A DNA stretch of 64,000 nt from positions 1 through 64,000 of the IMG/VR virus record IMGVR_UViG_3300042455_002003; one strand, given 5' to 3'. Below the pieces are notes generated by a model. It was given only the letters and a program-made list of their open reading frames with translations, was not told the DNA's origin and did not search any database. The stretch is from a virus. Position 1 is the stretch's first letter. Each line of letters starts with the position of its first letter. Both the position numbers and the translations under genes were made by a program. Below, one piece after another: positions 1 through 64,000 of this stretch.

Positions 1-2
1 AA

Positions 3-263
3 AATAATGTCGCATATATAAAAACTATAAAAGAAGAATCTGTTTTAATTAGACATATTTTAAAAACAGTTAGTTATAGATTTTTAGGAACCTTAACTAC
101 AGTTGTCGTTGCATATTCGTTAGGTGTGACAATTGAGGTTTCGACATTGCTTGGTGTTGGTGAACTTATTATGAAGCCATTTATATATTTTGGTCATGAA
201 AGATTGTGGTATAAATATATAAGAATTAAAAAAGATATTAAAAATAAAACAAATGAAAAATAA
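3..263 (+). CDS. DUF2061-like membrane protein (5' end cut by window)
   Basis: An open frame runs from the window edge to a TAA at 261-263 (86 residues visible; no start in view). The part LKTVSYRFLGTLTT, followed by a hydrophobic stretch, then KPFIYFGHERLWYKY, matches the DUF2061 pattern of a Lys/Arg-rich entry, two short membrane segments and a C-terminal HERxW motif. DUF2061 proteins are small predicted membrane proteins of unknown role, often found in marine bacteria and phages near sulfur or nucleotide genes. It overlaps the start of the next gene by 11 bases, so the two are probably co-transcribed. Confidence 0.7.
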   Translation, partial: NNVAYIKTIKEESVLIRHILKTVSYRFLGTLTTVVVAYSLGVTIEVSTLLGVGELIMKPFIYFGHERLWYKYIRIKKDIKNKTNEK

Positions 264-1962
264 ATTACCTGAAGATTTTGATTGGGAATTCTATTTGGGG
301 TATTATGAAGATTTAAGAAACGCTGGTCTTAAAACAAAAAATGATGCTAATACACATTATTTAAATCATGGACAATTTGAGAATAGAATTATTTATGGCA
401 ATAAAATAGATTTTACCAAATTCATAGAAATTTGTAAAAATATAACAAATCATCTACCAAAAGAATTTCCAAAAATAGATAAATCATCAAAAAAGAAATC
501 ATTAATAATTGAAACCAGAAATTTAGACCATAATGAATTTGTTATAAAAAACACCATTCAAAAATTGGGTGACGGTTGGGGTCACATTATTTATTGTCAC
601 CAAAATAATTACAAACAAATTAAATCTATTTGTAACCAAATTAGTTTAGAAATAGAAATTAGATTAATTAAAAGAGAATTAAATAGAAACGATTATAACA
701 ACTTATTACTAGATATTAACTTTTGGGATGAGATTGATTGTGAAAAAGTTTTAATTTACCAAACAGATACTTTTATTTATAAAAATTTTGATGATTACTT
801 TTTAGAATTTGACTATTTAGGGGCTAACTGGGGATTGGACCATACTAAAGGAATTCAAAAAATGATAACAAATATTACATTTATTAATATGACACAAGGA
901 AACGGTGGGTTATCACTAAGAAGTATTAGTTTAATAAAAAAAGCACTAAACGATAAAAATTTTAAAAAAATAATTACCAATGGATTTGACGACTTAGAAA
1001 AAATACCAGAAGATGTTTATTATTCAATATATAACCATCTTTACTATAAAGATATGGGTGACACCAAAAAATTTAGTATAGAACCTTCATACAATTTTAA
1101 AGATAATTTAAATTTTTATGACGACCCATTTGGATTTCATAAAATTTATAACTTTGTTGATGGTGAGTTTTTTATAAAAAAATATGAAAAAAAATTATTA
1201 ATTTCTAAAAAAATTAAAAATATATCCTTGTTAACAAATAAATATGAGATAATAAAAAATCATAATTTAACAAAGTCAGAAATAACTGTAATAATAACTT
1301 CATATAACTATGAGAAATACATTGAGAAATCAATAAAATCCGTAATTAAAAATAAATTAAAAAATATTGAGGTTTTAGTTATTGATGATAATTCATCGGA
1401 CAATTCATTAAAAAAAATAATAAATTTTTTAAACAAAGATATAAACCTTACTATAATAAAGAAAGAAAAAAATACTGGTACAGTAGATACTAGAAATATA
1501 GCGATAAGAGAATCATTAGGTGATTATGTTTTTATGTTAGATGCTGATAATGAGATATATGAAGATTGCCTAATCAAACACCTAAATTATTTAAAATCAA
1601 ACGATTTAGATGCTGTTTATTCTAAAATAGATTGTTTTGATGAATTAAATAATTTTATATATCATATATCTAACAAAGTATTTAATTACCATGATTTAAA
1701 AAAAAATAACTATATAGATGCTATGGCAATGTTTAATAAAAAAACTTTAATAGAATTAGGGTGTTATGACAATAAAATTCTTGAACTAGGCGATTGTTTA
1801 GACGATTGGGAACTTTGGTTAAGGTTGGGTTACAATAATAAAAAAATAGGATTCATAGATGAATCATTATCTAGATATTTAGTTAAAAGTCATGGAATAA
1901 ATGGTAACTCTAAATATTTTGAAAATGAAATAAAAACGTATTTAAATGACAAATTCCAATAA
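253..1962 (+). CDS. Two-domain glycosyltransferase (DUF5672-like plus GT2)
   Basis: The 569-residue product has three parts. Residues about 8-45 (FDWEFYLGYYEDLR) form a short module often seen at the N-terminus of sugar transferases in large phages and Bacteroidetes. Residues about 80-270 resemble DUF5672: the piece YLGANWG, then GNGGLSLRS and PEDVYYS, is the usual spacing of that glycosyltransferase-like family. From about residue 345 a GT2 domain begins with TVIITSYNYEKYIEKS, continues with VLVIDDNSSD and MLDADNE (a DxD-type nucleotide-sugar site), and reaches the C-terminus. Two catalytic domains in one chain suggest addition of two sugars in sequence. It overlaps the fucosyltransferase gene downstream by 17 bases. 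Acceptor and sugar donors cannot be read from the sequence. Confidence 0.82.
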   Translation: MKNKLPEDFDWEFYLGYYEDLRNAGLKTKNDANTHYLNHGQFENRIIYGNKIDFTKFIEICKNITNHLPKEFPKIDKSSKKKSLIIETRNLDHNEFVIKNTIQKLGDGWGHIIYCHQNNYKQIKSICNQISLEIEIRLIKRELNRNDYNNLLLDINFWDEIDCEKVLIYQTDTFIYKNFDDYFLEFDYLGANWGLDHTKGIQKMITNITFINMTQGNGGLSLRSISLIKKALNDKNFKKIITNGFDDLEKIPEDVYYSIYNHLYYKDMGDTKKFSIEPSYNFKDNLNFYDDPFGFHKIYNFVDGEFFIKKYEKKLLISKKIKNISLLTNKYEIIKNHNLTKSEITVIITSYNYEKYIEKSIKSVIKNKLKNIEVLVIDDNSSDNSLKKIINFLNKDINLTIIKKEKNTGTVDTRNIAIRESLGDYVFMLDADNEIYEDCLIKHLNYLKSNDLDAVYSKIDCFDELNNFIYHISNKVFNYHDLKKNNYIDAMAMFNKKTLIELGCYDNKILELGDCLDDWELWLRLGYNNKKIGFIDESLSRYLVKSHGINGNSKYFENEIKTYLNDKFQ

Positions 1963-2809
1963 ATTAAAAATAAATTTTTCTGATTTTTGGTCAGGATTTG
2001 ATAAATTAAATAATCCATTTTTTAATTTACTAAAAGAAGATTTTGATGTTACAATAAGTGAAAATCCAGACATTTTATTTTTTTCAGTTTTTGATGAAAA
2101 CGGTTGTTATTTTAATAACAAAAGAGGTGTCAAACACAGAGATTATAATTGTAAGAAAATTTTTTATTCTGGAGAACCAGTTCACCCAAACTATAATGAA
2201 TGTGATTATTCGATGAGTTATGATTGGATTGAACGTGATAATCATTTTAGGTTACCATTATATGTTATATGGGGTGACAGTTATTACCAATTAGAAAATA
2301 AAAATATTATTGATGATTCGTGTAATAGGGATTTTTGTAATTTTGTTGTATCTAACCCATTATGTTCTTTTAGAAATGATTTTTTTCTTAAATTAAGTAA
2401 ATATAAAAAAGTCGACTCAGGTGGTAGATTCCTCAATAACATAGGTAATGAAGGTGTTATTGATAAGTTAGATTTCCAAAAAAAATACAAATTTTCCTTA
2501 GCTTTTGAGAATGTTGAATATCTAGGATATACTTCTGAAAAATTAACTAACGCTATGTTGGCAAATACAATTCCTATATATTGGGGAAATCCATTAGTAC
2601 ATGAAGACTTTAACACAAATAGTTTTATAAATTATTATGATTTTAAAAATGAAAACGAAATGATTGAATATATTATTTATTTGGATAATAACAATGAGGA
2701 ATATTTAAAAAAATTTAAAGAACCTTGGTTAATTGGTGATAAAATAAAAAATTCGTATTCAAAAGAAAGTATTAAAGGATTCTTAAAAAAAATAATTTTA
2801 AACACATAA
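1946..2809 (+). CDS. GT10-family fucosyltransferase
   Basis: The 287-residue protein has the layout of family GT10 (alpha-1,3/1,4-fucosyltransferases). An N-terminal Rossmann half contains IFYSGEPVHPNY. The C-terminal donor-binding half contains KYKFSLAFENVEYLGYTSEKL and ANTIPIYWGNP, the FENxxxxxYxTEK and PxYWG signatures of the family. In this family GDP-fucose is bound by the C-terminal half. The donor could be supplied by the GDP-mannose dehydratase and GDP-fucose synthase encoded at 19.9-21.9 kb. No signal peptide or membrane segment is visible, so it should act in the host cytoplasm. Linkage and acceptor are unknown. Confidence 0.85.
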   Translation: MTNSNKLKINFSDFWSGFDKLNNPFFNLLKEDFDVTISENPDILFFSVFDENGCYFNNKRGVKHRDYNCKKIFYSGEPVHPNYNECDYSMSYDWIERDNHFRLPLYVIWGDSYYQLENKNIIDDSCNRDFCNFVVSNPLCSFRNDFFLKLSKYKKVDSGGRFLNNIGNEGVIDKLDFQKKYKFSLAFENVEYLGYTSEKLTNAMLANTIPIYWGNPLVHEDFNTNSFINYYDFKNENEMIEYIIYLDNNNEEYLKKFKEPWLIGDKIKNSYSKESIKGFLKKIILNT

Positions 2810-2839
2810 TTTTATAATGCCAATATTTAATAATGAATT

Positions 2840-3619
2840 TTAATAAATCCACTTTTTTAAGTAATTACTTATCTCTGTTTTAGTCATAAACTTTTTCATC
2901 TCAGACCAAGTCAAATAAAAAGGGGTAGTTCTATTTAAGTCATTTAAATCAGACTTTAAAATAGATAAAAAATTATTTTTAATTTCTTGTGGTAATTTAT
3001 ATTTTTGTTTAAATTCGGAATATAGTGTAAAATAATCTTTGTCACTAGAATCATTTTCATAATTAAAGTTAATATCTGACCCAAATACTTCCGAAAATAT
3101 CTGATTCCATCTGTGAGATTCTTTTAATCTGGTTTTAACAAAAACCATATTTTCATGTTCCCTAATAATATAACCTTTTTCAAAATCAAAGCTTACGTCA
3201 ACAGGGATGTTAAAATAACCCCACGATTCGTGATAAGAATGATATATATCCAAAAGGTATAATTTATTTTCATTAAAAAAAATGATAATCTCGTCAACTG
3301 ACATTGAGCGCCAATTAGGACAATGTTTGTCTATGTTCTGAAAAAAAGAGGAAATACCCCTTTCAAAAGGTTCCCTGTAAGAATCTATAATATAGATTTT
3401 ATCAAATTTTTTTGAGCTGTCAGTAATTAATTTTTTTACATCACCGTGTCTTGGGTGACCACCTTTAAAATGAGCCGTACTGTGTAAATGTATGACAGAG
3501 TTAGAACCAAACTTATTTTTCATACCACCAAATAAAGTTCTAGACCCTGTTTTTCCACTACAAAAAACAAAATATTTTATATTATCTAATTTATTTACAT
3601 TTATTTTATTTAAAAACAT
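2840..3619 (-). CDS. Sulfotransferase-like protein
   Basis: The 259-residue product begins with a beta-strand and loop YFVFCSGKTGSRTLF, which looks like the 5'-phosphosulfate-binding loop of PAPS-dependent sulfotransferases. About 65 residues later comes IYIIDSYREPFERGISSFFQNI, which fits the 3'-phosphate-binding Arg/Ser segment (R-x-P-x-x-R-x-x-S). These two motifs in this order are typical of the family that sulfates carbohydrates. It is the only minus-strand gene in the first 32 kb, converges on the fucosyltransferase gene with 30 bases between stops, and has a late-type motif in front. A sugar of the phage-made glycan is a plausible substrate; this is inference. Confidence 0.6.
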   Translation of the reverse strand: MFLNKINVNKLDNIKYFVFCSGKTGSRTLFGGMKNKFGSNSVIHLHSTAHFKGGHPRHGDVKKLITDSSKKFDKIYIIDSYREPFERGISSFFQNIDKHCPNWRSMSVDEIIIFFNENKLYLLDIYHSYHESWGYFNIPVDVSFDFEKGYIIREHENMVFVKTRLKESHRWNQIFSEVFGSDINFNYENDSSDKDYFTLYSEFKQKYKLPQEIKNNFLSILKSDLNDLNRTTPFYLTWSEMKKFMTKTEISNYLKKWIY

Positions 3620-3633
3620 AACTTATTTTTATC

Positions 3634-3642
3634 ATAAATATA
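3634..3642 (-). promoter_or_regulatory. ATATTTAT-type late promoter motif
   Basis: On the minus strand this reads TATATTTAT, 14 bases before the ATG of the sulfotransferase-like gene. It is one of two copies with T at the first position. Confidence 0.4.
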
Positions 3643-3725
3643 TTTGTTTTTATTTATAAATGTAGTATAATTAATAAAATAACGAGAGGTTAAGATTTAC
3701 CCCGTACCAAAAATCAAAAAAGTTT

Positions 3726-6626
3726 ATGAAAAAAGAAAAAATCAAACAGGCAACCCCTGAAGACATTAAATTATTTTTAGAAGGACATGACCCTGAAAAA
3801 TATATTGTCTCAATTGAATTAGACCAAACAGACGATTGGTCAATTGACGAAACCAACAAAGTTTATTTAATTATCGATGACCCTAATAAGGGTAAAAAAA
3901 TTAAAGTCCAAAAATTTACACCTTTTTGTTGGACCAAATCATTAAGAGGAAGTGGTTTTTACGGTGATGACCTAGATGTCATTAGACGTGAGGCCAAAAA
4001 ATATGGTATAAGTACACAAAAATTAAATACTGATGATAACGAAAGACTTGAAGATGGTTTTAGTTTTTTGGTTAAAACAACAGGTACTTACCGTGACCTA
4101 ATTAATTTCTTTAAAAAAGGTGGAATCAATCCTTGGGATAGAGATAAAAGATTAATACAAATTTTACCCCCTGTAGAACAATTCATGATTCAAACAGGTA
4201 AAAGATTATTTAAAGGTTATGAGGATTACACAGAAGTTCACAAATTAACATTCGATATTGAGACCACAAGTCTTGACCCAGCAGAAGGGCATGCTTTTAT
4301 GATTGGGATTAAAGATAATCGTGGGTTCCAAAAACTTTTAACTGCTTACGACAATGACGGTGAGTATACTAAAGAGGGTGAAAAAAAAATGTTAAAAGAA
4401 TTTTTTGAAATTATACATGAACTAGAACCAACAGTTATTATTGGTTACAACTCAGAAAACTTTGACTGGACTTACCTTATAGGCAGAACAGAAGAACAAA
4501 AATACACACACCCAAAAACAAGAAAGATTGAAGTTAAGAAAACATTAATTCCTGGACGTGCTCAACTTTTAGGTTTAAATACTGACGACATTATTAAAAC
4601 AAAACATCCAATGATTAAAGCATCTAGAAAAAAAGCTAGTTTAAAATTGGGTGCTGAAACTGAGGAATATGAACAAACCCAACTATGGGGTTATAATGTG
4701 ATGGACACTTACCACAGAGTTAGACAGGCGATGGCTTTAAATTCAAATTTACAAGAAGGTGGTTTGAAATATATTGCTAAGGAGGCTAATATCGAAAGAC
4801 CCAACCGTGTTTATATTGATGGAGCTCAATTAGGTAAGATTTGGAAAGAAAATAAAAAATATCATTATAACCCGACTAGTGGTCAGTGGTATTCATTAGA
4901 CGGAAATAAACCAAACCCGAAAGAAATTGAAGGTGAAATTATTGATGCCTATGAAGACACTTGGAATATAGTTGACGGTCAATTTTTAATTAAAGAATAT
5001 CTTCATGATGACCTTTGGGAAACTGAACAAGTTGATGACATTTATGCACAAGCAGGATTCTTAACCGCAGCTTTAGTTCCGACTAACTTTGTTCGTTCAA
5101 TTACAATGGGTACCGCAACAATGTGGAAAACTTTAATGATGGCATGGTCTTATGAAAATAATTTAGCTTTACCAGACGTATCACCAAAAAGAGATTTTGT
5201 TGGGGGGTTATCTAGATTATTAAACTTGGGGTATAGTAAGAATATTGCTAAATTTGACTACGCTTCACTTTACCCATCAATCCAATTAACACATAATGTT
5301 TTTCCTGATGTAGATGTATCTGGTGCTTTAAAAGCAATGATAAAATACTTGTCTGATACTCGTAATTTATATAAAAATTTAATGAACAAATATAGAGCTG
5401 AGGGTGATGACAAATTAGCCGGTAAATTTGATAAAAAACAATTACCGATTAAAATTTTCAATAACTCTGCTTTTGGTTCTATTTCAGCACCTTATATTTT
5501 TCCTTGGGGTGATATTGATATTGGTGAAACTATTACTTGTACAGGTAGACAATACCTAAGACACATGATTAAATTTTTTATGGAAAGAGGTTACGACCCT
5601 TTGGTATTAGATACTGATGGTGTAAACTTTTCTTATGATGATAAAGTATTATCACATACTTACATTGGTAAAGGTCTCCATAGATTTGTTGAGGAGGGGA
5701 AAGAATATAAAGGTATTGATGCTGATGTAATGGAATATAATGACCGTTATATGTATGAAGCTATGGGTCTTGATATTGATGAGGTATGGCCGGCAACAAT
5801 TAATTTATCACGTAAAAATTATGCCACTCTTAAACCAAATGGTAAAATTAAATTAACAGGTAATACTATTAAAGGTAAAATGATTCAAAAATATATTAAA
5901 ACATTTTTGAACAATGGTATTAAAATGTTATTAAATGGTGATGGAAAATCTTTTGTAGATTATTATAATGAATACCTTGAAAAGATTTATAATATGGATA
6001 TTCCTTTAGCCGATATTGCTAATAAATCAAAAGTTAAAAAAACTTTTAAACAATATAAGAATAGAGGTTCAAATAAAAATGGAGCTGATTTACCTAGACA
6101 AGCTCACATGGAACTTTTAATTAAAGAAGGAATTGAACCTCAATTGGGGGACCAAGTTTACTATGTTAATAACGGTACAAAAAAATCACATGGAGACATC
6201 CAAGTTAAAAAAACTAAAAATGACCCACCTGAAGGTACTTTAGTTTTTAACTCTTATTTGATTACTTCTGACGAAATGGAAAAAAATCCAAATATGAAAG
6301 GAAATTATAATGTCCCAAAATATATAGATTCTTTTAATAAAAAAGTAGAACCTTTATTGGTAGTTTTTAATTTACATATTAGAGAAAGTTTATTGATAAC
6401 TGACCCGGCTGATAAACAATTTTTTACTAGAAGTGAGTTGGGATTAGTATCGGGCATACCATCTGAACCTGGAGACCAAGATAGTTTAGAAGAACTTATG
6501 ACAATGAGTGATGATGAATTAAAGTTTTGGCAGAAAAAAGGTATTTCACCCGATTATATGGTTAATGATAGATTATCCGATAAAAAAGAAAATTTAGATT
6601 CTAAAAACATAGCCTTAGTTGATTAA
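3726..6626 (+). CDS. 43: Family B DNA polymerase (T4 gp43-like)
   Basis: The 966-residue replicative polymerase has both activities intact. The 3'-5' exonuclease part has Exo I (FDIETTS, D177/E179), Exo II (IIGYNSENFDW) and Exo III (YNVMDTYH, near residue 325). The polymerase part has motif A (FDYASLYPS, catalytic D511), motif B (KIFNNSAFGS) and motif C (LDTDGVNF, D629/D631). The motif C sequence DTDG differs from the usual DTDS. Residues 380-420 hold an insertion rich in Asn, Gly and Tyr. The C-terminal tail carries acidic residues that could bind a sliding clamp, but no clear clamp box is seen. The 5' leader is about 100 bases and contains TATATTTG at 3639-3646, which fits a host -7 box but lacks a -33 TTG. 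Confidence 0.95.
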   Translation: MKKEKIKQATPEDIKLFLEGHDPEKYIVSIELDQTDDWSIDETNKVYLIIDDPNKGKKIKVQKFTPFCWTKSLRGSGFYGDDLDVIRREAKKYGISTQKLNTDDNERLEDGFSFLVKTTGTYRDLINFFKKGGINPWDRDKRLIQILPPVEQFMIQTGKRLFKGYEDYTEVHKLTFDIETTSLDPAEGHAFMIGIKDNRGFQKLLTAYDNDGEYTKEGEKKMLKEFFEIIHELEPTVIIGYNSENFDWTYLIGRTEEQKYTHPKTRKIEVKKTLIPGRAQLLGLNTDDIIKTKHPMIKASRKKASLKLGAETEEYEQTQLWGYNVMDTYHRVRQAMALNSNLQEGGLKYIAKEANIERPNRVYIDGAQLGKIWKENKKYHYNPTSGQWYSLDGNKPNPKEIEGEIIDAYEDTWNIVDGQFLIKEYLHDDLWETEQVDDIYAQAGFLTAALVPTNFVRSITMGTATMWKTLMMAWSYENNLALPDVSPKRDFVGGLSRLLNLGYSKNIAKFDYASLYPSIQLTHNVFPDVDVSGALKAMIKYLSDTRNLYKNLMNKYRAEGDDKLAGKFDKKQLPIKIFNNSAFGSISAPYIFPWGDIDIGETITCTGRQYLRHMIKFFMERGYDPLVLDTDGVNFSYDDKVLSHTYIGKGLHRFVEEGKEYKGIDADVMEYNDRYMYEAMGLDIDEVWPATINLSRKNYATLKPNGKIKLTGNTIKGKMIQKYIKTFLNNGIKMLLNGDGKSFVDYYNEYLEKIYNMDIPLADIANKSKVKKTFKQYKNRGSNKNGADLPRQAHMELLIKEGIEPQLGDQVYYVNNGTKKSHGDIQVKKTKNDPPEGTLVFNSYLITSDEMEKNPNMKGNYNVPKYIDSFNKKVEPLLVVFNLHIRESLLITDPADKQFFTRSELGLVSGIPSEPGDQDSLEELMTMSDDELKFWQKKGISPDYMVNDRLSDKKENLDSKNIALVD

Positions 6627-6671
6627 ACCCTTAAAATAAGAAAAAATAAAGTAGAATTATAATAATTACCT

Positions 6672-6680
6672 GATATTTAT
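6672..6680 (+). promoter_or_regulatory. GATATTTAT late promoter motif
   Basis: GATATTTAT lies 14 bases before the ATG at 6695 and stands at the head of a five-gene block, which suggests that block is expressed late with the virion genes. Confidence 0.6.
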
Positions 6681-6694
6681 ATAGAAAGTAATTT

Positions 6695-7228
6695 ATGGCT
6701 ATTTTATTATTACGTGAATTTATAACCAAAGGGGGAGCTAAAATTAAGGGTGATATGCCTATTAATAGTAACGATGATGTTACAGCTTCTAAACTAACTA
6801 CTGACGATAAGCAAAATCAAATGCAGGGACTTAGTAGGTATAATAATTACGGCAGATGGAGATATATGTCCGATAAAAAACCGAATTTAACAAAAAAGAA
6901 AAATAAAAAATCTTTAAAAAAAAGAGTAGAAGAGGGTTCAGCAAAAAAAATGGATGAACTTATTGAGGATATCTTTACTAAAAAAGATTTTGATAGGGAT
7001 TTTGTTACTAAACAACCTGATTTAAGATTAAACGGAATCCAAAATTTAGATACTATTAAAGACTCTAATCCTATTTTAATTAGAAAAGTAGAAACACTTA
7101 GAGATTTAATTGGTAAAAATGATGCCACTGGTGAAGAAAAGGCTATTATAATAAATTATCTTTTAGACATGGATATGACAGACATCCCTGTTGAATATAA
7201 GAATGAACTTAAAAAGAAAATTAGATAA
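6695..7228 (+). CDS. Unknown protein, probable late gene
   Basis: This 177-residue product is not recognised. It has a Gly/Asp-rich N-terminus, a very basic stretch at about residues 62-75 (many Lys), and then a mostly helical acidic/basic half with no Cys. It is the first gene after a late-type motif, and its stop overlaps the start of the next gene by one base (TAATG), so translation is probably coupled. The position between the polymerase and a terminator at 9.1 kb, together with the late motif, suggests a virion or assembly role, but nothing in the sequence proves it. Confidence 0.7.
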   Translation: MAILLLREFITKGGAKIKGDMPINSNDDVTASKLTTDDKQNQMQGLSRYNNYGRWRYMSDKKPNLTKKKNKKSLKKRVEEGSAKKMDELIEDIFTKKDFDRDFVTKQPDLRLNGIQNLDTIKDSNPILIRKVETLRDLIGKNDATGEEKAIIINYLLDMDMTDIPVEYKNELKKKIR

Positions 7229-7725
7229 TGGCCAATTCCAAACTACAGGGACAATCTTTTGATATTGATGAGGAAATAAAAAATCATTTAAAAAAAATTT
7301 TTAATGCATATAAAGGTGCTAAAGATGTTGAGGGATATCAAAGGTTGGAAGAATTGGTAGATAAAGATTCTATCACCTATGAACAATTAAAATTAATTAA
7401 GAATTTTTTTGATGGTCATAATGAGGGTAATAAACATACATCTTACCTATTAAATGGTGGAACCTTAATGAAGAATTGGATAGAACATACCTTGAATAAA
7501 GCTAGACAAAGTATTAAAGGTAAACAAGATGCTATGAGTGACGTGGGTATGAAAAACCAATACCAAAAAGAAAAAATTGGTGGTAATGTTAGAATAGACA
7601 CAGAAAAACATGACTCAGATACAAATAAAATTTTAAGACAAGAAGGTATTTATAATATGAGGTTAATGGAAAACCTAATAACAACAATTGATAAAAACAG
7701 AAAATTATGCCTGGACAATCAATAG
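7228..7725 (+). CDS. Unknown helical protein
   Basis: The 165-residue product is predicted to be mainly helical, with alternating charged residues and no Cys until the C-terminus (LCLDNQ). One segment, SYLLNGGTLMKNWIEHTLNKAR, looks like an amphipathic helix pair. No family is recognised. It is coupled to both neighbours: it starts on the previous stop and its last 19 bases overlap the start of the next gene. Confidence 0.7.
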   Translation: MANSKLQGQSFDIDEEIKNHLKKIFNAYKGAKDVEGYQRLEELVDKDSITYEQLKLIKNFFDGHNEGNKHTSYLLNGGTLMKNWIEHTLNKARQSIKGKQDAMSDVGMKNQYQKEKIGGNVRIDTEKHDSDTNKILRQEGIYNMRLMENLITTIDKNRKLCLDNQ

Positions 7726-8075
7726 CTCCTATATTAACGGACGCAGACTCAGTACAAGAACTAAACCCTAATGGTGGGGCAGTTACTAATCAATTACCAT
7801 CATTAAAAGCACAAGGTGATATTAGTAGAGCACAACAAACTGTAATTAACGATTATAAGAATGTTAATGGACAGAGATACGACGCTCAACACCCTAACGC
7901 ACAAAGCACTGGTGATAACTATGGTAGAGGAGAAACCGCACCTAATTCAGGTGTTGGTACTTTGATAGATATACAACGTAAAAATGTGTTGTTGTATACT
8001 TCTGGTAATAAATACAAACCTGGAACAGCTGGTAGTAATTATTATAATTATAGTTACGGGGAACAATATTGGTAA
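7707..8075 (+). CDS. Unknown Gly/Asn-rich protein, possibly a virion component
   Basis: The 122-residue product is rich in Gly, Asn, Gln and Tyr, low in Lys, and ends in an aromatic run (NYYNYSYGEQYW). This composition resembles short structural or disordered phage proteins. No family is recognised. It lies in a tight block of five genes behind one late-type motif. Confidence 0.65.
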   Translation: MPGQSIAPILTDADSVQELNPNGGAVTNQLPSLKAQGDISRAQQTVINDYKNVNGQRYDAQHPNAQSTGDNYGRGETAPNSGVGTLIDIQRKNVLLYTSGNKYKPGTAGSNYYNYSYGEQYW

Positions 8076-8077
8076 TA

Positions 8078-8464
8078 ATGAAACTTTACTCTCTATTAAG
8101 CAATATTATATTAGAAGAAGTACGACCAAATGAAATAGAAGATTCTATTGAAAAACATAAGGTTGCTAGAATTTATTATGAGGGTGATGAAACAGAAGTA
8201 AGAGGTTGGAGATGGATTGAACCTTATGTTTATGGAGAATCTTTAGCCAATAACCCAATAATTAGAGTCTATCAAACTCAAGGGGTTACTGATACCGAAC
8301 CTGAAGGTTGGAAAACTTTTAGGGTAGATAGAATTAGCAATTGGATTAAAACGGGTCAAACGTTTTATGAACCTATTTCTGATAGAAAATCAGGCGTACC
8401 AAAATATAATCCTAACGGAGATAGGAGTATGATAAAAATTTATAAACAAGCAACATTTGAATAA
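8078..8464 (+). CDS. WYL-like domain protein with a leader resembling capsid-targeting peptides
   Basis: ATG at 8078 is chosen because it follows the previous stop by two bases; an upstream TTG at 8069 is less likely. The first residues, MKLYSLLSNIILEE, form a short basic-hydrophobic helix ending in I-L-E, like other leaders in this window. After it comes a compact beta domain: VARIYYEGD, then WRWIEPYVYG, NPIIRVYQTQG, and GWKTFRVDRISNW. That order of strands resembles WYL domains, which in bacteria sense ligands or nucleic acids beside helix-turn-helix domains; no such DNA-binding domain is present here. 128 residues. The domain call is moderate and the role unknown. Confidence 0.6.
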   Translation: MKLYSLLSNIILEEVRPNEIEDSIEKHKVARIYYEGDETEVRGWRWIEPYVYGESLANNPIIRVYQTQGVTDTEPEGWKTFRVDRISNWIKTGQTFYEPISDRKSGVPKYNPNGDRSMIKIYKQATFE

Positions 8465-9045
8465 TGGACCCAAGATTAAAAGCAATACTACAAAAAGCGA
8501 AAGTTATCGATGAAAGAGCTAGACAGTTTGATAAAACTGACATGGCAATTTTAGAATCTAATGTTACAAGTAGACAAGCTTCTTTAAGTGAAGAAATTAG
8601 TGAACCTGTTAGAAATTCTGTACCTAAAGTAGCAATAGGAAGTGATATGTATAAACAAAGAGTTAAAGAATCTAAATTACCACCTGAAATTCAGAGGGCG
8701 ATGTTAGAAAACCCAATTCCACAACCAGATGCTGTTGGGACATTTTCTTTGGATGATGAGGACATCAAAGAAATAAACCCAAAATACGGTAGTGTAAAAG
8801 AAGAATACTATTCTGAAGAAGACGAGTTTGATTATATGGAACAAAAAAGACATATAGTAGAACAAAAAAAACCTGTAGCAAAAAATTCTAGTACACTAAA
8901 TGAAAATGTAATTAGACAAATGATTGCTGAGGAAATATCAAAAGCATTACCTAGTATTGTTGAAAAATATTTTGATAAAAAAATGATTCAAGAAAACGTA
9001 AAAATCTTAAAAACTTTAAATAGTAAAGTTAAAAGGGTACAATAA
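8464..9045 (+). CDS. Unknown acidic protein with C-terminal helix
   Basis: The 193-residue product has an N-terminal helix (MDPRLKAILQKAKVIDERA), a long low-complexity acidic middle (about residues 95-135, rich in Glu, Asp and Tyr), and a C-terminal helical segment from about residue 145 (VIRQMIAEEISKALPSIVEK) ending in a basic tail. The shape is like phage scaffold or head-associated proteins, but no family is recognised. It starts on the last base of the previous gene (TAATG) and closes the late block before the terminator at 9127-9153. Confidence 0.7.
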   Translation: MDPRLKAILQKAKVIDERARQFDKTDMAILESNVTSRQASLSEEISEPVRNSVPKVAIGSDMYKQRVKESKLPPEIQRAMLENPIPQPDAVGTFSLDDEDIKEINPKYGSVKEEYYSEEDEFDYMEQKRHIVEQKKPVAKNSSTLNENVIRQMIAEEISKALPSIVEKYFDKKMIQENVKILKTLNSKVKRVQ

Positions 9046-9068
9046 CAAACAACTAAAAAAAAGAAAAC

Positions 9069-9122
9069 ATGAGAACAAAAGGATGTAGTTGCAAAGGTAA
9101 CAAAGGAACACCAAAAAAGTAA
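9069..9122 (+). CDS. Candidate 17-residue Cys/Lys-rich peptide
   Basis: ATG at 9069 opens a frame MRTKGCSCKGNKGTPKK followed by TAA. It holds a CxC pair and seven basic residues, and it ends five bases before the terminator. It is very short and could be chance. It is listed because it sits where a last operon gene would be and because CxC with Lys is a plausible metal- or nucleic-acid-binding peptide. Confidence 0.3.
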   Translation: MRTKGCSCKGNKGTPKK

Positions 9123-9126
9123 TACT

Positions 9127-9153
9127 AAACCCGACATTAAGTCGGGTTTTTTA
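9127..9153 (+). terminator. Rho-independent terminator
   Basis: Stem AAACCCGAC / GTCGGGTTT with a five-base ATTAA loop, followed by a T run. It closes the 6.7-9.1 kb block. Confidence 0.9.
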
Positions 9154-9199
9154 TTTACTAAACTTTTCTAATAGTTTATATTGGTATAAAATATAGATT

Positions 9200-10516
9200 A
9201 TGAGTAAAATAAATGTTTTAGTATTCCCATCAGATAGAACAGGGGTATCTAAATTTCGTTCAGTAGAACCACATATGAAACTACAAGAATTGTATAATGA
9301 CGATTTTTATGTAGAAATTATTACAGCAGGTACAGATAATTTTAGTTGGGACGAAAGTTTTTTACGAAAATTTGATATTGTCCATTTCCATAGAACGTTA
9401 CCAATGATTAAAGACGGTATGTTAAGACAAGTATATATGGAAGATATGTTTCAAATATTGGACAAAATCCATTCATTGGGTATTATAACAGTTATGGATT
9501 TAGATGATTACTGGTTACCTTCTAAAGAACACCCAGCATATCATATGATTGTTAGTGATGAATTACCTAAAAAAATCAAAGAAAATATTAAGAGAGTTAA
9601 TTATGTAATTACAACTACAGATATTTTTGCTAAAGAAATTAGCCAATTAAATAAAAATGTAATTGTATTACCAAATGCAATTGACCCTTCAGAAAAACAA
9701 TTTACACCAAACCTCGAAAAAACAGATAAACTTATTAGATTAGGTTGGTTAGGTGGTTCATCTCACTTACATGACTTAAAAATTATTGAAGAGGGTGTGA
9801 GTAGATTTTTAGGTGAAAATAAAATGGATTCACAAATGGTACTTTGTGGTTTTGATACTAGAGGTAGTATTACTGAAATTGATAGAAATACAGGACAACA
9901 AAGAACAAGAAAAATTGAACCACATGAAAGTGTTTGGGCTCGTTATGAAGAAATGTTTACTAAAAATTACAAATTACTTGAAGGTGACTATTTGAATCAA
10001 ATAAAAAAATATGATGAAAGTAGTGATAAAAAATACAACGATTTAAATGAATTATATAGAAGAGTTTGGACCAAACCTATTACCACTTATGCATCAAACT
10101 ACAATCTATTTGATGTATCAATGGCCCCACTTAAAGAACATACATTTAATAAGGTTAAATCACAATTAAAAGTTATTGAATCTGGTTTCCATAAAAAAGC
10201 TTTAATCGCACAAAATTATGGACCTTATCAAATAGATTGTGTAAACTTGTTAGAGTATGGTGGTGGTATTAATGAAAAGGGTAACGCAATTTTAGTAGAT
10301 ACAGGTAAAAATCATAAGGATTGGTATAAAGCACTCAAAAAATTAAAGGATAATCCGAGTTTAGTAGAGTTATTGTCACATAACTTACATGAAACGGTTA
10401 AGGATAAATACCATATTGATACAGTTACACATACAAGAGCATCTTTCTATAAAACAATATTGAAAGATGATAAAAAAGAAGTTGGACAATTAATCGAACA
10501 TACAAATGCAATTTAA
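9200..10516 (+). CDS. GT4-like glycosyltransferase
   Basis: The 438-residue protein has a GT-B layout. The N-terminal Rossmann half runs from INVLVFPSDRTG through DIVHFHRT and VMDLDDYW. The C-terminal half begins near residue 170 with RLGWLGGSSHLHDL, where family GT4 has its Gly-rich strand-loop, and continues to FDVSMAPLKEHTFNKVKSQLKVIESG, which fits the E-x7-E region that contacts the donor nucleotide. A charged insertion lies at about residues 215-285. The family transfers sugars from nucleotide-activated donors. It follows a terminator and probably starts a new operon. The donor is unknown. Confidence 0.8.
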   Translation: MSKINVLVFPSDRTGVSKFRSVEPHMKLQELYNDDFYVEIITAGTDNFSWDESFLRKFDIVHFHRTLPMIKDGMLRQVYMEDMFQILDKIHSLGIITVMDLDDYWLPSKEHPAYHMIVSDELPKKIKENIKRVNYVITTTDIFAKEISQLNKNVIVLPNAIDPSEKQFTPNLEKTDKLIRLGWLGGSSHLHDLKIIEEGVSRFLGENKMDSQMVLCGFDTRGSITEIDRNTGQQRTRKIEPHESVWARYEEMFTKNYKLLEGDYLNQIKKYDESSDKKYNDLNELYRRVWTKPITTYASNYNLFDVSMAPLKEHTFNKVKSQLKVIESGFHKKALIAQNYGPYQIDCVNLLEYGGGINEKGNAILVDTGKNHKDWYKALKKLKDNPSLVELLSHNLHETVKDKYHIDTVTHTRASFYKTILKDDKKEVGQLIEHTNAI

Positions 10517-11219
10517 ATTAGACAAATTATTATTTTTTGATATCGAATCAGTAAGTCAGTATGAAGATTTATACGACATGCCTGAAGATAAATTAAAGAT
10601 GTGGGAATCTTACTATGACTCGTTTAGAAAAAAAGTTACCGATGAAACTAGAATAGACTCTGAATCTATGTCATTAAAAGAAATTCACCAAGAAGTTTAT
10701 AGACAAACTGCGGCATTCTTCCCTGAATATGGTAAGGTAGCTTGTGTTTCTATGGCATTTGTAACTAAAGAAGGTGAGGTTAGATTTGAATCTTTTTACG
10801 GTGAAGATGAATTACATATTTTAACTGAAGTTAGAAAAATCTTTAATAAAATTGAACCTCTTGGGTTTGACCTTTGTGGTCAAAGTATTAAAATATTTGA
10901 TATCCCATTTTTAGGTAAAAGATTTTTTATTAATGGAATGAAACCACCTAAACTGTTCCCAACACATGAAACTAAACCATGGGATTTAAGAGTTGTTGAT
11001 ACTAAAGAAGTTTGGCAATTTGGTAACAATTGGTCTTTGGGTTCTTTAGATTTAATCTGTTCATCATTAGATATTGAATCACCTAAAAACGGTGATGTTA
11101 AAGGGGATAGCGTTACTACCAATTATTGGGAGGGTAATCATGAAGAAATTAAAGAATATTGTGAAAGAGACGTTAAGGCTCTTGTAGATATAATAACAAA
11201 ATTAAATAATCTTAAATAA
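10506..11219 (+). CDS. PolB-like 3'-5' exonuclease (DNA_pol_B_exo2 type)
   Basis: The 237-residue protein has an RNase H-like exonuclease fold without a polymerase domain. LLFFDIES holds the D-x-E of Exo I, LCGQSIKIFDIPFLGKR fits Exo II, and IKEYCERDVKALVDI holds the Y-x3-D of Exo III. The fold and length match the family of stand-alone exonucleases related to PolB (Pfam DNA_pol_B_exo2). The phage polymerase has its own intact exonuclease, so this one probably works in repair, recombination or nucleotide turnover. It overlaps the previous gene by 11 bases, and its stop shares one base with the dUTPase start. Confidence 0.82.
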   Translation: MQFKLDKLLFFDIESVSQYEDLYDMPEDKLKMWESYYDSFRKKVTDETRIDSESMSLKEIHQEVYRQTAAFFPEYGKVACVSMAFVTKEGEVRFESFYGEDELHILTEVRKIFNKIEPLGFDLCGQSIKIFDIPFLGKRFFINGMKPPKLFPTHETKPWDLRVVDTKEVWQFGNNWSLGSLDLICSSLDIESPKNGDVKGDSVTTNYWEGNHEEIKEYCERDVKALVDIITKLNNLK

Positions 11220-11815
11220 TGGGAGAAATTACACAACAAATAGAAGAATTAAAAGCTCTAGCTGAAATGGATATGTTACCTGAAGCAACTAGACAAGAAA
11301 TTTTAATGGCGATTAAATTAGCTGAATCAGTACAAGAATACGATAATAAAAAAGTTAATGAACCAGTTAAAACAAAAGTAAAAATTAATTATATTAATAA
11401 ATCCGAAAATAAAAATCCTGTCTATGCAAAAGAGGGAGATTCAGGTTTTGATTTAAGAGCAAATGAAGGTGGTTCTTTAAAACCATTAGAAAGAAAACTT
11501 GTTGGTACAGGTTTGTATTTTGAATTACCTGATGGTTATGAATTACAAATTAGACCTAGAAGTGGGTTGGCTTATAAAAACGGTATTACCGTATTAAACT
11601 CACCTGGAACTGTAGATACAGGATACCGTGGTGAAATTAAAGTTCTTTTGGTTAACATTAGTAATGAGGAATTTACTTGGGAAAGAGGTGAAAGAATCGC
11701 ACAAGGTGTTGTGGCACATAGAATTAGTTCAGACTACGGTGATTTAATCGAAGTTATGGAAATAAACGAATCTGAACGTGGTGAGGGTGGATTTGGTTCT
11801 ACAGGTACAAAGTAA
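11219..11815 (+). CDS. dut: dUTP diphosphatase with helical N-terminal extension
   Basis: The enzyme hydrolyses dUTP to dUMP and pyrophosphate, which keeps uracil out of DNA. All five trimeric dUTPase motifs are present: DSGFDLR (74-80), PRSGLAYKNG (113-122), GTVDTGYRGEI (130-140), RGERIAQ (156-162) and RGEGGFGSTG (187-196). The first 50 residues, a charged helix before the core, are not part of the usual 145-residue enzyme; they could be an interaction arm. It is coupled by one-base overlaps (TAATG) to the genes on both sides. Confidence 0.96.
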   Translation: MGEITQQIEELKALAEMDMLPEATRQEILMAIKLAESVQEYDNKKVNEPVKTKVKINYINKSENKNPVYAKEGDSGFDLRANEGGSLKPLERKLVGTGLYFELPDGYELQIRPRSGLAYKNGITVLNSPGTVDTGYRGEIKVLLVNISNEEFTWERGERIAQGVVAHRISSDYGDLIEVMEINESERGEGGFGSTGTK

Positions 11816-12147
11816 TGAAAATTCAATTAGATACAATTAATAAAACAATTACAATAGAGGAAGATGTTAACCTTCATGATTTTTATGAAGAACTAAATTC
11901 TTTATTACCAAGTGGTTTGTGGAGAGAATTTACATTAAAGGTAACTAAAATTACTGAATGGAGAAACCCTATAACAATCACACCACACACACCAATAAAT
12001 CCGTTTATACCAACTGGGGTACCAAATGAGGTTAACCCATATACAAGTCCTCAGCCACCCTTTTACCCACAAGTATGGTATACCACATCAGGGACGGATA
12101 GTGTAACTTTAAATAGTGGGATTTATAACATAACAACAAAAGCTTAA
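11815..12147 (+). CDS. Unknown protein with Pro-rich C-terminal half
   Basis: The 110-residue product has a small alpha-beta N-terminal part (MKIQLDTINKTITIEED, then LHDFYEELNSLLP) and, from residue 55, a Pro/Thr-rich segment (ITPHTPINPFIPTG). It ends in short beta strands. N-terminal modules of this kind occur in phage virion proteins, but no family is certain. It lies between dUTPase and the Ntn hydrolase in one tight operon. Confidence 0.6.
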   Translation: MKIQLDTINKTITIEEDVNLHDFYEELNSLLPSGLWREFTLKVTKITEWRNPITITPHTPINPFIPTGVPNEVNPYTSPQPPFYPQVWYTTSGTDSVTLNSGIYNITTKA

Positions 12148-12149
12148 AC

Positions 12150-12641
12150 ATGTCAGTAGTAGCAGTAAGAGTAACAAATAAAAAAATTACAATTGGAGCG
12201 GATAGTATCCTAGTATCTGGTTGGACACAAGAAAAAGATAAATTAGCAAAACTTAATGAAGTAAACGGAATGGTTATCGGTGATTGTGGTGATGCACAAG
12301 AAGGTGGATTATTTCTAATTTATTCTAAAACAAGAAAGCCTAGAGAAGCTTCTGTGGAGGGAATGGTAGAGTTTATGTCAGAGTTCCAAGATTGGTATAG
12401 AAATAAAACAGAAGAAACAAAATTAACTAACCAATATGTTATTGTTTTTGAGAAAAAAGCTTTTGTAATGGAAGGTTTTTGGTGTAAAGAAGTAACTGAT
12501 TATACAGCTATTGGTGCTGGTATGGATTTTGCTTTAGCAGCATTATACTTGGGTAATTCAGTAAAAGAAGCTATTAAGGCTTCATGTCACTTATCAGTTT
12601 ATTGTGAGGAACCAATTAATATTATTGAAATTGAGAAGTAA
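12150..12641 (+). CDS. HslV/proteasome-like Ntn hydrolase
   Basis: The 163-residue protein looks like a single beta subunit of the HslV/20S proteasome family. After loss of the initiator Met the chain begins Ser1-Val-Val-Ala-Val. Counting from Ser1, the family positions Asp17 (ITIGAD) and Lys33 (KLAKLNEV) are both present at canonical spacing, so the nucleophile-base set is complete with Ser in place of the usual Thr. The strand VIGDCGD follows as expected. YTAIGAGMDFALAAL matches the AIGSGxxxAxAA segment of HslV, with Ala in place of the Ser after the first Gly. The C-terminal helix then fits (VKEAIKASCHLSVYC). Such an enzyme would cut peptides or activate itself by acyl transfer. No HslU is seen in the window. 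The family call rests on reading, not alignment. Confidence 0.7.
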   Translation: MSVVAVRVTNKKITIGADSILVSGWTQEKDKLAKLNEVNGMVIGDCGDAQEGGLFLIYSKTRKPREASVEGMVEFMSEFQDWYRNKTEETKLTNQYVIVFEKKAFVMEGFWCKEVTDYTAIGAGMDFALAALYLGNSVKEAIKASCHLSVYCEEPINIIEIEK

Positions 12642-12642
12642 T

Positions 12643-12822
12643 ATGAAAAATCAAGTATATACGGATTTGGAAAATAACCCCATTAATGAAAGACATGAGG
12701 CTTTAAGAATGGAGGTTGTAGAATTATTAGTTAAAACTTATTCTGATGATACAGAGTTAGGTAAGACTATTAGAGAATTTGTTTCAATAAAAGAAAATAC
12801 TAAAGATAATTTTGAACTATGA
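12643..12822 (+). CDS. Small unknown protein
   Basis: ATG at 12643 follows the previous stop by one base and gives a 59-residue, acidic, probably helical protein (YTDLENNPINERHEALRME). A longer reading from 12604 overlaps the Ntn hydrolase in another frame and is less likely. The gene ends four bases into the next gene (ATGA overlap). No family is recognised. Confidence 0.6.
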   Translation: MKNQVYTDLENNPINERHEALRMEVVELLVKTYSDDTELGKTIREFVSIKENTKDNFEL

Positions 12823-14360
12823 TTACAGTAGTATATTCAACAAGAAAAGATAACCCTGAGTATATCGAACAAATTAAAAAAACTTGTGGTATTCATAACG
12901 TAGATGTTATACAAATTGTTAATGATGGTGAAATGTCATTACCACAAGCTTATAATAAAGGATTAGATATGGCTAAAAATAATATAGTTGTTTTTTGTCA
13001 CGATGATTTAATTTTTGAAACTAAGGGTTGGGGCCAAAAACTACAAAAACTATTTAATAAAAATCCTGAATATGGAATTTTAGGGATAGCTGGTACAACA
13101 GATTTATTAGACGGTAGATGGTGGACTTTGAAAGAATCTATGAATGGTATTGTATCACACCAACACGAAGGTAAAAAATGGACTAACTATTATTCTAAAG
13201 ACCAGGGTAATAAAATTACTGAAATGGTTGTTTTAGATGGTTTGTTTTTTGCTATAGATAAAACAAAAATTAAACATACTTTTGACGAATCTTTTGATGG
13301 ATTCCATTTTTATGATTTAGCTTTTTGTTTCCCTAATTATTTAGATGGTGTTAAAATTGGTTTAACGACTTTAATTAGAGTAACCCATTTATCAGTAGGT
13401 ATGACCAATCAACAATGGGAAGATAATAAAATTAAATTTGAAGAAAGATATAAAGATAACTTACCTGTAAGACTATCAAATAATAAAACTTTTGAAGAAA
13501 AGTTAGAGTTTGACCCTGATTCTATTGGTTTTGGTATGGTTACTTATAATGCTGAACATAGAATTAGGCAAAGTGCTTTTACAGTTCCAAAATGGGTTAA
13601 GAATTTTGTTATTGTAAATGACGGTACACCTTACCCTGAAGACGCTTACCCTGAAGATGCACATATCATACAGCATAAAACAAATATGTCTGTAGGTGCA
13701 GCAAAAACAACAGCTATTAATTATCTAATGGAAAAAGGTTGTGAACATATTTTTATTATGGAAGATGATATCTTAATTAAAGATGAAAATGTTTTTAAAG
13801 AATATATTAAACACTCATTAATTTCTGGTATTAAACATTTAAATTTTGCTTTACACGGACCAGCTAATAAGATTGGTAGTAAGGGATTTACAGATTTATC
13901 TGAAAGAGAGGATGTAGATGGTAAACCTAACCCTAGGATGATTATCCCTTATGAAAATGGTGATGTATTAAATACGGGTGTAAAAATAGCATTGTACCCT
14001 AATTGTGTTGGGGCATTTTCTTATTACCAAAGAAAAGTATTAGAAGATATCGGTGGTTTTGACCCAATGTTTAAAAACGCGTGGGAACATGTTGAACACA
14101 CATACCAAGCTATTAAAAAAATGTATCACCCAGCTTTTTGGTATTTTGCCGATATTCATGAAAGTTGGAATTACTTAACTGATATACCGAACTCAATAGC
14201 TGAAAGTACTATTGCTAGAACACCAACATGGAATGAGAATTTTAGAAAAGGTACTATGTGGTACAAAAATAAACATGGGATTACACCCACAGAAACACCT
14301 TTAGCAACACCAGAACAGGTACAACAACAATTACAAGCAATATATCAAAATAGAGGATGA
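12819..14360 (+). CDS. Two-domain GT-A glycosyltransferase
   Basis: The 513-residue protein contains two GT-A-like domains. The first (residues about 1-215) starts ITVVYSTRK, has FCHDDLIFE as the metal-binding acidic site, and resembles the glycosyltransferase-like families found in bacteriophage glycan clusters. The second (about 225-480) begins GFGMVTYNAEHRIRQSAF and has IFIMEDDILI as a DxD-type site, followed by VGAFSYYQRKVLEDIGGFD and AWEHVEHTYQ, which fit acceptor and catalytic-base regions. It may add two sugars. It starts the long glycan block by ATGA overlap with the preceding gene. Donors and acceptors are not readable. Confidence 0.78.
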   Translation: MITVVYSTRKDNPEYIEQIKKTCGIHNVDVIQIVNDGEMSLPQAYNKGLDMAKNNIVVFCHDDLIFETKGWGQKLQKLFNKNPEYGILGIAGTTDLLDGRWWTLKESMNGIVSHQHEGKKWTNYYSKDQGNKITEMVVLDGLFFAIDKTKIKHTFDESFDGFHFYDLAFCFPNYLDGVKIGLTTLIRVTHLSVGMTNQQWEDNKIKFEERYKDNLPVRLSNNKTFEEKLEFDPDSIGFGMVTYNAEHRIRQSAFTVPKWVKNFVIVNDGTPYPEDAYPEDAHIIQHKTNMSVGAAKTTAINYLMEKGCEHIFIMEDDILIKDENVFKEYIKHSLISGIKHLNFALHGPANKIGSKGFTDLSEREDVDGKPNPRMIIPYENGDVLNTGVKIALYPNCVGAFSYYQRKVLEDIGGFDPMFKNAWEHVEHTYQAIKKMYHPAFWYFADIHESWNYLTDIPNSIAESTIARTPTWNENFRKGTMWYKNKHGITPTETPLATPEQVQQQLQAIYQNRG

Positions 14361-15115
14361 TAGATTTTAAAGACGTTACATTTATTGTTCCTGTTAGATT
14401 TGATTCACAGGATAGAAGAGATAATTTTAAAACTTCAATAAGTTTTTTATTAAGGAACTTTGATACTAATATTATAGTATTAGAAAGTGATGAAAATTCT
14501 AATGAAGAATTTGTAAAATCAGTTTCAGATAAAATAAAATATGTTTTTGAAAAAAACGATGAAAGACTTTTTCATAGAACAAGATTGTTGAATGATATGA
14601 CTAAAATGTGTGAAACAAACATTGTTGTTAACTATGATGTTGATGTTATTTTCACAGTTGACCAATACCTAGAATCTAGAAATAAAATTTTAGAAGGTTG
14701 TGATATGGTATTCCCTTACTCAGGAAAATTCTATGACGTACAAAAAAATCAATTCCATTTAGTTGATTCTGATAATATTCAAGACATTGATTTAAGTCAG
14801 TGTACTCTATTTAACCCTAATTCTGTTGGTGGAGCTTTTTTCTTTAACAAAGAAAGATACTCACAAATTGGTTTAGAAAATGAAAATTTTGTTTCATGGG
14901 GTCATGAAGATTGGGAAAGAGTTGTACGTATAGAAATTATGGGTTATAGTTTATGTAGAGTTGAGGGTCCTCTTTATCATTTAACCCATAGTAGGACACA
15001 CAATAGTTCTGATAGTAACCCACTTTTTCATTCTAATGGGCAAGAATTCCATAAAATAAGAAATATGAATAGAGAACAATTAACTAATCATATTAAAACT
15101 TGGCGTTGGGTATGA
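14357..15115 (+). CDS. GT7-like (galactosyltransferase-type) glycosyltransferase
   Basis: The 252-residue protein has VTFIVPVRFDSQDRRDNF at the start, NYDVDVIF as the DxD site, and GGAFFFNKERYSQIG followed by FVSWGHEDWERVVR. The GG-x-F then GHEDxE pattern matches the C-terminal part of GT7-type galactosyl- and N-acetylgalactosaminyltransferases. Its start overlaps the previous stop (ATGA), and its own last four bases hold the start of the next gene. Activity on galactose is a family inference and not proven. Confidence 0.72.
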   Translation: MIDFKDVTFIVPVRFDSQDRRDNFKTSISFLLRNFDTNIIVLESDENSNEEFVKSVSDKIKYVFEKNDERLFHRTRLLNDMTKMCETNIVVNYDVDVIFTVDQYLESRNKILEGCDMVFPYSGKFYDVQKNQFHLVDSDNIQDIDLSQCTLFNPNSVGGAFFFNKERYSQIGLENENFVSWGHEDWERVVRIEIMGYSLCRVEGPLYHLTHSRTHNSSDSNPLFHSNGQEFHKIRNMNREQLTNHIKTWRWV

Positions 15116-15804
15116 AAATAAGTATTTGCATACCCACTTGGGAACAGTATGGTAATGGTCTGCATTATTTAAAGGCTTTATTAAATTCTATAAAAACACA
15201 AAGTTTTAAAAATTTTAACGTTATTATTTCTGACCATAGTGTAGATGATGGAATCAAAAAACTTGTAGAATCTTATAATATATTTTTTGATATTGTTTAT
15301 ATTAAAAATGAGTATGACCGAGGCAATGGTCCTGCTAATACAAATATAGCCATAAAAAATGCTGATGGGGAAATTATAAAAGTAATGTTCCAGGATGACC
15401 TATTTGTGGACGATAACGCATTACAAATAATACACAATACATTTAAAGAAACCAACTGTAAATGGTTAGTTAATGGTTGTAATCACACAAATGATGGTCT
15501 TACTTTTAACAGGGAAATGGTACCTTCTTGGAATGACCAAATATTGTATGGTGTTAACACAATTAGTTCACCTTCAGTACTTTCCTTTATTAATGAAGAA
15601 ATTGTTTTTTTTGATGAGAATTTAACAATGTTAATGGATTGTGAGTATTATTACCATTTATATAAAAAATATGGTTTACCACAGGTAGTTAGTGATATTT
15701 TAATAAGTAATAGAATACACCAATTTCAAATTAGTAGTAGATACAATAAAAATATAAATGAAGAAATAGATTACGTAAAACAAAAATATAATGATAACGT
15801 GTAA
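15112..15804 (+). CDS. GT2-family glycosyltransferase
   Basis: ATG at 15112 (MKISICIPTWEQYGNG) is chosen over an upstream TTG because it makes an ATGA overlap with the previous gene. The 230-residue chain has the GT2 core: NVIISDHSVDDG, NGPANTNIAIKNADGE and VMFQDDLFVDD as the metal site. It ends soon after the acceptor half, with no membrane segment, so it is a soluble single-domain enzyme. Confidence 0.8.
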   Translation: MKISICIPTWEQYGNGLHYLKALLNSIKTQSFKNFNVIISDHSVDDGIKKLVESYNIFFDIVYIKNEYDRGNGPANTNIAIKNADGEIIKVMFQDDLFVDDNALQIIHNTFKETNCKWLVNGCNHTNDGLTFNREMVPSWNDQILYGVNTISSPSVLSFINEEIVFFDENLTMLMDCEYYYHLYKKYGLPQVVSDILISNRIHQFQISSRYNKNINEEIDYVKQKYNDNV

Positions 15805-16549
15805 CTTAATAGGTGGGTTAGGTAACAAGATGTTCCAAATAGCTACAACTTATTCATTGTCTTTAGATAATAATGACGAATCCGTATTCGAAGTAACCCA
15901 AGCTTCAAATGCTCACCAACCAATAAATTCTTACACTGAAAATATTTTTAGATTCGTAAAATTCGGTATTACAAATTGTAATAAAACTTATCAAGAACCT
16001 TTTTTTCATTATTCTAAAATACCGTACACAACAAATTTAAAGTTGTACGGATACTTTCAAAGTGAAAAATATTTTTTACATAATCGTGAACAAATATTAA
16101 ATTTATATGCGATAGATGAAAAATCTAAAGAAGAAATATATGAAAAATATGGTAAATTTTTAAACGAAAAAACCTGTTCAATTCATATTAGAAGAGGTGA
16201 TTATTTAGGATTACCAGAACACCACCCAATTTGTAGTATCGAATATTATAATCAAGCTATTTCTAATTTTGATAAAAAAACAATTTTTTTAGTTTTTTCA
16301 AACGACATAGAATGGTGTAAAAAAAATTTTAAAGGACCACAATTTATTTTTATTGAGGGCGAAAAAGACTATATCGATTTATGGTTAATGAGTCTATGTA
16401 AAAATAATATAATAGCTAATTCATCTTTTTCATGGTGGGGTGCATGGTTAAACACAAACCCTAACAAAATGGTTATAACACCAAAAAATTGGTTCGGTAA
16501 GGCAATAAACCACAATACTCATGATTTAATACCGAATGAATGGTGTTAG
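15791..16549 (+). CDS. GT11-family alpha-1,2-fucosyltransferase
   Basis: The 252-residue protein has the GT11 signatures in order: GGLGNKMFQ (residues 8-16, nucleotide-binding), HIRRGDY (132-138, the conserved basic GDP-fucose site), FLVFSNDIEWCKKNF, and NNIIANSSFSWWGAWL near the C-terminus. GT11 enzymes move fucose from GDP-fucose to the 2-OH of galactose. It overlaps the previous gene by 14 bases. With two GT10-like genes and a GDP-fucose pathway nearby, it supports an assembled fucosylation system. Confidence 0.92.
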   Translation: MITCNLIGGLGNKMFQIATTYSLSLDNNDESVFEVTQASNAHQPINSYTENIFRFVKFGITNCNKTYQEPFFHYSKIPYTTNLKLYGYFQSEKYFLHNREQILNLYAIDEKSKEEIYEKYGKFLNEKTCSIHIRRGDYLGLPEHHPICSIEYYNQAISNFDKKTIFLVFSNDIEWCKKNFKGPQFIFIEGEKDYIDLWLMSLCKNNIIANSSFSWWGAWLNTNPNKMVITPKNWFGKAINHNTHDLIPNEWC

Positions 16550-16611
16550 AAATGTAAAAAATAAAAATTAGTTAGACTTTAATTTAACTAAAATTTTTAT
16601 ATATTATAAAA

Positions 16612-17208
16612 ATGGAAATCGAAGTATTGGAGAAAATTAAAGAAATAAGGGGTATAATACAGGTAGGTGCTAATACAGGCCAAGAGTCTAGTTTATTTAG
16701 AAAATATACAAATAATGTTATGTGTTTTGAACCCATAAAAGATGTGTTCAATTTATTAACAAAAAATAACCCAGATTTTATTTGTTATAATTTTGCTTTA
16801 GGTGATAGGGATGAGATAAAAAATATAAATATCGCCTCAAATAACGGTGAGTCATCATCTTTTCTTAAACCTTTAAATCATTTATCACAATTTACTTCTA
16901 TACAATTTAATCATACTGAAAGTGTTGAAATAAAAAGATTTGATTCTTTGGGTATTGATATTAATAATTTTAATGTGTTAGTTTCAGATACACAAGGTTA
17001 TGAAATTCAAGTATTAAAAGGCTTTGGTGATTTTTTAAAAAAATTAGATTACATATATGTCGAATATATAAATTCAGAATTATATGAAGATTGTAGTAAT
17101 TTAGATAAAATAGAGAATTATGTTAAACAATACTCTTTTGAACTTGATTCAATATACCCCGAAAACAGTAATTGGGGTAACGCTCTTTTTATTAATAATA
17201 AAAAATAA
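16612..17208 (+). CDS. FkbM-family methyltransferase
   Basis: The 198-residue protein has IIQVGANTGQESSLF (SAM-binding loop), VMCFEPIKDVF (acidic end of strand 2), KRFDSLGIDINNFNVLVSDTQGYEIQVLKGF (the FkbM DxxGxExxxLKG region, here with DTQGYE), and YIYVEY. FkbM enzymes O-methylate sugars and natural products. It lies in the glycan block after a 60-base AT-rich gap. Methylation of a sugar on the phage-made glycan is the simplest reading. Confidence 0.85.
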   Translation: MEIEVLEKIKEIRGIIQVGANTGQESSLFRKYTNNVMCFEPIKDVFNLLTKNNPDFICYNFALGDRDEIKNINIASNNGESSSFLKPLNHLSQFTSIQFNHTESVEIKRFDSLGIDINNFNVLVSDTQGYEIQVLKGFGDFLKKLDYIYVEYINSELYEDCSNLDKIENYVKQYSFELDSIYPENSNWGNALFINNKK

Positions 17209-17238
17209 TAATAATAATAAACAATTAAAAAATTAAAT

Positions 17239-17865
17239 ATGACAGATTATTCACAAAATGGGGAAAGTAAAATACTACATAGTATTTTTGAAAAAATAGG
17301 TGTCAATAGCAAGTACGCTGTAGAATTTGGTGCAGGTGACGGTTATTGGTTATCTAATATTAGAATGTTTTTAGACATTGGGTGGAATGGGTTACAAATG
17401 GAAGGTATATCAAACCCACAAGGTAATGTAAAAAATGAGTTTATAACAAAAGACAATATAAACTTTTTATTAAAAAAATATGAAGTACCTGAAAATTTAG
17501 ATTTACTATCTATAGATATCGATGGTAATGATTATTGGGTTTGGAAAGAATTGACATATAAACCATCCGTAGTCATTATAGAGTATAACTCAAATTTTTC
17601 ACACGAAGAATCTGTAGCGTTGGAATATGATGAAAACCATGTTTGGGATGAAACTTATGCTTATAGTGCATCTTTAACATGTTTAAAAAATTTAGGAGAA
17701 GAAAAAGGTTATTATTTATACGCTGAAACTGATTTTACAAATTTAATATTTGTGGATAATAAGTACATTAATGTATTACCATCGGTTTTTGATGCTAATA
17801 ACGTTAAACTACCACATAATGTTCACACACAAAAATTAAATAATAAAAAATTTATTAATATTTAA
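17239..17865 (+). CDS. FkbM-like methyltransferase
   Basis: The 208-residue protein starts YSQNGESKILHSIFEKIG and YAVEFGAGDGYWLSN, the SAM-binding loop of the class in which the chain begins with SQxGE. LDLLSIDIDGNDYWVWKEL matches the D-x-D-x-x-D-Y-x-x-W segment, and PSVVIIEYNSNF follows. It resembles FkbM-related proteins in polysaccharide clusters. The substrate is unknown. The next gene starts directly after its stop. Confidence 0.75.
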   Translation: MTDYSQNGESKILHSIFEKIGVNSKYAVEFGAGDGYWLSNIRMFLDIGWNGLQMEGISNPQGNVKNEFITKDNINFLLKKYEVPENLDLLSIDIDGNDYWVWKELTYKPSVVIIEYNSNFSHEESVALEYDENHVWDETYAYSASLTCLKNLGEEKGYYLYAETDFTNLIFVDNKYINVLPSVFDANNVKLPHNVHTQKLNNKKFINI

Positions 17866-18543
17866 ATGGTTACTACATACATATTTTGCCACGACCAAAA
17901 CTTTATTTTGAATAGTATTGAAAATACTAGGTATGACTGTTTAGGTAAACATTATTTTGTTTTTTTAGGTTTTAATGAGGTTGACAAAATTGAAGGTCTA
18001 GAGAATGTAATTATATCTAGAAATTTATCTGATAATATAGAAAACAATAAGCATTGTTTACAATACTGTGGGTGGTATTCCATATTTAAAAACACATCTT
18101 TAAATTCAGATTACATTAGATTAATTGATTACGATGTTGACATTTTAACACCTAATAATCAAACTAGTTACGATATTAAATCATCTATGGGTTTTAATTT
18201 TAATTTTTATTTTAACACTGGTTTTCCAGAACATCATAAATTTAATGATTATATAAAAAATAAATTAGGTTTTAATCTACAATTTTTAATAGAAAAACAT
18301 TATAATAAATTTATACAAGACAAATGGTTTAGTATTGGGGATGTCTTAATAAAAACTGAAACATTTAGAAATTTTATGGAATGGTTTTACCCTGTTTATT
18401 TGGATAATAATGATTCTAATTATTTTGCACACCATTTTGAAAGGTATCTAACCGTGTATTGCTTATTAAACGACATTCAGTATGAAGTTAAAGAAAACGA
18501 AACTATACATAGACAATTAAAATCACACAATTATTATACTTAA
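17866..18543 (+). CDS. Unknown protein, possibly a glycosyltransferase
   Basis: The 225-residue chain has a GT-A-like feel: TTYIFCHDQNF at the start and DYIRLIDYDVDILTPN, where the DYDVD could be a metal-binding DxD. It also has many Phe, Tyr and His. The closest pattern is a short sugar transferase, but the family signature is weak. Its place between two methyltransferase genes in the glycan block supports a sugar role. Confidence 0.5.
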   Translation: MVTTYIFCHDQNFILNSIENTRYDCLGKHYFVFLGFNEVDKIEGLENVIISRNLSDNIENNKHCLQYCGWYSIFKNTSLNSDYIRLIDYDVDILTPNNQTSYDIKSSMGFNFNFYFNTGFPEHHKFNDYIKNKLGFNLQFLIEKHYNKFIQDKWFSIGDVLIKTETFRNFMEWFYPVYLDNNDSNYFAHHFERYLTVYCLLNDIQYEVKENETIHRQLKSHNYYT

Positions 18544-18547
18544 AAAT

Positions 18548-19078
18548 ATGAAATTACACTTAGGTTGCGGGACAAAAATTATAAAAAATTATATAAACAT
18601 AGATATACGAGAAAATTTAGATTGTGACGTAGTTGATGATATAAAAACACTTTCACAATTCAATCCATCTAGTGCAGATGAAATCTATGCTTGTCATGTG
18701 TTAGAACATTTTAGTAGACATGAATATATCACAGTATTAAAAAGATGGTATGAAATATTAAAAAAAGGTGGAATTATAAAACTATCTGTACCTGATTTAG
18801 AAAAAGTTTTTTTACAATATAAAAATGGTACTTCTTTAAGAGAATTAATGGGGTTTTTATATGGTGGACAAAGTTATGAACACAATTATCATTATGTTGG
18901 GTTTGATTACAACACTTTAAAAGAAGACTTAGAACAAATTGGTTTTACTGATGTCAAAATATGGGATTGGAGAGAATCGGAACATTCTAATATTGATGAT
19001 TTTTCACAGGCATATATGCCTCATATGGATAAAGAGAATGGTATTTTAATGAGTTTAAACATTCAAGCAATAAAATAG
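18548..19078 (+). CDS. Class I SAM-dependent methyltransferase
   Basis: The 176-residue protein has MKLHLGCGTKIIKNYINID (SAM-binding GxGxx region and the acidic end of strand 2), ADEIYACHVLEHFSRHE (the HVLEH helix common in this family) and LKKGGIIKLSVPDLEK. These are methyltransferase type 11/12 features. The expected substrate is a small molecule or sugar. It starts four bases after the previous stop. Confidence 0.88.
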   Translation: MKLHLGCGTKIIKNYINIDIRENLDCDVVDDIKTLSQFNPSSADEIYACHVLEHFSRHEYITVLKRWYEILKKGGIIKLSVPDLEKVFLQYKNGTSLRELMGFLYGGQSYEHNYHYVGFDYNTLKEDLEQIGFTDVKIWDWRESEHSNIDDFSQAYMPHMDKENGILMSLNIQAIK

Positions 19079-19093
19079 GCATTTGTAAAAAAA

Positions 19094-19852
19094 ATGGAAA
19101 ATAATATAAAAGCTTCTACTTTTGGTACTCTACATAACGATTTATATTTTAATAAAAAAGTTAGTATTTCTTTTGATAGTTTTAATTACGATGAAAATGC
19201 TGATTATAAAGTCATGGTCCAAATAGAACCACCCTCTATCATGGGGATAGTAAACCAAATACCCTCATTTAAAAATAATTTTGATTTAATTTTAAGTTGG
19301 AATACAAAAGTATTAGAAGAATGTGAAAATAGTAAATTATTTCCTTTTGGTTCTTGTTGGATAAATGAATCTGATAGGGGTATTCATGATAAAACAAAAA
19401 TTTTATCAATTGTAGCTTCCAACAAACGTCAAACTGAGGGACATCAACTTCGACATAAAATAATTGATAGTAAGTTAACCCCTATGGACACTTATGGTCA
19501 TGGATATAATCCAGTTGAGAATAAAATTACCGCATTTAAAGATTATATGTTTTCTTTAATTATAGAAAATGAAAAAATAGATAATTTGTTTACAGAAAAA
19601 ATAATCGATTGTTTAGTTACTGGAACCGTACCAATATATTGGGGGTGTGGTAATATTGGTAATTATTTTGATAAGAGGGGTTTTTTAGAGTTTAACAGTG
19701 TCGATGAATTTAAGGGAATAATTGAAAAATTAAATCTTGAGACATATAATAACATGTTACCTTTTATTAAAAATAATTTTGAGTTATCGTTAATTTATAC
19801 GAGTTTTTGGGATAGGTTAACATCCGTAATAAACAATAAAATGAATTTTTAA
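19094..19852 (+). CDS. GT10-like fucosyltransferase
   Basis: The 252-residue protein resembles GT10 in its C-terminal half: YMFSLIIENEKIDNLFTEKIIDCL, then GTVPIYWGCGNIG. These are the ENxxxxxxxTEK and PxYWG signatures seen also in the gene at 1946-2809. The N-terminal half (VQIEPPSIM, DLILSWNTKVL) fits the acceptor side of related enzymes, and SIVASNKRQTEGHQLRHKII fits the SxK(R) donor segment. It lies directly before the GDP-fucose biosynthesis pair, which would provide its donor. Confidence 0.72.
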   Translation: MENNIKASTFGTLHNDLYFNKKVSISFDSFNYDENADYKVMVQIEPPSIMGIVNQIPSFKNNFDLILSWNTKVLEECENSKLFPFGSCWINESDRGIHDKTKILSIVASNKRQTEGHQLRHKIIDSKLTPMDTYGHGYNPVENKITAFKDYMFSLIIENEKIDNLFTEKIIDCLVTGTVPIYWGCGNIGNYFDKRGFLEFNSVDEFKGIIEKLNLETYNNMLPFIKNNFELSLIYTSFWDRLTSVINNKMNF

Positions 19853-19885
19853 AAATAATAAATATATTAACACAAAAAATTAATA

Positions 19886-20941
19886 ATGAAAAAAGTTTTA
19901 ATAACGGGTATTAACGGACAAGACGGTTCTTATTTAGCAGAATTTTTGTTGAATAAAGATTATGAGATATGGGGTACCGTAAAAAGAAATTCTGTATCTG
20001 AAACACAATCTACTAGAATAGAACACCTACTCTCAGAAGGTAAAATTAATTTAGAGTACGCTGATTTAACTGATATGGCATCTTTAGTTAGAGTTTTACA
20101 AAAAGTACAACCTGATGAAATATATAATCTAGCAGCACAATCCCATGTTAGAGTTAGTTTTGACCAACCAATATACACGGCTAACGCTACTGGTTTAGGT
20201 ACATTAAATTTACTTGAAGCTGTAAGGATGGTTTCACCACATTCAAAAATTTATCAAGCATCATCTTCAGAAATGTTTGGTAATTCAATAGACGATGATG
20301 GGTATCAAAGAGAAACGACACCATTGAATCCTGTATCACCATATGGTTGTGCTAAAGTTTTTTCTTACAACATTTGTAAGAATTATAGAAATTCATATGG
20401 TATGAAAATATGGAACGGTATATTATTTAATCACGAGTCCCCTAGAAGAGGAACTAATTTTGTAACTAATAAAGTTGTTAAAGCTGCAGTTAGAATTAAA
20501 TTAGGATTACAAAATAATTTACATTTAGGTAATCTTGATGCTACCAGAGATTGGGGTCACGCAAAAGATTATGTAGAAGCTATGTGGTTAATGTTACAAT
20601 CTGATAAACCAGATGATTATGTATGTTCTACAGGTGTTTCACATTCAGTAAAAGAATTATGTGAATACACATTTTCCAAATTAAACTTGGATTTTAGAAA
20701 ATATGTTGTTATTGATGATAAACATTTTAGACCTGAAGAATTACATGATTTAAAGGGGGATTCAAGTAAGTTAAGAGATGAGTTAAATTGGGACCCAAAA
20801 TATACTTTTGAGACAATGTTAGATGAAATGATTGAATATTGGTTAGAACATTATAAAGTAGAAGAGAATGAAATAGAACAAAATATATTAGACATACCAT
20901 CAGAGGTAATGCTAGGTATTATGAGAAATAGAAATGTTTAA
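19886..20941 (+). CDS. gmd: GDP-mannose 4,6-dehydratase
   Basis: The 351-residue enzyme converts GDP-D-mannose to GDP-4-keto-6-deoxymannose. ITGINGQDGSYLAEFLL is the NADP-binding GxxGxxG. YNLAAQSHVRVSFDQP is a family signature. QASSSEMFG holds the catalytic Ser/Glu pair (Ser is a common alternative to Thr). PVSPYGCAKVFSYN holds the Tyr-x3-Lys. NHESPRRGTNFVTNKV and LGNLDATRDWGHAKDYV are classic GMD segments. The length equals bacterial GMDs. The stop shares one base with the start of the synthase gene (TAATG). Confidence 0.97.
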   Translation: MKKVLITGINGQDGSYLAEFLLNKDYEIWGTVKRNSVSETQSTRIEHLLSEGKINLEYADLTDMASLVRVLQKVQPDEIYNLAAQSHVRVSFDQPIYTANATGLGTLNLLEAVRMVSPHSKIYQASSSEMFGNSIDDDGYQRETTPLNPVSPYGCAKVFSYNICKNYRNSYGMKIWNGILFNHESPRRGTNFVTNKVVKAAVRIKLGLQNNLHLGNLDATRDWGHAKDYVEAMWLMLQSDKPDDYVCSTGVSHSVKELCEYTFSKLNLDFRKYVVIDDKHFRPEELHDLKGDSSKLRDELNWDPKYTFETMLDEMIEYWLEHYKVEENEIEQNILDIPSEVMLGIMRNRNV

Positions 20942-21876
20942 TGGGTAGATTATTAGTTACAGGACAAAGTGGCTTGGTGGGTTCACAGTTTAAAGGTAAT
21001 TTAATTGCCTTAAATTCTAAAGTTTGTGATTTAAGAGACCAAAAATCTGTTGACGAAATTTTTTCTTTTTATACAAATAAAGAAATACAAAAAGAATTTG
21101 TTGTTGATAAGGTTATCCATACCGCAGCTAAAGTAGGTGGCGTTGGTGGAAACATGAGATATAAGGGAGAATTTTTTTATGATAACATCATGATAAATAC
21201 AAATGTTATTGAATCATGTAGAAAACACAACATAAAAGATTTAGTTGTTTTCCTTTCAACATGTGTTTTTCCTGACAACGTTGAGTATCCCTTAACAGAG
21301 AATAAAATACATTTAGGTCCACCACATTTTTCTAATGATGCTTACGCTTACTCTAAAAGAATGGCTGACATTCAAATAAGAGCTTACAAAGAACAATATG
21401 GATTAAATTATAAATCAGTTATACCAACAAACATATATGGTATAAATGATAATTTTGATATTGAAAACGGACATGTAATTCCTTCCATAATACATAAATG
21501 TTATATTGCTAGAGAAACTAAAACACCTTTAACTATATGGGGTTCAGGTAAACCATTAAGGGAATTTATATACAATAAAGATGTTGCCATTTTATCTGAA
21601 TGGGTTTTAAATAATTACACTGAAAACGAACCAATAATTTTATCGACATCCGAAGAAATATCGATTAAAGAAATTGTTGACGTAATTGTTGAAATTATGA
21701 ATTTTAAGGGTGAGGTTATATGGGATACCTCAAAACCAGACGGACAATTTAGAAAACCAAGCGACAATAGTAAAATTAAAAATTATTTACCAAATTTTAA
21801 ATTCACACCTTTATATGAAGGTTTAAAAGAAACTATAGAATGGTTTGAGGGTAACTATAATAAAATTAGGAAGTAA
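20941..21876 (+). CDS. fcl: GDP-L-fucose synthase
   Basis: The 311-residue enzyme epimerises and reduces the GMD product to GDP-L-fucose. LVTGQSGLVGSQF is the NADP site. HTAAKVGGVGGNM is a family hallmark. LSTCVFPDNVEYP holds the catalytic Ser and Cys. DAYAYSKRMADIQ holds the Tyr-x3-Lys, and NGHVIPSIIHKC holds the His acid. All key residues are present, and the length is standard for WcaG/Fcl. It is coupled to gmd and ends the glycan block. Confidence 0.96.
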   Translation: MGRLLVTGQSGLVGSQFKGNLIALNSKVCDLRDQKSVDEIFSFYTNKEIQKEFVVDKVIHTAAKVGGVGGNMRYKGEFFYDNIMINTNVIESCRKHNIKDLVVFLSTCVFPDNVEYPLTENKIHLGPPHFSNDAYAYSKRMADIQIRAYKEQYGLNYKSVIPTNIYGINDNFDIENGHVIPSIIHKCYIARETKTPLTIWGSGKPLREFIYNKDVAILSEWVLNNYTENEPIILSTSEEISIKEIVDVIVEIMNFKGEVIWDTSKPDGQFRKPSDNSKIKNYLPNFKFTPLYEGLKETIEWFEGNYNKIRK

Positions 21877-21912
21877 TCATATACTTTTTCCAAAAATTTA
21901 ATATAATTTTTT

Positions 21913-22668
21913 ATGACAAATCAAAAAAAACGTAAAATTAATACACAAGAGGTTTATGATGAGTATTTAAACAACGAATCAATTAATAAAGAATTTGGTT
22001 CCTATAAAAATGTTAAATTATCAGAAAAACAATACGAACTTTTTAATGGTATAAAAGATTCTAGAATCTCTACAATTGTCGGCCCTCCAGGAACATCTAA
22101 AACATTTACCGCTTGTTGGGCAGCAGTTAAAGCATTACAAAAGGGTGAAGTTAAAAGAATAGTTTTAGTGAAGCCTCTTGAGACTTCTGGTGAAGACTTA
22201 GGGTTTTTACCTGGTTCTGAAAAAGATAAAGTACAACCATTTATGGAATCTTTTTTAGATAATTTAATTGAGATGATGGACGGTAGAACACTTAAAATGT
22301 TAATTGACAACGGCACTATTAAATTTGAACCCATTGCTTACATGAGGGGTCGTACTTTTAAACACTCATATATTATCTGTGATGAAATGCAAAACGCTGA
22401 CATTAAACAATTAATGACAACAATTACTCGTTTTGGTGAAGGTTCTAAAATTACTATTATTGGAGATTCAAGACAAAACGACATCAATGAAAAGTATGTG
22501 GCTTTAGACTTTTTTGTTAAAGAAATTTTAGGTGAAGATGACCAAATGTTTCACTTTAAGTTTGATAGAAATGATATTGTTAGAGACCCATTACTTATTA
22601 AGATTATTGATAACTACGAAAAGGCTCTTGCCGAGGGAAGAATACCAAACACCAAAAGAAAAAATTAA
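21913..22668 (+). CDS. phoH: PhoH-like ATPase
   Basis: The 251-residue protein has Walker A GPPGTSKT (57-64), VKPLETSGEDLGFLPG (the PhoH-specific segment after it), Walker B YIICDEMQNA (153-162), and ITIIGDSRQNDI (the GD-x-x-Q sensor region). This is the core of the PhoH family, common in marine phages and related to RNA helicase-like ATPases. The N-terminus (residues 1-40) is short, with no PIN domain. The role in phages is uncertain; proposals include RNA handling. Confidence 0.92.
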   Translation: MTNQKKRKINTQEVYDEYLNNESINKEFGSYKNVKLSEKQYELFNGIKDSRISTIVGPPGTSKTFTACWAAVKALQKGEVKRIVLVKPLETSGEDLGFLPGSEKDKVQPFMESFLDNLIEMMDGRTLKMLIDNGTIKFEPIAYMRGRTFKHSYIICDEMQNADIKQLMTTITRFGEGSKITIIGDSRQNDINEKYVALDFFVKEILGEDDQMFHFKFDRNDIVRDPLLIKIIDNYEKALAEGRIPNTKRKN

Positions 22669-22670
22669 TT

Positions 22671-22841
22671 ATGAAAACTTTTAAATTAATAAATAAAAAT
22701 GGTGAAGCCATAAATAAATTTAAATCTGACTCACTGGAAGAATCTATAGAATATTTTAGTGAAGTAAAAAAATTAACAAAAAAAGAATTACTAAAAATTT
22801 ATAAAGTTGTAGAAGATGAAGATAGGGGTATCAATAGATAA
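22671..22841 (+). CDS. Small unknown protein (56 residues)
   Basis: ATG at 22671 lies two bases after the phoH stop and gives a 56-residue basic-acidic helical protein (MKTFKLINKNGEAINKF at the start, then SLEESIEYFSEVKKL). The stop overlaps the next gene by 26 bases in another frame. The frame fits the tight packing, and the sequence looks like real protein (hydrophobic residues spaced as in a small alpha-beta fold). No family is recognised. Confidence 0.6.
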   Translation: MKTFKLINKNGEAINKFKSDSLEESIEYFSEVKKLTKKELLKIYKVVEDEDRGINR

Positions 22842-23511
22842 TGTATTAAGAGATTATTTTGGGCAAATAGAAAACACATTCCAAAAATATTTTGCTGACG
22901 AAGACAATGAACCGATTGAGGTTAAAGACTATGATTTAGAAAATTGGATTAAGTTTCCTGAAGAAGAAGTTAAACAAGCTGAATTAGAATTTAATCCTGA
23001 CTTTAATGAAGATTCTTTTCTTGAATCAGAGGAAGATACAAAATTAGTTACGGTCAAAAAACAAGTTACATTAGAAGAATTTATGTATGAAAAATGTACA
23101 TTAGAGATTTTTGGGTACGCAAATGAGGTTGTTAATTCTGCTGTAGAGACATTAAATAAATTAATTATAGATAATCCACAACACGAATTTATTATCATAA
23201 CTAGAGAAGGTGGGTTAGTTATTCCGTCTACTTTATTTTTTCTATCAAAAACAAGATGCACTTGTCCTAACATAAAATTTGTTACAGAATATAATAAAGT
23301 ATGGGATTACGTTGACGTGATGATTACGGACCACCCAGAAATAATCAATTCAAAACCAAGTAAAAAAGTTTGTGTTAAAATAGAGAAAGAATTTAATACA
23401 CTATTAGTACAATCTAATATTAATATTAAGTCAATTAAAGAAATTGATTCTACCACACTAAAAGATATTCAAAATATTTTATTGGGTGGTGAGGGAGAAT
23501 GGTCCTTATAA
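22816..23511 (+). CDS. HAD-like protein, possibly nucleotidase-related
   Basis: The 231-residue product starts KIGVSIDNVLRDYF, which has the layout of the HAD nucleophile loop (DxDxT/V) but with Asn where the second Asp should be. Later, HEFIIITREGG fits the HAD Thr/Ser motif strand, and YVDVMITDHPEIINSKP fits the acidic motif region. Residues 30-90 form a very acidic insertion. It could be a degraded or modified 5'-deoxynucleotidase-like protein; the missing Asp makes catalysis doubtful. The domain call is tentative. Confidence 0.45.
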   Translation: MKIGVSIDNVLRDYFGQIENTFQKYFADEDNEPIEVKDYDLENWIKFPEEEVKQAELEFNPDFNEDSFLESEEDTKLVTVKKQVTLEEFMYEKCTLEIFGYANEVVNSAVETLNKLIIDNPQHEFIIITREGGLVIPSTLFFLSKTRCTCPNIKFVTEYNKVWDYVDVMITDHPEIINSKPSKKVCVKIEKEFNTLLVQSNINIKSIKEIDSTTLKDIQNILLGGEGEWSL

Positions 23512-23548
23512 TGGTTTACATCTAAAATTTTATTATTAATAATTAACT

Positions 23549-23896
23549 ATGGAATTATTTGACATAGCTGGAGAAGAGTACTATTTTGATTTAAAATCAA
23601 TTTCTGATTTTGTAAAAATAGACGAAGAAGAGTCTAAAAGTTTTGAGGACTTGTTGACTAAAGAAAAAAACCCAAAAGGTGAAGGGGAAGAAGAACCCAT
23701 TGATTTACAAGGTCCAATGGTCGATATGACTAAATGGGATTTAACTAAAGCAATGATTGAATCAATATTAAACGAAAATGGGATTGTTGATGAGGGTATG
23801 GGAATCACCAAATTAGGTGAACAACTATCAATACCGTTCAGACTTTCATTTAATACACTAATAAAATATAAATTAATAAAAAAAAACAGAAGCTAA
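23549..23896 (+). CDS. Unknown acidic protein
   Basis: The 115-residue product is acidic through residue 60 (many Glu/Asp) and then has a helical C-terminal half (DLTKAMIESILNENG, then FRLSFNTLIKYKLI). The C-terminal part could be a small winged-helix or winged-helix-like fold, but that is a guess. It is followed after one base by a glycosyltransferase gene. Confidence 0.65.
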   Translation: MELFDIAGEEYYFDLKSISDFVKIDEEESKSFEDLLTKEKNPKGEGEEEPIDLQGPMVDMTKWDLTKAMIESILNENGIVDEGMGITKLGEQLSIPFRLSFNTLIKYKLIKKNRS

Positions 23897-23897
23897 T

Positions 23898-24998
23898 ATG
23901 GAAAAATTAGAAATTGTAAAACAAATTGAGTCTAACATCGAAAAACTATCAAAAAAAGATTTTGGTATTTATTTCTTTACGATGGACACAAAAGGAGCTC
24001 CTACGGCTGGAGTAGCAAACGTTTATGAACACGTAAAAGTTTTAACTGAACTAGGATATAGAGCTTATATCTTACATGAAAAAAATGATTATACTAGTGT
24101 TAATTCTTGGTTAGGTGAAGAGTATGGTAATTTACCACACCTTTCTATCGAAAGAAACGAATTAAAAGTTGGTGGTAGTGATTTTGTAATCATCCCTGAA
24201 ATTTTTGCTAATGTATTAGAACAAATTAAAGGATTACCATGTAGAAAAATGATTATGTCACAGGCATATGATTATATTTTTGAGATGTTAGAACCAGGTA
24301 AAACTTGGGCTGACTATAAAGTAAGAGATGTTATTACAACATCAGCAAACCAAAAAGAATACATTAACACCCTGTTCAATAACCCAACAATCGAAGTTGA
24401 TTCAACATCAATTTCAATCCCAAGTTACTTTAAAAAATCGGAAGAACCTAGAAAACCTATTGTAACGATTAACACTAGAGACCAAAGAGATACTCTAAAA
24501 ATCTTTAAGGCTTTTTACATTAAATACCCACACTTAAAATGGGTTTCTTTTAGAGATTTAAGAGGTATGTCTAGAGAAAAATTTGCTGAAAATTTAGCTG
24601 AATCTTGTGTATCTATTTGGGTTGACGATATTTCAGGCTTTGGTACTTTCCCATTAGAATCTATGAGATGTGGTGTACCTGTTATTGGTAAAGTTCCTAA
24701 CATGGTACCTGAATGGATGACAGATAGAAACGGAATGTGGACTAACAATGTTAACAATATTGTAGATATTTTAGGTAACTACGTTCAAGCTTGGTTGGAA
24801 GATTTAGAACCACAAGAATTGTACACTGAAATGGAAGAAACTAACAAAAAATATACTCCTGAAGAACAAAAAGAAACAATCAAAAATTATTTTGAAAAGT
24901 TAACTAATAAAGCTATTGAGGAATTTAAATCTAGTTTGACACAATTTGTTGAACCAGAAGTAATAACAGAAACTAAAACAGAAGAAACAAATGGATAA
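23898..24998 (+). CDS. GT-B glycosyltransferase
   Basis: The 366-residue protein has FGIYFFTMDTKGAPTAGVANVYEH at the N-terminal donor-acceptor cleft, with the Gly-x-x-x-Asn and hydrophobic helix seen in GT4 proteins. The C-terminal half has a WVDDISGFGTFPLESMRCGVPVIG segment, which is the E-x7-E-like donor site (FPLESMRCGVPVI). It ends in a charged helix and an acidic tail. It overlaps the next glycosyltransferase by eight bases. Confidence 0.78.
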   Translation: MEKLEIVKQIESNIEKLSKKDFGIYFFTMDTKGAPTAGVANVYEHVKVLTELGYRAYILHEKNDYTSVNSWLGEEYGNLPHLSIERNELKVGGSDFVIIPEIFANVLEQIKGLPCRKMIMSQAYDYIFEMLEPGKTWADYKVRDVITTSANQKEYINTLFNNPTIEVDSTSISIPSYFKKSEEPRKPIVTINTRDQRDTLKIFKAFYIKYPHLKWVSFRDLRGMSREKFAENLAESCVSIWVDDISGFGTFPLESMRCGVPVIGKVPNMVPEWMTDRNGMWTNNVNNIVDILGNYVQAWLEDLEPQELYTEMEETNKKYTPEEQKETIKNYFEKLTNKAIEEFKSSLTQFVEPEVITETKTEETNG

Positions 24999-25803
24999 TA
25001 AAGTAACAGTTATTGTACCTGTACATAAAATTAATGAAGAGGAGAAAGACTACTTTGCTAAAGCTATGGCTAGTCTTAGAGAACAAAAAGAATTACCTAC
25101 AAAAGTTATTATTGTAGTACCAAAAGGTAGTGAAGCAAAAACAACAGTGGAAGAATATTCTTATGATGAAAAAATTAAAGATATTTTAACTATTGTTGAA
25201 AATGATGGTGAAACTGATTTTTGTTCACAAATTAACTACGGTGTTTCACAAGTAGAAACAGAGTGGTTTAGTATTCTAGAAATGGATGATGAATATTCTA
25301 AAATTTGGTTTAGTAATTTTTACCAATACGCAAACTATTATGATGATGTAGACGCATTTTTACCTATTGTTTTAGACGCTAATGTTGAAGGTAGATTTTT
25401 ACATTTTACAAATGAACCTGTATGGGCAAAAGATTTTTCAGACAAGATTGGTTTCTTAGATAATGACGCTTTATTGAACTACCCAAGTTTCCAAATCTCT
25501 GGTGGAGTTTACAGAAAAGAATCTTTTGAATCTGTAGGTAAATTGAAATCTAGTATTAGACTACAATTTGTGTATGAGTTCTTCTTAAGAATGACTTACT
25601 ACGATAAAAAAATTATGACTATCCCTAAGATTGGTTACAAAAAAACAAATATGAGACCTTCTTCTTTGTTTTTTGAATACTATAATGGTGTAAATAAAAT
25701 TGACCCTCTTGAAGCTAGATGGTGGTTTAATACTGCTAAAAAGGAATGTTATTTTAAACAAGACAGAGGTCTAACTTATAACGCAGAAGAACAAACAGTC
25801 TAA
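24991..25803 (+). CDS. GT2-like glycosyltransferase
   Basis: The 270-residue protein begins KVTVIVPVHKINEEEKDYF with SLREQKELPTKVIIVVP, the first GT2 strands. ILEMDDEYSKIWF holds the acidic metal site (MDDE), and QISGGVYRKESFESVG fits the acceptor region. No membrane segment is present. It ends just before the late sigma gene, which starts directly after its stop. Confidence 0.7.
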   Translation: MDNKVTVIVPVHKINEEEKDYFAKAMASLREQKELPTKVIIVVPKGSEAKTTVEEYSYDEKIKDILTIVENDGETDFCSQINYGVSQVETEWFSILEMDDEYSKIWFSNFYQYANYYDDVDAFLPIVLDANVEGRFLHFTNEPVWAKDFSDKIGFLDNDALLNYPSFQISGGVYRKESFESVGKLKSSIRLQFVYEFFLRMTYYDKKIMTIPKIGYKKTNMRPSSLFFEYYNGVNKIDPLEARWWFNTAKKECYFKQDRGLTYNAEEQTV

Positions 25804-26586
25804 ATGATAGAAGAACCAAAGAAAAGGGGTAGGAAACCTAAAAAGAAACCTTACTTTGGTCCGGAAGAAGAAGAAGCAGTAAAGAATTATCTTGAACTTG
25901 GAGAATTAATTAAAGACCCGACTACACAAGACGGGTATAGATGGACTGGCACAACGGAAGAAGACACACTTAGAAATAGAATCTACAGTAAACAGCTCAA
26001 GGCCCCGTTAGATAAAATGGTTGAAAGCATTATTAGAAGGTACAAACTCTATTCTAAAACAATGGAGTTTGATGACCTTCATGCCGATACACTTAGTTTT
26101 TTACACATTAAGTTTCATAAATTTAAGCCGTCAAGAAATAAAAAATCTTACTCTTATTATGGGACTGTGTGTAAACACTACCTCTTAGGTCAAATGATAA
26201 AGGGGGATAAAAGACTTAAACAAAATTTAAGTTACGATGACGTTGCTCCTATGATTGAGGAGGACGAAAACATGGCTTATTATATCGATGACCCAAAACC
26301 AAATTTGGGTGATTTAATCGGAAGCATTTCTACTAGCATTAAAAAAGAAATGGAAAATAAAGTTTTAAACGAAAATGAAATTAAAGTCGGTAAGGCCCTA
26401 ACTTCTATTTTAGATGAATGGGAAAATCTTTTTGATGATGATAATGTTCCTGGTAAAAATAAATTCAATAAAAACCTTATTTTATATTATATGAGAGAAA
26501 TGACATCTCTTAATACTAAAGACATTAGAAATGGCATGAAAAGATATAGGGTCATTTACAATGTTTTAAGAGATGATTCTTTTTAA
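25804..26586 (+). CDS. 55: Late sigma factor-like protein (T4 gp55 type)
   Basis: The 260-residue protein has an N-terminal basic patch (PKKRGRKPKKK, an AT-hook-like RGRKP) and then a helical domain with the spacing of sigma region 2: KAPLDKMVESIIRRYKLY, MEFDDLHADTLSFLHIKFHKF and SYSYYGTVCKHYLLGQMI. In T4 gp55 the matching helix order is a conserved N-x-x-N-P-x-x-Y-x-T segment before an RxxK-rich helix. No region 4 domain is seen, which fits gp55, where the promoter is read mainly at the -10 box. It would recruit host RNA polymerase to late promoters, probably those with the ATATTTAT motif in this window. No obvious sliding-clamp binding end is recognised. Confidence 0.62.
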   Translation: MIEEPKKRGRKPKKKPYFGPEEEEAVKNYLELGELIKDPTTQDGYRWTGTTEEDTLRNRIYSKQLKAPLDKMVESIIRRYKLYSKTMEFDDLHADTLSFLHIKFHKFKPSRNKKSYSYYGTVCKHYLLGQMIKGDKRLKQNLSYDDVAPMIEEDENMAYYIDDPKPNLGDLIGSISTSIKKEMENKVLNENEIKVGKALTSILDEWENLFDDDNVPGKNKFNKNLILYYMREMTSLNTKDIRNGMKRYRVIYNVLRDDSF

Positions 26587-26600
26587 AATTATATAAAAAG

Positions 26601-26609
26601 GATATTTAT
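26601..26609 (+). promoter_or_regulatory. GATATTTAT late promoter motif
   Basis: GATATTTAT lies 12 bases before the ATG at 26622 and heads the baseplate/tail block, immediately after the sigma factor gene. Confidence 0.65.
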
Positions 26610-26621
26610 AAAAAAAAGATT

Positions 26622-26972
26622 ATGAGTAGGCCAAAGAAAAAAGAAATTAAGTTAAGTACAGATAGTTTTTTAGGTGTGGCACAAGAAGCATATAACGAAC
26701 TTGTTGAACAACGTAGTACCGCTATAAGACAAATCAACGAAAACAAAAAGAAAGTTGAAGTTGAGGATATGCATGATTTAGTTAATCTAAACAAAGCAAA
26801 CACTGACTTATTAAAATTAGTTGATAGTACCATAGATAAAAAACTTTCAATAGTTAAATTAATGGGTACTTTAATTTTTAAAGGTGAGGGAACTGAATCT
26901 AAATCAGATGGTTCATTAACTCCCGAAGACATGGAGTTATTAAGAGATATGTTTACAAAAGAAAAAGAATAA
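26622..26972 (+). CDS. Coiled-coil protein, possible small terminase subunit
   Basis: The 116-residue product has a basic N-terminus (MSRPKKKEIK), then long helices (SFLGVAQEAYNELVEQ, then NLNKANTDLLKLVDSTIDKK) and a charged C-terminal helix. T4 gp16, the small terminase subunit, has a central coiled coil of similar length, and no other gene in the window looks like gp16. This is a weak suggestion. The gene ends one base before the next start. Confidence 0.55.
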   Translation: MSRPKKKEIKLSTDSFLGVAQEAYNELVEQRSTAIRQINENKKKVEVEDMHDLVNLNKANTDLLKLVDSTIDKKLSIVKLMGTLIFKGEGTESKSDGSLTPEDMELLRDMFTKEKE

Positions 26973-26973
26973 T

Positions 26974-28569
26974 ATGAGTTACAAAAATGATAAAAAAAGT
27001 GTATTTGAAGAGGTTGGTATCATTAAGACGCTTAATGATATACCCGATTCAAAAAGTACCTCTTCTTTTGACTCTGCTAATAGCAATTCAAAAAACATAT
27101 TACCTTTTTTATTAGAGTTGTTGACTATTGTTTCTAATGATAAAAAAGAAAAAAGAGAAGCCGAAAAAGAGGAAAAGGAAAAAGAAAAAAACGTGGAACG
27201 TGGTTTTGATTTTAAACTCCCAGGTAACGGAAAACTTTTACAAAAAAAAAAGGAAGAAAAACCCGAAGAAGAACCCGAAGAAGAACCAAAATGGAAAACA
27301 ATTGTAAAAAAAATATTAATTAAATTTTTACCTGAATTTATTAAAATATTAAAAGAAGCTTTGATTTTGGGTATTAAAGCCACGTTTAATTGTGGTTCTG
27401 ATTTTGTGATGCCATCAGGAGCTAATATGTTAATGAATTTAGCTGATATAGATTATAATAATCTATTTAAAATGGACCCCAACGCTGGTGGTATGGCATC
27501 ATTTTTATTGGGTGATTCATCAAAAGATTTTGATAAGTTTATATACGATACAGTAAGAACACCAAACACCCTTAATGTTTGGCAAGGACCTAATGGTCCA
27601 TTAATAGATTTAACATATTTTTCTGGGGGTACACAAAACAATCAAATAGATTTTAAAGTAAATCAAAATTATGATGATAAAAATTTTGGTGATTTTTTAT
27701 TAGATTTTTTTGCAAGTGTAGAATTATTTAGTAAAGAAAAATTTATGGCAACATTATTAGATTTCTTTTTTGGTCTTATTTCTTCACAAACAGACACAAC
27801 TGTAGAACAATTAATTAATGAAGAAAAAACTAATAAAATTATAGACAAAATTTTAGATACAGACCCATGTTATGATGAAATAGTTTACGATAATTCTTTT
27901 TTTAGTTTTAATAATGAAGATTTAGAAGAAATAGAAAGAAGAGCAAGAGAAAGAAAATTGGGTGTAACGAACATAGATTTAGGTTGTGGTATTTTTGAAT
28001 TTGATTTAAATGACAACACACCTTTATTAGTGGGTTTTTTAGACGATATAAAAAATAACAACAACAACGCACAATTACAAGAAAGAAAAACAATACAATT
28101 ATTAAATTCAATAGAAGATATTGCTGCAAAGAATTCACCAAGAAATAGTGAAGCAATTAAGAAAAAATTTAATTGGGACATCTTATTAGAATTACCAAAA
28201 ATTCTTGTAAAAAATTCTGTTATGAAACCAACCGTTGTGGGGATTTATAACCTTTCGGGGTATATAACAACAGCGGTAAATACTACACAAAATACTAGTT
28301 TTGATTTTGTTATAAATAATAGAGTATTTGTTGAATACATAGCTAGAGAATCTTTAGCTGTTTTAGTAAAAATAACTTTTCAGGTATGGTTAAAACCTGA
28401 AATATTAAAACTTATTGCTAAAATGGTTAAAAAAATACTTAAGAAAATAGCAGAAAAGAAAATAAAAATAATCAAAAGTTACGCTAAAGCTAAATTAGCT
28501 GCTTCAGAAGACTCAGGGTTAATAAGTGGTGTACCTGAACCACAAATAAGTGGTGCTAATAACGTTTAA
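26974..28569 (+). CDS. Unknown large virion protein
   Basis: The 531-residue product has a charged, disordered N-terminal fifth (about residues 55-105, Lys/Glu runs including a PEEEPEEEP segment), then a large mixed domain with NCGSDFVMPSGANM and several conserved-looking Cys and aromatic residues. The C-terminal 70 residues are very Lys-rich (KKILKKIAEKKIKIIKS). It lies between a late motif and the gp5-like gene, so a baseplate or tail role is likely. No family is recognised. Confidence 0.65.
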   Translation: MSYKNDKKSVFEEVGIIKTLNDIPDSKSTSSFDSANSNSKNILPFLLELLTIVSNDKKEKREAEKEEKEKEKNVERGFDFKLPGNGKLLQKKKEEKPEEEPEEEPKWKTIVKKILIKFLPEFIKILKEALILGIKATFNCGSDFVMPSGANMLMNLADIDYNNLFKMDPNAGGMASFLLGDSSKDFDKFIYDTVRTPNTLNVWQGPNGPLIDLTYFSGGTQNNQIDFKVNQNYDDKNFGDFLLDFFASVELFSKEKFMATLLDFFFGLISSQTDTTVEQLINEEKTNKIIDKILDTDPCYDEIVYDNSFFSFNNEDLEEIERRARERKLGVTNIDLGCGIFEFDLNDNTPLLVGFLDDIKNNNNNAQLQERKTIQLLNSIEDIAAKNSPRNSEAIKKKFNWDILLELPKILVKNSVMKPTVVGIYNLSGYITTAVNTTQNTSFDFVINNRVFVEYIARESLAVLVKITFQVWLKPEILKLIAKMVKKILKKIAEKKIKIIKSYAKAKLAASEDSGLISGVPEPQISGANNV

Positions 28570-28574
28570 ATTGT

Positions 28575-29021
28575 ATGAGTAATAAAAATAAATGTAGGGA
28601 ATCAGAAAAAATTGGTCAAATAAATTTTAAAAGTTCACGTTCTGTTTTAAATGCAATAAAAAATTTATTTAAAGTACCGAATATACCAACAACAAATTTA
28701 ATTGATTCAAATATATTAGCGTACACGGGTAGTTTAAAACCTGGCATGAGTCCCGATAAAATTGCGGCAAGAATCATCCAAAGAAAATCTGAAGCAGGTT
28801 TACCTGTTGGTCCATTACCTGGGGGTCAAGTATCACCTGATGAGGTAATGGAAAAAATAAGGATGGAAGAAATTGTTAAAGCTTTAACTGAAGACGCTAG
28901 AATTGATGTGTGTACAAAAGCTGGTACACAATTACAGGCTACTGGTGGTAATGCGGGAGGTCCTATACAAGTTTTTGGTACTACAATAAACACTTCATGT
29001 GGTCATGGGCAAATGTTTTAA
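28575..29021 (+). CDS. Unknown virion-associated protein
   Basis: The 148-residue product has a basic N-terminal part, then a Gly/Pro-rich hinge (GLPVGPLPGGQVSPDEV), and a C-terminus rich in Gly, Thr and Asn that ends GGPIQVFGTTINTSCGHGQMF, with one Cys and one His. It starts five bases after the previous gene. It lies immediately upstream of the baseplate gene cluster, and the Gly-rich tail resembles small tip or spike accessory proteins, but the link is not proven. Confidence 0.55.
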   Translation: MSNKNKCRESEKIGQINFKSSRSVLNAIKNLFKVPNIPTTNLIDSNILAYTGSLKPGMSPDKIAARIIQRKSEAGLPVGPLPGGQVSPDEVMEKIRMEEIVKALTEDARIDVCTKAGTQLQATGGNAGGPIQVFGTTINTSCGHGQMF

Positions 29022-29023
29022 TT

Positions 29024-29200
29024 ATGAAGGGGTTGGATAAAAAGAGTAATACACAACTATTGGAACTTAGATTTAAATTGGGTCAGGATTTTTATAGAGT
29101 TAAGGAAGAAACTATAAAAAAATATGACCATATGAAAAATATAGAAAAGGTTTATAACTCAATTAATGAGGAATTAAAAAATAGAGGTGTAGATGTCTGA
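29024..29200 (+). CDS. Small helical protein
   Basis: ATG at 29024 lies two bases after the previous stop and gives 58 residues of charged helix (LLELRFKLGQDFYRVKEET). A start at 28997 would overlap the previous gene and is less likely. It overlaps the gp5-like gene start by eight bases, which suggests coupling. No family is recognised. Confidence 0.6.
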   Translation: MKGLDKKSNTQLLELRFKLGQDFYRVKEETIKKYDHMKNIEKVYNSINEELKNRGVDV

Positions 29201-30542
29201 AAGAAATGAATCCCTAGGAGAAGGGGCACGTGGTGACGGTTCGATAAAATCAAGAAATCAACAGAAAATAATACACTTAGGTATTGTTATTGATGTTAAT
29301 GACCCTGTAGCTGCGGGTAGAATTAGGGTGAAGATAAAAGGTTTTGATGATAAACCTGAAGATACCCCACCCACACCATGGTCAAAGTTTGACCCTTTAG
29401 TCTGTTTTCCTTTTTTACCTTTACATATAAACATAATCCCAAAAGTAGGTGAAACGGCTAAAATAATTTTATACGATAGTAAAAATGACCAAGCTGTCAG
29501 AGAATATGTCGGACCTTTAATACCACAATTAGGTGATAAGTTAAAAGAATCATTAGATTTTCCCGATGCTAAAAGAGGTAGACCTGATTTTCCATTAACT
29601 TATGAGAAATCAATAAAAAAAATTGTTACCGCTCAAGGTGTTTACCCTAATGTAGATGAGATTGCAATACAAGGACGTGACAACTCTGATATAATTTTTA
29701 AACCTTCAGAAGTTTTGATTAGAGCAGCAAAGTTCCTACCAGACCAACCTACGGTTAGAAATGAAGTGAACCCTGCCTATATACAATTAAAAACAATAAA
29801 TCCGGGTAAATACAGTACTAATATAGATATAAATGCTACTACTGATACTTTTTTTAAAAAAATATTACAACAAGAAAAATTTTCAGAGACTAGGACTGAT
29901 ATTAATATGGTTAGTAATAAGATTTATTTAATTGGTAGAGACAATAACTCATCAATTGTTAATCCTTATTTTACTGATGAAGAAGAATTTTCTTTAGAAG
30001 ATAAATTACACCCATTAGTTTATGGTGATATATTAAAAGATTTTATTGAAAAGTTATTTAATTGGGCTAAATCACACACCCACTCTTATCATAAATTACC
30101 GCAATATCCAGAAGAACCCGCTTATATTGAATTACAAAGATGGATGACCGAAGAATTACCTAGATTAAATAGTAGAAATATTTTTGCTGGTGGTGATTTT
30201 GAAAATAATAAAACAAAATCAACGGTAAATAAACAAGCAACCATATTACCTAATGAAGCTGAAGTTAGGGTTAATTCTGAAATACAAAGGGTTGACGAAA
30301 TTAATTCACCTTTAATTAGTATAAATGCAGTCAGGAATTGTGATGATAATGAATGTTTAGTTGAATTTGATATTATTAATAATGCGTCTGGTGAAATAAT
30401 AACTAAACTAGAAGGTAGGGGAGGAAATCAATTATTAGCTTATCAACAAGTTGTGACAGCATTATTATCTTATCTTGTTGCTAATGGTATTAATAATAGT
30501 GATGTTGAAATACCTCCTATTAACAAAATAAAAGTTTTCTAA
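29193..30542 (+). CDS. Baseplate hub protein with gp5-like OB domain
   Basis: The 449-residue protein has an OB-fold domain at about residues 25-110: IIHLGIVIDVNDPVAAGRIRV, then LPLHINIIPKVGETAKIILYD and REYVGPLIP. This is the N-terminal domain of T4 gp5, which sits in the central baseplate hub. No lysozyme domain follows, unlike T4 gp5. The middle (about residues 115-300) is a mixed domain of unknown fold with a conserved-looking HTHSYHKLP at about 295, and the C-terminus is a separate beta-rich part. It lies next to other tail genes. Confidence 0.7.
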   Translation: MSERNESLGEGARGDGSIKSRNQQKIIHLGIVIDVNDPVAAGRIRVKIKGFDDKPEDTPPTPWSKFDPLVCFPFLPLHINIIPKVGETAKIILYDSKNDQAVREYVGPLIPQLGDKLKESLDFPDAKRGRPDFPLTYEKSIKKIVTAQGVYPNVDEIAIQGRDNSDIIFKPSEVLIRAAKFLPDQPTVRNEVNPAYIQLKTINPGKYSTNIDINATTDTFFKKILQQEKFSETRTDINMVSNKIYLIGRDNNSSIVNPYFTDEEEFSLEDKLHPLVYGDILKDFIEKLFNWAKSHTHSYHKLPQYPEEPAYIELQRWMTEELPRLNSRNIFAGGDFENNKTKSTVNKQATILPNEAEVRVNSEIQRVDEINSPLISINAVRNCDDNECLVEFDIINNASGEIITKLEGRGGNQLLAYQQVVTALLSYLVANGINNSDVEIPPINKIKVF

Positions 30543-30560
30543 AATTATATCTTTTTTTTA

Positions 30561-30569
30561 GATATTTAT
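30561..30569 (+). promoter_or_regulatory. GATATTTAT late promoter motif
   Basis: GATATTTAT lies 16 bases before the ATG at 30586, after a gap of 43 bases between stop and start. Confidence 0.6.
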
Positions 30570-30585
30570 TAGTAAATAAAAACTA

Positions 30586-32088
30586 ATGAGTATATACAGA
30601 ACTTACTTTGATAAAGATACTGTAATTATAAGAAATTCTTGTGTCAATACAGGCAGAAACCCAATAGTAGAGTTATTTCATGGGGGGTCTAATAATGTAA
30701 ATGACTTAATTTATACTAGATATATTTTTAATTTGGATTTGACTGAATTAATATCTAAAGTTGCGAGTGGTGAGTATAATTTATCTAATCTAACACATAA
30801 AATTAATTTAACAAATACATCTTGTTTTGACAGGGAATTGTATTGTAAAACAGTTTCAAGTTCTTGTGGTGAAGTATCTAGAGCTACAAGTTTTGATTTA
30901 ATACTTTTTGAAGTACCTGAATTTTGGGATGAGGGTAATGGATATGATTATGTACCAACAACTTACCTAACTTGTGATACGGGTGACCAAGTATATTGTG
31001 AATCACCAGCAAACTGGGTTGAACGTGTAGGGTTTACATCTTGGTACCAACAAGGTGTTTATATAGACCCTACTATGTGGTGGCCAGGTTCATCAACAGG
31101 ATACACAGGAACAACAACCAACTTAGTTAAAGGTGAACAACACTTTGATAAGGGAAATGAAAACTTTTGTGTAGACGTTACTAACTATGTTAATGGTTTA
31201 ATTTTAAATAGTGTTACTGCTTGTACAATGGGTGTAGCTTTTTCACCAGGTTTAGAATCAGCTCCACAAGAATCTTTTTGTTATGTAGGATTTTTCTCTA
31301 GAGAAACCCAAACAGTTTATGAACCTTTTATGGAGAGTGTATATAATGATTTAATAAAAGATGATAGATGTGAATTTTATTTAGATAAAACAAACAGACT
31401 TTATCTATTTGTTAATGCTGGTGGTGAAAGAGTTAACGCTACCATAGATTCTGTTAGTATATACGACCAAAATGATAACGTATATCAGATAATACCGGCT
31501 ATAGATATAAAACAAACAACTACAGGTGTTTATTATGTTGAATTAAACGTATCTAGTGACCCTGTTAATGGTTACTGTGGTAATGTTCAGTTTAGAGATG
31601 TTTGGGAAAATGTAACTATAAACGGTAATAACGTAGGTGATATTGAGTTAGACTTCATTATTCAAGAAAAAAATTCTTATTATAATATTGGTTCTAATGA
31701 TAGAAGTGGTAGAGGCGTTGGTAATGGTAAAAACATATCAATATATGACTATCATTTTTCTTTTAATGGAATACAACGTAAAGAAAAAATAAAACGTGGT
31801 GATACTAGAAGAGTTGAGGTTCAGGCTACAATACCTTATACATCTGATTATAAACCTGTTGATAAAATGTATTATAGAATATACATTAAAGAAGGTGAAA
31901 CACAAATAGAATATCTTCCTTGGGGTGAATTAAATAGAACTGAAGATAGTAACTTCTTTTTAATTGATACTTCTTGGTTTATACCTAATGATTATTATTT
32001 AGAGTTTAAATTAGAATCAGGTAGTGAAATTAGAACTTACCACGATATCATACAATTTGAAATTGTTTCTGAAAAAGATTGGTGTTAA
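30586..32088 (+). CDS. Virion protein, tail or baseplate, with DNRLRE-like N-terminal domain
   Basis: The 500-residue protein has an N-terminal domain that begins TVIIRNSCVNTGRNPIVELF and then YTRYIFNLDLTELI, the layout of DNRLRE-type beta domains found on surface and phage proteins (two strands, then R-x-x-F-x-L). It includes many Cys (about eight) and many aromatic residues, including SWYQQGVYIDPTMWWPG. The C-terminal half consists of beta-strand-rich segments typical of Ig-like repeats. This fits an exposed adhesin, fibre or baseplate protein. It ends at a strong bidirectional terminator. Confidence 0.6.
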   Translation: MSIYRTYFDKDTVIIRNSCVNTGRNPIVELFHGGSNNVNDLIYTRYIFNLDLTELISKVASGEYNLSNLTHKINLTNTSCFDRELYCKTVSSSCGEVSRATSFDLILFEVPEFWDEGNGYDYVPTTYLTCDTGDQVYCESPANWVERVGFTSWYQQGVYIDPTMWWPGSSTGYTGTTTNLVKGEQHFDKGNENFCVDVTNYVNGLILNSVTACTMGVAFSPGLESAPQESFCYVGFFSRETQTVYEPFMESVYNDLIKDDRCEFYLDKTNRLYLFVNAGGERVNATIDSVSIYDQNDNVYQIIPAIDIKQTTTGVYYVELNVSSDPVNGYCGNVQFRDVWENVTINGNNVGDIELDFIIQEKNSYYNIGSNDRSGRGVGNGKNISIYDYHFSFNGIQRKEKIKRGDTRRVEVQATIPYTSDYKPVDKMYYRIYIKEGETQIEYLPWGELNRTEDSNFFLIDTSWFIPNDYYLEFKLESGSEIRTYHDIIQFEIVSEKDWC

Positions 32089-32090
32089 AT

Positions 32091-32122
32091 AAAAAAGGTC
32101 TGAGAAATCAGACCTTTTTTTT
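32091..32122. terminator. Bidirectional terminator
   Basis: A perfect 13-bp stem (AAAAAAGGTCTGA) with a GAAA loop and a T run on each strand. It separates the convergent plus-strand tail gene from the minus-strand gene at 32124. Confidence 0.92.
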
Positions 32123-32123
32123 A

Positions 32124-32516
32124 TTAATTTAATTTATTAACTTCTTTAGTGATATCCTCTATGTCATAGTCACCATTTTCCCAAGAGAATTTAAACCCAA
32201 CCTTAGAACTTTTTTCACCAAGGTTTTTTGTACTTATCCCGTATTTTTTAGCTAAGTCATTAAGTTTTTTCATAGCGGTATCTTTTTCACCAGATTCACC
32301 TTTTTCAGCCATAGCTTTTAATTTAATCATTAAACTAATGATTTTATCTTCAAGGTCTTTAGATGGTTTAAATCCTAATTTACCTCTTTCTGAATTTGTG
32401 TCCTTATCTCTATTATCACCAGCAGTTTGAAAACCTATAGCTTTTTCATTTAAAAACTTTTCTTCCAATCTTTGATTAGCTTCCTGAATTACTTTTAGTT
32501 TATCTCGTCTTTTCAT
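32124..32516 (-). CDS. DUF2786-like domain protein
   Basis: The 130-residue product has a basic N-terminal helix (KRRDKLKVIQEANQRLEEK) and a motif KLKAMAEKGESGEKDTAMKK with NDLAKKYGIS. The latter is the signature of DUF2786 proteins, small phage and bacterial proteins of unknown role. It is coupled to the upstream gene (32516 is shared as stop/start overlap). The leader-like start could make it a member of the packaged-protein set, but it does not show the final [IVL]-x-E pattern clearly. Confidence 0.6.
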   Translation of the reverse strand: MKRRDKLKVIQEANQRLEEKFLNEKAIGFQTAGDNRDKDTNSERGKLGFKPSKDLEDKIISLMIKLKAMAEKGESGEKDTAMKKLNDLAKKYGISTKNLGEKSSKVGFKFSWENGDYDIEDITKEVNKLN

Positions 32517-32944
32517 TAGTAAGAATAATTTGAACCATTTCTTCCGGCTTCTCTTACCCTCATATGCTGTTGGTACTTATCCTGTTGTTTTTGTTTTTCT
32601 TTCATTTCTTTATGTCTGGCATTATCAATAACTTGGTAATCATTAATTTTTTTCTTTAAATCCTCAAGTTTACCAATGAATTTTGTAAAGTCACTAGAAA
32701 ATGTATCTATTTCACTATGATAACCGTCAGAACCAGAAACAGCATCAGCGATACCATCTTTAAATTCTGTTTTTAAAGATTCCAAATCTCTACCTAATTT
32801 ATCAATAACACTATAAGCTGGGTGTTTTGTCATTGTTGTCTTCTTTTCAGGAGTTTTACCTTGTGAAGAATTCTCTTCTTCAGCAATAACTTTTTTAACT
32901 AACCTCTCTAAATCTTGCTCGTTAAGTTTGATTATTTTTTTCAT
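32516..32944 (-). CDS. Unknown protein with capsid-targeting-like leader
   Basis: The 142-residue product begins KKIIKLNEQDLERLVKKV and then IAEE. This leader is almost the same as the one in the gene at 42203-42481. After that come a Ser/Lys linker and two charged helices (about residues 50-110), then a Gln/His/Arg tail. No domain is known. If the leader is a capsid-targeting sequence, the protease would cut after IAE, residues 21-23, leaving the rest inside the head. Confidence 0.6.
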   Translation of the reverse strand: MKKIIKLNEQDLERLVKKVIAEEENSSQGKTPEKKTTMTKHPAYSVIDKLGRDLESLKTEFKDGIADAVSGSDGYHSEIDTFSSDFTKFIGKLEDLKKKINDYQVIDNARHKEMKEKQKQQDKYQQHMRVREAGRNGSNYSY

Positions 32945-32958
32945 TTTAATGTTTTTAT

Positions 32959-32967
32959 ATAAATATC
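32959..32967 (-). promoter_or_regulatory. GATATTTAT late promoter motif
   Basis: On the minus strand, GATATTTAT lies 14 bases before the ATG at 32944. Confidence 0.6.
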
Positions 32968-32997
32968 CCAGAAAAAAGAAAAATTTTAGGTTTACCC

Positions 32998-33029
32998 TTT
33001 GATTGATTAAAAAAAGATACTTATATTTG
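32998..33029 (+). promoter_or_regulatory. Host-type (Bacteroidetes) promoter
   Basis: TTTG at 32998-33001 and TATATTTG at 33022-33029, separated by 20 bp. This matches the Bacteroidetes housekeeping consensus (TTTG, about 19-21 bp, TAnnTTTG). It drives the plus-strand gene at 33064 independently of the flanking minus-strand operons. Confidence 0.7.
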
Positions 33030-33063
33030 TAGTGTTAACGTTTAAGAAAAAAAAACAATTTAT

Positions 33064-33804
33064 ATGGCAAGAGTTAAAGATTTAAAAGTACAAAATCCAA
33101 GTTACGTAGTAGACGTTATCGAGGTTTTGTCTTCAATGGACCCAAGTAAGTCCAACAAGTACCTACCATTCATGATTAAATGTACCGCTGAATGGGTAGA
33201 CTGGATTAATAATGAATTACGTAATGAAACATTTAAAGAAATGTTTGAGGTAATCAAAGATTTTGAGGACCTTTCACAACGTAATTTACTGGATAATAAA
33301 GATATCTATTCTTACGAATCAAATCAAGATATTATCGAAGCTGTAAAAACGGCTAAAGAAAAAATAACTCGTTCTGAGGTTAAGAAAAAAGAAACCGAAG
33401 TTCTTTATGAAGATGACCGTTGGTTGGTTATATTCCCACTTTCAACACGTAGTTCAAACCTTTATGGTAAAGCAACTAAGTGGTGTGTGGCAAGTGAAGA
33501 CCAAAACTACGGTAGATACTTCAAACAATATACTGAGAACGGTGTTCTAGTGTATTTGATTGATAAAAATGTCAAAGATAGTGAAGCTCGTAATAACATT
33601 TTCTCAAAAGTAGCATTTCACAATGACCGTAACAAACAAGACGGTATTACATTGTGGGATGTTGTTGACACACAAATGAACGTTAGCAACGCCATGAAAG
33701 TTTATAGTTTGGTCGGAAGTGAGATTATGACCATTATCAATGACAAATTGGAGAACGGACCTACCAACAAAGAGGCCGCATCTAAAAAAGGTATTAAAGA
33801 ATGA
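33064..33804 (+). CDS. Unknown protein in a self-contained moron-like unit
   Basis: The 246-residue product is not assigned to a family. It has a segment LYGKATKWCVASEDQNYGRYF followed by YTENGVLVYLIDKN, a pattern seen in several phage hypothetical proteins. The unit differs from its neighbours in having its own host-type promoter, its own terminator (33811-33842), opposite orientation, and Arg codons that are almost always CGT, where most other genes here use AGA. This is what morons (added, independently expressed phage genes) look like. Its last 110 bases occur again, mutated, at 35714-35823. Confidence 0.75.
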   Translation: MARVKDLKVQNPSYVVDVIEVLSSMDPSKSNKYLPFMIKCTAEWVDWINNELRNETFKEMFEVIKDFEDLSQRNLLDNKDIYSYESNQDIIEAVKTAKEKITRSEVKKKETEVLYEDDRWLVIFPLSTRSSNLYGKATKWCVASEDQNYGRYFKQYTENGVLVYLIDKNVKDSEARNNIFSKVAFHNDRNKQDGITLWDVVDTQMNVSNAMKVYSLVGSEIMTIINDKLENGPTNKEAASKKGIKE

Positions 33805-33806
33805 TA
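33697..33806 (+). repeat. Intact copy of a 110-bp repeat
   Basis: This segment (the 3' end of the moron gene plus two bases past its stop) matches 35714-35823 at about 103 of 110 bases by eye. Most differences are silent third positions or in the last codons. Confidence 0.9.
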
Positions 33807-33810
33807 CCAA

Positions 33811-33842
33811 AAAAAAGGGACTTTTTATAAGTCCCTTTTTTA
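33811..33842 (+). terminator. Rho-independent terminator
   Basis: Stem AAAAGGGACTT / AAGTCCCTTTT with a short AT loop and T run, four bases after the moron gene. On the minus strand the same hairpin can also end transcripts of the gene at 33865. Confidence 0.9.
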
Positions 33843-33864
33843 TTTTTAATTAAATAATATTAAA

Positions 33865-34707
33865 TTATATATTAATAAAATTAGCTTTAACGTTACTAAA
33901 ATCTTTTGTTAATGTTGAAATAGTAAATTCTTGGTCAATAGTCACAACCGTACTACCAATAGAGAAACTAATTGACGCAACTACTAGGTATAACTCATAA
34001 TCATTTGGACCTAAAGAGGTATTATCAGCAAATATGAAAGCAATAGGAGCCACTTCAAAATCACCACTAGATGAGTCAGTAACAAAACAACCAGGAGCTA
34101 AAGGTGTTACAACGTTATCAAAAAGTGTGTCTTGTGCTGACACAGTGTTTTTACCAGAAGAAAGACTGGCCCCAATATAATCACCTTCTATAGTAATTAA
34201 ACCTAAAGGTAAAACATAAAATCCGGTACTGTCATCTAAATATGCACTACCAACTAACCTGTAACTTTTAACAGCAACGTCACCACTAAATGCAATAGTA
34301 TCTTGGATTAAAGCAGATTCTTTTGATTCTAATAAAGTTGTGTATACATAAGTCCCACCACTATAACCAAAAGCTTCAACATCGTTTGCTAAAAGTGAAA
34401 ACTTATTTTCTTCTGTGTAAAGAGAATTGACTTCAACTACCTTTTGGTAAAAATCAGTAGTATCTGTAGCACTAGCCAACGTCAAAGATTTATCTATAAA
34501 AGAAAAATATTCAGGTCTAGCTAATAATGCTTTAATTTGAAGATTACCATTTACACCCCTATCTATTAAATAATTAAAGATTAAACCAGCATTAGAATAT
34601 TTATTTTCTAATTGGTTTAAAAATTCATCTATAGTTAGATTACTGTTACCAGCAACATTATTACCGACTAGTGCGTAAAATTGTTTAGTATTTTTATAAA
34701 AGTTCAT
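33865..34707 (-). CDS. Virion protein (probable tail sheath/tube or fibre component), unknown
   Basis: The 280-residue product has a helical N-terminal half (NLTIDEFLNQLENKYSNAG) and a beta-rich C-terminal half with many Ser, Thr, Val and Asp residues. The composition is typical of structural proteins. It belongs to a three-gene minus-strand set lying exactly between the two copies of the 110-bp repeat. No family is recognised. Confidence 0.6.
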   Translation of the reverse strand: MNFYKNTKQFYALVGNNVAGNSNLTIDEFLNQLENKYSNAGLIFNYLIDRGVNGNLQIKALLARPEYFSFIDKSLTLASATDTTDFYQKVVEVNSLYTEENKFSLLANDVEAFGYSGGTYVYTTLLESKESALIQDTIAFSGDVAVKSYRLVGSAYLDDSTGFYVLPLGLITIEGDYIGASLSSGKNTVSAQDTLFDNVVTPLAPGCFVTDSSSGDFEVAPIAFIFADNTSLGPNDYELYLVVASISFSIGSTVVTIDQEFTISTLTKDFSNVKANFINI

Positions 34708-34752
34708 TTTTTTTTATTTTATTAAATTATTATTTTTTATTGTTTTTAAAAA

Positions 34753-35229
34753 TTATTGAGTTGCTTGTGTTGCTTCCCCTAATGACGGTTTAAAACGTGT
34801 CTCTAAAGCTTTTACTACTTTTTCTTTTAGTGCTTTAGCGTTTTTAATTATTAAATCAACCTTTTCTTCGGGTGTATAAGATTTAATTGTTAAAACAATT
34901 TTTAAATTTTTTGAATCAAAATTTTCTTTAGTCACTATATTTATACTATCCTCATAACCAAAAATACTTGATGTATTAAAAGTTACTGTTTCTTTTTTTA
35001 ACACCTCACTAACTTTTTTAATTTCATCTTCGTTATTAAGGTATATAAAACCATCTTTATCTGTGGTCGCTTTTACAATCTCACTGTAAGTAGTTTTTTC
35101 TTTGATTACTTTAACCCCATTAAAGGTTAAAACTACATTCTCAAAATTTGAACTTATTTCAATAGGTTTATTATTTTTATCTAATAATTGACCTATTTTT
35201 ATCTTTTCTTTTATTGTTTCTACTGCCAT
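34753..35229 (-). CDS. Unknown virion protein, paralogue of its neighbour in the C-terminal domain
   Basis: The 158-residue product has a beta-rich N-terminal part and a C-terminal helix YTPEEKVDLIIKNAKALKEK, followed by ETRFKPSLGE. The gene just upstream (35232-35648) ends with LTPQQKVDVIKRNARRIKDN and QNRFGSQTS, which aligns residue by residue. So these two proteins share a C-terminal helical domain and differ in the N-terminal beta domain. Confidence 0.6.
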   Translation of the reverse strand: MAVETIKEKIKIGQLLDKNNKPIEISSNFENVVLTFNGVKVIKEKTTYSEIVKATTDKDGFIYLNNEDEIKKVSEVLKKETVTFNTSSIFGYEDSINIVTKENFDSKNLKIVLTIKSYTPEEKVDLIIKNAKALKEKVVKALETRFKPSLGEATQATQ

Positions 35230-35231
35230 AA

Positions 35232-35648
35232 TTAAGTATTTGTGTTATTAATTACTGATGTTTGGCTACCAAAACGGTTTTGTAAAGTTCGTTGGAAATT
35301 ATCTTTTATTCTTCTAGCATTTCGTTTAATAACATCTACTTTTTGTTGTGGTGTTAACTGTCTAATTTCAACAGGTAAAGGTAATTTATCTGGTGTGTCT
35401 AAAACACTACCAGGGTATTTAATAAGCTCATTTTCGTACCCACCAGGTTTAACAGCCAAATTAAATTCAGGCTTGTCCTTTACAGACATTGATTGTTCAC
35501 CAGTAAATTGAATTTTACCACTCTGAACGGAACCAGAAAAACTAACATCCGCTGCCGTAACAAACCATTCACCACCAACTCGTGTTTGTGCTTTATCTCC
35601 CTCAAAACATAAACATACATCTTGTATTTCTTGCATTTCTTCTGCCAT
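35232..35648 (-). CDS. Unknown virion protein with shared C-terminal helical domain
   Basis: The 138-residue product has an N-terminal beta domain with two Cys (DVCLCFEGDK) and VGGEWFVTAADVSFSG, then the shared helix LTPQQKVDVIKRNARRI. It has a late-type motif 31 bases before its start. It probably transcribes with 34753-35229 and 33865-34707 as one operon. Confidence 0.6.
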   Translation of the reverse strand: MAEEMQEIQDVCLCFEGDKAQTRVGGEWFVTAADVSFSGSVQSGKIQFTGEQSMSVKDKPEFNLAVKPGGYENELIKYPGSVLDTPDKLPLPVEIRQLTPQQKVDVIKRNARRIKDNFQRTLQNRFGSQTSVINNTNT

Positions 35649-35679
35649 TTTTTTATTTTTTAAAAAATATTATTTATAT

Positions 35680-35688
35680 ATAAATATG
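35680..35688 (-). promoter_or_regulatory. CATATTTAT late promoter motif
   Basis: On the minus strand, CATATTTAT lies 31 bases before the ATG at 35648, at the head of the three-gene virion operon. Confidence 0.55.
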
Positions 35689-35713
35689 TGTTGTCCCTAA
35701 GAAAAACGTAAAT

Positions 35714-35823
35714 AAAGTTTATAGTTTGGTTGGAAGTGAGATTATGACCATTATCAATGACAAATTGGAGAACGGCCCTACAAACAAAGAGGCGGCAACC
35801 AAAAAAGGTATTAAAGAATAATA
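35714..35823 (+). pseudogene. Remnant of the moron gene (last 36 codons)
   Basis: A 110-bp piece nearly equal to 33697-33806 is found here without the rest of the gene. It reads KVYSLVGSEIM at the start, runs to KEAATKKGIKE, and stops with TAA instead of TGA. It is followed by a related but imperfect hairpin at 35841-35867. It is most likely left from recombination that placed the three virion genes between two copies. Confidence 0.85.
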
Positions 35824-35840
35824 CCTATCTATCACAAAAT

Positions 35841-35867
35841 AAGGGGGACTGAGAAGTTCCCTTTTTT
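35841..35867. terminator. Imperfect terminator hairpin
   Basis: AAGGGGGACT with AGTTCCCTT (one-base bulge) and a T run. It appears to be a diverged copy of the terminator at 33811-33842 and can end minus-strand transcription after the gene at 35871. Confidence 0.6.
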
Positions 35868-35870
35868 GTA

Positions 35871-36515
35871 TTATTTATAAAAATCGTTTAAAATATTACC
35901 ATTATCATCAAATAAAACCCATACACCTAAATTAACGTATTGTTCTATTTCTTCTATTTTATAATCTAATTCAGTACCATCAGCTAAATTAATAAAAGCA
36001 TCATCACCTTCTAATCTAGTCACCACCCAATAAGAATACTTATCATTATATCTAATGGGACCCAAATCAACGTCACCTCTTTTAAGTTGGGAGATTTCAT
36101 ACTCTTGTTCTAGGTCTACTAAATTATTTTCTCTATAAGTACATTTTTTACCAATAATATCATTAATTGTAAAAATAACCTCACCTCTAGCCCATTCAAA
36201 ATCATCTTCTTTAGATTCACTTAGAGATTCAAAATAAAGTTCAGTGGCTCTTTTATAAACACCGTTGTTATCTTCATCTTCTTTACCCCATAATATGACA
36301 TTATCATCATTATGAATGTCGGGTGTAATTCTATATATAGTATAGACTTTTCCTTCCACATATGCGGCACCCCCATAATAATCTGACATACTATTCCTAT
36401 TAAAACCATGTTTACAAATAAATTTATCACCGACTTGGGGTTCCCATTTTGGTTCTATTTCACGAGCCCAATCAAATTCGTCAACCTCTTCTTTTATGAT
36501 TTTTTTAAGATTCAT
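35871..36515 (-). CDS. Unknown protein with capsid-targeting-like leader and FDWAR motif
   Basis: The 214-residue product begins MNLKKIIKEEVDEFDWAREI, the same leader as the next gene upstream. It has a second copy of the short motif after the first third (DDFEWARGEV). Two SH3-like or beta-barrel stretches follow, each with several Tyr and Gly (VGDKFICKHG and TYRENNLVDLEQEYEI). The role is unknown. If the leader is cut after KEE, most of the chain would be packaged. Confidence 0.65.
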   Translation of the reverse strand: MNLKKIIKEEVDEFDWAREIEPKWEPQVGDKFICKHGFNRNSMSDYYGGAAYVEGKVYTIYRITPDIHNDDNVILWGKEDEDNNGVYKRATELYFESLSESKEDDFEWARGEVIFTINDIIGKKCTYRENNLVDLEQEYEISQLKRGDVDLGPIRYNDKYSYWVVTRLEGDDAFINLADGTELDYKIEEIEQYVNLGVWVLFDDNGNILNDFYK

Positions 36516-36516
36516 A

Positions 36517-36864
36517 TTAATAATATTTTATTAAAGATAATACGTTATCTTTATCTTTCCTAGAGTATTTAACAACCCCAAGATATAAATCCATGCCACC
36601 CCAATAAGGGTCGTTTAAACTATCAATATATCTTAAAACTTGTTTTATATAGAATACAGGTCCATAAGCTATTATTGTTTCAGGAGATTCCTTACCCTTT
36701 GGTGTTGAAATAGCATAATACCCATTAACTTCATTCTTAAAATTTTGATTAGCCTCGTCAGTATTTAACTCCCCATCAAAATCAAACTCATTGGTTATAA
36801 TACTTTTTTTGGGAATCCAATCAAAATCATTAATCTCTTCTTTTATAATCTTACGTAGATTCAT
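36517..36864 (-). CDS. Unknown protein with capsid-targeting-like leader
   Basis: ATG at 36864 is chosen over 36909 because it lies just after a late-type motif and gives the same start as the neighbour (MNLRKIIKEEINDFDWIP). The 115-residue product then has an acidic linker and a beta-alpha domain ending in LYLGVVKYSRKD. The preceding gene's 3' end overlaps its 5' end by four bases. Confidence 0.65.
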   Translation of the reverse strand: MNLRKIIKEEINDFDWIPKKSIITNEFDFDGELNTDEANQNFKNEVNGYYAISTPKGKESPETIIAYGPVFYIKQVLRYIDSLNDPYWGGMDLYLGVVKYSRKDKDNVLSLIKYY

Positions 36865-37559
36865 ATTAATAAATATCTTGAACCTTTGGAAAGATTTTCC
36901 ACACCCCATAGAGGTTGTAAATTATTTAACGACCAACACTCTTGAAAAGATTTATCTTCAGGTGATTGGATATTAAATGAAGTCATAGGTTTAATATGGT
37001 CAACATGCCACTCACCATAGTTATCCCATGTCATATCTTCTTTAAATTGGGATTCCAAATGGGTGATTAATTCCTCCAAAGAATAAGGTAATAAATCAAA
37101 AGTACTTTTATATTTTGTTACATCTCTTTCTTTTAAACAAGTGTAAACAGCTGTTCTTGTATAACATGCCAATCGATATGATGGGTCGGAATCTTTTTTT
37201 GTTTTTTCGTAGATACGTTTGTACTCATTTAAGTCTTCACGATTTTCTTCTCTCCATTTGGTGTGGTATTCTCGTAGATGTTCACGGTTTTTTTCTGACC
37301 ATATTTTGTGGTTATCACTTTTTCTTTTTTTAACTTCAGGTTTAGAGTGATATTTTTTAGCTGCCTCTTCTTTACCACCAGTCCATTTACGGCCAGATGG
37401 ACCTAGTTGTACACCTTTATCTTTAAAACTTCTTAAAATAATAGATTTATGATAACCAAATCTATCAGATAATGAAGGTGTACCAATATAGTCTTCATTA
37501 TATAATCTTATCATTTCTGATAAAACATCTTCAGGTATTTCAATTTTCTTTTTTCCCAT
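36861..37559 (-). CDS. HNH homing endonuclease-like protein
   Basis: The 232-residue protein has an N-terminal helix-turn-helix-like part (residues about 10-50) and a long basic helix region (about 60-125, many Lys, Arg and Glu). An HNH domain follows: WHVDHIKPMTSF (HVDH 185-188), then CWSLNNLQPLWGVENLSKG (Asn 212/213; ENLSKG 221-226). The HVDH and N-L-x-P-L-W-x-x-x-N-x-x-K pattern is typical of HNH nucleases in phages. It lies directly downstream of the major capsid gene, a common landing place for such elements. The nuclease residues look intact. Confidence 0.82.
   Translation of the reverse strand: MGKKKIEIPEDVLSEMIRLYNEDYIGTPSLSDRFGYHKSIILRSFKDKGVQLGPSGRKWTGGKEEAAKKYHSKPEVKKRKSDNHKIWSEKNREHLREYHTKWREENREDLNEYKRIYEKTKKDSDPSYRLACYTRTAVYTCLKERDVTKYKSTFDLLPYSLEELITHLESQFKEDMTWDNYGEWHVDHIKPMTSFNIQSPEDKSFQECWSLNNLQPLWGVENLSKGSRYLLI
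36869..36877 (-). promoter_or_regulatory. GATATTTAT late promoter motif, 4 bases from the start codon
   Basis: On the minus strand GATATTTAT is followed by TAAT and then the ATG at 36864. It lies inside the 3' end of the HNH gene. Confidence 0.55.
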
Positions 37560-37564
37560 ATAAT

Positions 37565-37573
37565 ATAAATATA
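37565..37573 (-). promoter_or_regulatory. TATATTTAT late promoter motif, 5 bases from the start codon
   Basis: On the minus strand the motif is followed by ATTAT and the ATG of the HNH gene at 37559. Confidence 0.5.
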
Positions 37574-37602
37574 CCCATAAAATATATTATTGTAAATAAT
37601 AC

Positions 37603-37630
37603 AAAAAAAAAGAGGGACCGAAGTCCCTCT
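37603..37630 (-). terminator. Terminator with CUUCGG loop, end of capsid operon
   Basis: On the minus strand: AGAGGGAC, TTCG, GTCCCTCT, then nine or more T. The loop is the stable UUCG tetraloop closed by C-G. It ends transcription of the capsid gene. Confidence 0.93.
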
Positions 37631-37654
37631 TAGTATTATAGTTTTAAGAATTTA

Positions 37655-39454
37655 TTATCTTAATTCTCTTACGTCAAATGTACGTAAACCGTCTACACGG
37701 ATATGGCCGTAAAACCTGTTGTTCACCATTTTTTTGGCGTAACGAGTCATGATACCTTTAACAGGTACAAAGTTAAACGGATTGTACATTGTAGGTGTTA
37801 ATTGTAGAGGTACATACGGTGCGTAGATGTAACCTGTGTCTAACAATGATTTTCCTTTGTGTCCAATCAATACAGAGTATGCTGGTGCGTAAGGGTCACG
37901 GTAGATAGTATATCTTCCTGAAAGTGAACCTACTCTTTCGATACCCATGTTATATTGGTCTTGCTCAGGAGAAGCGTTAGATACGTGGAAGTATTCTAAA
38001 TCATCAAAAACAGCAGATACTTCAGAAGATACAACTACGAAGTTAGCTCCACCTCTCAATGTAGCTTTGTGAATTTGTGCTGAGATTTGGTTGATAGCTG
38101 TTACTAACGTTTGGTTCCAGTCTTTTTGAGTGTAACCGTTGTTGTTAGGTAGTCTCTTCCATCCGTTGTAATCCCAACGTAATTGCCATGCTGCACCTGT
38201 ACGTAAGTCACGTAAGATTTCACGGTCAATTTCTGCCGCAACTTGCTCAGAAAGTAATGCTGTCAATTCAGCTTCAGCGTCGATGTTGTGGAATGCACTA
38301 ACATCTTGTGCTAATTCAGGAGTCCAAGTAGCTCTTAGTTTTCTTTCAGTTACAGATACCGTTACAGAATCTAATTCGAAAGAAACTTCACCCATTTGAG
38401 ATTCCATTTCTAAGTCAGCGTATTGTCTATAAGTGATAACAAAACTAACACCACCTAATGTAGATACACCAACTCCAGGTACGATAGATGTATTACCAGA
38501 TTGAGCTCCGATATAACCATCAAATGTACCTGATGAACAAGTAATACACTTAGGGTGAGTTAAATCTACTTCAAGATACATAATACCTTCACCAGTACAA
38601 ATATCACCATAATTAACAATACCTTTACCATATCTTTGTGTTACAACTCTTACAGGAACTTCATCACCTGGAGCGTAAATAACTTCACCATCTTTATCTT
38701 TAAGACTACCACCACCGACAGTAACAGCTAAAGAAGCTAAGAAAGCCTCAGTATCCATTTCATTTCCATCAGGACCTAAAAGTCTACCTTGACCATTATT
38801 GTTAAATCCTGTTAATTCAAGGATTTGAGTTCTAACAGAACCGTCACCAGCAAAAGCTGATACACCATCTGTAAATTCGTTACCTGTTGTACAAGATGTC
38901 CAAATAACTGGTACACCGTTAGTAACAACTAAAGTGATTTTACCTTTTGATTGGTCATATAAACCATCATTGTAAAATCTATCGTAAAGATTTTTAGCAC
39001 ATTCTACATATGTAGTCTCAGGACAAGTTGCGTTATCTACAGAAAGACAAGGTGTAACGATTGGTTCACCGTGCTTATAAACTGTGCTTTCACCTTCAGT
39101 AGCTTCGATTCTTTCAGAAATCTTAGGTACAAAGTAGAACAATTTACCGATAGGTAAGTTCAACGCTTGTACAGACACGATGTCGTTAGCTAATAATTTA
39201 GAGAATACACGTCTTACGATAGGGAAAACTACAGTTTCAAAAGAACCAGTAGATGCACCACCCGATGTGTCAGTCTCATTGATAAGAACAGATGCTTGGT
39301 TTTCATACAACAAAGCCATATTCTCACGTACATGTCCTGTAAGTCCTTCTAAGAACCCAAGGTCATTCCATTTGTTTACAGTTGCCTCACGGATAGCTTT
39401 TTGGTGCTTTAATCCGATATTACCAACCTCTCCAGATTTTAATAAATATCCCAT
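37655..39454 (-). CDS. 23: Major capsid protein (T4 gp23-like)
   Basis: The 599-residue protein matches the gp23 layout: WNDLGFLEGLTGHVRENMALLYENQ in the N-terminal propeptide; then VFPIVRRVFSKLLANDIVSVQALNLPIGKLFYFVPK, the start of the capsid core in gp23; and near the C-terminus YAPYVPLQL and RYAKKMVNNRFYGHIRVDGL. A candidate cleavage site for the prohead protease is I58-N59-E60, giving a new N-terminus Thr61. T4 gp23 is cut at a similar place (LTE, then Ala). Codons are richer in CGT and C-ending codons than in neighbours, as expected for the most highly made protein. Between residues 130 and 270 an insertion with several Cys is present. Confidence 0.93.
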   Translation of the reverse strand: MGYLLKSGEVGNIGLKHQKAIREATVNKWNDLGFLEGLTGHVRENMALLYENQASVLINETDTSGGASTGSFETVVFPIVRRVFSKLLANDIVSVQALNLPIGKLFYFVPKISERIEATEGESTVYKHGEPIVTPCLSVDNATCPETTYVECAKNLYDRFYNDGLYDQSKGKITLVVTNGVPVIWTSCTTGNEFTDGVSAFAGDGSVRTQILELTGFNNNGQGRLLGPDGNEMDTEAFLASLAVTVGGGSLKDKDGEVIYAPGDEVPVRVVTQRYGKGIVNYGDICTGEGIMYLEVDLTHPKCITCSSGTFDGYIGAQSGNTSIVPGVGVSTLGGVSFVITYRQYADLEMESQMGEVSFELDSVTVSVTERKLRATWTPELAQDVSAFHNIDAEAELTALLSEQVAAEIDREILRDLRTGAAWQLRWDYNGWKRLPNNNGYTQKDWNQTLVTAINQISAQIHKATLRGGANFVVVSSEVSAVFDDLEYFHVSNASPEQDQYNMGIERVGSLSGRYTIYRDPYAPAYSVLIGHKGKSLLDTGYIYAPYVPLQLTPTMYNPFNFVPVKGIMTRYAKKMVNNRFYGHIRVDGLRTFDVRELR

Positions 39455-39484
39455 TTTTTTTTTGTTTTTTATTTTATTATTATT

Positions 39485-40762
39485 TTAGTGTTTATATTCG
39501 TATTCCCACAATCTTTTCATATTTTCTAGTTGGGGGTCTACATAAACTTTTGATTCAGTAATTTGTGTTGATGAACCACTACTTTTAGTATCATTGAATT
39601 TATTTTCAATAGATTCTTTGATTGGAGCTTTAGTTTTAGAAATTTCTTTAACTAAATTTTTGTAGATATTTTTAGATTCTTTAAGAGTTTTTGCCTCATC
39701 AAATCTTTTGATGATATCCACCTTCTCGTCTTTAGTAGTTGAGTGTTCAGTAAACAATCTTACTGTGTATGTAAGGTTGCTATTAAAGATAGCTACCTCA
39801 TTTAATTTATTTCTGAACTCTTTAAGAGCGTCGACCATTTTGTTATAGTCTTCTGTTAAACTCTTATTTTCAGAATTGATAGAACTAACTTTGTTTTTTA
39901 GAACTTTGTTTTCAGTCATTAACTGTGTAACTCTTGGTGTTGTTGATTCTCTCATACCTAATTTTTCACGGTTTGAGTTCATGTCAGATGATTTACGATT
40001 CCCAACTTTTCCAGCTTTAGATAATGTACGAGGCATTCTACCTTCTTCCATTTCACCATCTTCATCCTTAGATTTATCAGACATGTATTTATCAGACATG
40101 TATTCATCATCATCACCTTCTTCATCTTCAGATAAATGAATTTCGTAGATAACTTCTTCACCCATTCTATTAAAGGCTTCATCATCTTCGTTTTCTTCAT
40201 CATCAAACATATCTTCTTCATCATCAAACATGTCTTCTTCATCATCAAACATTTCAGTGTCGTCAGAACCACCAAGTTCTATTCTGTACTCAGCACCAGT
40301 TGCGTTATCTTTGATTTCAATGTTACCTCCGTCTTGAACAACCTCGATTTCATCTTCTGGGCTCATTTTTTTGAACACATTAACTACTTTCTCGATATCT
40401 TCCTCACCCGTAAGGTCTACAACATCTACATCATCATCGTCCTCGTCATCTAAATCTAAACCATCAAGGTCGTCATCATCGTCCTCGTCATCTAAATCTA
40501 AACTGTCAAAGTCGAATTCTTCATCGTTACCAGCACCTAAGCCGGCTACATCAGAGTCATTGTCTAACTCTAAATCCACATTCTCTTCATCTTCGTCTTC
40601 TGTTAAGCCACTCCAATCTCCTAGAGATTCTTTTACCATTTCCTCAATTTCTAGACTCATTGTATGAGCTAGTATTTCTTTCGCGTTGGCTTTGAAAGCA
40701 TTGTCTATGTGCTCCGCTTCCATAAAAGCTTCATCGATGATAGACTTTCTTGTTTCAGCCAT
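39485..40762 (-). CDS. Prohead core/scaffold protein (gp22-like)
   Basis: The 425-residue product is very acidic up to about residue 230, including tandem copies of EDMFDDEE and EYMSDK. After that it has a long coiled coil (about residues 275-350) and ends in NMKRLWEYEYKH. High charge, helices and position directly upstream of the capsid gene match the T4 order 21-22-23, in which gp22 is the main core scaffold. Several I/L-x-E sites offer cleavage by the protease. The sequence itself is not closely like T4 gp22. Confidence 0.75.
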   Translation of the reverse strand: MAETRKSIIDEAFMEAEHIDNAFKANAKEILAHTMSLEIEEMVKESLGDWSGLTEDEDEENVDLELDNDSDVAGLGAGNDEEFDFDSLDLDDEDDDDDLDGLDLDDEDDDDVDVVDLTGEEDIEKVVNVFKKMSPEDEIEVVQDGGNIEIKDNATGAEYRIELGGSDDTEMFDDEEDMFDDEEDMFDDEENEDDEAFNRMGEEVIYEIHLSEDEEGDDDEYMSDKYMSDKSKDEDGEMEEGRMPRTLSKAGKVGNRKSSDMNSNREKLGMRESTTPRVTQLMTENKVLKNKVSSINSENKSLTEDYNKMVDALKEFRNKLNEVAIFNSNLTYTVRLFTEHSTTKDEKVDIIKRFDEAKTLKESKNIYKNLVKEISKTKAPIKESIENKFNDTKSSGSSTQITESKVYVDPQLENMKRLWEYEYKH

Positions 40763-40797
40763 TTTTTTTGTTTTTTTAAACTGTTATTATGAAAAAA

Positions 40798-40815
40798 TAG
40801 CGCTTTAAAACGCTA
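40798..40815 (-). other. Hairpin in the leader of the scaffold gene
   Basis: TAGCG and CGCTA separated by eight bases form a small stem in the unusually long (62-base) leader between the late motif and the scaffold ATG. It could stabilise the mRNA or regulate translation; that is a guess. Confidence 0.45.
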
Positions 40816-40824
40816 GTTTCTCAA

Positions 40825-40833
40825 ATAAATATG
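40825..40833 (-). promoter_or_regulatory. CATATTTAT late promoter motif
   Basis: On the minus strand, CATATTTAT lies 62 bases before the scaffold ATG, the longest leader of the set, and should drive the scaffold-capsid operon. Confidence 0.6.
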
Positions 40834-40886
40834 TATTAAATGTGGAAAAGATTGATTTTTTTAAAAAGATTATTTAAAAACAATTG

Positions 40887-40894
40887 ATATTTAT
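40887..40894 (+). promoter_or_regulatory. GATATTTAT late promoter motif
   Basis: GATATTTAT (G at 40886) on the plus strand, six bases before the ATG at 40901. A second in-frame ATG lies at 40913, so the real start could be the later one. Confidence 0.55.
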
Positions 40895-40900
40895 TATTGT

Positions 40901-41329
40901 ATGAAGTATCTTATGTCCGACATTGTAAATCAAATTCTAAGTGAAAGAATTGAAAAACCTCATTTAACAGAAAAAAATGGGGATTTAGAAGAAATCAAAT
41001 TCTTAAAATCTTCTATAGAAAAAAAATTAAAAAATGTTTATCGGGAGATAACAGGCAAAGAATTAACCCTACCTAACATAGAGATTAATATAGATAACTC
41101 TATTAAAAAAGGGAAAATAGCTGGTTTTAATCATCCTAAAAATGGTGAAAACGCAGAGATGGGTATTAAAGAAAAGGCTTTAAAAGATAAGGAATATCTA
41201 AAATGGATTATAGTACATGAATTAATACATGCGTCCGTTGGGGAAGATTTACCACAAAGTGATGAACATTCGGGTTTATTTAAAAAATTAGCTGATAGAA
41301 TGGGATTACCTAAAGAATACCAAGATTAA
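40901..41329 (+). CDS. Zinc metallopeptidase (HExxH), possibly packaged
   Basis: The 142-residue product has a metallopeptidase core: WIIVHELIHASVGE (HELIH 106-110) and DEHSGLFKKLADRMG (H123 as third ligand). This spacing is that of SprT-like or similar small metallopeptidases. The N-terminus (SDIVNQILSERIEK) is a short basic helix like the capsid-targeting-like leaders, so it may enter the head. It is on the plus strand within the minus-strand head block and has its own late motif. Substrate unknown; cell-wall or capsid-protein processing are possible. Confidence 0.72.
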   Translation: MKYLMSDIVNQILSERIEKPHLTEKNGDLEEIKFLKSSIEKKLKNVYREITGKELTLPNIEINIDNSIKKGKIAGFNHPKNGENAEMGIKEKALKDKEYLKWIIVHELIHASVGEDLPQSDEHSGLFKKLADRMGLPKEYQD

Positions 41330-41340
41330 ATACTAGGTAC

Positions 41341-41367
41341 AAAAAAAAGACCCATTTCTGAGTCTTT
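41341..41367. terminator. Terminator between convergent genes
   Basis: AAAGAC and GTCTTT flank a ten-base loop, with A/T runs on both sides. It separates the metallopeptidase gene from the gene at 41374. Confidence 0.6.
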
Positions 41368-41373
41368 ATTTAA

Positions 41374-41607
41374 TTAAGCTGTAACTTCTACCCGAATTAC
41401 ATCCTCAATTGATGATTTAACAGCCGATACAATCTCGTAGTCTAATACCGTACCATCTAGGTACTTGTGAGTTCTTGCTTCAGCTTCAGTACAAGTCATT
41501 GCATCAACAAGATACTGTGTTTTGATTTTTTTTATTTTTCCTGTTTCTTCGTTTACATCTTCGAATTCAACCTTGATAAGGAAAAAATTTGTTACTTGGT
41601 CTCCCAT
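41374..41607 (-). CDS. DUF4494 protein
   Basis: The 77-residue product has KVEFEDVNEETGKIKKIKTQ, then YLVDAMTCTEAEARTHKYL. The latter is the distinctive core of DUF4494, a small Bacteroidetes and phage family of unknown role. It lies in the head operon downstream of the leader-bearing genes. Confidence 0.7.
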   Translation of the reverse strand: MGDQVTNFFLIKVEFEDVNEETGKIKKIKTQYLVDAMTCTEAEARTHKYLDGTVLDYEIVSAVKSSIEDVIRVEVTA

Positions 41608-41678
41608 TTTTAATACTTTTTAAATTAATAATTTATTTACGTATTAATGATAAGGATAATAAATTAAATAGTGAAGTA

Positions 41679-42203
41679 TTAATTATCACTAAATCCTGAA
41701 CCAAAAGAACTTCTACCATGACCAGCCAATCTATGTTTAAACTCATGACCAGTAATTTGTAATTGTTCACCAAACTTATGTAAAGAAGGTAATAAATCAA
41801 TTAATAATTGTTTTATTTTTTCGGTGAAAACTTCATCATTACCCATAGCGTCTGAAAAATTAGAAAGAACATCTACTCTTCTCTTGAAAGTGTTTAGTTT
41901 TTTAATCATGCTTCTAGCATCTCTAATTAAATCGTCTTCAGTAAATTCGTTTATAACGGTTTCAACCTCTTTGATAAGAGAACCAATAACTTCAGAAGTT
42001 TCACTTAAATAACTTATAAAATCATTCTTTGAATGTCCATCCACCACAGCATTAGCTAAACCTTCGATAACGAGTGTTAAGTCATTATATACGTTAGCTA
42101 AAGTAGTCATAGAAACTCCGGCATGAATAGACATGATATTTTTATCATCATACCCACCAACTTCCTTAAGTAATTCTTCTTTTATAATTTTACGAATATT
42201 CAT
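41679..42203 (-). CDS. Unknown helical protein with capsid-targeting-like leader
   Basis: The 174-residue product begins MNIRKIIKEELLKEVGGY. The rest is long amphipathic helices without Cys, with a His/Gly/Ser tail (KHRLAGHGRSSFGSG). The ATG overlaps the stop codon of the gene upstream by one base. It lies between the protease and the scaffold gene, where T4 has head core genes. Confidence 0.65.
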   Translation of the reverse strand: MNIRKIIKEELLKEVGGYDDKNIMSIHAGVSMTTLANVYNDLTLVIEGLANAVVDGHSKNDFISYLSETSEVIGSLIKEVETVINEFTEDDLIRDARSMIKKLNTFKRRVDVLSNFSDAMGNDEVFTEKIKQLLIDLLPSLHKFGEQLQITGHEFKHRLAGHGRSSFGSGFSDN

Positions 42204-42481
42204 TAACTTAAAGTTTTTAAAGCTTGTTTAAATTTCACACCAAAACCACCTTTTAAATCCATTTGTTTTAATAATGTCATTATAATATTAACTTGTTCGT
42301 CAGCTGATTTAGATTTTAATGTTGTAAGCAACTGATTAAAAACTGTTGAGTCTAACACTTTTCCAGTTTTTGCTTCTGAACCTTGTGACATTTCCTGACC
42401 TCCTTGTTCACCTTCTTCTCTAATAATTTTTTGAACTAATTTTTCCAAATCAGCTTCGTTTAATTTAATTACTTTTTTCAT
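42203..42481 (-). CDS. Small protein with capsid-targeting-like leader
   Basis: The 92-residue product begins KKVIKLNEADLEKLVQKI and then IREE, nearly identical to the leader at 32516-32944. After that a Gly/Gln/Ser/Glu linker and one helical domain (about residues 45-90) follow. It follows the prohead protease gene across an unusual GC-rich spacer. Confidence 0.65.
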   Translation of the reverse strand: MKKVIKLNEADLEKLVQKIIREEGEQGGQEMSQGSEAKTGKVLDSTVFNQLLTTLKSKSADEQVNIIMTLLKQMDLKGGFGVKFKQALKTLS

Positions 42482-42505
42482 ATTAATTTTATTTTATTTA
42501 TTTTT

Positions 42506-42544
42506 GCTGCTTTGCTTTTAGCTTAAGCTAGCTGCTGCGCGCTT
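42506..42544. other. GC-rich spacer with palindrome
   Basis: This 39-base stretch is rich in GCTGC/AGC units and contains a 12-bp palindrome (TAGCTTAAGCTA). It stands out from the AT-rich surroundings. There is no T run long enough for a terminator call. It lies between the protease and the gene at 42481. Confidence 0.6.
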
Positions 42545-42551
42545 TTATTTT

Positions 42552-43319
42552 TTATAGTAAAAATTTATTTAAATTGTTTAATAATTTAGATTCATTTTCA
42601 GATAAATATAGGTTATCTGCTATTATATTTGAACTACTATTTAATAAATCCATTTTTTTATTAGTAGATTCCGTATAAGGTTTAAGGTCATTCTTATCAG
42701 AAGAAATCCAAGAACCTGGAGTTGATGGTGAAGTTACAATATCCCAACAGATTAACTCAAAGTCATCTTGAACTACATTCTTACCACCTTCATTTTTAAG
42801 TGAACCTACACCTCTAGATGAGATACCTACGGTCCAACCTTTTCTAATCATATTAAGAACTTTATCACCAACTGATGAAATAATTCCCATTTTATGATAT
42901 CCTGGTGTTGTATCTAATTCTAATGTACCCATTAGAGTTTTGCCTTCCCACCATAATTCAGTTACCATATGTGATACCCTTTCACCATCAATAATAGATG
43001 ATTCTGGGTGGTTTAATTCACCCAAAGAAGTACCCATTTTGATAAACTCTTGGTATCTTTTAGCTTCTCTTTCTAAGATATCTTTAGGGTAGACCCTACC
43101 GTTTTTATTTTCTACACCCCACTTTTGTAGTACGGCATATATTTCAATTTTTTCAGGTAAAGGCCCGTCCATAGTGAAATTCATTCCAGACTTAAATTCT
43201 CTAATTAAATTAACGTTTGAACAAACGCCATCTTTGCAAGTTAATTCAGGTTTAATATACCCTGAATCATATTCAACTAAAAAACCTGTACCTTCTTCAC
43301 CTGGTTTTAATATTTTCAT
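42552..43319 (-). CDS. 21: Prohead protease (T4 gp21-like)
   Basis: The 255-residue protein has NKNGRVYPKDILEREAKRYQEF (71-92), SLGELNHPES (98-107, candidate catalytic His104), GWTVGISSRGVGSL (161-173, candidate Ser167/168), and CWDIVTSPSTPGSW (191-204). These are the conserved blocks of the T4 gp21/prohead protease family (S78-like serine proteases). It would cut scaffold, capsid and internal proteins after [ILV]-x-E. It lies two operons upstream of scaffold and capsid genes, as in T4. Confidence 0.92.
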   Translation of the reverse strand: MKILKPGEEGTGFLVEYDSGYIKPELTCKDGVCSNVNLIREFKSGMNFTMDGPLPEKIEIYAVLQKWGVENKNGRVYPKDILEREAKRYQEFIKMGTSLGELNHPESSIIDGERVSHMVTELWWEGKTLMGTLELDTTPGYHKMGIISSVGDKVLNMIRKGWTVGISSRGVGSLKNEGGKNVVQDDFELICWDIVTSPSTPGSWISSDKNDLKPYTESTNKKMDLLNSSSNIIADNLYLSENESKLLNNLNKFLL

Positions 43320-43335
43320 ATTTATACTTTTTCTT

Positions 43336-43344
43336 ATAAATATG
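43336..43344 (-). promoter_or_regulatory. CATATTTAT late promoter motif
   Basis: On the minus strand, CATATTTAT lies 16 bases before the protease ATG at 43319. Confidence 0.6.
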
Positions 43345-43363
43345 CTATATTAATCTTTGGAGC

Positions 43364-43388
43364 AAAAAAAGAGGGGTTACTACCCCTC
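43364..43388 (-). terminator. Terminator after the glutamine synthetase unit
   Basis: GAGGGGT and ACCCCTC with a four-base loop and T run on the minus strand, directly downstream of the gene at 43393. Confidence 0.9.
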
Positions 43389-43392
43389 CTTT

Positions 43393-43830
43393 TTATTTTT
43401 TTGTTTTATAAAATTCAAAAGTTTCGTCTTTTTCAAAGACATCTGATATTATTTTTTGAGATATGGACTCAATCATTGGTTTCATCTCATCTGAATTTAT
43501 AGGTAAAAATGGTTCTTTTTTAAATAAAGTTATTTCAACCGACATAAAACTTCTTTTATCAAAATTAATACCTGATGAAGCCATATTAAAATCTACTATT
43601 GATTTTGTTTTGTGGAATTCGGTATCGTTTAAAATTTCAAACAACTTACTTTTTACTCTTTTTGATTTTTTCTTAATGATATTATCGTAATTTTCTAAAC
43701 CATACTCTTTAGGTTTTCCCCACGCGGATATTTGGATATAAATAGATTTAGGTTCTTTGTTATCTACTGTACCCGATATTACGTTATATTGGTATGGGGT
43801 TTCTACTCTCATTTCTTTACCTCTTTTCAT
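43393..43830 (-). CDS. Unknown protein coupled to glutamine synthetase
   Basis: The 145-residue product has several beta strands (SIYIQISAWGK, FMSVEITLFKK) and a helical C-terminal third. The start at 43830 overlaps the synthetase stop by one base. A later ATG gives MRVETPYQY and is an alternative start. No family is recognised. It shares the transcript with glutamine synthetase, so a linked role is possible. Confidence 0.6.
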   Translation of the reverse strand: MKRGKEMRVETPYQYNVISGTVDNKEPKSIYIQISAWGKPKEYGLENYDNIIKKKSKRVKSKLFEILNDTEFHKTKSIVDFNMASSGINFDKRSFMSVEITLFKKEPFLPINSDEMKPMIESISQKIISDVFEKDETFEFYKTKK

Positions 43831-44909
43831 TATTGAATTGTTTCTGCCACTGTGTTATACACGGTATCTAACATTCTTAAAGAAACCATATAAGGGTCAC
43901 AATTTGACGCCGGTCTTCTATCTTCAAAATAACCACATCCGTCAATTATTGCTTGAGCTGGAATTCTAATACTTGTGTCTCTTGTACTATATCCATAACT
44001 AAAATCGTGAATACTAGATGTTTCGTGTTCACCACTTAATCTTTCATTGTTATGTAAACCATAAACTTTAATGTGTTCTTCATGATTATTTTTGAGTTTT
44101 TCCATGGTATCCTCAATTATCTTCAAACCACCTTCTTCACGCATTTCTTTTGTTGAAAAATTAACATGACATCCTGAACCGTTCCAATCACCTTTTAGTG
44201 GTTTTGGGTGTAAAGATACGTTTACATCGTTTTCTTCTGCCACACGGTCTAAAATATATCTAGAAACCCACAATTGGTCTGAACCATTTAATGGTGCCAC
44301 AGGTCCGATTTGATACTCCCATTGACCTAAAAGAACTTCGGCATTAATACCAGAAACCTCTAAACCTATTTCTAAACATTTTTCCATGTGTTCCTCAACA
44401 ATTTTACGACCAACAACTGTATCTGAACCGATACCACAATAATAGTCCCCCTGTGGTCTAGGTAATCTAGAGAGGTCACTAGTAAAACCTAGAGGTAACC
44501 CTACACCTTCCCCAAAAGGCATTGATGGTTTATGGGTTAACGTATATTCTTGTTCCCAACCAAACCAAACATTACTCTCAATGTTTTTATTTTCCAAAAT
44601 AAACTGACTTAATTTATACCTAGTATTACTTTTATGTGGTGTACCATCAGGATTCATTACCTCACAAAAAACCAATAAATGGTTTCCACCTCTAAAGGGG
44701 TCTTGTTTTACAAAAACTGGTTTAAGTATACAATCTGTATTTTTACCTTTACCTGCTTCTGCTTGATTTGTTGAGCTACCGTCAAAAGACCACAATGGGT
44801 ACTCTGACGCTTTTAATGTATCAGCTTTAGAAACTACTTTTGTTTTACTCCGTAATTGTTGTGGTTGATTACCATCCAACCAAATGTATTCTAATAAAAT
44901 TTTATTCAT
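43830..44909 (-). CDS. glnII: Glutamine synthetase, GlnII type
   Basis: The 359-residue enzyme makes glutamine from glutamate, ammonia and ATP. It is of the short GSII type, seen in eukaryotes and some bacteria, including Bacteroidetes. Key segments are complete: FDGSSTNQA (42-50), WEQEYTL (118-124), NAEVLLGQWEYQIGP (189-203), NGSGCHVNFST (243-253), NNERLSGEHET (287-297), RDTSIRIP (310-317) and YFEDRRPASNCDPY (327-340). It lies inside the head block in a two-gene unit with terminators on both sides, which looks like an acquired metabolic cassette. Confidence 0.96.
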   Translation of the reverse strand: MNKILLEYIWLDGNQPQQLRSKTKVVSKADTLKASEYPLWSFDGSSTNQAEAGKGKNTDCILKPVFVKQDPFRGGNHLLVFCEVMNPDGTPHKSNTRYKLSQFILENKNIESNVWFGWEQEYTLTHKPSMPFGEGVGLPLGFTSDLSRLPRPQGDYYCGIGSDTVVGRKIVEEHMEKCLEIGLEVSGINAEVLLGQWEYQIGPVAPLNGSDQLWVSRYILDRVAEENDVNVSLHPKPLKGDWNGSGCHVNFSTKEMREEGGLKIIEDTMEKLKNNHEEHIKVYGLHNNERLSGEHETSSIHDFSYGYSTRDTSIRIPAQAIIDGCGYFEDRRPASNCDPYMVSLRMLDTVYNTVAETIQ

Positions 44910-44947
44910 ATATAATTTTTTTCTTAATTATACTAATTTTTTAACAT

Positions 44948-44979
44948 AAAAAAAAGCCCCCCTAAAATAGGGAGGCTTT
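44948..44979 (-). terminator. Terminator upstream of the glutamine synthetase unit
   Basis: A GC-rich stem (AAAGCC...GGCTTT with CCCCTA/TAGGG inside) and an A run on plus (T run on minus). It ends the transcript of the holin-like gene at 45009. Confidence 0.9.
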
Positions 44980-45008
44980 ATCATATTTTTTAATAATAAT
45001 ATTAAATT

Positions 45009-45563
45009 TTATTTATTTTCTTCATTATTTTTTTGGTATCTTTCTATACCCAAGACACTATTTAATTTTTCAATTATTTTTGTGATTAATGTTTTTTTAT
45101 TTTTTTCACCAGTCAGAGAACCCAAATTTTCTAAAACAGAAATTAAATATTCTAGTGTAACATAAATAAATAAAGTACCATGTAACCAAACAAAAAACCC
45201 TTTAGCCATTGTAGATAATACATCATCCTGACCACTGTACTCTAAACCAATACTATTGGTTATAAACAATAAGGACATCCATACAAAAACTTTTAAACCA
45301 AACCTACTAAATTTGTGTGATTGTATTTTTTCTCCTCTTGCTCTTGATGCTGCTATACCAGTAATTAATTCTAATATTACAAGTACAACAAAGGCTAAAA
45401 CAGTTAAACCTTGTAATCCCATTGAAGTTTCTATGATACTAGATATTCCTGCTATAGGTAGTGTTATTGTTAGTAAATTAGAATGTACTATTGAATTATT
45501 AAAATCGTGTGTACAGTTAAAACCAAAATTGTTAACAATGTAATTAAAAAATCGACTAATCAT
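45009..45563 (-). CDS. Holin-like membrane protein
   Basis: The 184-residue product has three predicted membrane segments: LTVLAFVVLVILELITGIAA, VFVWMSLLFITNSIGL and a later stretch GFFVWLHGTLFIYVTL. The segment ELITGIAASRARGEKIQSHKF with the following FGLKVFVW resembles the phage_holin_4 family (D/E-x-x-TG-x-x-A...S-x-K). Such proteins make membrane lesions for lysis. No endolysin was found nearby. It overlaps the upstream gene by eight bases. Confidence 0.65.
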   Translation of the reverse strand: MISRFFNYIVNNFGFNCTHDFNNSIVHSNLLTITLPIAGISSIIETSMGLQGLTVLAFVVLVILELITGIAASRARGEKIQSHKFSRFGLKVFVWMSLLFITNSIGLEYSGQDDVLSTMAKGFFVWLHGTLFIYVTLEYLISVLENLGSLTGEKNKKTLITKIIEKLNSVLGIERYQKNNEENK

Positions 45564-46356
45564 TTTTAAGATTCTTTTTCAATTCATACAGCCTTAAAAC
45601 TTTTTCGTTAAAACTGTCGTTATTTTCACTCATCTTGTAAATAACATCTTTAGTTTCTAGTAGTTTTGATTTTACTGTTACATTGTCCCCGTAATCATCT
45701 AAATGTTGATTAACTAGTTGGATTGTTTCCTTCACCAAATCAGACACTAAAGTTTTTGTTTTTTCTTCGTTATTTTCACGCAAAACCTTTAAAATCTTTT
45801 TTTCTTCCTCAGTTAAGGAATCATTATATTTTTCATTAAATTTATTTACAGCTACTTCTAGAAATTTCCTAGGGTCAATATTTTTTCTAACATAAGATTT
45901 ATCTTCTGATTCTGAAATAGTTTCTTTATCAGACATTAACCAAGAAATAACATTAGTTCTAGATTCATGTAGTTTGTCTATTGTAGAAACACTTTTCTTG
46001 GTTGTTAGTAAATTTTGTAAAGATTCGTGTAACCCTTTTGTTTTAACCCCACTCAAATCAATATTATATTTTTCTAATAAAGAAATTAATTTTTCTGATT
46101 CTGTAGATATGGATTTTTCACCTCTAAAATTTTCTAATAAAGAAATAGATTCTTTTAAATATTCATTAGCCGCTGTTTCACTTTTTATTGTTTTACCCTC
46201 GATATTCTTGTAAACAATAAAGGTTGTTCTAAGAGTTTCGTTTTCTTTAAGTATTTTTAAGAAGTTTTTATATAAGTCTTTTCCTGATTTATCTTCAGAA
46301 ATGTAAGATTCTATTAACTTCTCAACGAATATATCTTTTAATGTACCAAAGTTCAT
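45556..46356 (-). CDS. Unknown helical head protein
   Basis: The 266-residue product begins MNFGTLKDIFVEKLIESYISED, a possible leader, and the rest is charged helices with several [IL]-x-E sites. It lies between the portal and protease, where T4 has the core genes 67 and 68. A prohead core role is likely, but no family is recognised. Confidence 0.55.
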   Translation of the reverse strand: MNFGTLKDIFVEKLIESYISEDKSGKDLYKNFLKILKENETLRTTFIVYKNIEGKTIKSETAANEYLKESISLLENFRGEKSISTESEKLISLLEKYNIDLSGVKTKGLHESLQNLLTTKKSVSTIDKLHESRTNVISWLMSDKETISESEDKSYVRKNIDPRKFLEVAVNKFNEKYNDSLTEEEKKILKVLRENNEEKTKTLVSDLVKETIQLVNQHLDDYGDNVTVKSKLLETKDVIYKMSENNDSFNEKVLRLYELKKNLKND

Positions 46357-46371
46357 AATTTTATTTTTAAA

Positions 46372-46380
46372 ATAAATATG
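46372..46380 (-). promoter_or_regulatory. CATATTTAT late promoter motif
   Basis: On the minus strand, CATATTTAT lies 15 bases before the ATG at 46356, between the stop of the portal gene and that start. Confidence 0.55.
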
Positions 46381-46382
46381 CT

Positions 46383-48287
46383 TTAGCTACCAAGTATTTC
46401 ATCATCACCTTCATTAAGTAACAAATCTATACCCTTAGTCATCATTAAAATATCTTCATTTTTCTTTCTACCTTCAAGTAATAATTTATTAATTACATTC
46501 TCATCACCTCTAAAGCTTTCACCAAAACCACCAACTTCTTCACCTCCTCCAGCTTCTTCACCGCCTCCAGCTTCTTCACCGCCTCCGAAACCTCCAAAGC
46601 CTCCAGCTTCTTCACCACCTCCTAAACCTCCAAAGCCTCCAGCTTCTTCACCGCCTCCAAAGCCTCCAGTTTCTTCACCACCAGTTTCAGTCCCAGCCGT
46701 TTCATCTGATTTAACAGGAATTTCACCATAAAGTTTATCAACGTTCTTAAAGAATCCTGTGTTTTTGATAATTTCAGCAGTATTTTCAAGTTCCTTAGCT
46801 GCCGCTCTTTCAAGTCTTTGTTGTTCTAAATCTTCTAAGATTTCATCATTAGACCAATTAAAGATATTTTTTTTAGCCCATGTGTGTGATGTTGGAGCAA
46901 TTCCACCATCAACAGCACTAACAAGGTCTTTATACAACAAAACTTTTTCTTTCCATTGTTCAACTTTAAGAACTTCACCTTGAGTAGATGGATTGTTAAG
47001 GACTAGTTTAAAATTATTTAACTCATCGTGGAAACCTAAAATATATAAATGGATAATAGCTATTTTATTTAACTCTTGAACCATAGCCTGTTGAATTCTA
47101 TTTATGGTCCTAGCAAATCTAATATCTAACATAGCTAAATTACCACCCTCACCAACGACATCATCAAAACCTAGGAAAGTTTTTGGTACTCTTAATGCTG
47201 TAACCATTTTTCTTTGGATAAATTGAATATCTGCAATTTGGTCTAGGTTAGACGCACCCGCCAACGTTTCAATTGGACTAGAAGCGTTAGCATCTCTTAC
47301 AGGTACAAAGTAATCTTGGTCAACTGCCAAAGTATTATATCTTAAATCTACCTGACCTGTTTGACTATCAGCTTTTTGTGTTCTTTTAAATTTATTAGCA
47401 ACTTTTTGTACGTAAGCTTCAACATCATTATCATCAATGTTACCTACATAAACTTTAAATACTCTTCTTTCAGGTGCTCTAGTTACACGATAAACTAACA
47501 TAGCGTCTTCTGCTAAAAGAAGTTGTTTCCATATTCTCCTTACTTTCTCTAATACCGAAGTACCATAAGGTAATTTTCTATCATCACCTAAAAGTCTAAA
47601 ATGAGCTATTTCCCAAGCGTTAAACTCCATGGTTTTATCTCTCCAAAAGAATTTAACTTGTTTTTTCTGTGTTTCTTCTTTTGTTTCTTCTTTTTGAGCT
47701 TGAAAAGGGAATACGCCTGTTTCTTTTCTTTCAATATCAATATTTGTTAATTGAGAAGAACCAACAATACCATCCCTGTAATCTATTTTTAAATAAAGAA
47801 AGTTATCACCGTATTTACATGTATTTCTAGTCCACATCGGTAAATTTGAGTGGATGTCCATTACATTAAAGAATAAATCTTCTAAAACTTTTTTAATTCT
47901 AGATGAATCAGAATAAACACTTAAAATTTTACCTTGTTCGTTTAATGTACAAGATTCTTCTGACATAATATCTAAAGCGACAGCAATTTCAGGGGTAAAC
48001 TCCATTGCCTCGTAATCCATATAAGAGGCAACCCTAGAAGTTTCATAGTAAATCGCTTTTTGATATAATTCACTATCTACTTTAGCCCATTGACCTTCTA
48101 AGTATTTTTGTTGTTGTCTTTGTAATTTTTCTTTCTCAAACTCCTCTCTGGACTTTGTAACAATTAAATCTCTATCACCTAAAGCGTATTTGTTATATAT
48201 GGTATTGGCTTTTATACCACCATTACCTTGACCAAAAAGGTAAAAGAGTTTTTGATATACCGTTAAATTTTTATTTTCTTCTGCCAT
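46383..48287 (-). CDS. 20: Portal protein (T4 gp20-like)
   Basis: The 634-residue protein has gp20-type segments: SRVASYMDYEAMEFTPEIA, CKYGDNFLYLKIDYR, WEIAHFRLLGDDRKLPYGTSVLE, LAEDAMLVYRVTRAPERRVF, and FLGFDDVVGEGGNLAMLDIRFARTINRIQ. These form the clip, wing and stem regions of a dodecameric portal through which DNA is packaged. At the C-terminus (about residues 530-595) there is a low-complexity Gly/Glu/Ala/Phe repeat with several copies of GGGEEAGGFGG, which is unusual for gp20. Confidence 0.93.
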   Translation of the reverse strand: MAEENKNLTVYQKLFYLFGQGNGGIKANTIYNKYALGDRDLIVTKSREEFEKEKLQRQQQKYLEGQWAKVDSELYQKAIYYETSRVASYMDYEAMEFTPEIAVALDIMSEESCTLNEQGKILSVYSDSSRIKKVLEDLFFNVMDIHSNLPMWTRNTCKYGDNFLYLKIDYRDGIVGSSQLTNIDIERKETGVFPFQAQKEETKEETQKKQVKFFWRDKTMEFNAWEIAHFRLLGDDRKLPYGTSVLEKVRRIWKQLLLAEDAMLVYRVTRAPERRVFKVYVGNIDDNDVEAYVQKVANKFKRTQKADSQTGQVDLRYNTLAVDQDYFVPVRDANASSPIETLAGASNLDQIADIQFIQRKMVTALRVPKTFLGFDDVVGEGGNLAMLDIRFARTINRIQQAMVQELNKIAIIHLYILGFHDELNNFKLVLNNPSTQGEVLKVEQWKEKVLLYKDLVSAVDGGIAPTSHTWAKKNIFNWSNDEILEDLEQQRLERAAAKELENTAEIIKNTGFFKNVDKLYGEIPVKSDETAGTETGGEETGGFGGGEEAGGFGGLGGGEEAGGFGGFGGGEEAGGGEEAGGGEEVGGFGESFRGDENVINKLLLEGRKKNEDILMMTKGIDLLLNEGDDEILGS

Positions 48288-48309
48288 TTAAAAAAATGTT
48301 TTTTATATT

Positions 48310-48318
48310 ATAAATATT
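48310..48318 (-). promoter_or_regulatory. AATATTTAT late promoter motif
   Basis: On the minus strand, AATATTTAT lies 22 bases before the portal ATG at 48287. Confidence 0.5.
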
Positions 48319-48370
48319 ATTAATAAAGTTAACCGACACTTTATTAATGTGAATGTTATTCGTATTAAAC

Positions 48371-48607
48371 TTACTCTACATAGTCACAATCTACATAACC
48401 TAAATGACCTGTAAGGTCTATTTCGTACACATATTGAACTAAGTTATCGTATTCCCCAAAACAGGGTTCTTTTACAACTTTAACATTAACTTTAGTGTTG
48501 TTGTTATTAGCTCTATCTGTTGGAGGACAAAACTTATTATAAACTGGACCAGCACCTTTTCTTACATTACATTGTCTATTAAAAGGTTTGTTTGACGATA
48601 TTCCCAT
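48371..48607 (-). CDS. Small Cys-containing protein
   Basis: The 78-residue product has four Cys (near residues 13, 27, 49 and 74) spread over the chain, a basic N-terminus (NKPFNRQCNVRKG) and an acidic C-terminus. The Cys positions could bind a metal or be unpaired. It is on the packaging transcript between terminase and portal. No family is recognised. Confidence 0.6.
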   Translation of the reverse strand: MGISSNKPFNRQCNVRKGAGPVYNKFCPPTDRANNNNTKVNVKVVKEPCFGEYDNLVQYVYEIDLTGHLGYVDCDYVE

Positions 48608-48611
48608 AATA

Positions 48612-50450
48612 TTATTTTTTAAATCCTTTCATCCCACTAAATAACCAAGAGTATTCCTTAGTTTGTTCAGTAGTTATTCTATTATTATCTTTATTTCTAC
48701 TATCTGTATAAAAACCTGTACCAATAACTTCATTTAAAATTGGATTCTCTTCTATAGTACCAGTCTCAACAGACCAACTGTTAATCATTGCCTTTGCCTG
48801 ACCTTTAGATTTTTCCAAATCTTTAAAAGAGGTCATAGCCACAAAACAACACATACCAATACACATTAATAAGTCATCGTGATAACCTCTCATGTGGTCT
48901 GGTCTACCATTAATATAGACAAACGTCTCTATTTCAGCTAACATTCTTTTAGAACGAATCTTAAACGAATCCAATCTAATAGCCTCTTCTAATTTAGAGA
49001 TTATGGTATTTCTATTTTTTTGAAAGTTTAACCCAGGTAGTTTACCCCTATCCATGTGTTTTTGTAAGGCTCTGTTATTTTCAACAGAATCAATACCAAC
49101 GGTAACATCGTAATACAGTCTTTTTTTAGGGTAACCTAATTCAATTAATTTTAATACAACAGAAGCACCCCATCCACCTGTAATATCCACAACCACAAAT
49201 GCGTCATATGAACCACCATAATAGTTAGCTATCTCACCTAAAACATCGGGTGCTACTTTACCGTGGTATTCAGCTACTTGATTACCTGTTGTATAATCCC
49301 ATACACAAATACCTGCAAAGTCATCAGAAGAACCTGAAGAAGGGTCAGCAGACAAAATATATTCATGTTCAGGTATAGGGTCTTCCCATATCCACATGTT
49401 ACCATCAACCCACTCTTTTCTTATTGGTTCTCTAACATTATCTCTTTCTTGTCTAGATTTGTATTTATCATCAATTACACTATCACCTGAACCAACAAAA
49501 GAACATAATAACTCTTGTGCTATTGACCTTGCGTTGTGATTAAGTTGTGCACACATATCGTCAAACCATTTTGACCTTGGTACATACCCCTTTTCAGCCA
49601 TTTCAGGCCATTTTTCTTGTGGGACAACAGCATCAGGGCCAAATCCACTTTTTGGGTCCTCAATATTTTCTATAATATCGTTATTCTTCTCATCCCTAAG
49701 AACCCAAGACATCCCAGAACCATCATTTTTACCATTATAACGAGGGTCTTCATACCACTTCATCGAAATTATGTTAAAATTATTTTTACCTCTTTCAGCC
49801 GTTACATAAGCTTTATGGTATAAAGGGTCATGTCCGTTTGGTGTTGAAATAAGAATTGACCTACCACCAGTTGAAAGTGACGGTTGTGCGGCAGTATAAA
49901 ATTCCTCACCCCTATGACCTTCGATAAAGGCGGCTTCATCGACAACAATGAATGACGGTGTATAACCTCTAAGTGCATCTTTTGAAGAAGCAACAGCTTT
50001 TACTTCAGAACCATTCCATAATTTGTAATGTGAACTAGAGTTCTTTTCGGGGTTAAACCAACTATCAGAACCCGCTGGTCTGTGAACATCCATCCAACCA
50101 GGTAACTGCATTGTAAAATCTTTAATCTTTTTTAAGAATTCTTTCGCTGTTTCTTGTTTATTTGCCGCAATAAGAATTTTTTGGGTACTTTTACTTGACG
50201 CTAAAGCGGTTACAATTGCTAAATAAGCCGCGGTTGTAGTTGATATACCTGCCTGTCTTGGTTTCATCACTATATTGTGATGATGATTTTTATATGCCTC
50301 AATTAACTCCTTTTGTCTAGGAAATAATTTAAAGGCAACAAATCCCTTTTGTGTTCTATCCTCTGTCTCAAGGTAATTTTCTATAGCATAAATAGGGTCT
50401 GTTAAACACTTACCTATTTCATACATCATTTGTCCTTTACTTAAACTCAT
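48612..50450 (-). CDS. 17: Terminase large subunit (T4 gp17-like)
   Basis: ATG at 50450 is chosen over 50465 because the late motif overlaps the earlier start. The 612-residue enzyme has an ATPase with Walker A KPRQAGIST (63-71) and Walker B FIVVDEAAF (167-175), and an RuvC-like nuclease with SADPSSGSSDDF (first Asp, about 375), VVVDITGGWG and RGYHDDLL (last Asp, about 545). It cuts concatemeric DNA and drives it into the prohead. It lies upstream of the portal gene on the same strand. Confidence 0.95.
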   Translation of the reverse strand: MSLSKGQMMYEIGKCLTDPIYAIENYLETEDRTQKGFVAFKLFPRQKELIEAYKNHHHNIVMKPRQAGISTTTAAYLAIVTALASSKSTQKILIAANKQETAKEFLKKIKDFTMQLPGWMDVHRPAGSDSWFNPEKNSSSHYKLWNGSEVKAVASSKDALRGYTPSFIVVDEAAFIEGHRGEEFYTAAQPSLSTGGRSILISTPNGHDPLYHKAYVTAERGKNNFNIISMKWYEDPRYNGKNDGSGMSWVLRDEKNNDIIENIEDPKSGFGPDAVVPQEKWPEMAEKGYVPRSKWFDDMCAQLNHNARSIAQELLCSFVGSGDSVIDDKYKSRQERDNVREPIRKEWVDGNMWIWEDPIPEHEYILSADPSSGSSDDFAGICVWDYTTGNQVAEYHGKVAPDVLGEIANYYGGSYDAFVVVDITGGWGASVVLKLIELGYPKKRLYYDVTVGIDSVENNRALQKHMDRGKLPGLNFQKNRNTIISKLEEAIRLDSFKIRSKRMLAEIETFVYINGRPDHMRGYHDDLLMCIGMCCFVAMTSFKDLEKSKGQAKAMINSWSVETGTIEENPILNEVIGTGFYTDSRNKDNNRITTEQTKEYSWLFSGMKGFKK

Positions 50451-50454
50451 GCCA

Positions 50455-50463
50455 ATAAATATC
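50455..50463 (-). promoter_or_regulatory. GATATTTAT late promoter motif, 4 bases from the start codon
   Basis: On the minus strand GATATTTAT is followed by TGGC and the ATG at 50450. Confidence 0.55.
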
Positions 50464-50473
50464 ATCAGGCATG

Positions 50474-50509
50474 AAAAAACCCACCATAGTAGCGAACTTG
50501 GTGGGTTTT
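50474..50509 (-). terminator. Terminator before the terminase gene
   Basis: AAAACCCACCA and TGGTGGGTTTT with a 12-base loop; the T run is on the minus strand. It ends the transcript from the 50548 gene. Two smaller hairpins lie just upstream (TAGTCCG and AACGG stems at about 50511-50541). Confidence 0.88.
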
Positions 50510-50547
50510 AATAGTCCGTAGACTATAACGGTCCTAATCCGTTCTCT

Positions 50548-52491
50548 TTATCTATTTTTTAAGATATCTCTAATTTCTGAAGCAAATTCATAGTCCTCAT
50601 CTTCAATAGCTGACTTCATTAAACCTCTAAGTTCATCATCAGTCATATCATTAAGGTCTTTAGGTTCTTCAGGACCCTCTTTTTCACCACCTAAAACAGT
50701 AGGGTTAGTTTCTTCTTCATCCTCATCAGGAGTTTCTACATCACCACCATCTTTATCATCATCATCACCGTACATACCAAAAGTATCGTCGGAAGCTTCA
50801 CGTCTTAACTCTTCAGCCGCTTCTTCAGCTATTCTTTGAACTTTCATTTGTGAATCTGTTCTATCATTTGATAATCCCTCAATAATACTATTAAACTCAT
50901 CATCTGAAAGTTCTTGCATCATATTCCATGTCAAAGAAATAACTTCTTGATTATCAGTTGGTATTTGTCTTACAAATTTTTCCCAAAAGATAGTACCTAA
51001 TCTAATATCATTAGTTTCATTATCTAAATTATCAGTTTTATCTAGGACATATTTTCTTTCTTCAGCATCAACAGGTAGGGACCATAAAGACATTAATTCA
51101 ATAACACCTTTAGCCAATTCATGTAAAAGTACTGGGAATACCACACCTTGTGCAATAATTTTAGGAACTCCATTAGGTTGGTCAGATAATTTAACTCTAA
51201 CATTACCTGCGTGAATACCTTGTCTACCCTGTGTTTTAATGTCTTCATCATTCATCATCCAGTAAGAAGCGTCATTTGCAGCCATAAGATTAGCGTAGTT
51301 TTGACTCAATCTAGGATTCTCCTGTCTTAATTGGTCGTCCATGTGGTGAATGTTTTGTGACTTTCTAGCCGCACCGTGCATCATAGCGTTAGTGTACTTT
51401 CTTCTTTTAATTTTAGGTTTCATTTGTACCTCAGTTTTTCCTTGTGGAACAGGACTAGTACCTTTATCAAATTTAAGACCTTCTCTTTGTATATCACCAA
51501 TCTTAACACCCAATTGTCTAGACATTTGGTTTATAGTTGCCTGTGGGGTACCACTAGGTAAACCTAACGCTTTTTGTGGGACACCTGTTATGGTCGCATC
51601 AAATTCAACAGCACCTTCAGGGATGTTGAATTGTTTACGAATCATTTCAACAGCCTTTGTTTCTAATCTGTCGATACCGTAAGCGTATTCTTCTTTAGCC
51701 GCATTCATCAATGAACTAGACATTAATTGTTGAACATCATCAAAAGTAACTCTTTCTTTACCTGTTTTTTGTCTAATAGCTCTAGCTATTTCTTCAAAAG
51801 ATTGATTAGCCATTTGTTTAGCTAAATCTGAACCTAACAATTCAGAATACTCATTTGTACCACCTTCAAAACTACTGTTTACGTCTCTATTCATATCCGC
51901 TTCAAATATTAATTTATTTTGTATCGACTCAACAATCTTAGCTTTTGTCATTATTGGATTTTGAGTCTCTACAATGATATTAATAATATCTGATTCAGAC
52001 AAATCAATTTTGGAATAGTTTTCAACAATAGATTTAAAATCTTTTGCTTTTATAATTCTACTTTCACGCATACCACTTTCCATGTCTTTTATATAATCTT
52101 CTTTTTGTTTAATATAATCTTCTTGGTTTTTTATAGATTCTTCCTGATTTTTTATGGCTTGTTCTTTTTCTTTATTTTGTTGTTTTAAACCATTCACTTG
52201 TTTTGTAAGAACTGGTTTTTGTCTTGTTAAAGCATCTGCTTGTGTTTTTGGGTCGGTAACGTCTTCTGCTTTATTACCTTGTGCTATTACTTTATTATTA
52301 CCCTGAATTGCTGATAATTTAGTATCTACGTCAACTTCAGATGCCTTTAAAGTTTCTTTATTTACCTCTAAAGATTTTTTATTATTTTCTAAATTTTGTT
52401 TCTCTTGTTCCAAACTTTCTTCGGCAGATTTAAGTACAGCTTCCTTATCCATCTCATCAGCTTCTCGTAAAAAATATTTTTTTCTCATCAT
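50548..52491 (-). CDS. Large coiled-coil virion protein with C-terminal UVR-like motif
   Basis: The 647-residue product begins MMRKKYFLREADEMDKEAV, possibly a short leader, followed by a coiled coil up to about residue 140. The centre (about 190-500) is a globular part with FPVLLHELAKGVIELMSL. An acidic linker (about 570-615) follows. The C-terminus is MTDDELRGLMKSAIEDEDYE, then FASEIRDILK, which is close to the UVR motif of UvrB and ClpC. The function is unknown; position and acidic linker suggest a virion or packaging protein. Confidence 0.6.
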   Translation of the reverse strand: MMRKKYFLREADEMDKEAVLKSAEESLEQEKQNLENNKKSLEVNKETLKASEVDVDTKLSAIQGNNKVIAQGNKAEDVTDPKTQADALTRQKPVLTKQVNGLKQQNKEKEQAIKNQEESIKNQEDYIKQKEDYIKDMESGMRESRIIKAKDFKSIVENYSKIDLSESDIINIIVETQNPIMTKAKIVESIQNKLIFEADMNRDVNSSFEGGTNEYSELLGSDLAKQMANQSFEEIARAIRQKTGKERVTFDDVQQLMSSSLMNAAKEEYAYGIDRLETKAVEMIRKQFNIPEGAVEFDATITGVPQKALGLPSGTPQATINQMSRQLGVKIGDIQREGLKFDKGTSPVPQGKTEVQMKPKIKRRKYTNAMMHGAARKSQNIHHMDDQLRQENPRLSQNYANLMAANDASYWMMNDEDIKTQGRQGIHAGNVRVKLSDQPNGVPKIIAQGVVFPVLLHELAKGVIELMSLWSLPVDAEERKYVLDKTDNLDNETNDIRLGTIFWEKFVRQIPTDNQEVISLTWNMMQELSDDEFNSIIEGLSNDRTDSQMKVQRIAEEAAEELRREASDDTFGMYGDDDDKDGGDVETPDEDEEETNPTVLGGEKEGPEEPKDLNDMTDDELRGLMKSAIEDEDYEFASEIRDILKNR

Positions 52492-52895
52492 TTTGTTACT
52501 TTGTTTTCTTTATATTTTAATACAAGGTCATACTCGTATAGTTGTTCATCAACAGATTTTTTTGTGTCCCCAAAACGGAATATTCTTCTTTGTTCTGGAT
52601 AATCTTCATCATCTTGTAGTTTTTCCCAACCTAAAGCTATAATACCTTCTACAGCATTATAAATATCACGTACACCATCTTCTTGAACTAATTCCAAATC
52701 AAATTCGTCAGTTTTAAGTGAACCAACTAGTTTAATGATATTTTCGTCGGGGGCTAATTCTCTTGTTTCGGTAATAACAGACGATTCATACCAAGATTCA
52801 TCCCATTCCCATTCAGTTGAGTCTGAGAATAAAAATTCAAACATATGTTCACCTTTAAATGTTTTACCAATTCTGTTTATATAAATTAAATACAT
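52488..52895 (-). CDS. Unknown phage protein
   Basis: The 135-residue product has a small beta-rich domain: YLIYINRIGKTFKGEHMFEFLFSD. The rest is acidic and ends with Lys-rich YDLVLKYKENK. A later ATG at 52844 is preceded by an AAAGGTGA sequence and would shorten the product, but the earlier start keeps the first beta strands. It overlaps the next gene by four bases. Confidence 0.6.
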   Translation of the reverse strand: MYLIYINRIGKTFKGEHMFEFLFSDSTEWEWDESWYESSVITETRELAPDENIIKLVGSLKTDEFDLELVQEDGVRDIYNAVEGIIALGWEKLQDDEDYPEQRRIFRFGDTKKSVDEQLYEYDLVLKYKENKVTK

Positions 52896-52900
52896 ATACT

Positions 52901-52909
52901 ATAAATATT
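52901..52909 (-). promoter_or_regulatory. AATATTTAT late promoter motif, 5 bases from the start codon
   Basis: On the minus strand AATATTTAT is followed by AGTAT and the ATG at 52895. Confidence 0.5.
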
Positions 52910-52921
52910 AGTCTTGAGCAT

Positions 52922-52954
52922 AAAAAAACATAGCCTTTTTAGACTATGTTTTTT
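52922..52954 (-). terminator. Terminator after the 52972 gene
   Basis: ACATAG and CTATGT stem with a ten-base loop and T runs on both strands. It ends the transcript of the large virion gene at 52972-55248. Confidence 0.85.
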
Positions 52955-52971
52955 ATTATTTTATTTCTTAT

Positions 52972-55248
52972 TTATGAGAACTTAACGTCACCTTCATTAT
53001 TATTAGGCCTTTTGAATGGATTACTGTCAGGTCTTTGAGGTTTTTCAAATGGATTACGGCCAGGTCTTCGAGGTTTGGGATGAGATGGCTTAGATGTTTT
53101 ATCTTCATCCCCCATAGGTTTTTCAAATGGATTACGGCCAGGTCTTCGAGGTTTGTCATGAGATGGCTTAGATGTTTTATCTTCATCCCCCATATAACTC
53201 ATATAACTTCTTCTACCTCTAGCTTTTGGACCTGGTTCTTCTCCTGGCGTAATGTGAGGAGGTGGATTAAAAGGCCTTCTAGATGGTCTATCCTTATCAG
53301 GCGTTTTAGTCGGCGTTCCAGGAACTGTCTCAGTTCCACGGTCAGGTTTTTCAGGTTGTTTTGCTGGAGCCGGAGCCATTGTAGGGTCATAATTATTTAA
53401 TCTTCTACCTCTAGCTTTTGGACCTGGTTCCTCACCTGGCGTAATATGTGGGGGAGGATTAAACGGTCTTCTAGAAGGACGTTCTCTATCAGGTGTTTTA
53501 GTAGGTGTTCCGGGAATTGTTTCAGTTCCACGGTCAGGTTTTTCAGGTGCTTTTTCTCTTTGGGGTCCCATATCTTTTAATTTTCCTTCTTCGTCAAAAG
53601 TTTCGTCAAAATCTGATAAAGAGTCAACTGGTTCACCAATAAAATGTCTACCTCTCATTGTACCAATTTCAAGACTACCAATAGAGTTAATTCTAGCCTT
53701 TAATAATTTTTTACTACCGTCTTTGATATCAAAATAGATTGTAGATTCTTCAGGGTCTTCTGTTTTATCAGCGTGACAAAGACTTAGTGTAAAACCATAT
53801 TCCGATGCCATATCCGACAAATCTTGGTAAGCAATTTCTTGTTCATATGTCTCAAATTTATCTGTTACATCAGACATATAATTACCATATCCACGATTCA
53901 TGTTATTATTTTCTGAATACTCTAAATTAGGATTATTTCTCATATTTAGGTTTAAACCATATAAATTTTCATCATCATAATCTAATAATAATTCACCATC
54001 AACCATATTCTCATCACCACCAATATGAGGGTTGTCTTCTCCCATGTATGATTCGTAAGAAGGTGTTGAAACAAATCCAGCCATTTCCATATCCAGCAAC
54101 CAATTATCTAATTCTGAATCTGAATAACTTTCTTTTTTCTCTTTCATGTAAGAATCGTGTGTACCATCACCCATATATCTACGATAATTACTTGTGTCAT
54201 TAGGATTTATAAATTTTCCTTCACCCTCACACCATTCACAAGTTTCATCAGTGAATTCATCATAACCCGAACCATTACAATGTGTACATGATTTATCGTC
54301 CATATAAGACATATAAGAAGATTCCTCTACAGGTTCCTCATCACCAAAATCAAAAGACTCTTCATCAGATTCTTCAGGTTCTTCTTGTGATTTCTTTTTT
54401 ATTGTACGAATAATATCTTTTTTATCTTCAGAATCCATATTTTCTAAATCCATAGCAGATAAAACTGATTTAGCAACCCATTTTTGCATATCAGAAGATA
54501 AATCCTCGACATCTCTAATTTGTTGACCCAATTTACCTGTGGTACTTTGAATATCTTTGATATCATCATCACCAAATTCTTCTACATCAGTATCGTCTTC
54601 TTCGGAATCAACTCCCTCATCGTCTCCACCAAAATCAAATTCACCGTCTCCTGTATCTTCAGTATCATCACCGAAGTCAAATGAATCATCACCAGTATCT
54701 TCAGTATCTTCATCTCCACCGAAGTCAAATTCACTATCCCCCGTATCTTCAGTATCATCACCTCCACCAAAGTCAAAACCACCTTTATCAGAAGTTTCCT
54801 TTTCTTCAGAGTCTCCACCAAAGTCAAAACCACCTTTATCAACTTTTGGTTCAGCTTTTGGTTCAGTTTTTTTGTTTTTTAATTTTAAAATAAATTTTTT
54901 CTCATTTAAAACATCTGATTCTAACAAATTAACATTATCTACATTATAGTGATTATTAATTTCTTCAAACATTAAATTTAAATGTTTAACCGCCTCTTCA
55001 TAAGAATAAAAAGATTTTTTTCCCTTATTAACTATACCACCAATGTAATCAAAATCAGATTCATTGATATTATTTTTAGAATCAGCGTTCTTTATATAAT
55101 ATTTATTTTGTTCTCTTACAACAGCATATATTTTACCGTTTACAGATTCTTTAACCAATTCAAAATTAGATAGACTCATCTTTTCTTCTTTAATCACTGG
55201 TTTAATGTTAGAGAGTTCCAACATTCTATTTAATAATTTTTTATTCAT
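52972..55248 (-). CDS. Large repeat-rich virion protein with DnaJ-type zinc finger
   Basis: The 758-residue product begins NKKLLNRMLELSNIKPVIKEE, a possible leader. Residues about 135-225 are an acidic repeat (GGFDFGGD and FDFGDDTED units). Around residues 315-350 there are two CxxCxGxG units (CTHCNGSG and CEWCEGEG), as in DnaJ zinc fingers. A globular part follows (about 400-540). The C-terminal third holds two near-identical 50-residue blocks (PDRGTETxPGTPTKTPD, then RRPFNPPPHITPGEEPGPK) and two 26-residue blocks (GDEDKTSKPSH, then KPRRPGRNPFEKP). The acidic repeat and basic Pro-rich tail suggest DNA or protein binding inside the head; the role is unknown. Confidence 0.7.
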   Translation of the reverse strand: MNKKLLNRMLELSNIKPVIKEEKMSLSNFELVKESVNGKIYAVVREQNKYYIKNADSKNNINESDFDYIGGIVNKGKKSFYSYEEAVKHLNLMFEEINNHYNVDNVNLLESDVLNEKKFILKLKNKKTEPKAEPKVDKGGFDFGGDSEEKETSDKGGFDFGGGDDTEDTGDSEFDFGGDEDTEDTGDDSFDFGDDTEDTGDGEFDFGGDDEGVDSEEDDTDVEEFGDDDIKDIQSTTGKLGQQIRDVEDLSSDMQKWVAKSVLSAMDLENMDSEDKKDIIRTIKKKSQEEPEESDEESFDFGDEEPVEESSYMSYMDDKSCTHCNGSGYDEFTDETCEWCEGEGKFINPNDTSNYRRYMGDGTHDSYMKEKKESYSDSELDNWLLDMEMAGFVSTPSYESYMGEDNPHIGGDENMVDGELLLDYDDENLYGLNLNMRNNPNLEYSENNNMNRGYGNYMSDVTDKFETYEQEIAYQDLSDMASEYGFTLSLCHADKTEDPEESTIYFDIKDGSKKLLKARINSIGSLEIGTMRGRHFIGEPVDSLSDFDETFDEEGKLKDMGPQREKAPEKPDRGTETIPGTPTKTPDRERPSRRPFNPPPHITPGEEPGPKARGRRLNNYDPTMAPAPAKQPEKPDRGTETVPGTPTKTPDKDRPSRRPFNPPPHITPGEEPGPKARGRRSYMSYMGDEDKTSKPSHDKPRRPGRNPFEKPMGDEDKTSKPSHPKPRRPGRNPFEKPQRPDSNPFKRPNNNEGDVKFS
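53038..53193. repeat. Two tandem 78-bp repeats
   Basis: 53038-53115 and 53116-53193 differ at two bases by eye. Together they encode two copies of a 26-residue basic block. Confidence 0.92.
53208..53549. repeat. Two ~148-bp repeats in the 52972 gene
   Basis: Copies start near 53208 and 53402 and end near 53355 and 53549. They encode the 50-residue Pro-rich block and differ at scattered third positions. Confidence 0.85.
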
Positions 55249-55261
55249 CTTCTATTTTTTT

Positions 55262-55549
55262 TTATCCTCTTATATTCCAAGTACCATCCGTGTTAAGACC
55301 GTTTTGTCCAGCAGGTCCTTCTGCAAAAGCTTCTGGTTTTTTCTTACCTAATAAAGCAATTCCCGAACTACCAGCTATATCTGTAGTAGAATTAACAGTT
55401 AGATTTAATACTATAGGTCCAGCCGAAGGTGAGGGTAATGTAACACCTTTATATACTAAAGTAGCTCCAGCGTTAACATATATTTGATAATACGTGTATG
55501 CTGTATATGTAGCTCCCGAAGGTAAGTGTAATGCATAATAACTATCCAT
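55262..55549 (-). CDS. Small virion-like protein
   Basis: The 95-residue product is rich in Ser, Ala, Gly, Thr and Tyr with little charge in its first two thirds (SGATYTAYTYYQIYVNAGATLVY). It ends with a GPAGQNGLN collagen-like bit. This composition is typical of small decoration or fibre-tip proteins. It has a late-type motif 16 bases before its start. Confidence 0.6.
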   Translation of the reverse strand: MDSYYALHLPSGATYTAYTYYQIYVNAGATLVYKGVTLPSPSAGPIVLNLTVNSTTDIAGSSGIALLGKKKPEAFAEGPAGQNGLNTDGTWNIRG

Positions 55550-55565
55550 AATTTTCTTTTTCTAT

Positions 55566-55574
55566 ATAAATATG
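55566..55574 (-). promoter_or_regulatory. CATATTTAT late promoter motif
   Basis: On the minus strand, CATATTTAT lies 16 bases before the ATG at 55549. Confidence 0.6.
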
Positions 55575-55597
55575 TTTAATCTTCAATAAACCACCAA

Positions 55598-56815
55598 TTA
55601 CCGTTTAAAATCTTCTACTGATTCGACTAAAGGGCCCGTATAATCTATAATTAATTTATACACCCCTTTAAAATAATCGTTTTCTATCCAATTGATTAAG
55701 TCTTCTTTATACTCAAATTCAGGAATACTTACAAATCCTAAATGTCCGTAATCATCACCGTAATTTTCATCATAATTTACTGGTACATTATCAGCACCAT
55801 CCCAATAAGGTGTTGCAAAAATAAATAAATGTGGTACATCTTGATTTCTCCATTCAACAACTCCTTGAAAACCGTCCCAAATAACAGACCAACCCTTATA
55901 AACGGGTTTTTCTTTTTTAAAATATTCACCAACTATATCATATTCAGCACTTCTATATGGTTGTTTTTCTATTAATGTTTTTGTTTCTACATCTTTTATC
56001 CATTTAAATGGGTCATCTTCAATTGATTCTAAAAGGGAATCAATTTTTTTTGACTCACGCATTGATTCTAGTGTTACCGATTTATCGTAAGCAACTGTCT
56101 TAATATCATACAATCTATCCAACATTCCATTTCTACGTAAAACTTTGAAAACAATATTTTCTACTGAAAATTCACCACCAGACTCTAAACCTGATTGACG
56201 CATTTTTTTAATTTTTTCCGTTAATTTTTCAACACCTTTAACAGCAACATCATAATCACCATCATTTAACTCATCATATAAATCTTCAATACGGTCCATA
56301 ATTCCGTTAGCCTTATCTTTTACAGATTTATCGTTAAAATTAATTTTCTTGTTTTGTGGTTTTGTTACCCATTCATTATTTAATATTGAATAAACTCCTG
56401 TTGAGTGGTGTGATTCATTTATATCTTGTACATATAATTCAACGTCATAATCATAAATTTTAACGTCATGTTCCTTATTCCAATTAGAGCTTTTAGATTT
56501 AAAAAAATCTTGTACTAAATCTTCATCAACAGGGACATCTTTATAATCGATTATAATATGTAAATCAACGTCAGAGTATTTTGACCAATTATAATTAGCC
56601 AAACTACCTGTAATACAAACATCTTCAATGTCAACCCCAGGTATTTTTAAACTCTCAAAATAATCATCAGCTATTTTTAAAAGATTTTTTTTAACTTCGG
56701 GTTTCATTTTTTGATTTTCATCCCAAATTTTAGGATTTAATTCATCATTCATTGTAAAACCACCCAAGTCAATTTTTCTATTAGCTTTTTCGACTTCTTT
56801 TTCATTTATATTCAT
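55598..56815 (-). CDS. Nucleotidyltransferase-like protein
   Basis: ATG at 56815 is chosen because upstream ATGs overlap the late motif, and the resulting spacing of four bases is seen at other genes. The 405-residue product has ITGSLANYNWSKYSDVDLHIII near residue 65, the GSxxxxxxxxxSDxDL motif of the nucleotidyltransferase fold (two Asp ligands). A third Asp candidate is in KIYDYDVELYV. Then come a helical domain and a C-terminal alpha-beta domain (PHLFIFATPYWDG). It may transfer a nucleotide to a small molecule, RNA or protein. Relatives in other phages are usually labelled only by domain. Confidence 0.68.
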   Translation of the reverse strand: MNINEKEVEKANRKIDLGGFTMNDELNPKIWDENQKMKPEVKKNLLKIADDYFESLKIPGVDIEDVCITGSLANYNWSKYSDVDLHIIIDYKDVPVDEDLVQDFFKSKSSNWNKEHDVKIYDYDVELYVQDINESHHSTGVYSILNNEWVTKPQNKKINFNDKSVKDKANGIMDRIEDLYDELNDGDYDVAVKGVEKLTEKIKKMRQSGLESGGEFSVENIVFKVLRRNGMLDRLYDIKTVAYDKSVTLESMRESKKIDSLLESIEDDPFKWIKDVETKTLIEKQPYRSAEYDIVGEYFKKEKPVYKGWSVIWDGFQGVVEWRNQDVPHLFIFATPYWDGADNVPVNYDENYGDDYGHLGFVSIPEFEYKEDLINWIENDYFKGVYKLIIDYTGPLVESVEDFKR

Positions 56816-56819
56816 ATTC

Positions 56820-56839
56820 ATAAATATCATGATATTTAT
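56820..56839. promoter_or_regulatory. Bidirectional late promoter: perfect 20-bp palindrome
   Basis: ATAAATATCATGATATTTAT is its own reverse complement. It gives a GATATTTAT motif to the divergent genes at 56815 (minus) and 56849 (plus) with starts 4 and 9 bases away. Confidence 0.65.
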
Positions 56840-56848
56840 TAAATGATA

Positions 56849-57430
56849 ATGAGAAATACAATTAAGAAAATATTAAAAGAAGACAACGATTTTGATTGGG
56901 TTAGGGAATCTGAACCAACCTCAAAATCTGAAATAGCTAATAAACTATCTAGATTTGATGATTTTGGTTTTTATATTTTTAATACCGAAACTAGTCCTTT
57001 AGTTAATTCTATTTATAATCTTGGTTTAAACACTATACAATTAGATAGTTTAATTAAATCATTATATGAATTTGGTTATAATGCTTATGAAAGGGGTATA
57101 GATACAGGGAGTCAAAATGGTTATAGTGAAGGTGAATCCCAAGGGTATGATATGGGTCATCGTGATGGATATTCTGAAGCTAAACGGGATATGGAAGATA
57201 AGTTAGAAGAAAAATACGAGAAAGGTTATGACGAAGGTTATGACGAAGCTATCCAAGACGGATATCAAAAAGGTTACGAAGAGGGGGTTGAAGCAACTTA
57301 TTATAAAGCCTTTGAAGAAGGTAGAGCTTATGAAGCTGGGTTAGATGTAGAAGATTTTGAAAGAAGAGAATCTGGATTTGACCCTTCTGACTATGATGAA
57401 GATTATGATGAAGACTACAATGAAAATTAA
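56849..57430 (+). CDS. Unknown protein with leader and Gly-Tyr helical repeats
   Basis: ATG at 56849 (MRNTIKKILKEDNDFDWVRE) is chosen because it gives the same leader pattern as other genes; 56843 is also possible. The 193-residue product has a central region (about residues 85-150) with a repeated four-residue step: GYSEGESQGYDMGHRDGYS and KGYDEGYDEAIQDGYQKGY. Gly and Tyr every four residues suggest helix packing, as in Yae1-type motifs. The C-terminus is acidic (DYDEDYDEDYNE). Role unknown. Confidence 0.65.
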   Translation: MRNTIKKILKEDNDFDWVRESEPTSKSEIANKLSRFDDFGFYIFNTETSPLVNSIYNLGLNTIQLDSLIKSLYEFGYNAYERGIDTGSQNGYSEGESQGYDMGHRDGYSEAKRDMEDKLEEKYEKGYDEGYDEAIQDGYQKGYEEGVEATYYKAFEEGRAYEAGLDVEDFERRESGFDPSDYDEDYDEDYNEN

Positions 57431-57434
57431 TAAT

Positions 57435-57767
57435 ATGAGAAGAAAAAATATTATACTAACAGAATCACAGTTACAAAGATTAACTGAAATAAGAATTCAG
57501 GAATATACTGCAAATGAAATTGTAAATATTTTAAGTTCCATTGATTGTACGGGGGAAAGTGTAAAAACCCTAGTATCAAGAAAATTATCCGAACTAGGGT
57601 TTGAAGAGATTACAATTAAATTTTTAGGTTACGGTGGTATATCAGATGAACTTAAATATATTGTTTACACTGAAGGACCTGTTTTTGTTTTTATTGCGAA
57701 AAGTAAGTCAGATGTTAACCCTCCATGTATGGATATTGTAGATGTAGTATCTTACACAAAAAATTAA
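57435..57767 (+). CDS. Unknown small protein with leader-like start
   Basis: ATG at 57435 (MRRKNIILTESQLQRLTEI) is chosen; an earlier frame start at 57357 lies inside the previous gene. The 110-residue product has a helical leader ending RIQE and a small alpha-beta domain (FEEITIKFLGYGG, then YIVYTEGPVFVFIA). It converges with the minus-strand gene at 57764, and their ends overlap by four bases. Confidence 0.6.
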   Translation: MRRKNIILTESQLQRLTEIRIQEYTANEIVNILSSIDCTGESVKTLVSRKLSELGFEEITIKFLGYGGISDELKYIVYTEGPVFVFIAKSKSDVNPPCMDIVDVVSYTKN

Positions 57768-58063
57768 ACAATACCTTTTATTTCCTTAATTTGTTCTTTT
57801 AAAGGAGAAACGTCTATATTATCTAATTTTTCGTATACATATTTACGTAAAGTTTTATTAAAAACTTCTCCTTGGCTTTCAGAAACTTCAAAACGAACAT
57901 AATCCCTTTTTAAAACTTCTTTATAAAGGTATTTTGTACCCGCTTTAAATGTAATAGCTAAAGTACTTTTAGTTTCGTCGTATTCAGACATTATAATGTT
58001 TGATGAGTCAATTAAACACTCAACAACACCATCTTCTTTTTCTATTTTTTTTACTACCGCCAT
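57764..58063 (-). CDS. KTSC-domain protein
   Basis: The 99-residue product has IDSSNIIMSEYDETKSTLAI, then FKAGTKYLYKEVLKRDYVRF and SQGEVFNKTLRKYVYEKL. This is the KTSC domain, a small module found alone or with RNA- and DNA-linked proteins in phages and bacteria. It starts one base before the end of the upstream gene's stop region. Its function is unknown. Confidence 0.75.
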   Translation of the reverse strand: MAVVKKIEKEDGVVECLIDSSNIIMSEYDETKSTLAITFKAGTKYLYKEVLKRDYVRFEVSESQGEVFNKTLRKYVYEKLDNIDVSPLKEQIKEIKGIV

Positions 58064-58064
58064 A

Positions 58065-58280
58065 TTAAACCCCTTTATAAGATTTAATTGAATTTATTGG
58101 TAATATGTGGCCTTCTACATAACCATTTCCAGCATCATCTTCTTTTTGTAAATGTAATACCATATAATCACCTACTAATTGAAAAGCTGCCTTTTCGTAG
58201 GTTACTGAATGTGTACCCCCATCAAAATCATCATCACTATTGGGGTTATTTTTAAAAATAATTGTTAATTCTTTATACAT
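58065..58280 (-). CDS. Small unknown protein
   Basis: The 71-residue product has two beta strands (MYKELTIIFKN, then YMVLHLQKED) and an acidic loop (NSDDDFDGG). It lies one base before the KTSC gene start and is probably on the same transcript. No late-type motif is seen in front. Confidence 0.6.
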   Translation of the reverse strand: MYKELTIIFKNNPNSDDDFDGGTHSVTYEKAAFQLVGDYMVLHLQKEDDAGNGYVEGHILPINSIKSYKGV

Positions 58281-58367
58281 ACTTTAAATATAATAAATAA
58301 ATTGTTATAATTCTTTTATTGAGAACTGTGTTAACTTTAATTATCTTGTTAAAAAAAGTCAATTCAG

Positions 58368-58398
58368 TTGTCTATTTTAAAAAAAGTAATTATACTTG
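58368..58398 (+). promoter_or_regulatory. Host-type (Bacteroidetes) promoter of clpC
   Basis: TTG at 58368-58370 and TATACTTG at 58391-58398, separated by 20 bp, the same spacing as the moron promoter. It lies just before the ATG at 58407. A host-type promoter suggests early expression. Confidence 0.6.
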
Positions 58399-58406
58399 TT
58401 GTGTGA

Positions 58407-60890
58407 ATGAAACCCATAGGAGAAAAAATTAGATTAATAATACAGGAATCATTTAGAGAGTCCGTTAGATTAGGTGGGAGTGATATTAGTCCAGACCATA
58501 TAGTTTTAGCTCTTTTTTTTGATAACAACAATAGTGTTACTGATGTTATAAGAAATATGGGTTTAGATGTTGACGAATTAACTTCAAAAGTCGAATCTTA
58601 CATAAGATTAAAAATTAAAAACCCGAAATATGAAATAAAATTACTACCTTTGAGTAAAAGTTCTAAATCTGTCTTAAACATAGCAGAACTGGAATCAGAT
58701 AAATTAGGGGATAAACACATTGGGGAAGAACACCTAATGTTAGCAATTTTAAAAAATAGAGAACTTGATTGTACTAAAGTTTTGGAACATCAGGGTCTTG
58801 ATTATAAAAGTTTTAAACAAAGATTAATAGAAATAAAAAAACAAATTAACATGAGTGGAATTACAGACGATTACGATGAAATGGATGGTTTAAAAGGTAA
58901 GAAGGGCAGTACTAAATCCAACACACCTATTCTGGATAATTTTGGTAGAGATATTACCGATATTGCTGCAAAAGGTGGGATTGACCCAATTATTGGTAGA
59001 GACGATGAAGTTGAAAGAGTTGCTCAGGTATTGAGTAGAAGAAAGAAAAACAACCCAATCTTGATTGGTGAACCAGGTGTTGGTAAAACAGCGATTGTAG
59101 AAGGGTTAGCTCTAAAAATTGTTCAGAAAAAATGTCCTAGAATTTTGTTCAATACGAGAGTAGTATCCCTTGACATGGCTCTATTAGTTGCAGGTACTAA
59201 ATACCGTGGCCAATTTGAGGAACGTTTAAAAGGTATTATGCAAGAATTGGAAAAGGTTGATGACGTTATTCTTTTCATTGATGAAATCCATACTATGGTT
59301 GGTGCTGGTAACGCTTCTGGTTCTCTTGACGCATCAAACATCTTGAAGCCAGCTTTAGCACGTGGTGAAATTCAATGTATTGGGGCAACAACTCTTGATG
59401 AGTATCGTGAAAACTTTGAGAAAGACGGTGCATTAACTAGAAGATTCCAAACTGTAATGGTTGAACCACCATCTTCTGAGGAAACATTAATTATTCTTAA
59501 AAACATTAAGGATAAGTATGAGGACCACCACAAAGTAAGATATACTGATGAGGCAATTGAAGCTTGTGTTAAATTAGCTGATAGATATATCAGTGACCGT
59601 GAACAACCTGATAAAGCTATCGATATCATGGATGAGGTAGGTGCTAGGTCACAAGTTCACGCAAAACCACCACAAGTTATTTTAGACTTAGAGAACAAGA
59701 TTGTTGATATCGATAAGGCTAAAATTGATGTGGTTAAAGCTCAAAGATATGAAGAAGCTGCACGTCTTCGTGATGAAGAAAGAAAACTAAAAGAAAGTTT
59801 GGATATAGAGACAAGCGTTTGGACTAGTAATCTCAATTCAGAAAGAAAAGAAATTACTGAAGAAGATGTTGCTAAAGTTGTTTCATTGATTACAGGTATT
59901 CCTGTGACTAAGGTTGGTCAGGACGAGTTGATAAGACTCAAAAACATGTCCAAAGAAATAACAAGTAAGGTAATCGGTCAAGATTCTGCTGTTGAGCAAA
60001 TCTCAAAAGCTATTCGTAGAAATAGAATGGGGATTAAACAACAAGGAAAACCAATCGGTTCATTTATTTTCTTAGGACCAACTGGTGTAGGTAAAACTCA
60101 CTTAGCTAAAATGTTGGCCAAAGAAATGTTTGGTACTGCAGATTCTATGATTAGAGTGGATATGTCTGAATACATGGAAAAACACGCAATCTCTAAATTA
60201 GTGGGAGCTCCTCCAGGGTATGTTGGTTATGAAGAAGGTGGTCAGTTGACTGAGAAAGTTAGAAGAAAACCTTATTCAGTTATCTTGTTAGATGAGATTG
60301 AGAAGGCACACCCTGATGTATTCAACATCCTACTCCAAGTATTGGATGAGGGTCACTTAACGGATGGTCTTGGTAGAAAAGTAGACTTTAAGAATACTTT
60401 AATTATCATGACATCTAACGTAGGGGCTAGAAAACTACAGGATTTTGGTACAGGTGTTGGTTTTGGTACAAAAGCTAAAATTGAAAACTTGGAAGATATC
60501 CGTAACAACGTAATCGAAGAGTCAGTTAAGAAAGCTTTTTCACCTGAATTTTTGAACCGTCTTGATGATATCATCATCTTCCAATCTTTAGGAAAAGAAG
60601 ATATCAAGAATATTGTTGAGTTACCTCTTAACGATTTAAGAGATAGAATGGCTGAAATGGGTTACAACATCAAGATTTCTACAAAAATGAGAGACCATTT
60701 AGTTGAAATTGGTTACGATGAGAAGTATGGAGCTAGACCTCTTAACAGAGCAATCCAAAAGTACGTTGAAGACCCTATCGCTGAAAGAATGATGGAGGGT
60801 GATGTCAAAGAAGGGGATACCATTAAAATTGGTTATGCTAAAAATGACGTTACTGTTGAAATAATCAGTGGTACTGAAAGTAAGTCCTAA
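58407..60890 (+). CDS. clpC: ClpC-type AAA+ unfoldase
   Basis: The 827-residue protein has an N-terminal Clp repeat domain ([25 protein letters not shown]), AAA+ domain 1 with Walker A GEPGVGKT (221-228) and [11 protein letters not shown], a central UVR-like helix ([14 protein letters not shown], near 447), and AAA+ domain 2 with Walker A GPTGVGKT (557-564) and [12 protein letters not shown]. After [12 protein letters not shown] comes V684-G685-F686, the loop that ClpC uses to dock on ClpP. So it could feed substrates to host ClpP. The first 500 bases are AT-rich like the phage; the AAA+ part uses more CGT and ATC codons. No clpP is in the window. Confidence 0.95.
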
Positions 60891-60897
60891 AAAAGAA

Positions 60898-60925
60898 AAT
60901 CCCCCAAGTGATTGGGGGATTCTTT
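60898..60925. terminator. Terminator between convergent genes
   Basis: AATCCCCCAA and TTGGGGGATT with a GTGA loop. It ends clpC and, on the minus strand, the gene at 60929. Confidence 0.92.
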
Positions 60926-60928
60926 ATT

Positions 60929-61324
60929 TTAACATACTATTTTTGAATTTACAAAACTGTCGGCTATTGTTACATATAAATCTTCGTATATGGGAACAAT
61001 TAAGGAACAACCATCATCTAAAAAATCTATTTTAAATTCTGCTTTAAATGTTCCTGCCATATTAGTTTCATTTTTACTAAACTTATAACCAATATAATAT
61101 TCTGTCACTCCACAAGCCTCATTTTCTACTGGTATGATTAAAGCAGGTTTGTTGAATACTTTAAATTTACAAGTACTACAATCAACTTCCTTCATAGAAA
61201 AAGTAATCGCAGCATTCTCAAGATTATCAAATATCTTTTTGTAATCATTACGACCATCATTAATTACCTTCATTTGTAAAATCGGTAATTCTGAATTTTT
61301 CTTTATGAAGAAATTTTGTGCCAT
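60929..61324 (-). CDS. Virion protein, BppU-N-like beta domain (tentative)
   Basis: The 131-residue product is one beta domain: ILQMKVINDGRNDYKK, then AAITFSMKEVD and FKAEFKIDFLDDGCSLIVP. This order resembles the N-terminal module of baseplate upper proteins and other tail-attachment modules. It has four Cys. It lies in a minus-strand set with the repeat-rich protein, which fits a fibre or baseplate complex. The family call is tentative. Confidence 0.5.
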   Translation of the reverse strand: MAQNFFIKKNSELPILQMKVINDGRNDYKKIFDNLENAAITFSMKEVDCSTCKFKVFNKPALIIPVENEACGVTEYYIGYKFSKNETNMAGTFKAEFKIDFLDDGCSLIVPIYEDLYVTIADSFVNSKIVC

Positions 61325-61340
61325 AAATAATTAAAATAAT

Positions 61341-61727
61341 TTAAGCAGGTTCTTGACCATTAATTATTGAAGTCCAATTATTTTTAGTGTCAGTTACTTT
61401 TTGAGTTATTCCTGGATTGTCCAATAGAATTTCCACCTCTTTAGCATAATCTTTTGTGGTGTCAATAGTTACGTTTGTTGTCGCTATAGCAGATGTAGGG
61501 TTATTTTCATCTCCAGCATTTACTGTTATTGACAAAACAAAAGTTAATCTTTCTGCTATTGTTAACATATCTCCGTCTAATGTTACACCGTTAGGGACTT
61601 CATTAGTAAAACTATACGAATAAGGACCGTTAAAACCTTTTGTTATTACATCATCTAAAAAATATTCAGTATTTTGTTTTTCATAATTTGATGAAAGTAT
61701 TTTTGTATTAAAATTTGCACTTGCCAT
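61341..61727 (-). CDS. Virion protein with Ig-like beta domain
   Basis: The 128-residue product has alternating Thr, Ser, Val and Ile strands (GVTLDGDMLTIAERLTFVLS, then SAIATTNVTIDT), as in bacterial Ig-like domains, and a helical C-terminal end. It has no Cys. It is next to the repeat-rich gene and probably helps build or anchor the same structure. Confidence 0.55.
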   Translation of the reverse strand: MASANFNTKILSSNYEKQNTEYFLDDVITKGFNGPYSYSFTNEVPNGVTLDGDMLTIAERLTFVLSITVNAGDENNPTSAIATTNVTIDTTKDYAKEVEILLDNPGITQKVTDTKNNWTSIINGQEPA

Positions 61728-61756
61728 TTTATTTTTATTTTTTAATTTTCTTATTA

Positions 61757-64000
61757 TTATGCGTCAATGTTTGTTATGTTTAACACATCTGAGTTATCGT
61801 AGTAAGATAATCTTAATGTACTATCAGGTCTTTTGAATATTATACAGTTATAATCACCGTATACGTGAGTTGCCCCCGTTGTGAAATCTATACTATTTGG
61901 TGAGTAGTCTATTTGATTTATTTTGAAGTCATTCCCCACTGTGTTTTCGAAGAAACCGTTACCCACTGTGTTGTTGTTAAAGTCATCACCAATAGTGTTG
62001 GAATAGAAAAGAGAATCAATTTCATTCAATGTAAAGTTAATCCCAATATTATTACCCCCACTAGTTTGAGAACCGTCATCACCAAAGTAATTACCGATGT
62101 TGTTATTGTTAAATCCATTAGAAATAATGTTTTGTGTTCCACTACCAGCGTTACCAAAGAAATGACCAACCTTGTTATATTGGAAATCAGTACCAATTTC
62201 GTTAAACGCTGAGTAGTTACCCAAATTATTAGATATAAAGTTATCACCAATTTCAATTGGGAGTCCACCAATACCTGAGTTACCGACAAATAAATTCCCT
62301 ATTGTATTATTGTTGTTGTTTGACCCAAAAACGTTAAACCAAAAGACGTTTCCAATTTTATTATTGGTGAAGTTTAAGTTTAGTGCGTTAAATATTACAT
62401 TATCACCAATCACGTTAAATTGGAATCCAGTGTTTATGATGTTTCCACCATCCCCATTTGAACCACCACCAACAGTAGGGTAGTTAGTGTCATTACCAAA
62501 GAAATTACCAATCTTATTGTATTTAAAATCATCAAAAATAATATTTTGAACTGGTGAACCAGGACCCGAACCATCATTCCCAAAGTAGTTACCTATTTCA
62601 TTACCTTCAAAACCATCAACTACTGTATTTCCAACAAAGAAATTTTCAATATCGTTACCTGTAAATGTATTACCTATAGTATTATTTTCGAAGTTATTTT
62701 TTATTGAGTTAGTCTCAAAGTTATCACCGATAATATTGTTGGTAAAGTAATTACCTATAACATTATCGTACATAAATTGTCCAATAGTATTATTTTCAAA
62801 CACATCGTTTATTACATTACCATGGTCGTCACTACCTCCGAAACCAAAATCATTTCCTATTGTGTTATTTTGAAACTCATTTCCTATTTTATTATATGCG
62901 AATCTTTCACCATTATTAGGCTCAGTATATATAGAGTTCCATGATGTACCACTTGGTGAAACTGAACTATCCCAACCAGGTTCAGCAAAAGAATTATAAA
63001 TAGGGTCAGTACCACTTCTTGTTATTTCTACATCACCTGGAACAATGTAATCCACGTCAGTTCCACCATTAACTAAAGTGAATGCTATAACAGGACCTAA
63101 ACTATTACCAGAAGAATCAATTTCTTCTCTTGTGTATTGAAATCCATTGTCGTTAGTTGACCATTGTGTAAATTTAATCTTGAAATATTGTGATGTTGAT
63201 GTAACCTCCATCACAAGTTCTTTACCTAAAATTTTCCCAAAATCACCATTAAGTGAATTATAAAAAGTATCATATGTTCTTGTTGATACTGTTGATAAGT
63301 CGTTCCACCCAAATAAATCTAAATTAGATGGGTTGTTATTATAAAAGTTTGTACCTATATCGTTGGTAAAAAATTCATTACTAATAATATTACCATTAAA
63401 ATAATTTTTAGTTTCATTATTATAAAAACTATCATTAACTGTATTATTATTAAAACCATTACCAATAAGATTGTGATTAAAATAACTACCAATTTGATTA
63501 TTATTAAACCCATTAAGTATTGTGTTACCTTGAGAATCGCCATTAATAGTATTCTCTTGGTAGTTTGTACCAATTTGATTGTTTTGGAAATTTTGTCTTA
63601 TGATATTTTCGTTAAAATTATTACGAATATAATTTCTATAAAATTCAAAATTATCTAAGTTACCGAAGTCACCAATTACATTATCGTTAAAATTATCTAA
63701 TATTTCATTTTTATAAAACCCAGAATAAATAAGATTGTTACTAAAACCATTACCAATAATGTTGTCTTCAAAATCAGTACCATTCTCATTCAATAATCGG
63801 TTATTATTAAAATCATTACCAATATGGTTAGAGTATAAATTTGCATTTATTAAGTTACGATTAAAATAATGACCTATAATACAATCATCAATATCGTTTA
63901 CTGATACGTTTTCATAACACCAATCCCCCCAAACGTTATTTTGATTGTCGGTTCCAAATGTGTTGTTATAACAATAATCACCAAATTTATTACTTTCATA
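61757..64000 (-). CDS. Repeat-rich fibre or adhesin (5' end cut by window)
   Basis: The reading frame stays open to the window edge with no stop, so at least 747 residues are encoded and the start is outside; an internal TTG at 63791-63793 is not a needed start. Most of the chain is a nine-residue repeat, x-N-x-I-G-x-x-F-x (for example NNQIGSYFN, HNLIGNGFN), the regular Ile/Phe spacing of a beta-solenoid. Near the middle (about residues 230-360) there is a non-repeat domain with Ser/Thr-rich strands. The C-terminal 50 residues are another domain (INQIDYSPNSIDFTTG). It is probably a long receptor-binding fibre. Confidence 0.75.
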   Translation of the reverse strand, partial: YESNKFGDYCYNNTFGTDNQNNVWGDWCYENVSVNDIDDCIIGHYFNRNLINANLYSNHIGNDFNNNRLLNENGTDFEDNIIGNGFSNNLIYSGFYKNEILDNFNDNVIGDFGNLDNFEFYRNYIRNNFNENIIRQNFQNNQIGTNYQENTINGDSQGNTILNGFNNNQIGSYFNHNLIGNGFNNNTVNDSFYNNETKNYFNGNIISNEFFTNDIGTNFYNNNPSNLDLFGWNDLSTVSTRTYDTFYNSLNGDFGKILGKELVMEVTSTSQYFKIKFTQWSTNDNGFQYTREEIDSSGNSLGPVIAFTLVNGGTDVDYIVPGDVEITRSGTDPIYNSFAEPGWDSSVSPSGTSWNSIYTEPNNGERFAYNKIGNEFQNNTIGNDFGFGGSDDHGNVINDVFENNTIGQFMYDNVIGNYFTNNIIGDNFETNSIKNNFENNTIGNTFTGNDIENFFVGNTVVDGFEGNEIGNYFGNDGSGPGSPVQNIIFDDFKYNKIGNFFGNDTNYPTVGGGSNGDGGNIINTGFQFNVIGDNVIFNALNLNFTNNKIGNVFWFNVFGSNNNNNTIGNLFVGNSGIGGLPIEIGDNFISNNLGNYSAFNEIGTDFQYNKVGHFFGNAGSGTQNIISNGFNNNNIGNYFGDDGSQTSGGNNIGINFTLNEIDSLFYSNTIGDDFNNNTVGNGFFENTVGNDFKINQIDYSPNSIDFTTGATHVYGDYNCIIFKRPDSTLRLSYYDNSDVLNITNIDA

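Follow-up and report, generated by a model that had tools for sequence, protein, structure and literature searches.

Short basic N-terminal leaders ending in [ILV]-x-E on unrelated phage proteins as probable capsid-targeting propeptides

The window analysed here is a stretch of 64,000 nt, read on one strand, which corresponds to positions 1-64,000 of the IMG/VR virus record IMGVR_UViG_3300042455_002003. Its head genes, all on the minus strand, encode a portal protein (46383..48287; phrog_213, E 1.1e-58), a gp21-type head maturation protease (42552..43319; phrog_207, E 1.2e-41), which was claimed in the original prediction and is the proposed cutter, and a gp23-type major capsid protein (37655..39454; phrog_138, E 1.1e-62). 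At its predicted maturation site, VLINE60/T61, the capsid protein bears the same motif as the leaders described below (here and throughout, the slash marks the predicted cut, P3 and P1 are residues before it, and P1' is the residue after it). The motif [ILM][NTS]E is present at the predicted site in 81 of 81 capsid sequences, from 80 loci and the window (93/93 if 12 records are counted twice). A probable prohead scaffold (39485..40762, minus strand), which gave no PHROG match and was recognized by its N-terminus and its position in the place of gp22, starts with MAETRKSIIDE/A, compared with MLKEQLIAE/A in T4 gp22. In scaffold-like proteins, the excess of [ILV]xE was weak and not clear (mean z 0.85, n = 52).

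All of the eleven protein starts in the window that had been singled out for a basic leader are the ATG of open frames with the N-termini described. We distinguish three classes of leader: class B is a short basic amphipathic helix, class A is longer and contains an inner L/I-T-E, and class C is a short relative of class A (e.g. MKIIITE/SQYK). Six leaders in the window are strong, two long and four short, starting at 32944, 36515, 36864, 42203, 42481 and 56849. The class A leaders are MKKIIKLNEQDLERLVKKVIAE/ (32879-32944, protein 32516..32944, minus strand) and MKKVIKLNEADLEKLVQKIIRE/ (42416-42481, protein 42203..42481, minus strand). The latter gene and that of a class B protein (41679..42203, minus strand; leader MNIRKIIKE/, 42177-42203) lie between the protease and scaffold genes, and L002, a close strain, has the same arrangement. 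Both ends of this interval were found in 24 of 80 loci, and of these only L002 and L003 had a tagged gene there; the idea that tagged genes regularly occupy this place was rejected on that count (2/24).

In the other three class B proteins the leader is followed closely by FDW: MNLKKIIKE/ (36489-36515, protein 35871..36515, minus strand), MNLRKIIKE/ (36838-36864, protein 36517..36864, minus strand, in a frame that opens at 36909) and MRNTIKKILKE/ (56849-56881, protein 56849..57430, plus strand, in a frame that opens at 56843). The earlier observation of a shared FDW is therefore correct for these proteins, but its inclusion in a general tag is unsupported. The close arrangement recurs only in L002 and in two G008 proteins; in the remaining rows with FDW (of 23 over the loci compared) it is farther from a leader, or the proteins are unlike, which makes FDW look like a local feature. 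A Sec signal peptide was rejected as an identity for the leaders, because class A and B leaders, read by eye, are charged throughout and have no hydrophobic core.

The weaker members are a mixed group. Three of them have counterparts in relatives whose starts are similar and whose [ILV]xE lies at a similar place (by eye): MKLYSLLSNIILE/ (8078..8464, plus strand; a weak WYL match, and similar starts in G002, G004, G005, G006 and G016), MNKKLLNRMLELSNIKPVIKE/ (52972..55248, minus strand; similar starts in G002 and G003) and MNFGTLKDIFVE/ (45556..46356, minus strand), which lies between portal and protease, in the place of T4 gp67/gp68, and had neither a PHROG nor a Pfam match. Two others have the motif alone in their favour, namely MSDIVNQILSE/ (40913..41329, plus strand, frame opening at 40901), on a SprT-like metallopeptidase (PF10263, E 4.1e-6), and MRRKNIILTE/SQLQRLTE (57435..57767, plus strand), which resembles class C. 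Several of the weak members originally listed are doubtful, and some may be due to chance. Conversely, the start at 32516, the scaffold start at 40762 and the capsid-protein site had been overlooked. The first of these belongs to a protein beginning MKRRDKLKVIQE/A (32124..32516, minus strand; by eye), and in G008 a body of the same kind carries MRRQDKYKVILE/A (by eye).

The shared basic leader, scored by a strict pattern ([ILVM][KRQ][KRNQ][ILVM][ILVM]xE, in the first 30 residues versus internal 30-residue stretches), is commoner at N-termini than inside proteins. The pattern was found in 6/77 N-termini versus 1/566 internal stretches in the record of the window (Fisher p 1.6e-5), and in 55/2160 versus 34/15024 across 13 related records (p 9e-28); 42 random viral loci gave 0/475 versus 6/3010, and there was no enrichment in T4 (0/70). 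The trait is uneven among the relatives, with no more than one or two strict N-termini in five of the 13 records (G001 2/502, G004 1/212, G005 1/146, G006 1/89 and G009 1/129). The cultured Flavobacterium phages of the immuto group, in which a gp21-type protease is annotated and the capsid site reads QIVSE/AN, also have few leaders of these classes (1/52 by the strict pattern).

It could be objected that the motif is too loose, and that the majority of the short-leader calls are basic N-termini of the usual kind in which an [ILV]xE happens to occur. Background for the loose short-leader pattern is about 2%, and class B as scored by the loose pattern, with several starts tried per gene, was found in 135/2313 genes versus 165/7366 internal methionines. 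In addition, the ClpB-like protein of the window (58407-60890) fits despite an ordinary Clp N-domain start, and there is one class A/C call in the T4 stretch. However, classes A and C together occur in 69/2313 genes versus 3/7366 internal methionines, the strict pattern behaves as reported above, and the junctions are kept within the GSYxAP and RYMFF families (see below). The controls show the objection to be false for classes A and C; it likely holds for some of the weak class B calls, and as an account of most short-leader calls we consider it quite improbable.

That the same leader is carried by otherwise unrelated proteins, another point of the original prediction, was confirmed by a pattern scan of environmental phages, which returned at least 78 distinct class A proteins in at least 55 unrelated body clusters. 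Among the matches listed, 88 of 88 begin at residue 6-8 of the open frame. P1 is E in 78/78, and P3 is I71/L3/M3/V1, both positions being outside the search pattern. The same scan gave no match in 84,980 bacterial and archaeal species genomes, and the codon-reversed pattern gave no match. The protease was found in 18 of the 26 tagged records of at least 70 kb, the other eight also being without a capsid gene; it was present in 15/15 tagged long records with a capsid gene, and in 0/13 random contigs of at least 30 kb.

One tag on many bodies, as well as clusters of tagged genes such as that of L234 (8 of 18 called genes), would also be expected if the leaders were DNA cassettes, consisting of the start region and first codons, which spread by recombination and have no peptide function. 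The search pattern partly dictates codon positions 1 and 2 of the leader, and the comparison here is confined to third positions and upstream DNA. Identity at third positions is 0.60, versus 0.42 expected from composition, which points in the same direction and implies that some leader copies are related at the DNA level. Nevertheless, 69 of 71 class A leader DNA sequences differ, yet only 29 peptides are encoded; the upstream DNA is near the composition value except for an A-rich stretch before the start; P3 and P1 are constant although outside the pattern; and in the GSYxAP family mutually unlike leaders keep the junction only. The spread of cassettes devoid of peptide function is, in our opinion, scarcely credible.

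Leader swapping at a fixed junction provides the strongest evidence that the leaders may be removable propeptides. In the GSYxAP family, encoded beside the capsid gene, [ILV]xE/[AGV] is present in 48/48 distinct N-termini (47 by pattern, and that of L384 by eye), which bear 36 different leaders. The motif recurs inside these proteins, before module 3 in 45/45 and before module 2 in 34/34 (the latter by eye), with no leader helix ahead of the internal junctions, and in one record, G002, module 3 is encoded by a gene of its own with a class B tag. Some cargo would appear to be encoded as a polyprotein with the motif between modules, where cleavage is predicted. In the RYMFF family, five class A and nine class B leaders precede one body, all 14 keeping the Glu and having [ILVM] at P3; the fold prediction is poor (mean pLDDT 57.7), with leader residues 2-13 helical. 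In the APIDY family the junction is kept in 18/20 members outside the window (partly by eye), L026 and L029 having TKE there. The member of this head-block family in the window (50548..52491, minus strand) starts with MMRKKYFLRE/A and has LIFE197/A near, not in, the aligned junction column, in which it has no Glu. When all homologous pairs among the proteins compared were searched automatically for leader swaps, 8/95 families were found, versus 6/95 at a shifted position; because this is no clear excess, only the families named above can be said to show swapping clearly.

A leader could also be an uncut docking helix for the tail, the cell envelope or another phage complex, the final Glu being the helix end. 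A role at the cell envelope would fit the peptidoglycan-binding, LysM or lysozyme-like domains that are present in several tagged bodies, although these are a minority. In addition, P1' in class A is mostly Gln, Asn, Glu or Ser and in the capsid and GSY families mostly Ala, and in the large record G002 most tagged genes are far from the head genes. However, a docking helix would account neither for [ILV]xE at the capsid site and at internal module junctions lacking a leader helix, nor for the exchange of class A and B leaders on the RYMFF body with the Glu kept, nor for the protease in all 15 long tagged records with a capsid gene, and we regard it as rather unlikely.

Searches against a phage isolate collection gave no match for the 23-residue tag (which a low-complexity filter may hide), for the RYMFF body or for one tagged peptidoglycan-binding protein. 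The GSY protein had two isolate matches, confined to the module 3 part, and the Pelagibacter phage protein matching this module has no recognizable leader. PADLOC, run on 75 class A proteins, gave one weak match for each of four families.

In the T4 sequences given here, the slash stands at what we take to be the exact cut positions in IPI-IPIII, gp22 and gp23. As read from NC_000866, IPII and IPIII have MKTYQEFIAE/A, IPI has ITE/A, gp22 LIAE/A and gp23 FLTE/A. The proposed resemblance to T4 targeting leaders was borne out as regards a portable N-terminal tag on unrelated bodies, its [ILV]xE end with a constant Glu and hydrophobic P3, the leader swaps, the motif in the capsid protein and the co-occurring protease, all of which are evident at the level of sequence. 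By eye, the I-x-E end is all that the leaders have in common with the T4 leader MKTYQEFIAE, and there is no evident likeness beyond [LI]xE. Because only this end is shared, our claim is that the leaders work like capsid-targeting sequences, not that they descend from a common leader.

The relevant passages of PMC9026906 give L/I-X-E as the cutting rule of T4 gp21 (in the present leaders, V and M also occur at P3), and those of PMC9026906 and PMC3012670 describe cutting by gp21 of the capsid-targeting sequences of IPI-IPIII and of the Alt propeptide. Like these, the present leaders are short, N-terminal, carried by unrelated bodies and terminated by [LI]xE, and are accompanied by a gp21-type protease and a similar capsid site. 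Compared with the T4 sequences described there, they differ in being basic, in forming several interchangeable classes of up to 22 residues, in that the richest record has dozens of tagged genes, and in that the motif also divides a polyprotein. The strings LTESDL, RIVKRVI and KIIITESQ did not occur in the part of the capsid-targeting literature covered. Giant phages, according to the sections of PMC10052503 and PMC9026906 considered, likewise process head propeptides with gp21-related proteases (SPN3US gp245, phiKZ gp175) that cut after Glu behind a short motif, and package many proteins. Some of their propeptides are short and N-terminal (20 and 24 residues), whereas most of those of SPN3US are long (111-254 residues), and a portable leader common to many genes is not mentioned in those sections. 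In phage P1, a likewise N-terminal stretch of 30 residues of DarB suffices to target a reporter to the head, while the part of PMC9024508 concerned reports no consensus among Dar N-termini, unlike the tag with a constant end that is common to many genes here.

On this basis, the leaders are most likely capsid-targeting sequences that work as in the T4 internal proteins and are used far more widely. We consider it probable that they are propeptides which direct proteins to the interior of the prohead, where the gp21-type protease cleaves them off after [ILV]-x-E. Binding to the prohead core would be the task of the class B helix, or of the longer class A one. As the head matures, the protease would trim the capsid protein at [ILM][NTS]E/ and cut behind the leader. 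The cleaved body would stay in the head with the DNA, and would probably be ejected into the host.

Head cargo and injected proteins are as a rule identified by mass spectrometry of phages in culture, and a tag with a constant cut site would allow head cargo to be predicted for many uncultured ones. The chances seem about even that widespread uncultured T4-like phages use a portable head-loading tag on up to about one tenth of their genes (the figure for G002, the richest record), that they also load polyproteins into the head which are cut at this motif, and that their virions deliver dozens of proteins whose list can be read from the genome. If the head-loading reading is true, the delivered cargo includes peptidoglycan-binding and lysozyme-like proteins, superoxide dismutase and metallopeptidases. 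The tags would help to reveal new proteins of anti-defence and host takeover and would themselves be new loading tags for use in protein delivery, and the swapped leaders would represent a natural experiment in which recognition and cut site are set apart.

The virus record, most of which is covered by the window, is 66,632 bases long, and PHROG matches on the minus strand of the window identify a T4-type head block consisting of terminase, portal, head maturation protease and major capsid protein, with a probable scaffold gene identified by its position. The gp21-like protease of the original prediction is present in this phage. The eleven starts that it had named for leader-bearing proteins are all ATG codons of open frames; two long and four short clear leaders stand, while the remaining starts are weaker. 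The long leaders (class A, with an inner L/I-T-E) are MKKIIKLNEQDLERLVKKVIAE and MKKVIKLNEADLEKLVQKIIRE, and the short basic ones (class B) are MNLKKIIKE, MNLRKIIKE, MNIRKIIKE and MRNTIKKILKE, each with the predicted cut behind the final Glu. The protease-scaffold gap holds two strong leader-bearing genes. A glutamine synthetase gene (PF00120, PF03951; 43830-44909, minus strand) lies in the portal-protease interval of the head block, and a GDP-mannose 4,6-dehydratase is encoded at 19886-20941 (plus strand). Of the window proteins that were tested for an excess of [ILV]xE, the one encoded at 8464-9045 (plus strand) had the largest (12, compared with 4.9 in shuffled sequences) and is a possible core-like substrate.

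Scanning IMG/VR with a degenerate DNA pattern that encodes LTE-S-D-L-x-R-I-V-K-R-V retrieved class A leaders from at least 80 loci. In all 88 matches listed, the pattern begins at residues 6 to 8 of an open reading frame; these comprise at least 78 distinct proteins and at least 55 body clusters, bearing out the claim that the leader is common to otherwise unrelated proteins. The motif residues P3 and P1 before the predicted cut, both outside the pattern, were I, L, M or V and Glu, respectively, in 78 of 78 listed proteins, and among these matches conservation drops directly behind P1. The codon-reversed pattern had no match in IMG/VR, and the class A pattern had none in genome_contigs, which comprises 84,980 species genomes. 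The leader DNA of 71 listed genes occurs in 69 versions encoding 29 peptides; third-position identity is 0.60 compared with 0.42 expected, the first and second codon positions being fixed by the search pattern. Apart from an A-rich stretch ahead of the start codon, identity in the upstream DNA is close to what composition predicts.

A strict core pattern was enriched in the first 30 residues of proteins of the window's record (6/77, against 1/566 internal stretches), of 13 records (55/2160 against 34/15024) and of 80 capsid-centred loci (50/1184 against 18/9593), many of these loci being mutually related and 12 of the records being the same contigs as loci. The corresponding values were 0/475 and 6/3010 in random viral loci, 0/70 and 1/377 in a T4 stretch, and 1/52 and 1/433 in an immuto stretch; these counts make the strict pattern a property of this phage group. 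Within the group it is uneven, with one or two cases each in the related records G001, G004, G005, G006 and G009. By class, A together with C (a short, MKIIITE-type relative of A) was called in 69 of 2313 genes against 3 of 7366 internal methionines, and B in 135 against 165, several starts having been tried per gene, which biases the counts somewhat in favour of genes. Individual class B calls are therefore uncertain. Controls gave one A/C call in 70 genes of T4 and none in the 475 of the random viral loci; the related record G002 has 18 calls of class A, 9 of class C and 25 of class B in 385 genes, about 8 of those of class B being expected by chance.

Leaders are also exchanged on related bodies. 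The polyprotein-like GSYxAP family, which adjoins the capsid gene, yielded 48 distinct N-termini from 101 of 160 loci (some being the same contig), with 36 different leaders, ranging from MSKRINE and MKNNKIHINE up to MYRDRLEEDVRNWYFKKPINE; all 48 have [ILV]xE at the end of the leader, followed by Ala, Gly or Val (47 by pattern, L384 by eye). The open frame often contains two more modules, each preceded by [ILV]xE (34 of 34 distinct module 2 junctions, by eye, and 45 of 45 for module 3). In G002, module 3 is a stand-alone gene with the class B leader MIIDDTIKKILRE before DLAVWFG; an isolate homologue, gp50 of Pelagibacter phage HTVC027P (L419:3950-4213), has no recognisable leader. Four loci (L053:7109-8428, L071:12183-13142, L034:5381-6055 and L039) carry the class A motif inside a GSY-type frame or at its C-terminal end, as if the tag were usable at either end. 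In the RYMFF family, one body occurs under five class A and nine class B leaders, and the sole invariant column before it is Glu. The APIDY family has [ILVM]xE at the junction in 18 of 20 complete N-termini outside the window (partly by eye; 5 of 26 rows dropped as cut or unclear), the exceptions, L026 and L029, having TKE; the window's member lacks Glu in the aligned column, with LIFE/A (slash, predicted cut) five residues on and FLRE/A at its start. When swaps were searched for automatically across every family, no excess of them emerged overall.

Every one of 81 capsid protein sequences, taken from 80 loci plus the window, carries [ILM][NTS]E ahead of a conserved FETVVFP; the residue behind the Glu is Ala in 54, Ser in 17, Thr in 7, and Gln, Gly or Asn in one each. 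The immuto protein lacks this anchor and has QIVSE/AN. In T4 (NC_000866), at what we take to be the cut positions, the sequences read IAE/A in IPII, IPIII and gp22, ITE/A in IPI and LTE/A in gp23, in line with the proposed likeness to the leader ends of IPI-IPIII. According to PMC9026906, gp21 cleaves after L/I-X-E, ten residues of IPIII suffice for targeting, and Alt is processed at both ends. Among the matches listed, the 26 tagged records of at least 70 kb (leaving out G002, already known) include 18 with the protease (phrog_207) and 15 with the gp23 family; all 15 with a capsid gene have the protease, and the eight without it also lack the capsid gene and may be fragments. The protease was found in 18 of 20 capsid relatives and in none of 13 random contigs of at least 30 kb, a small control (42 found; five at least 70 kb).

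A minority of the tagged bodies are of a known kind. Among 75 of the 78 class A proteins listed, PG_binding_1 occurs in seven, LysM in two and an endolysin PHROG match in seven. A further 122 class A/C proteins (136 listed, 14 left out) gave Pfam matches to superoxide dismutase, lysozyme, LysM, peptidoglycan-binding domains, SET, an annexin-like stretch and dUTPase, the last perhaps a false pattern call. The protein at L131:16449-18695 (748 residues) has a class C leader, a SET domain and a weak DHH match below its cut-off. The Annexin match (E 8.1e-5) concerns one member of A6; tagged proteins at L238:778-1875 and L243:234-689 have GTNE/GTDE stretches resembling annexin repeats. The peptidoglycan-related cargo, together with a residue after the cut (P1') that differs behind class A, leaves room for a destination other than the prohead.

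Most likely, however, the leaders are propeptides that would bring the attached proteins to the prohead core and would then be removed by the gp21-type protease. The predicted cut site is well supported by the sequences, and a targeting role would follow from the presence of one kind of tag on bodies with no relation to each other and from the precedent of T4; that the tagged proteins are packaged and ejected we infer. A gp21-cut targeting propeptide is of an already known kind; in the passages of open-licence PMC papers that were covered, no earlier description was found of these classes of leader, of how widely they occur or of the polyprotein arrangement. In a T4-like contig, an Fe/Mn superoxide dismutase (L174:16228-16872) has a class C leader, its start being MKIRITESQYNLILE, and, if packaged, would be an antioxidant borne by the virion.
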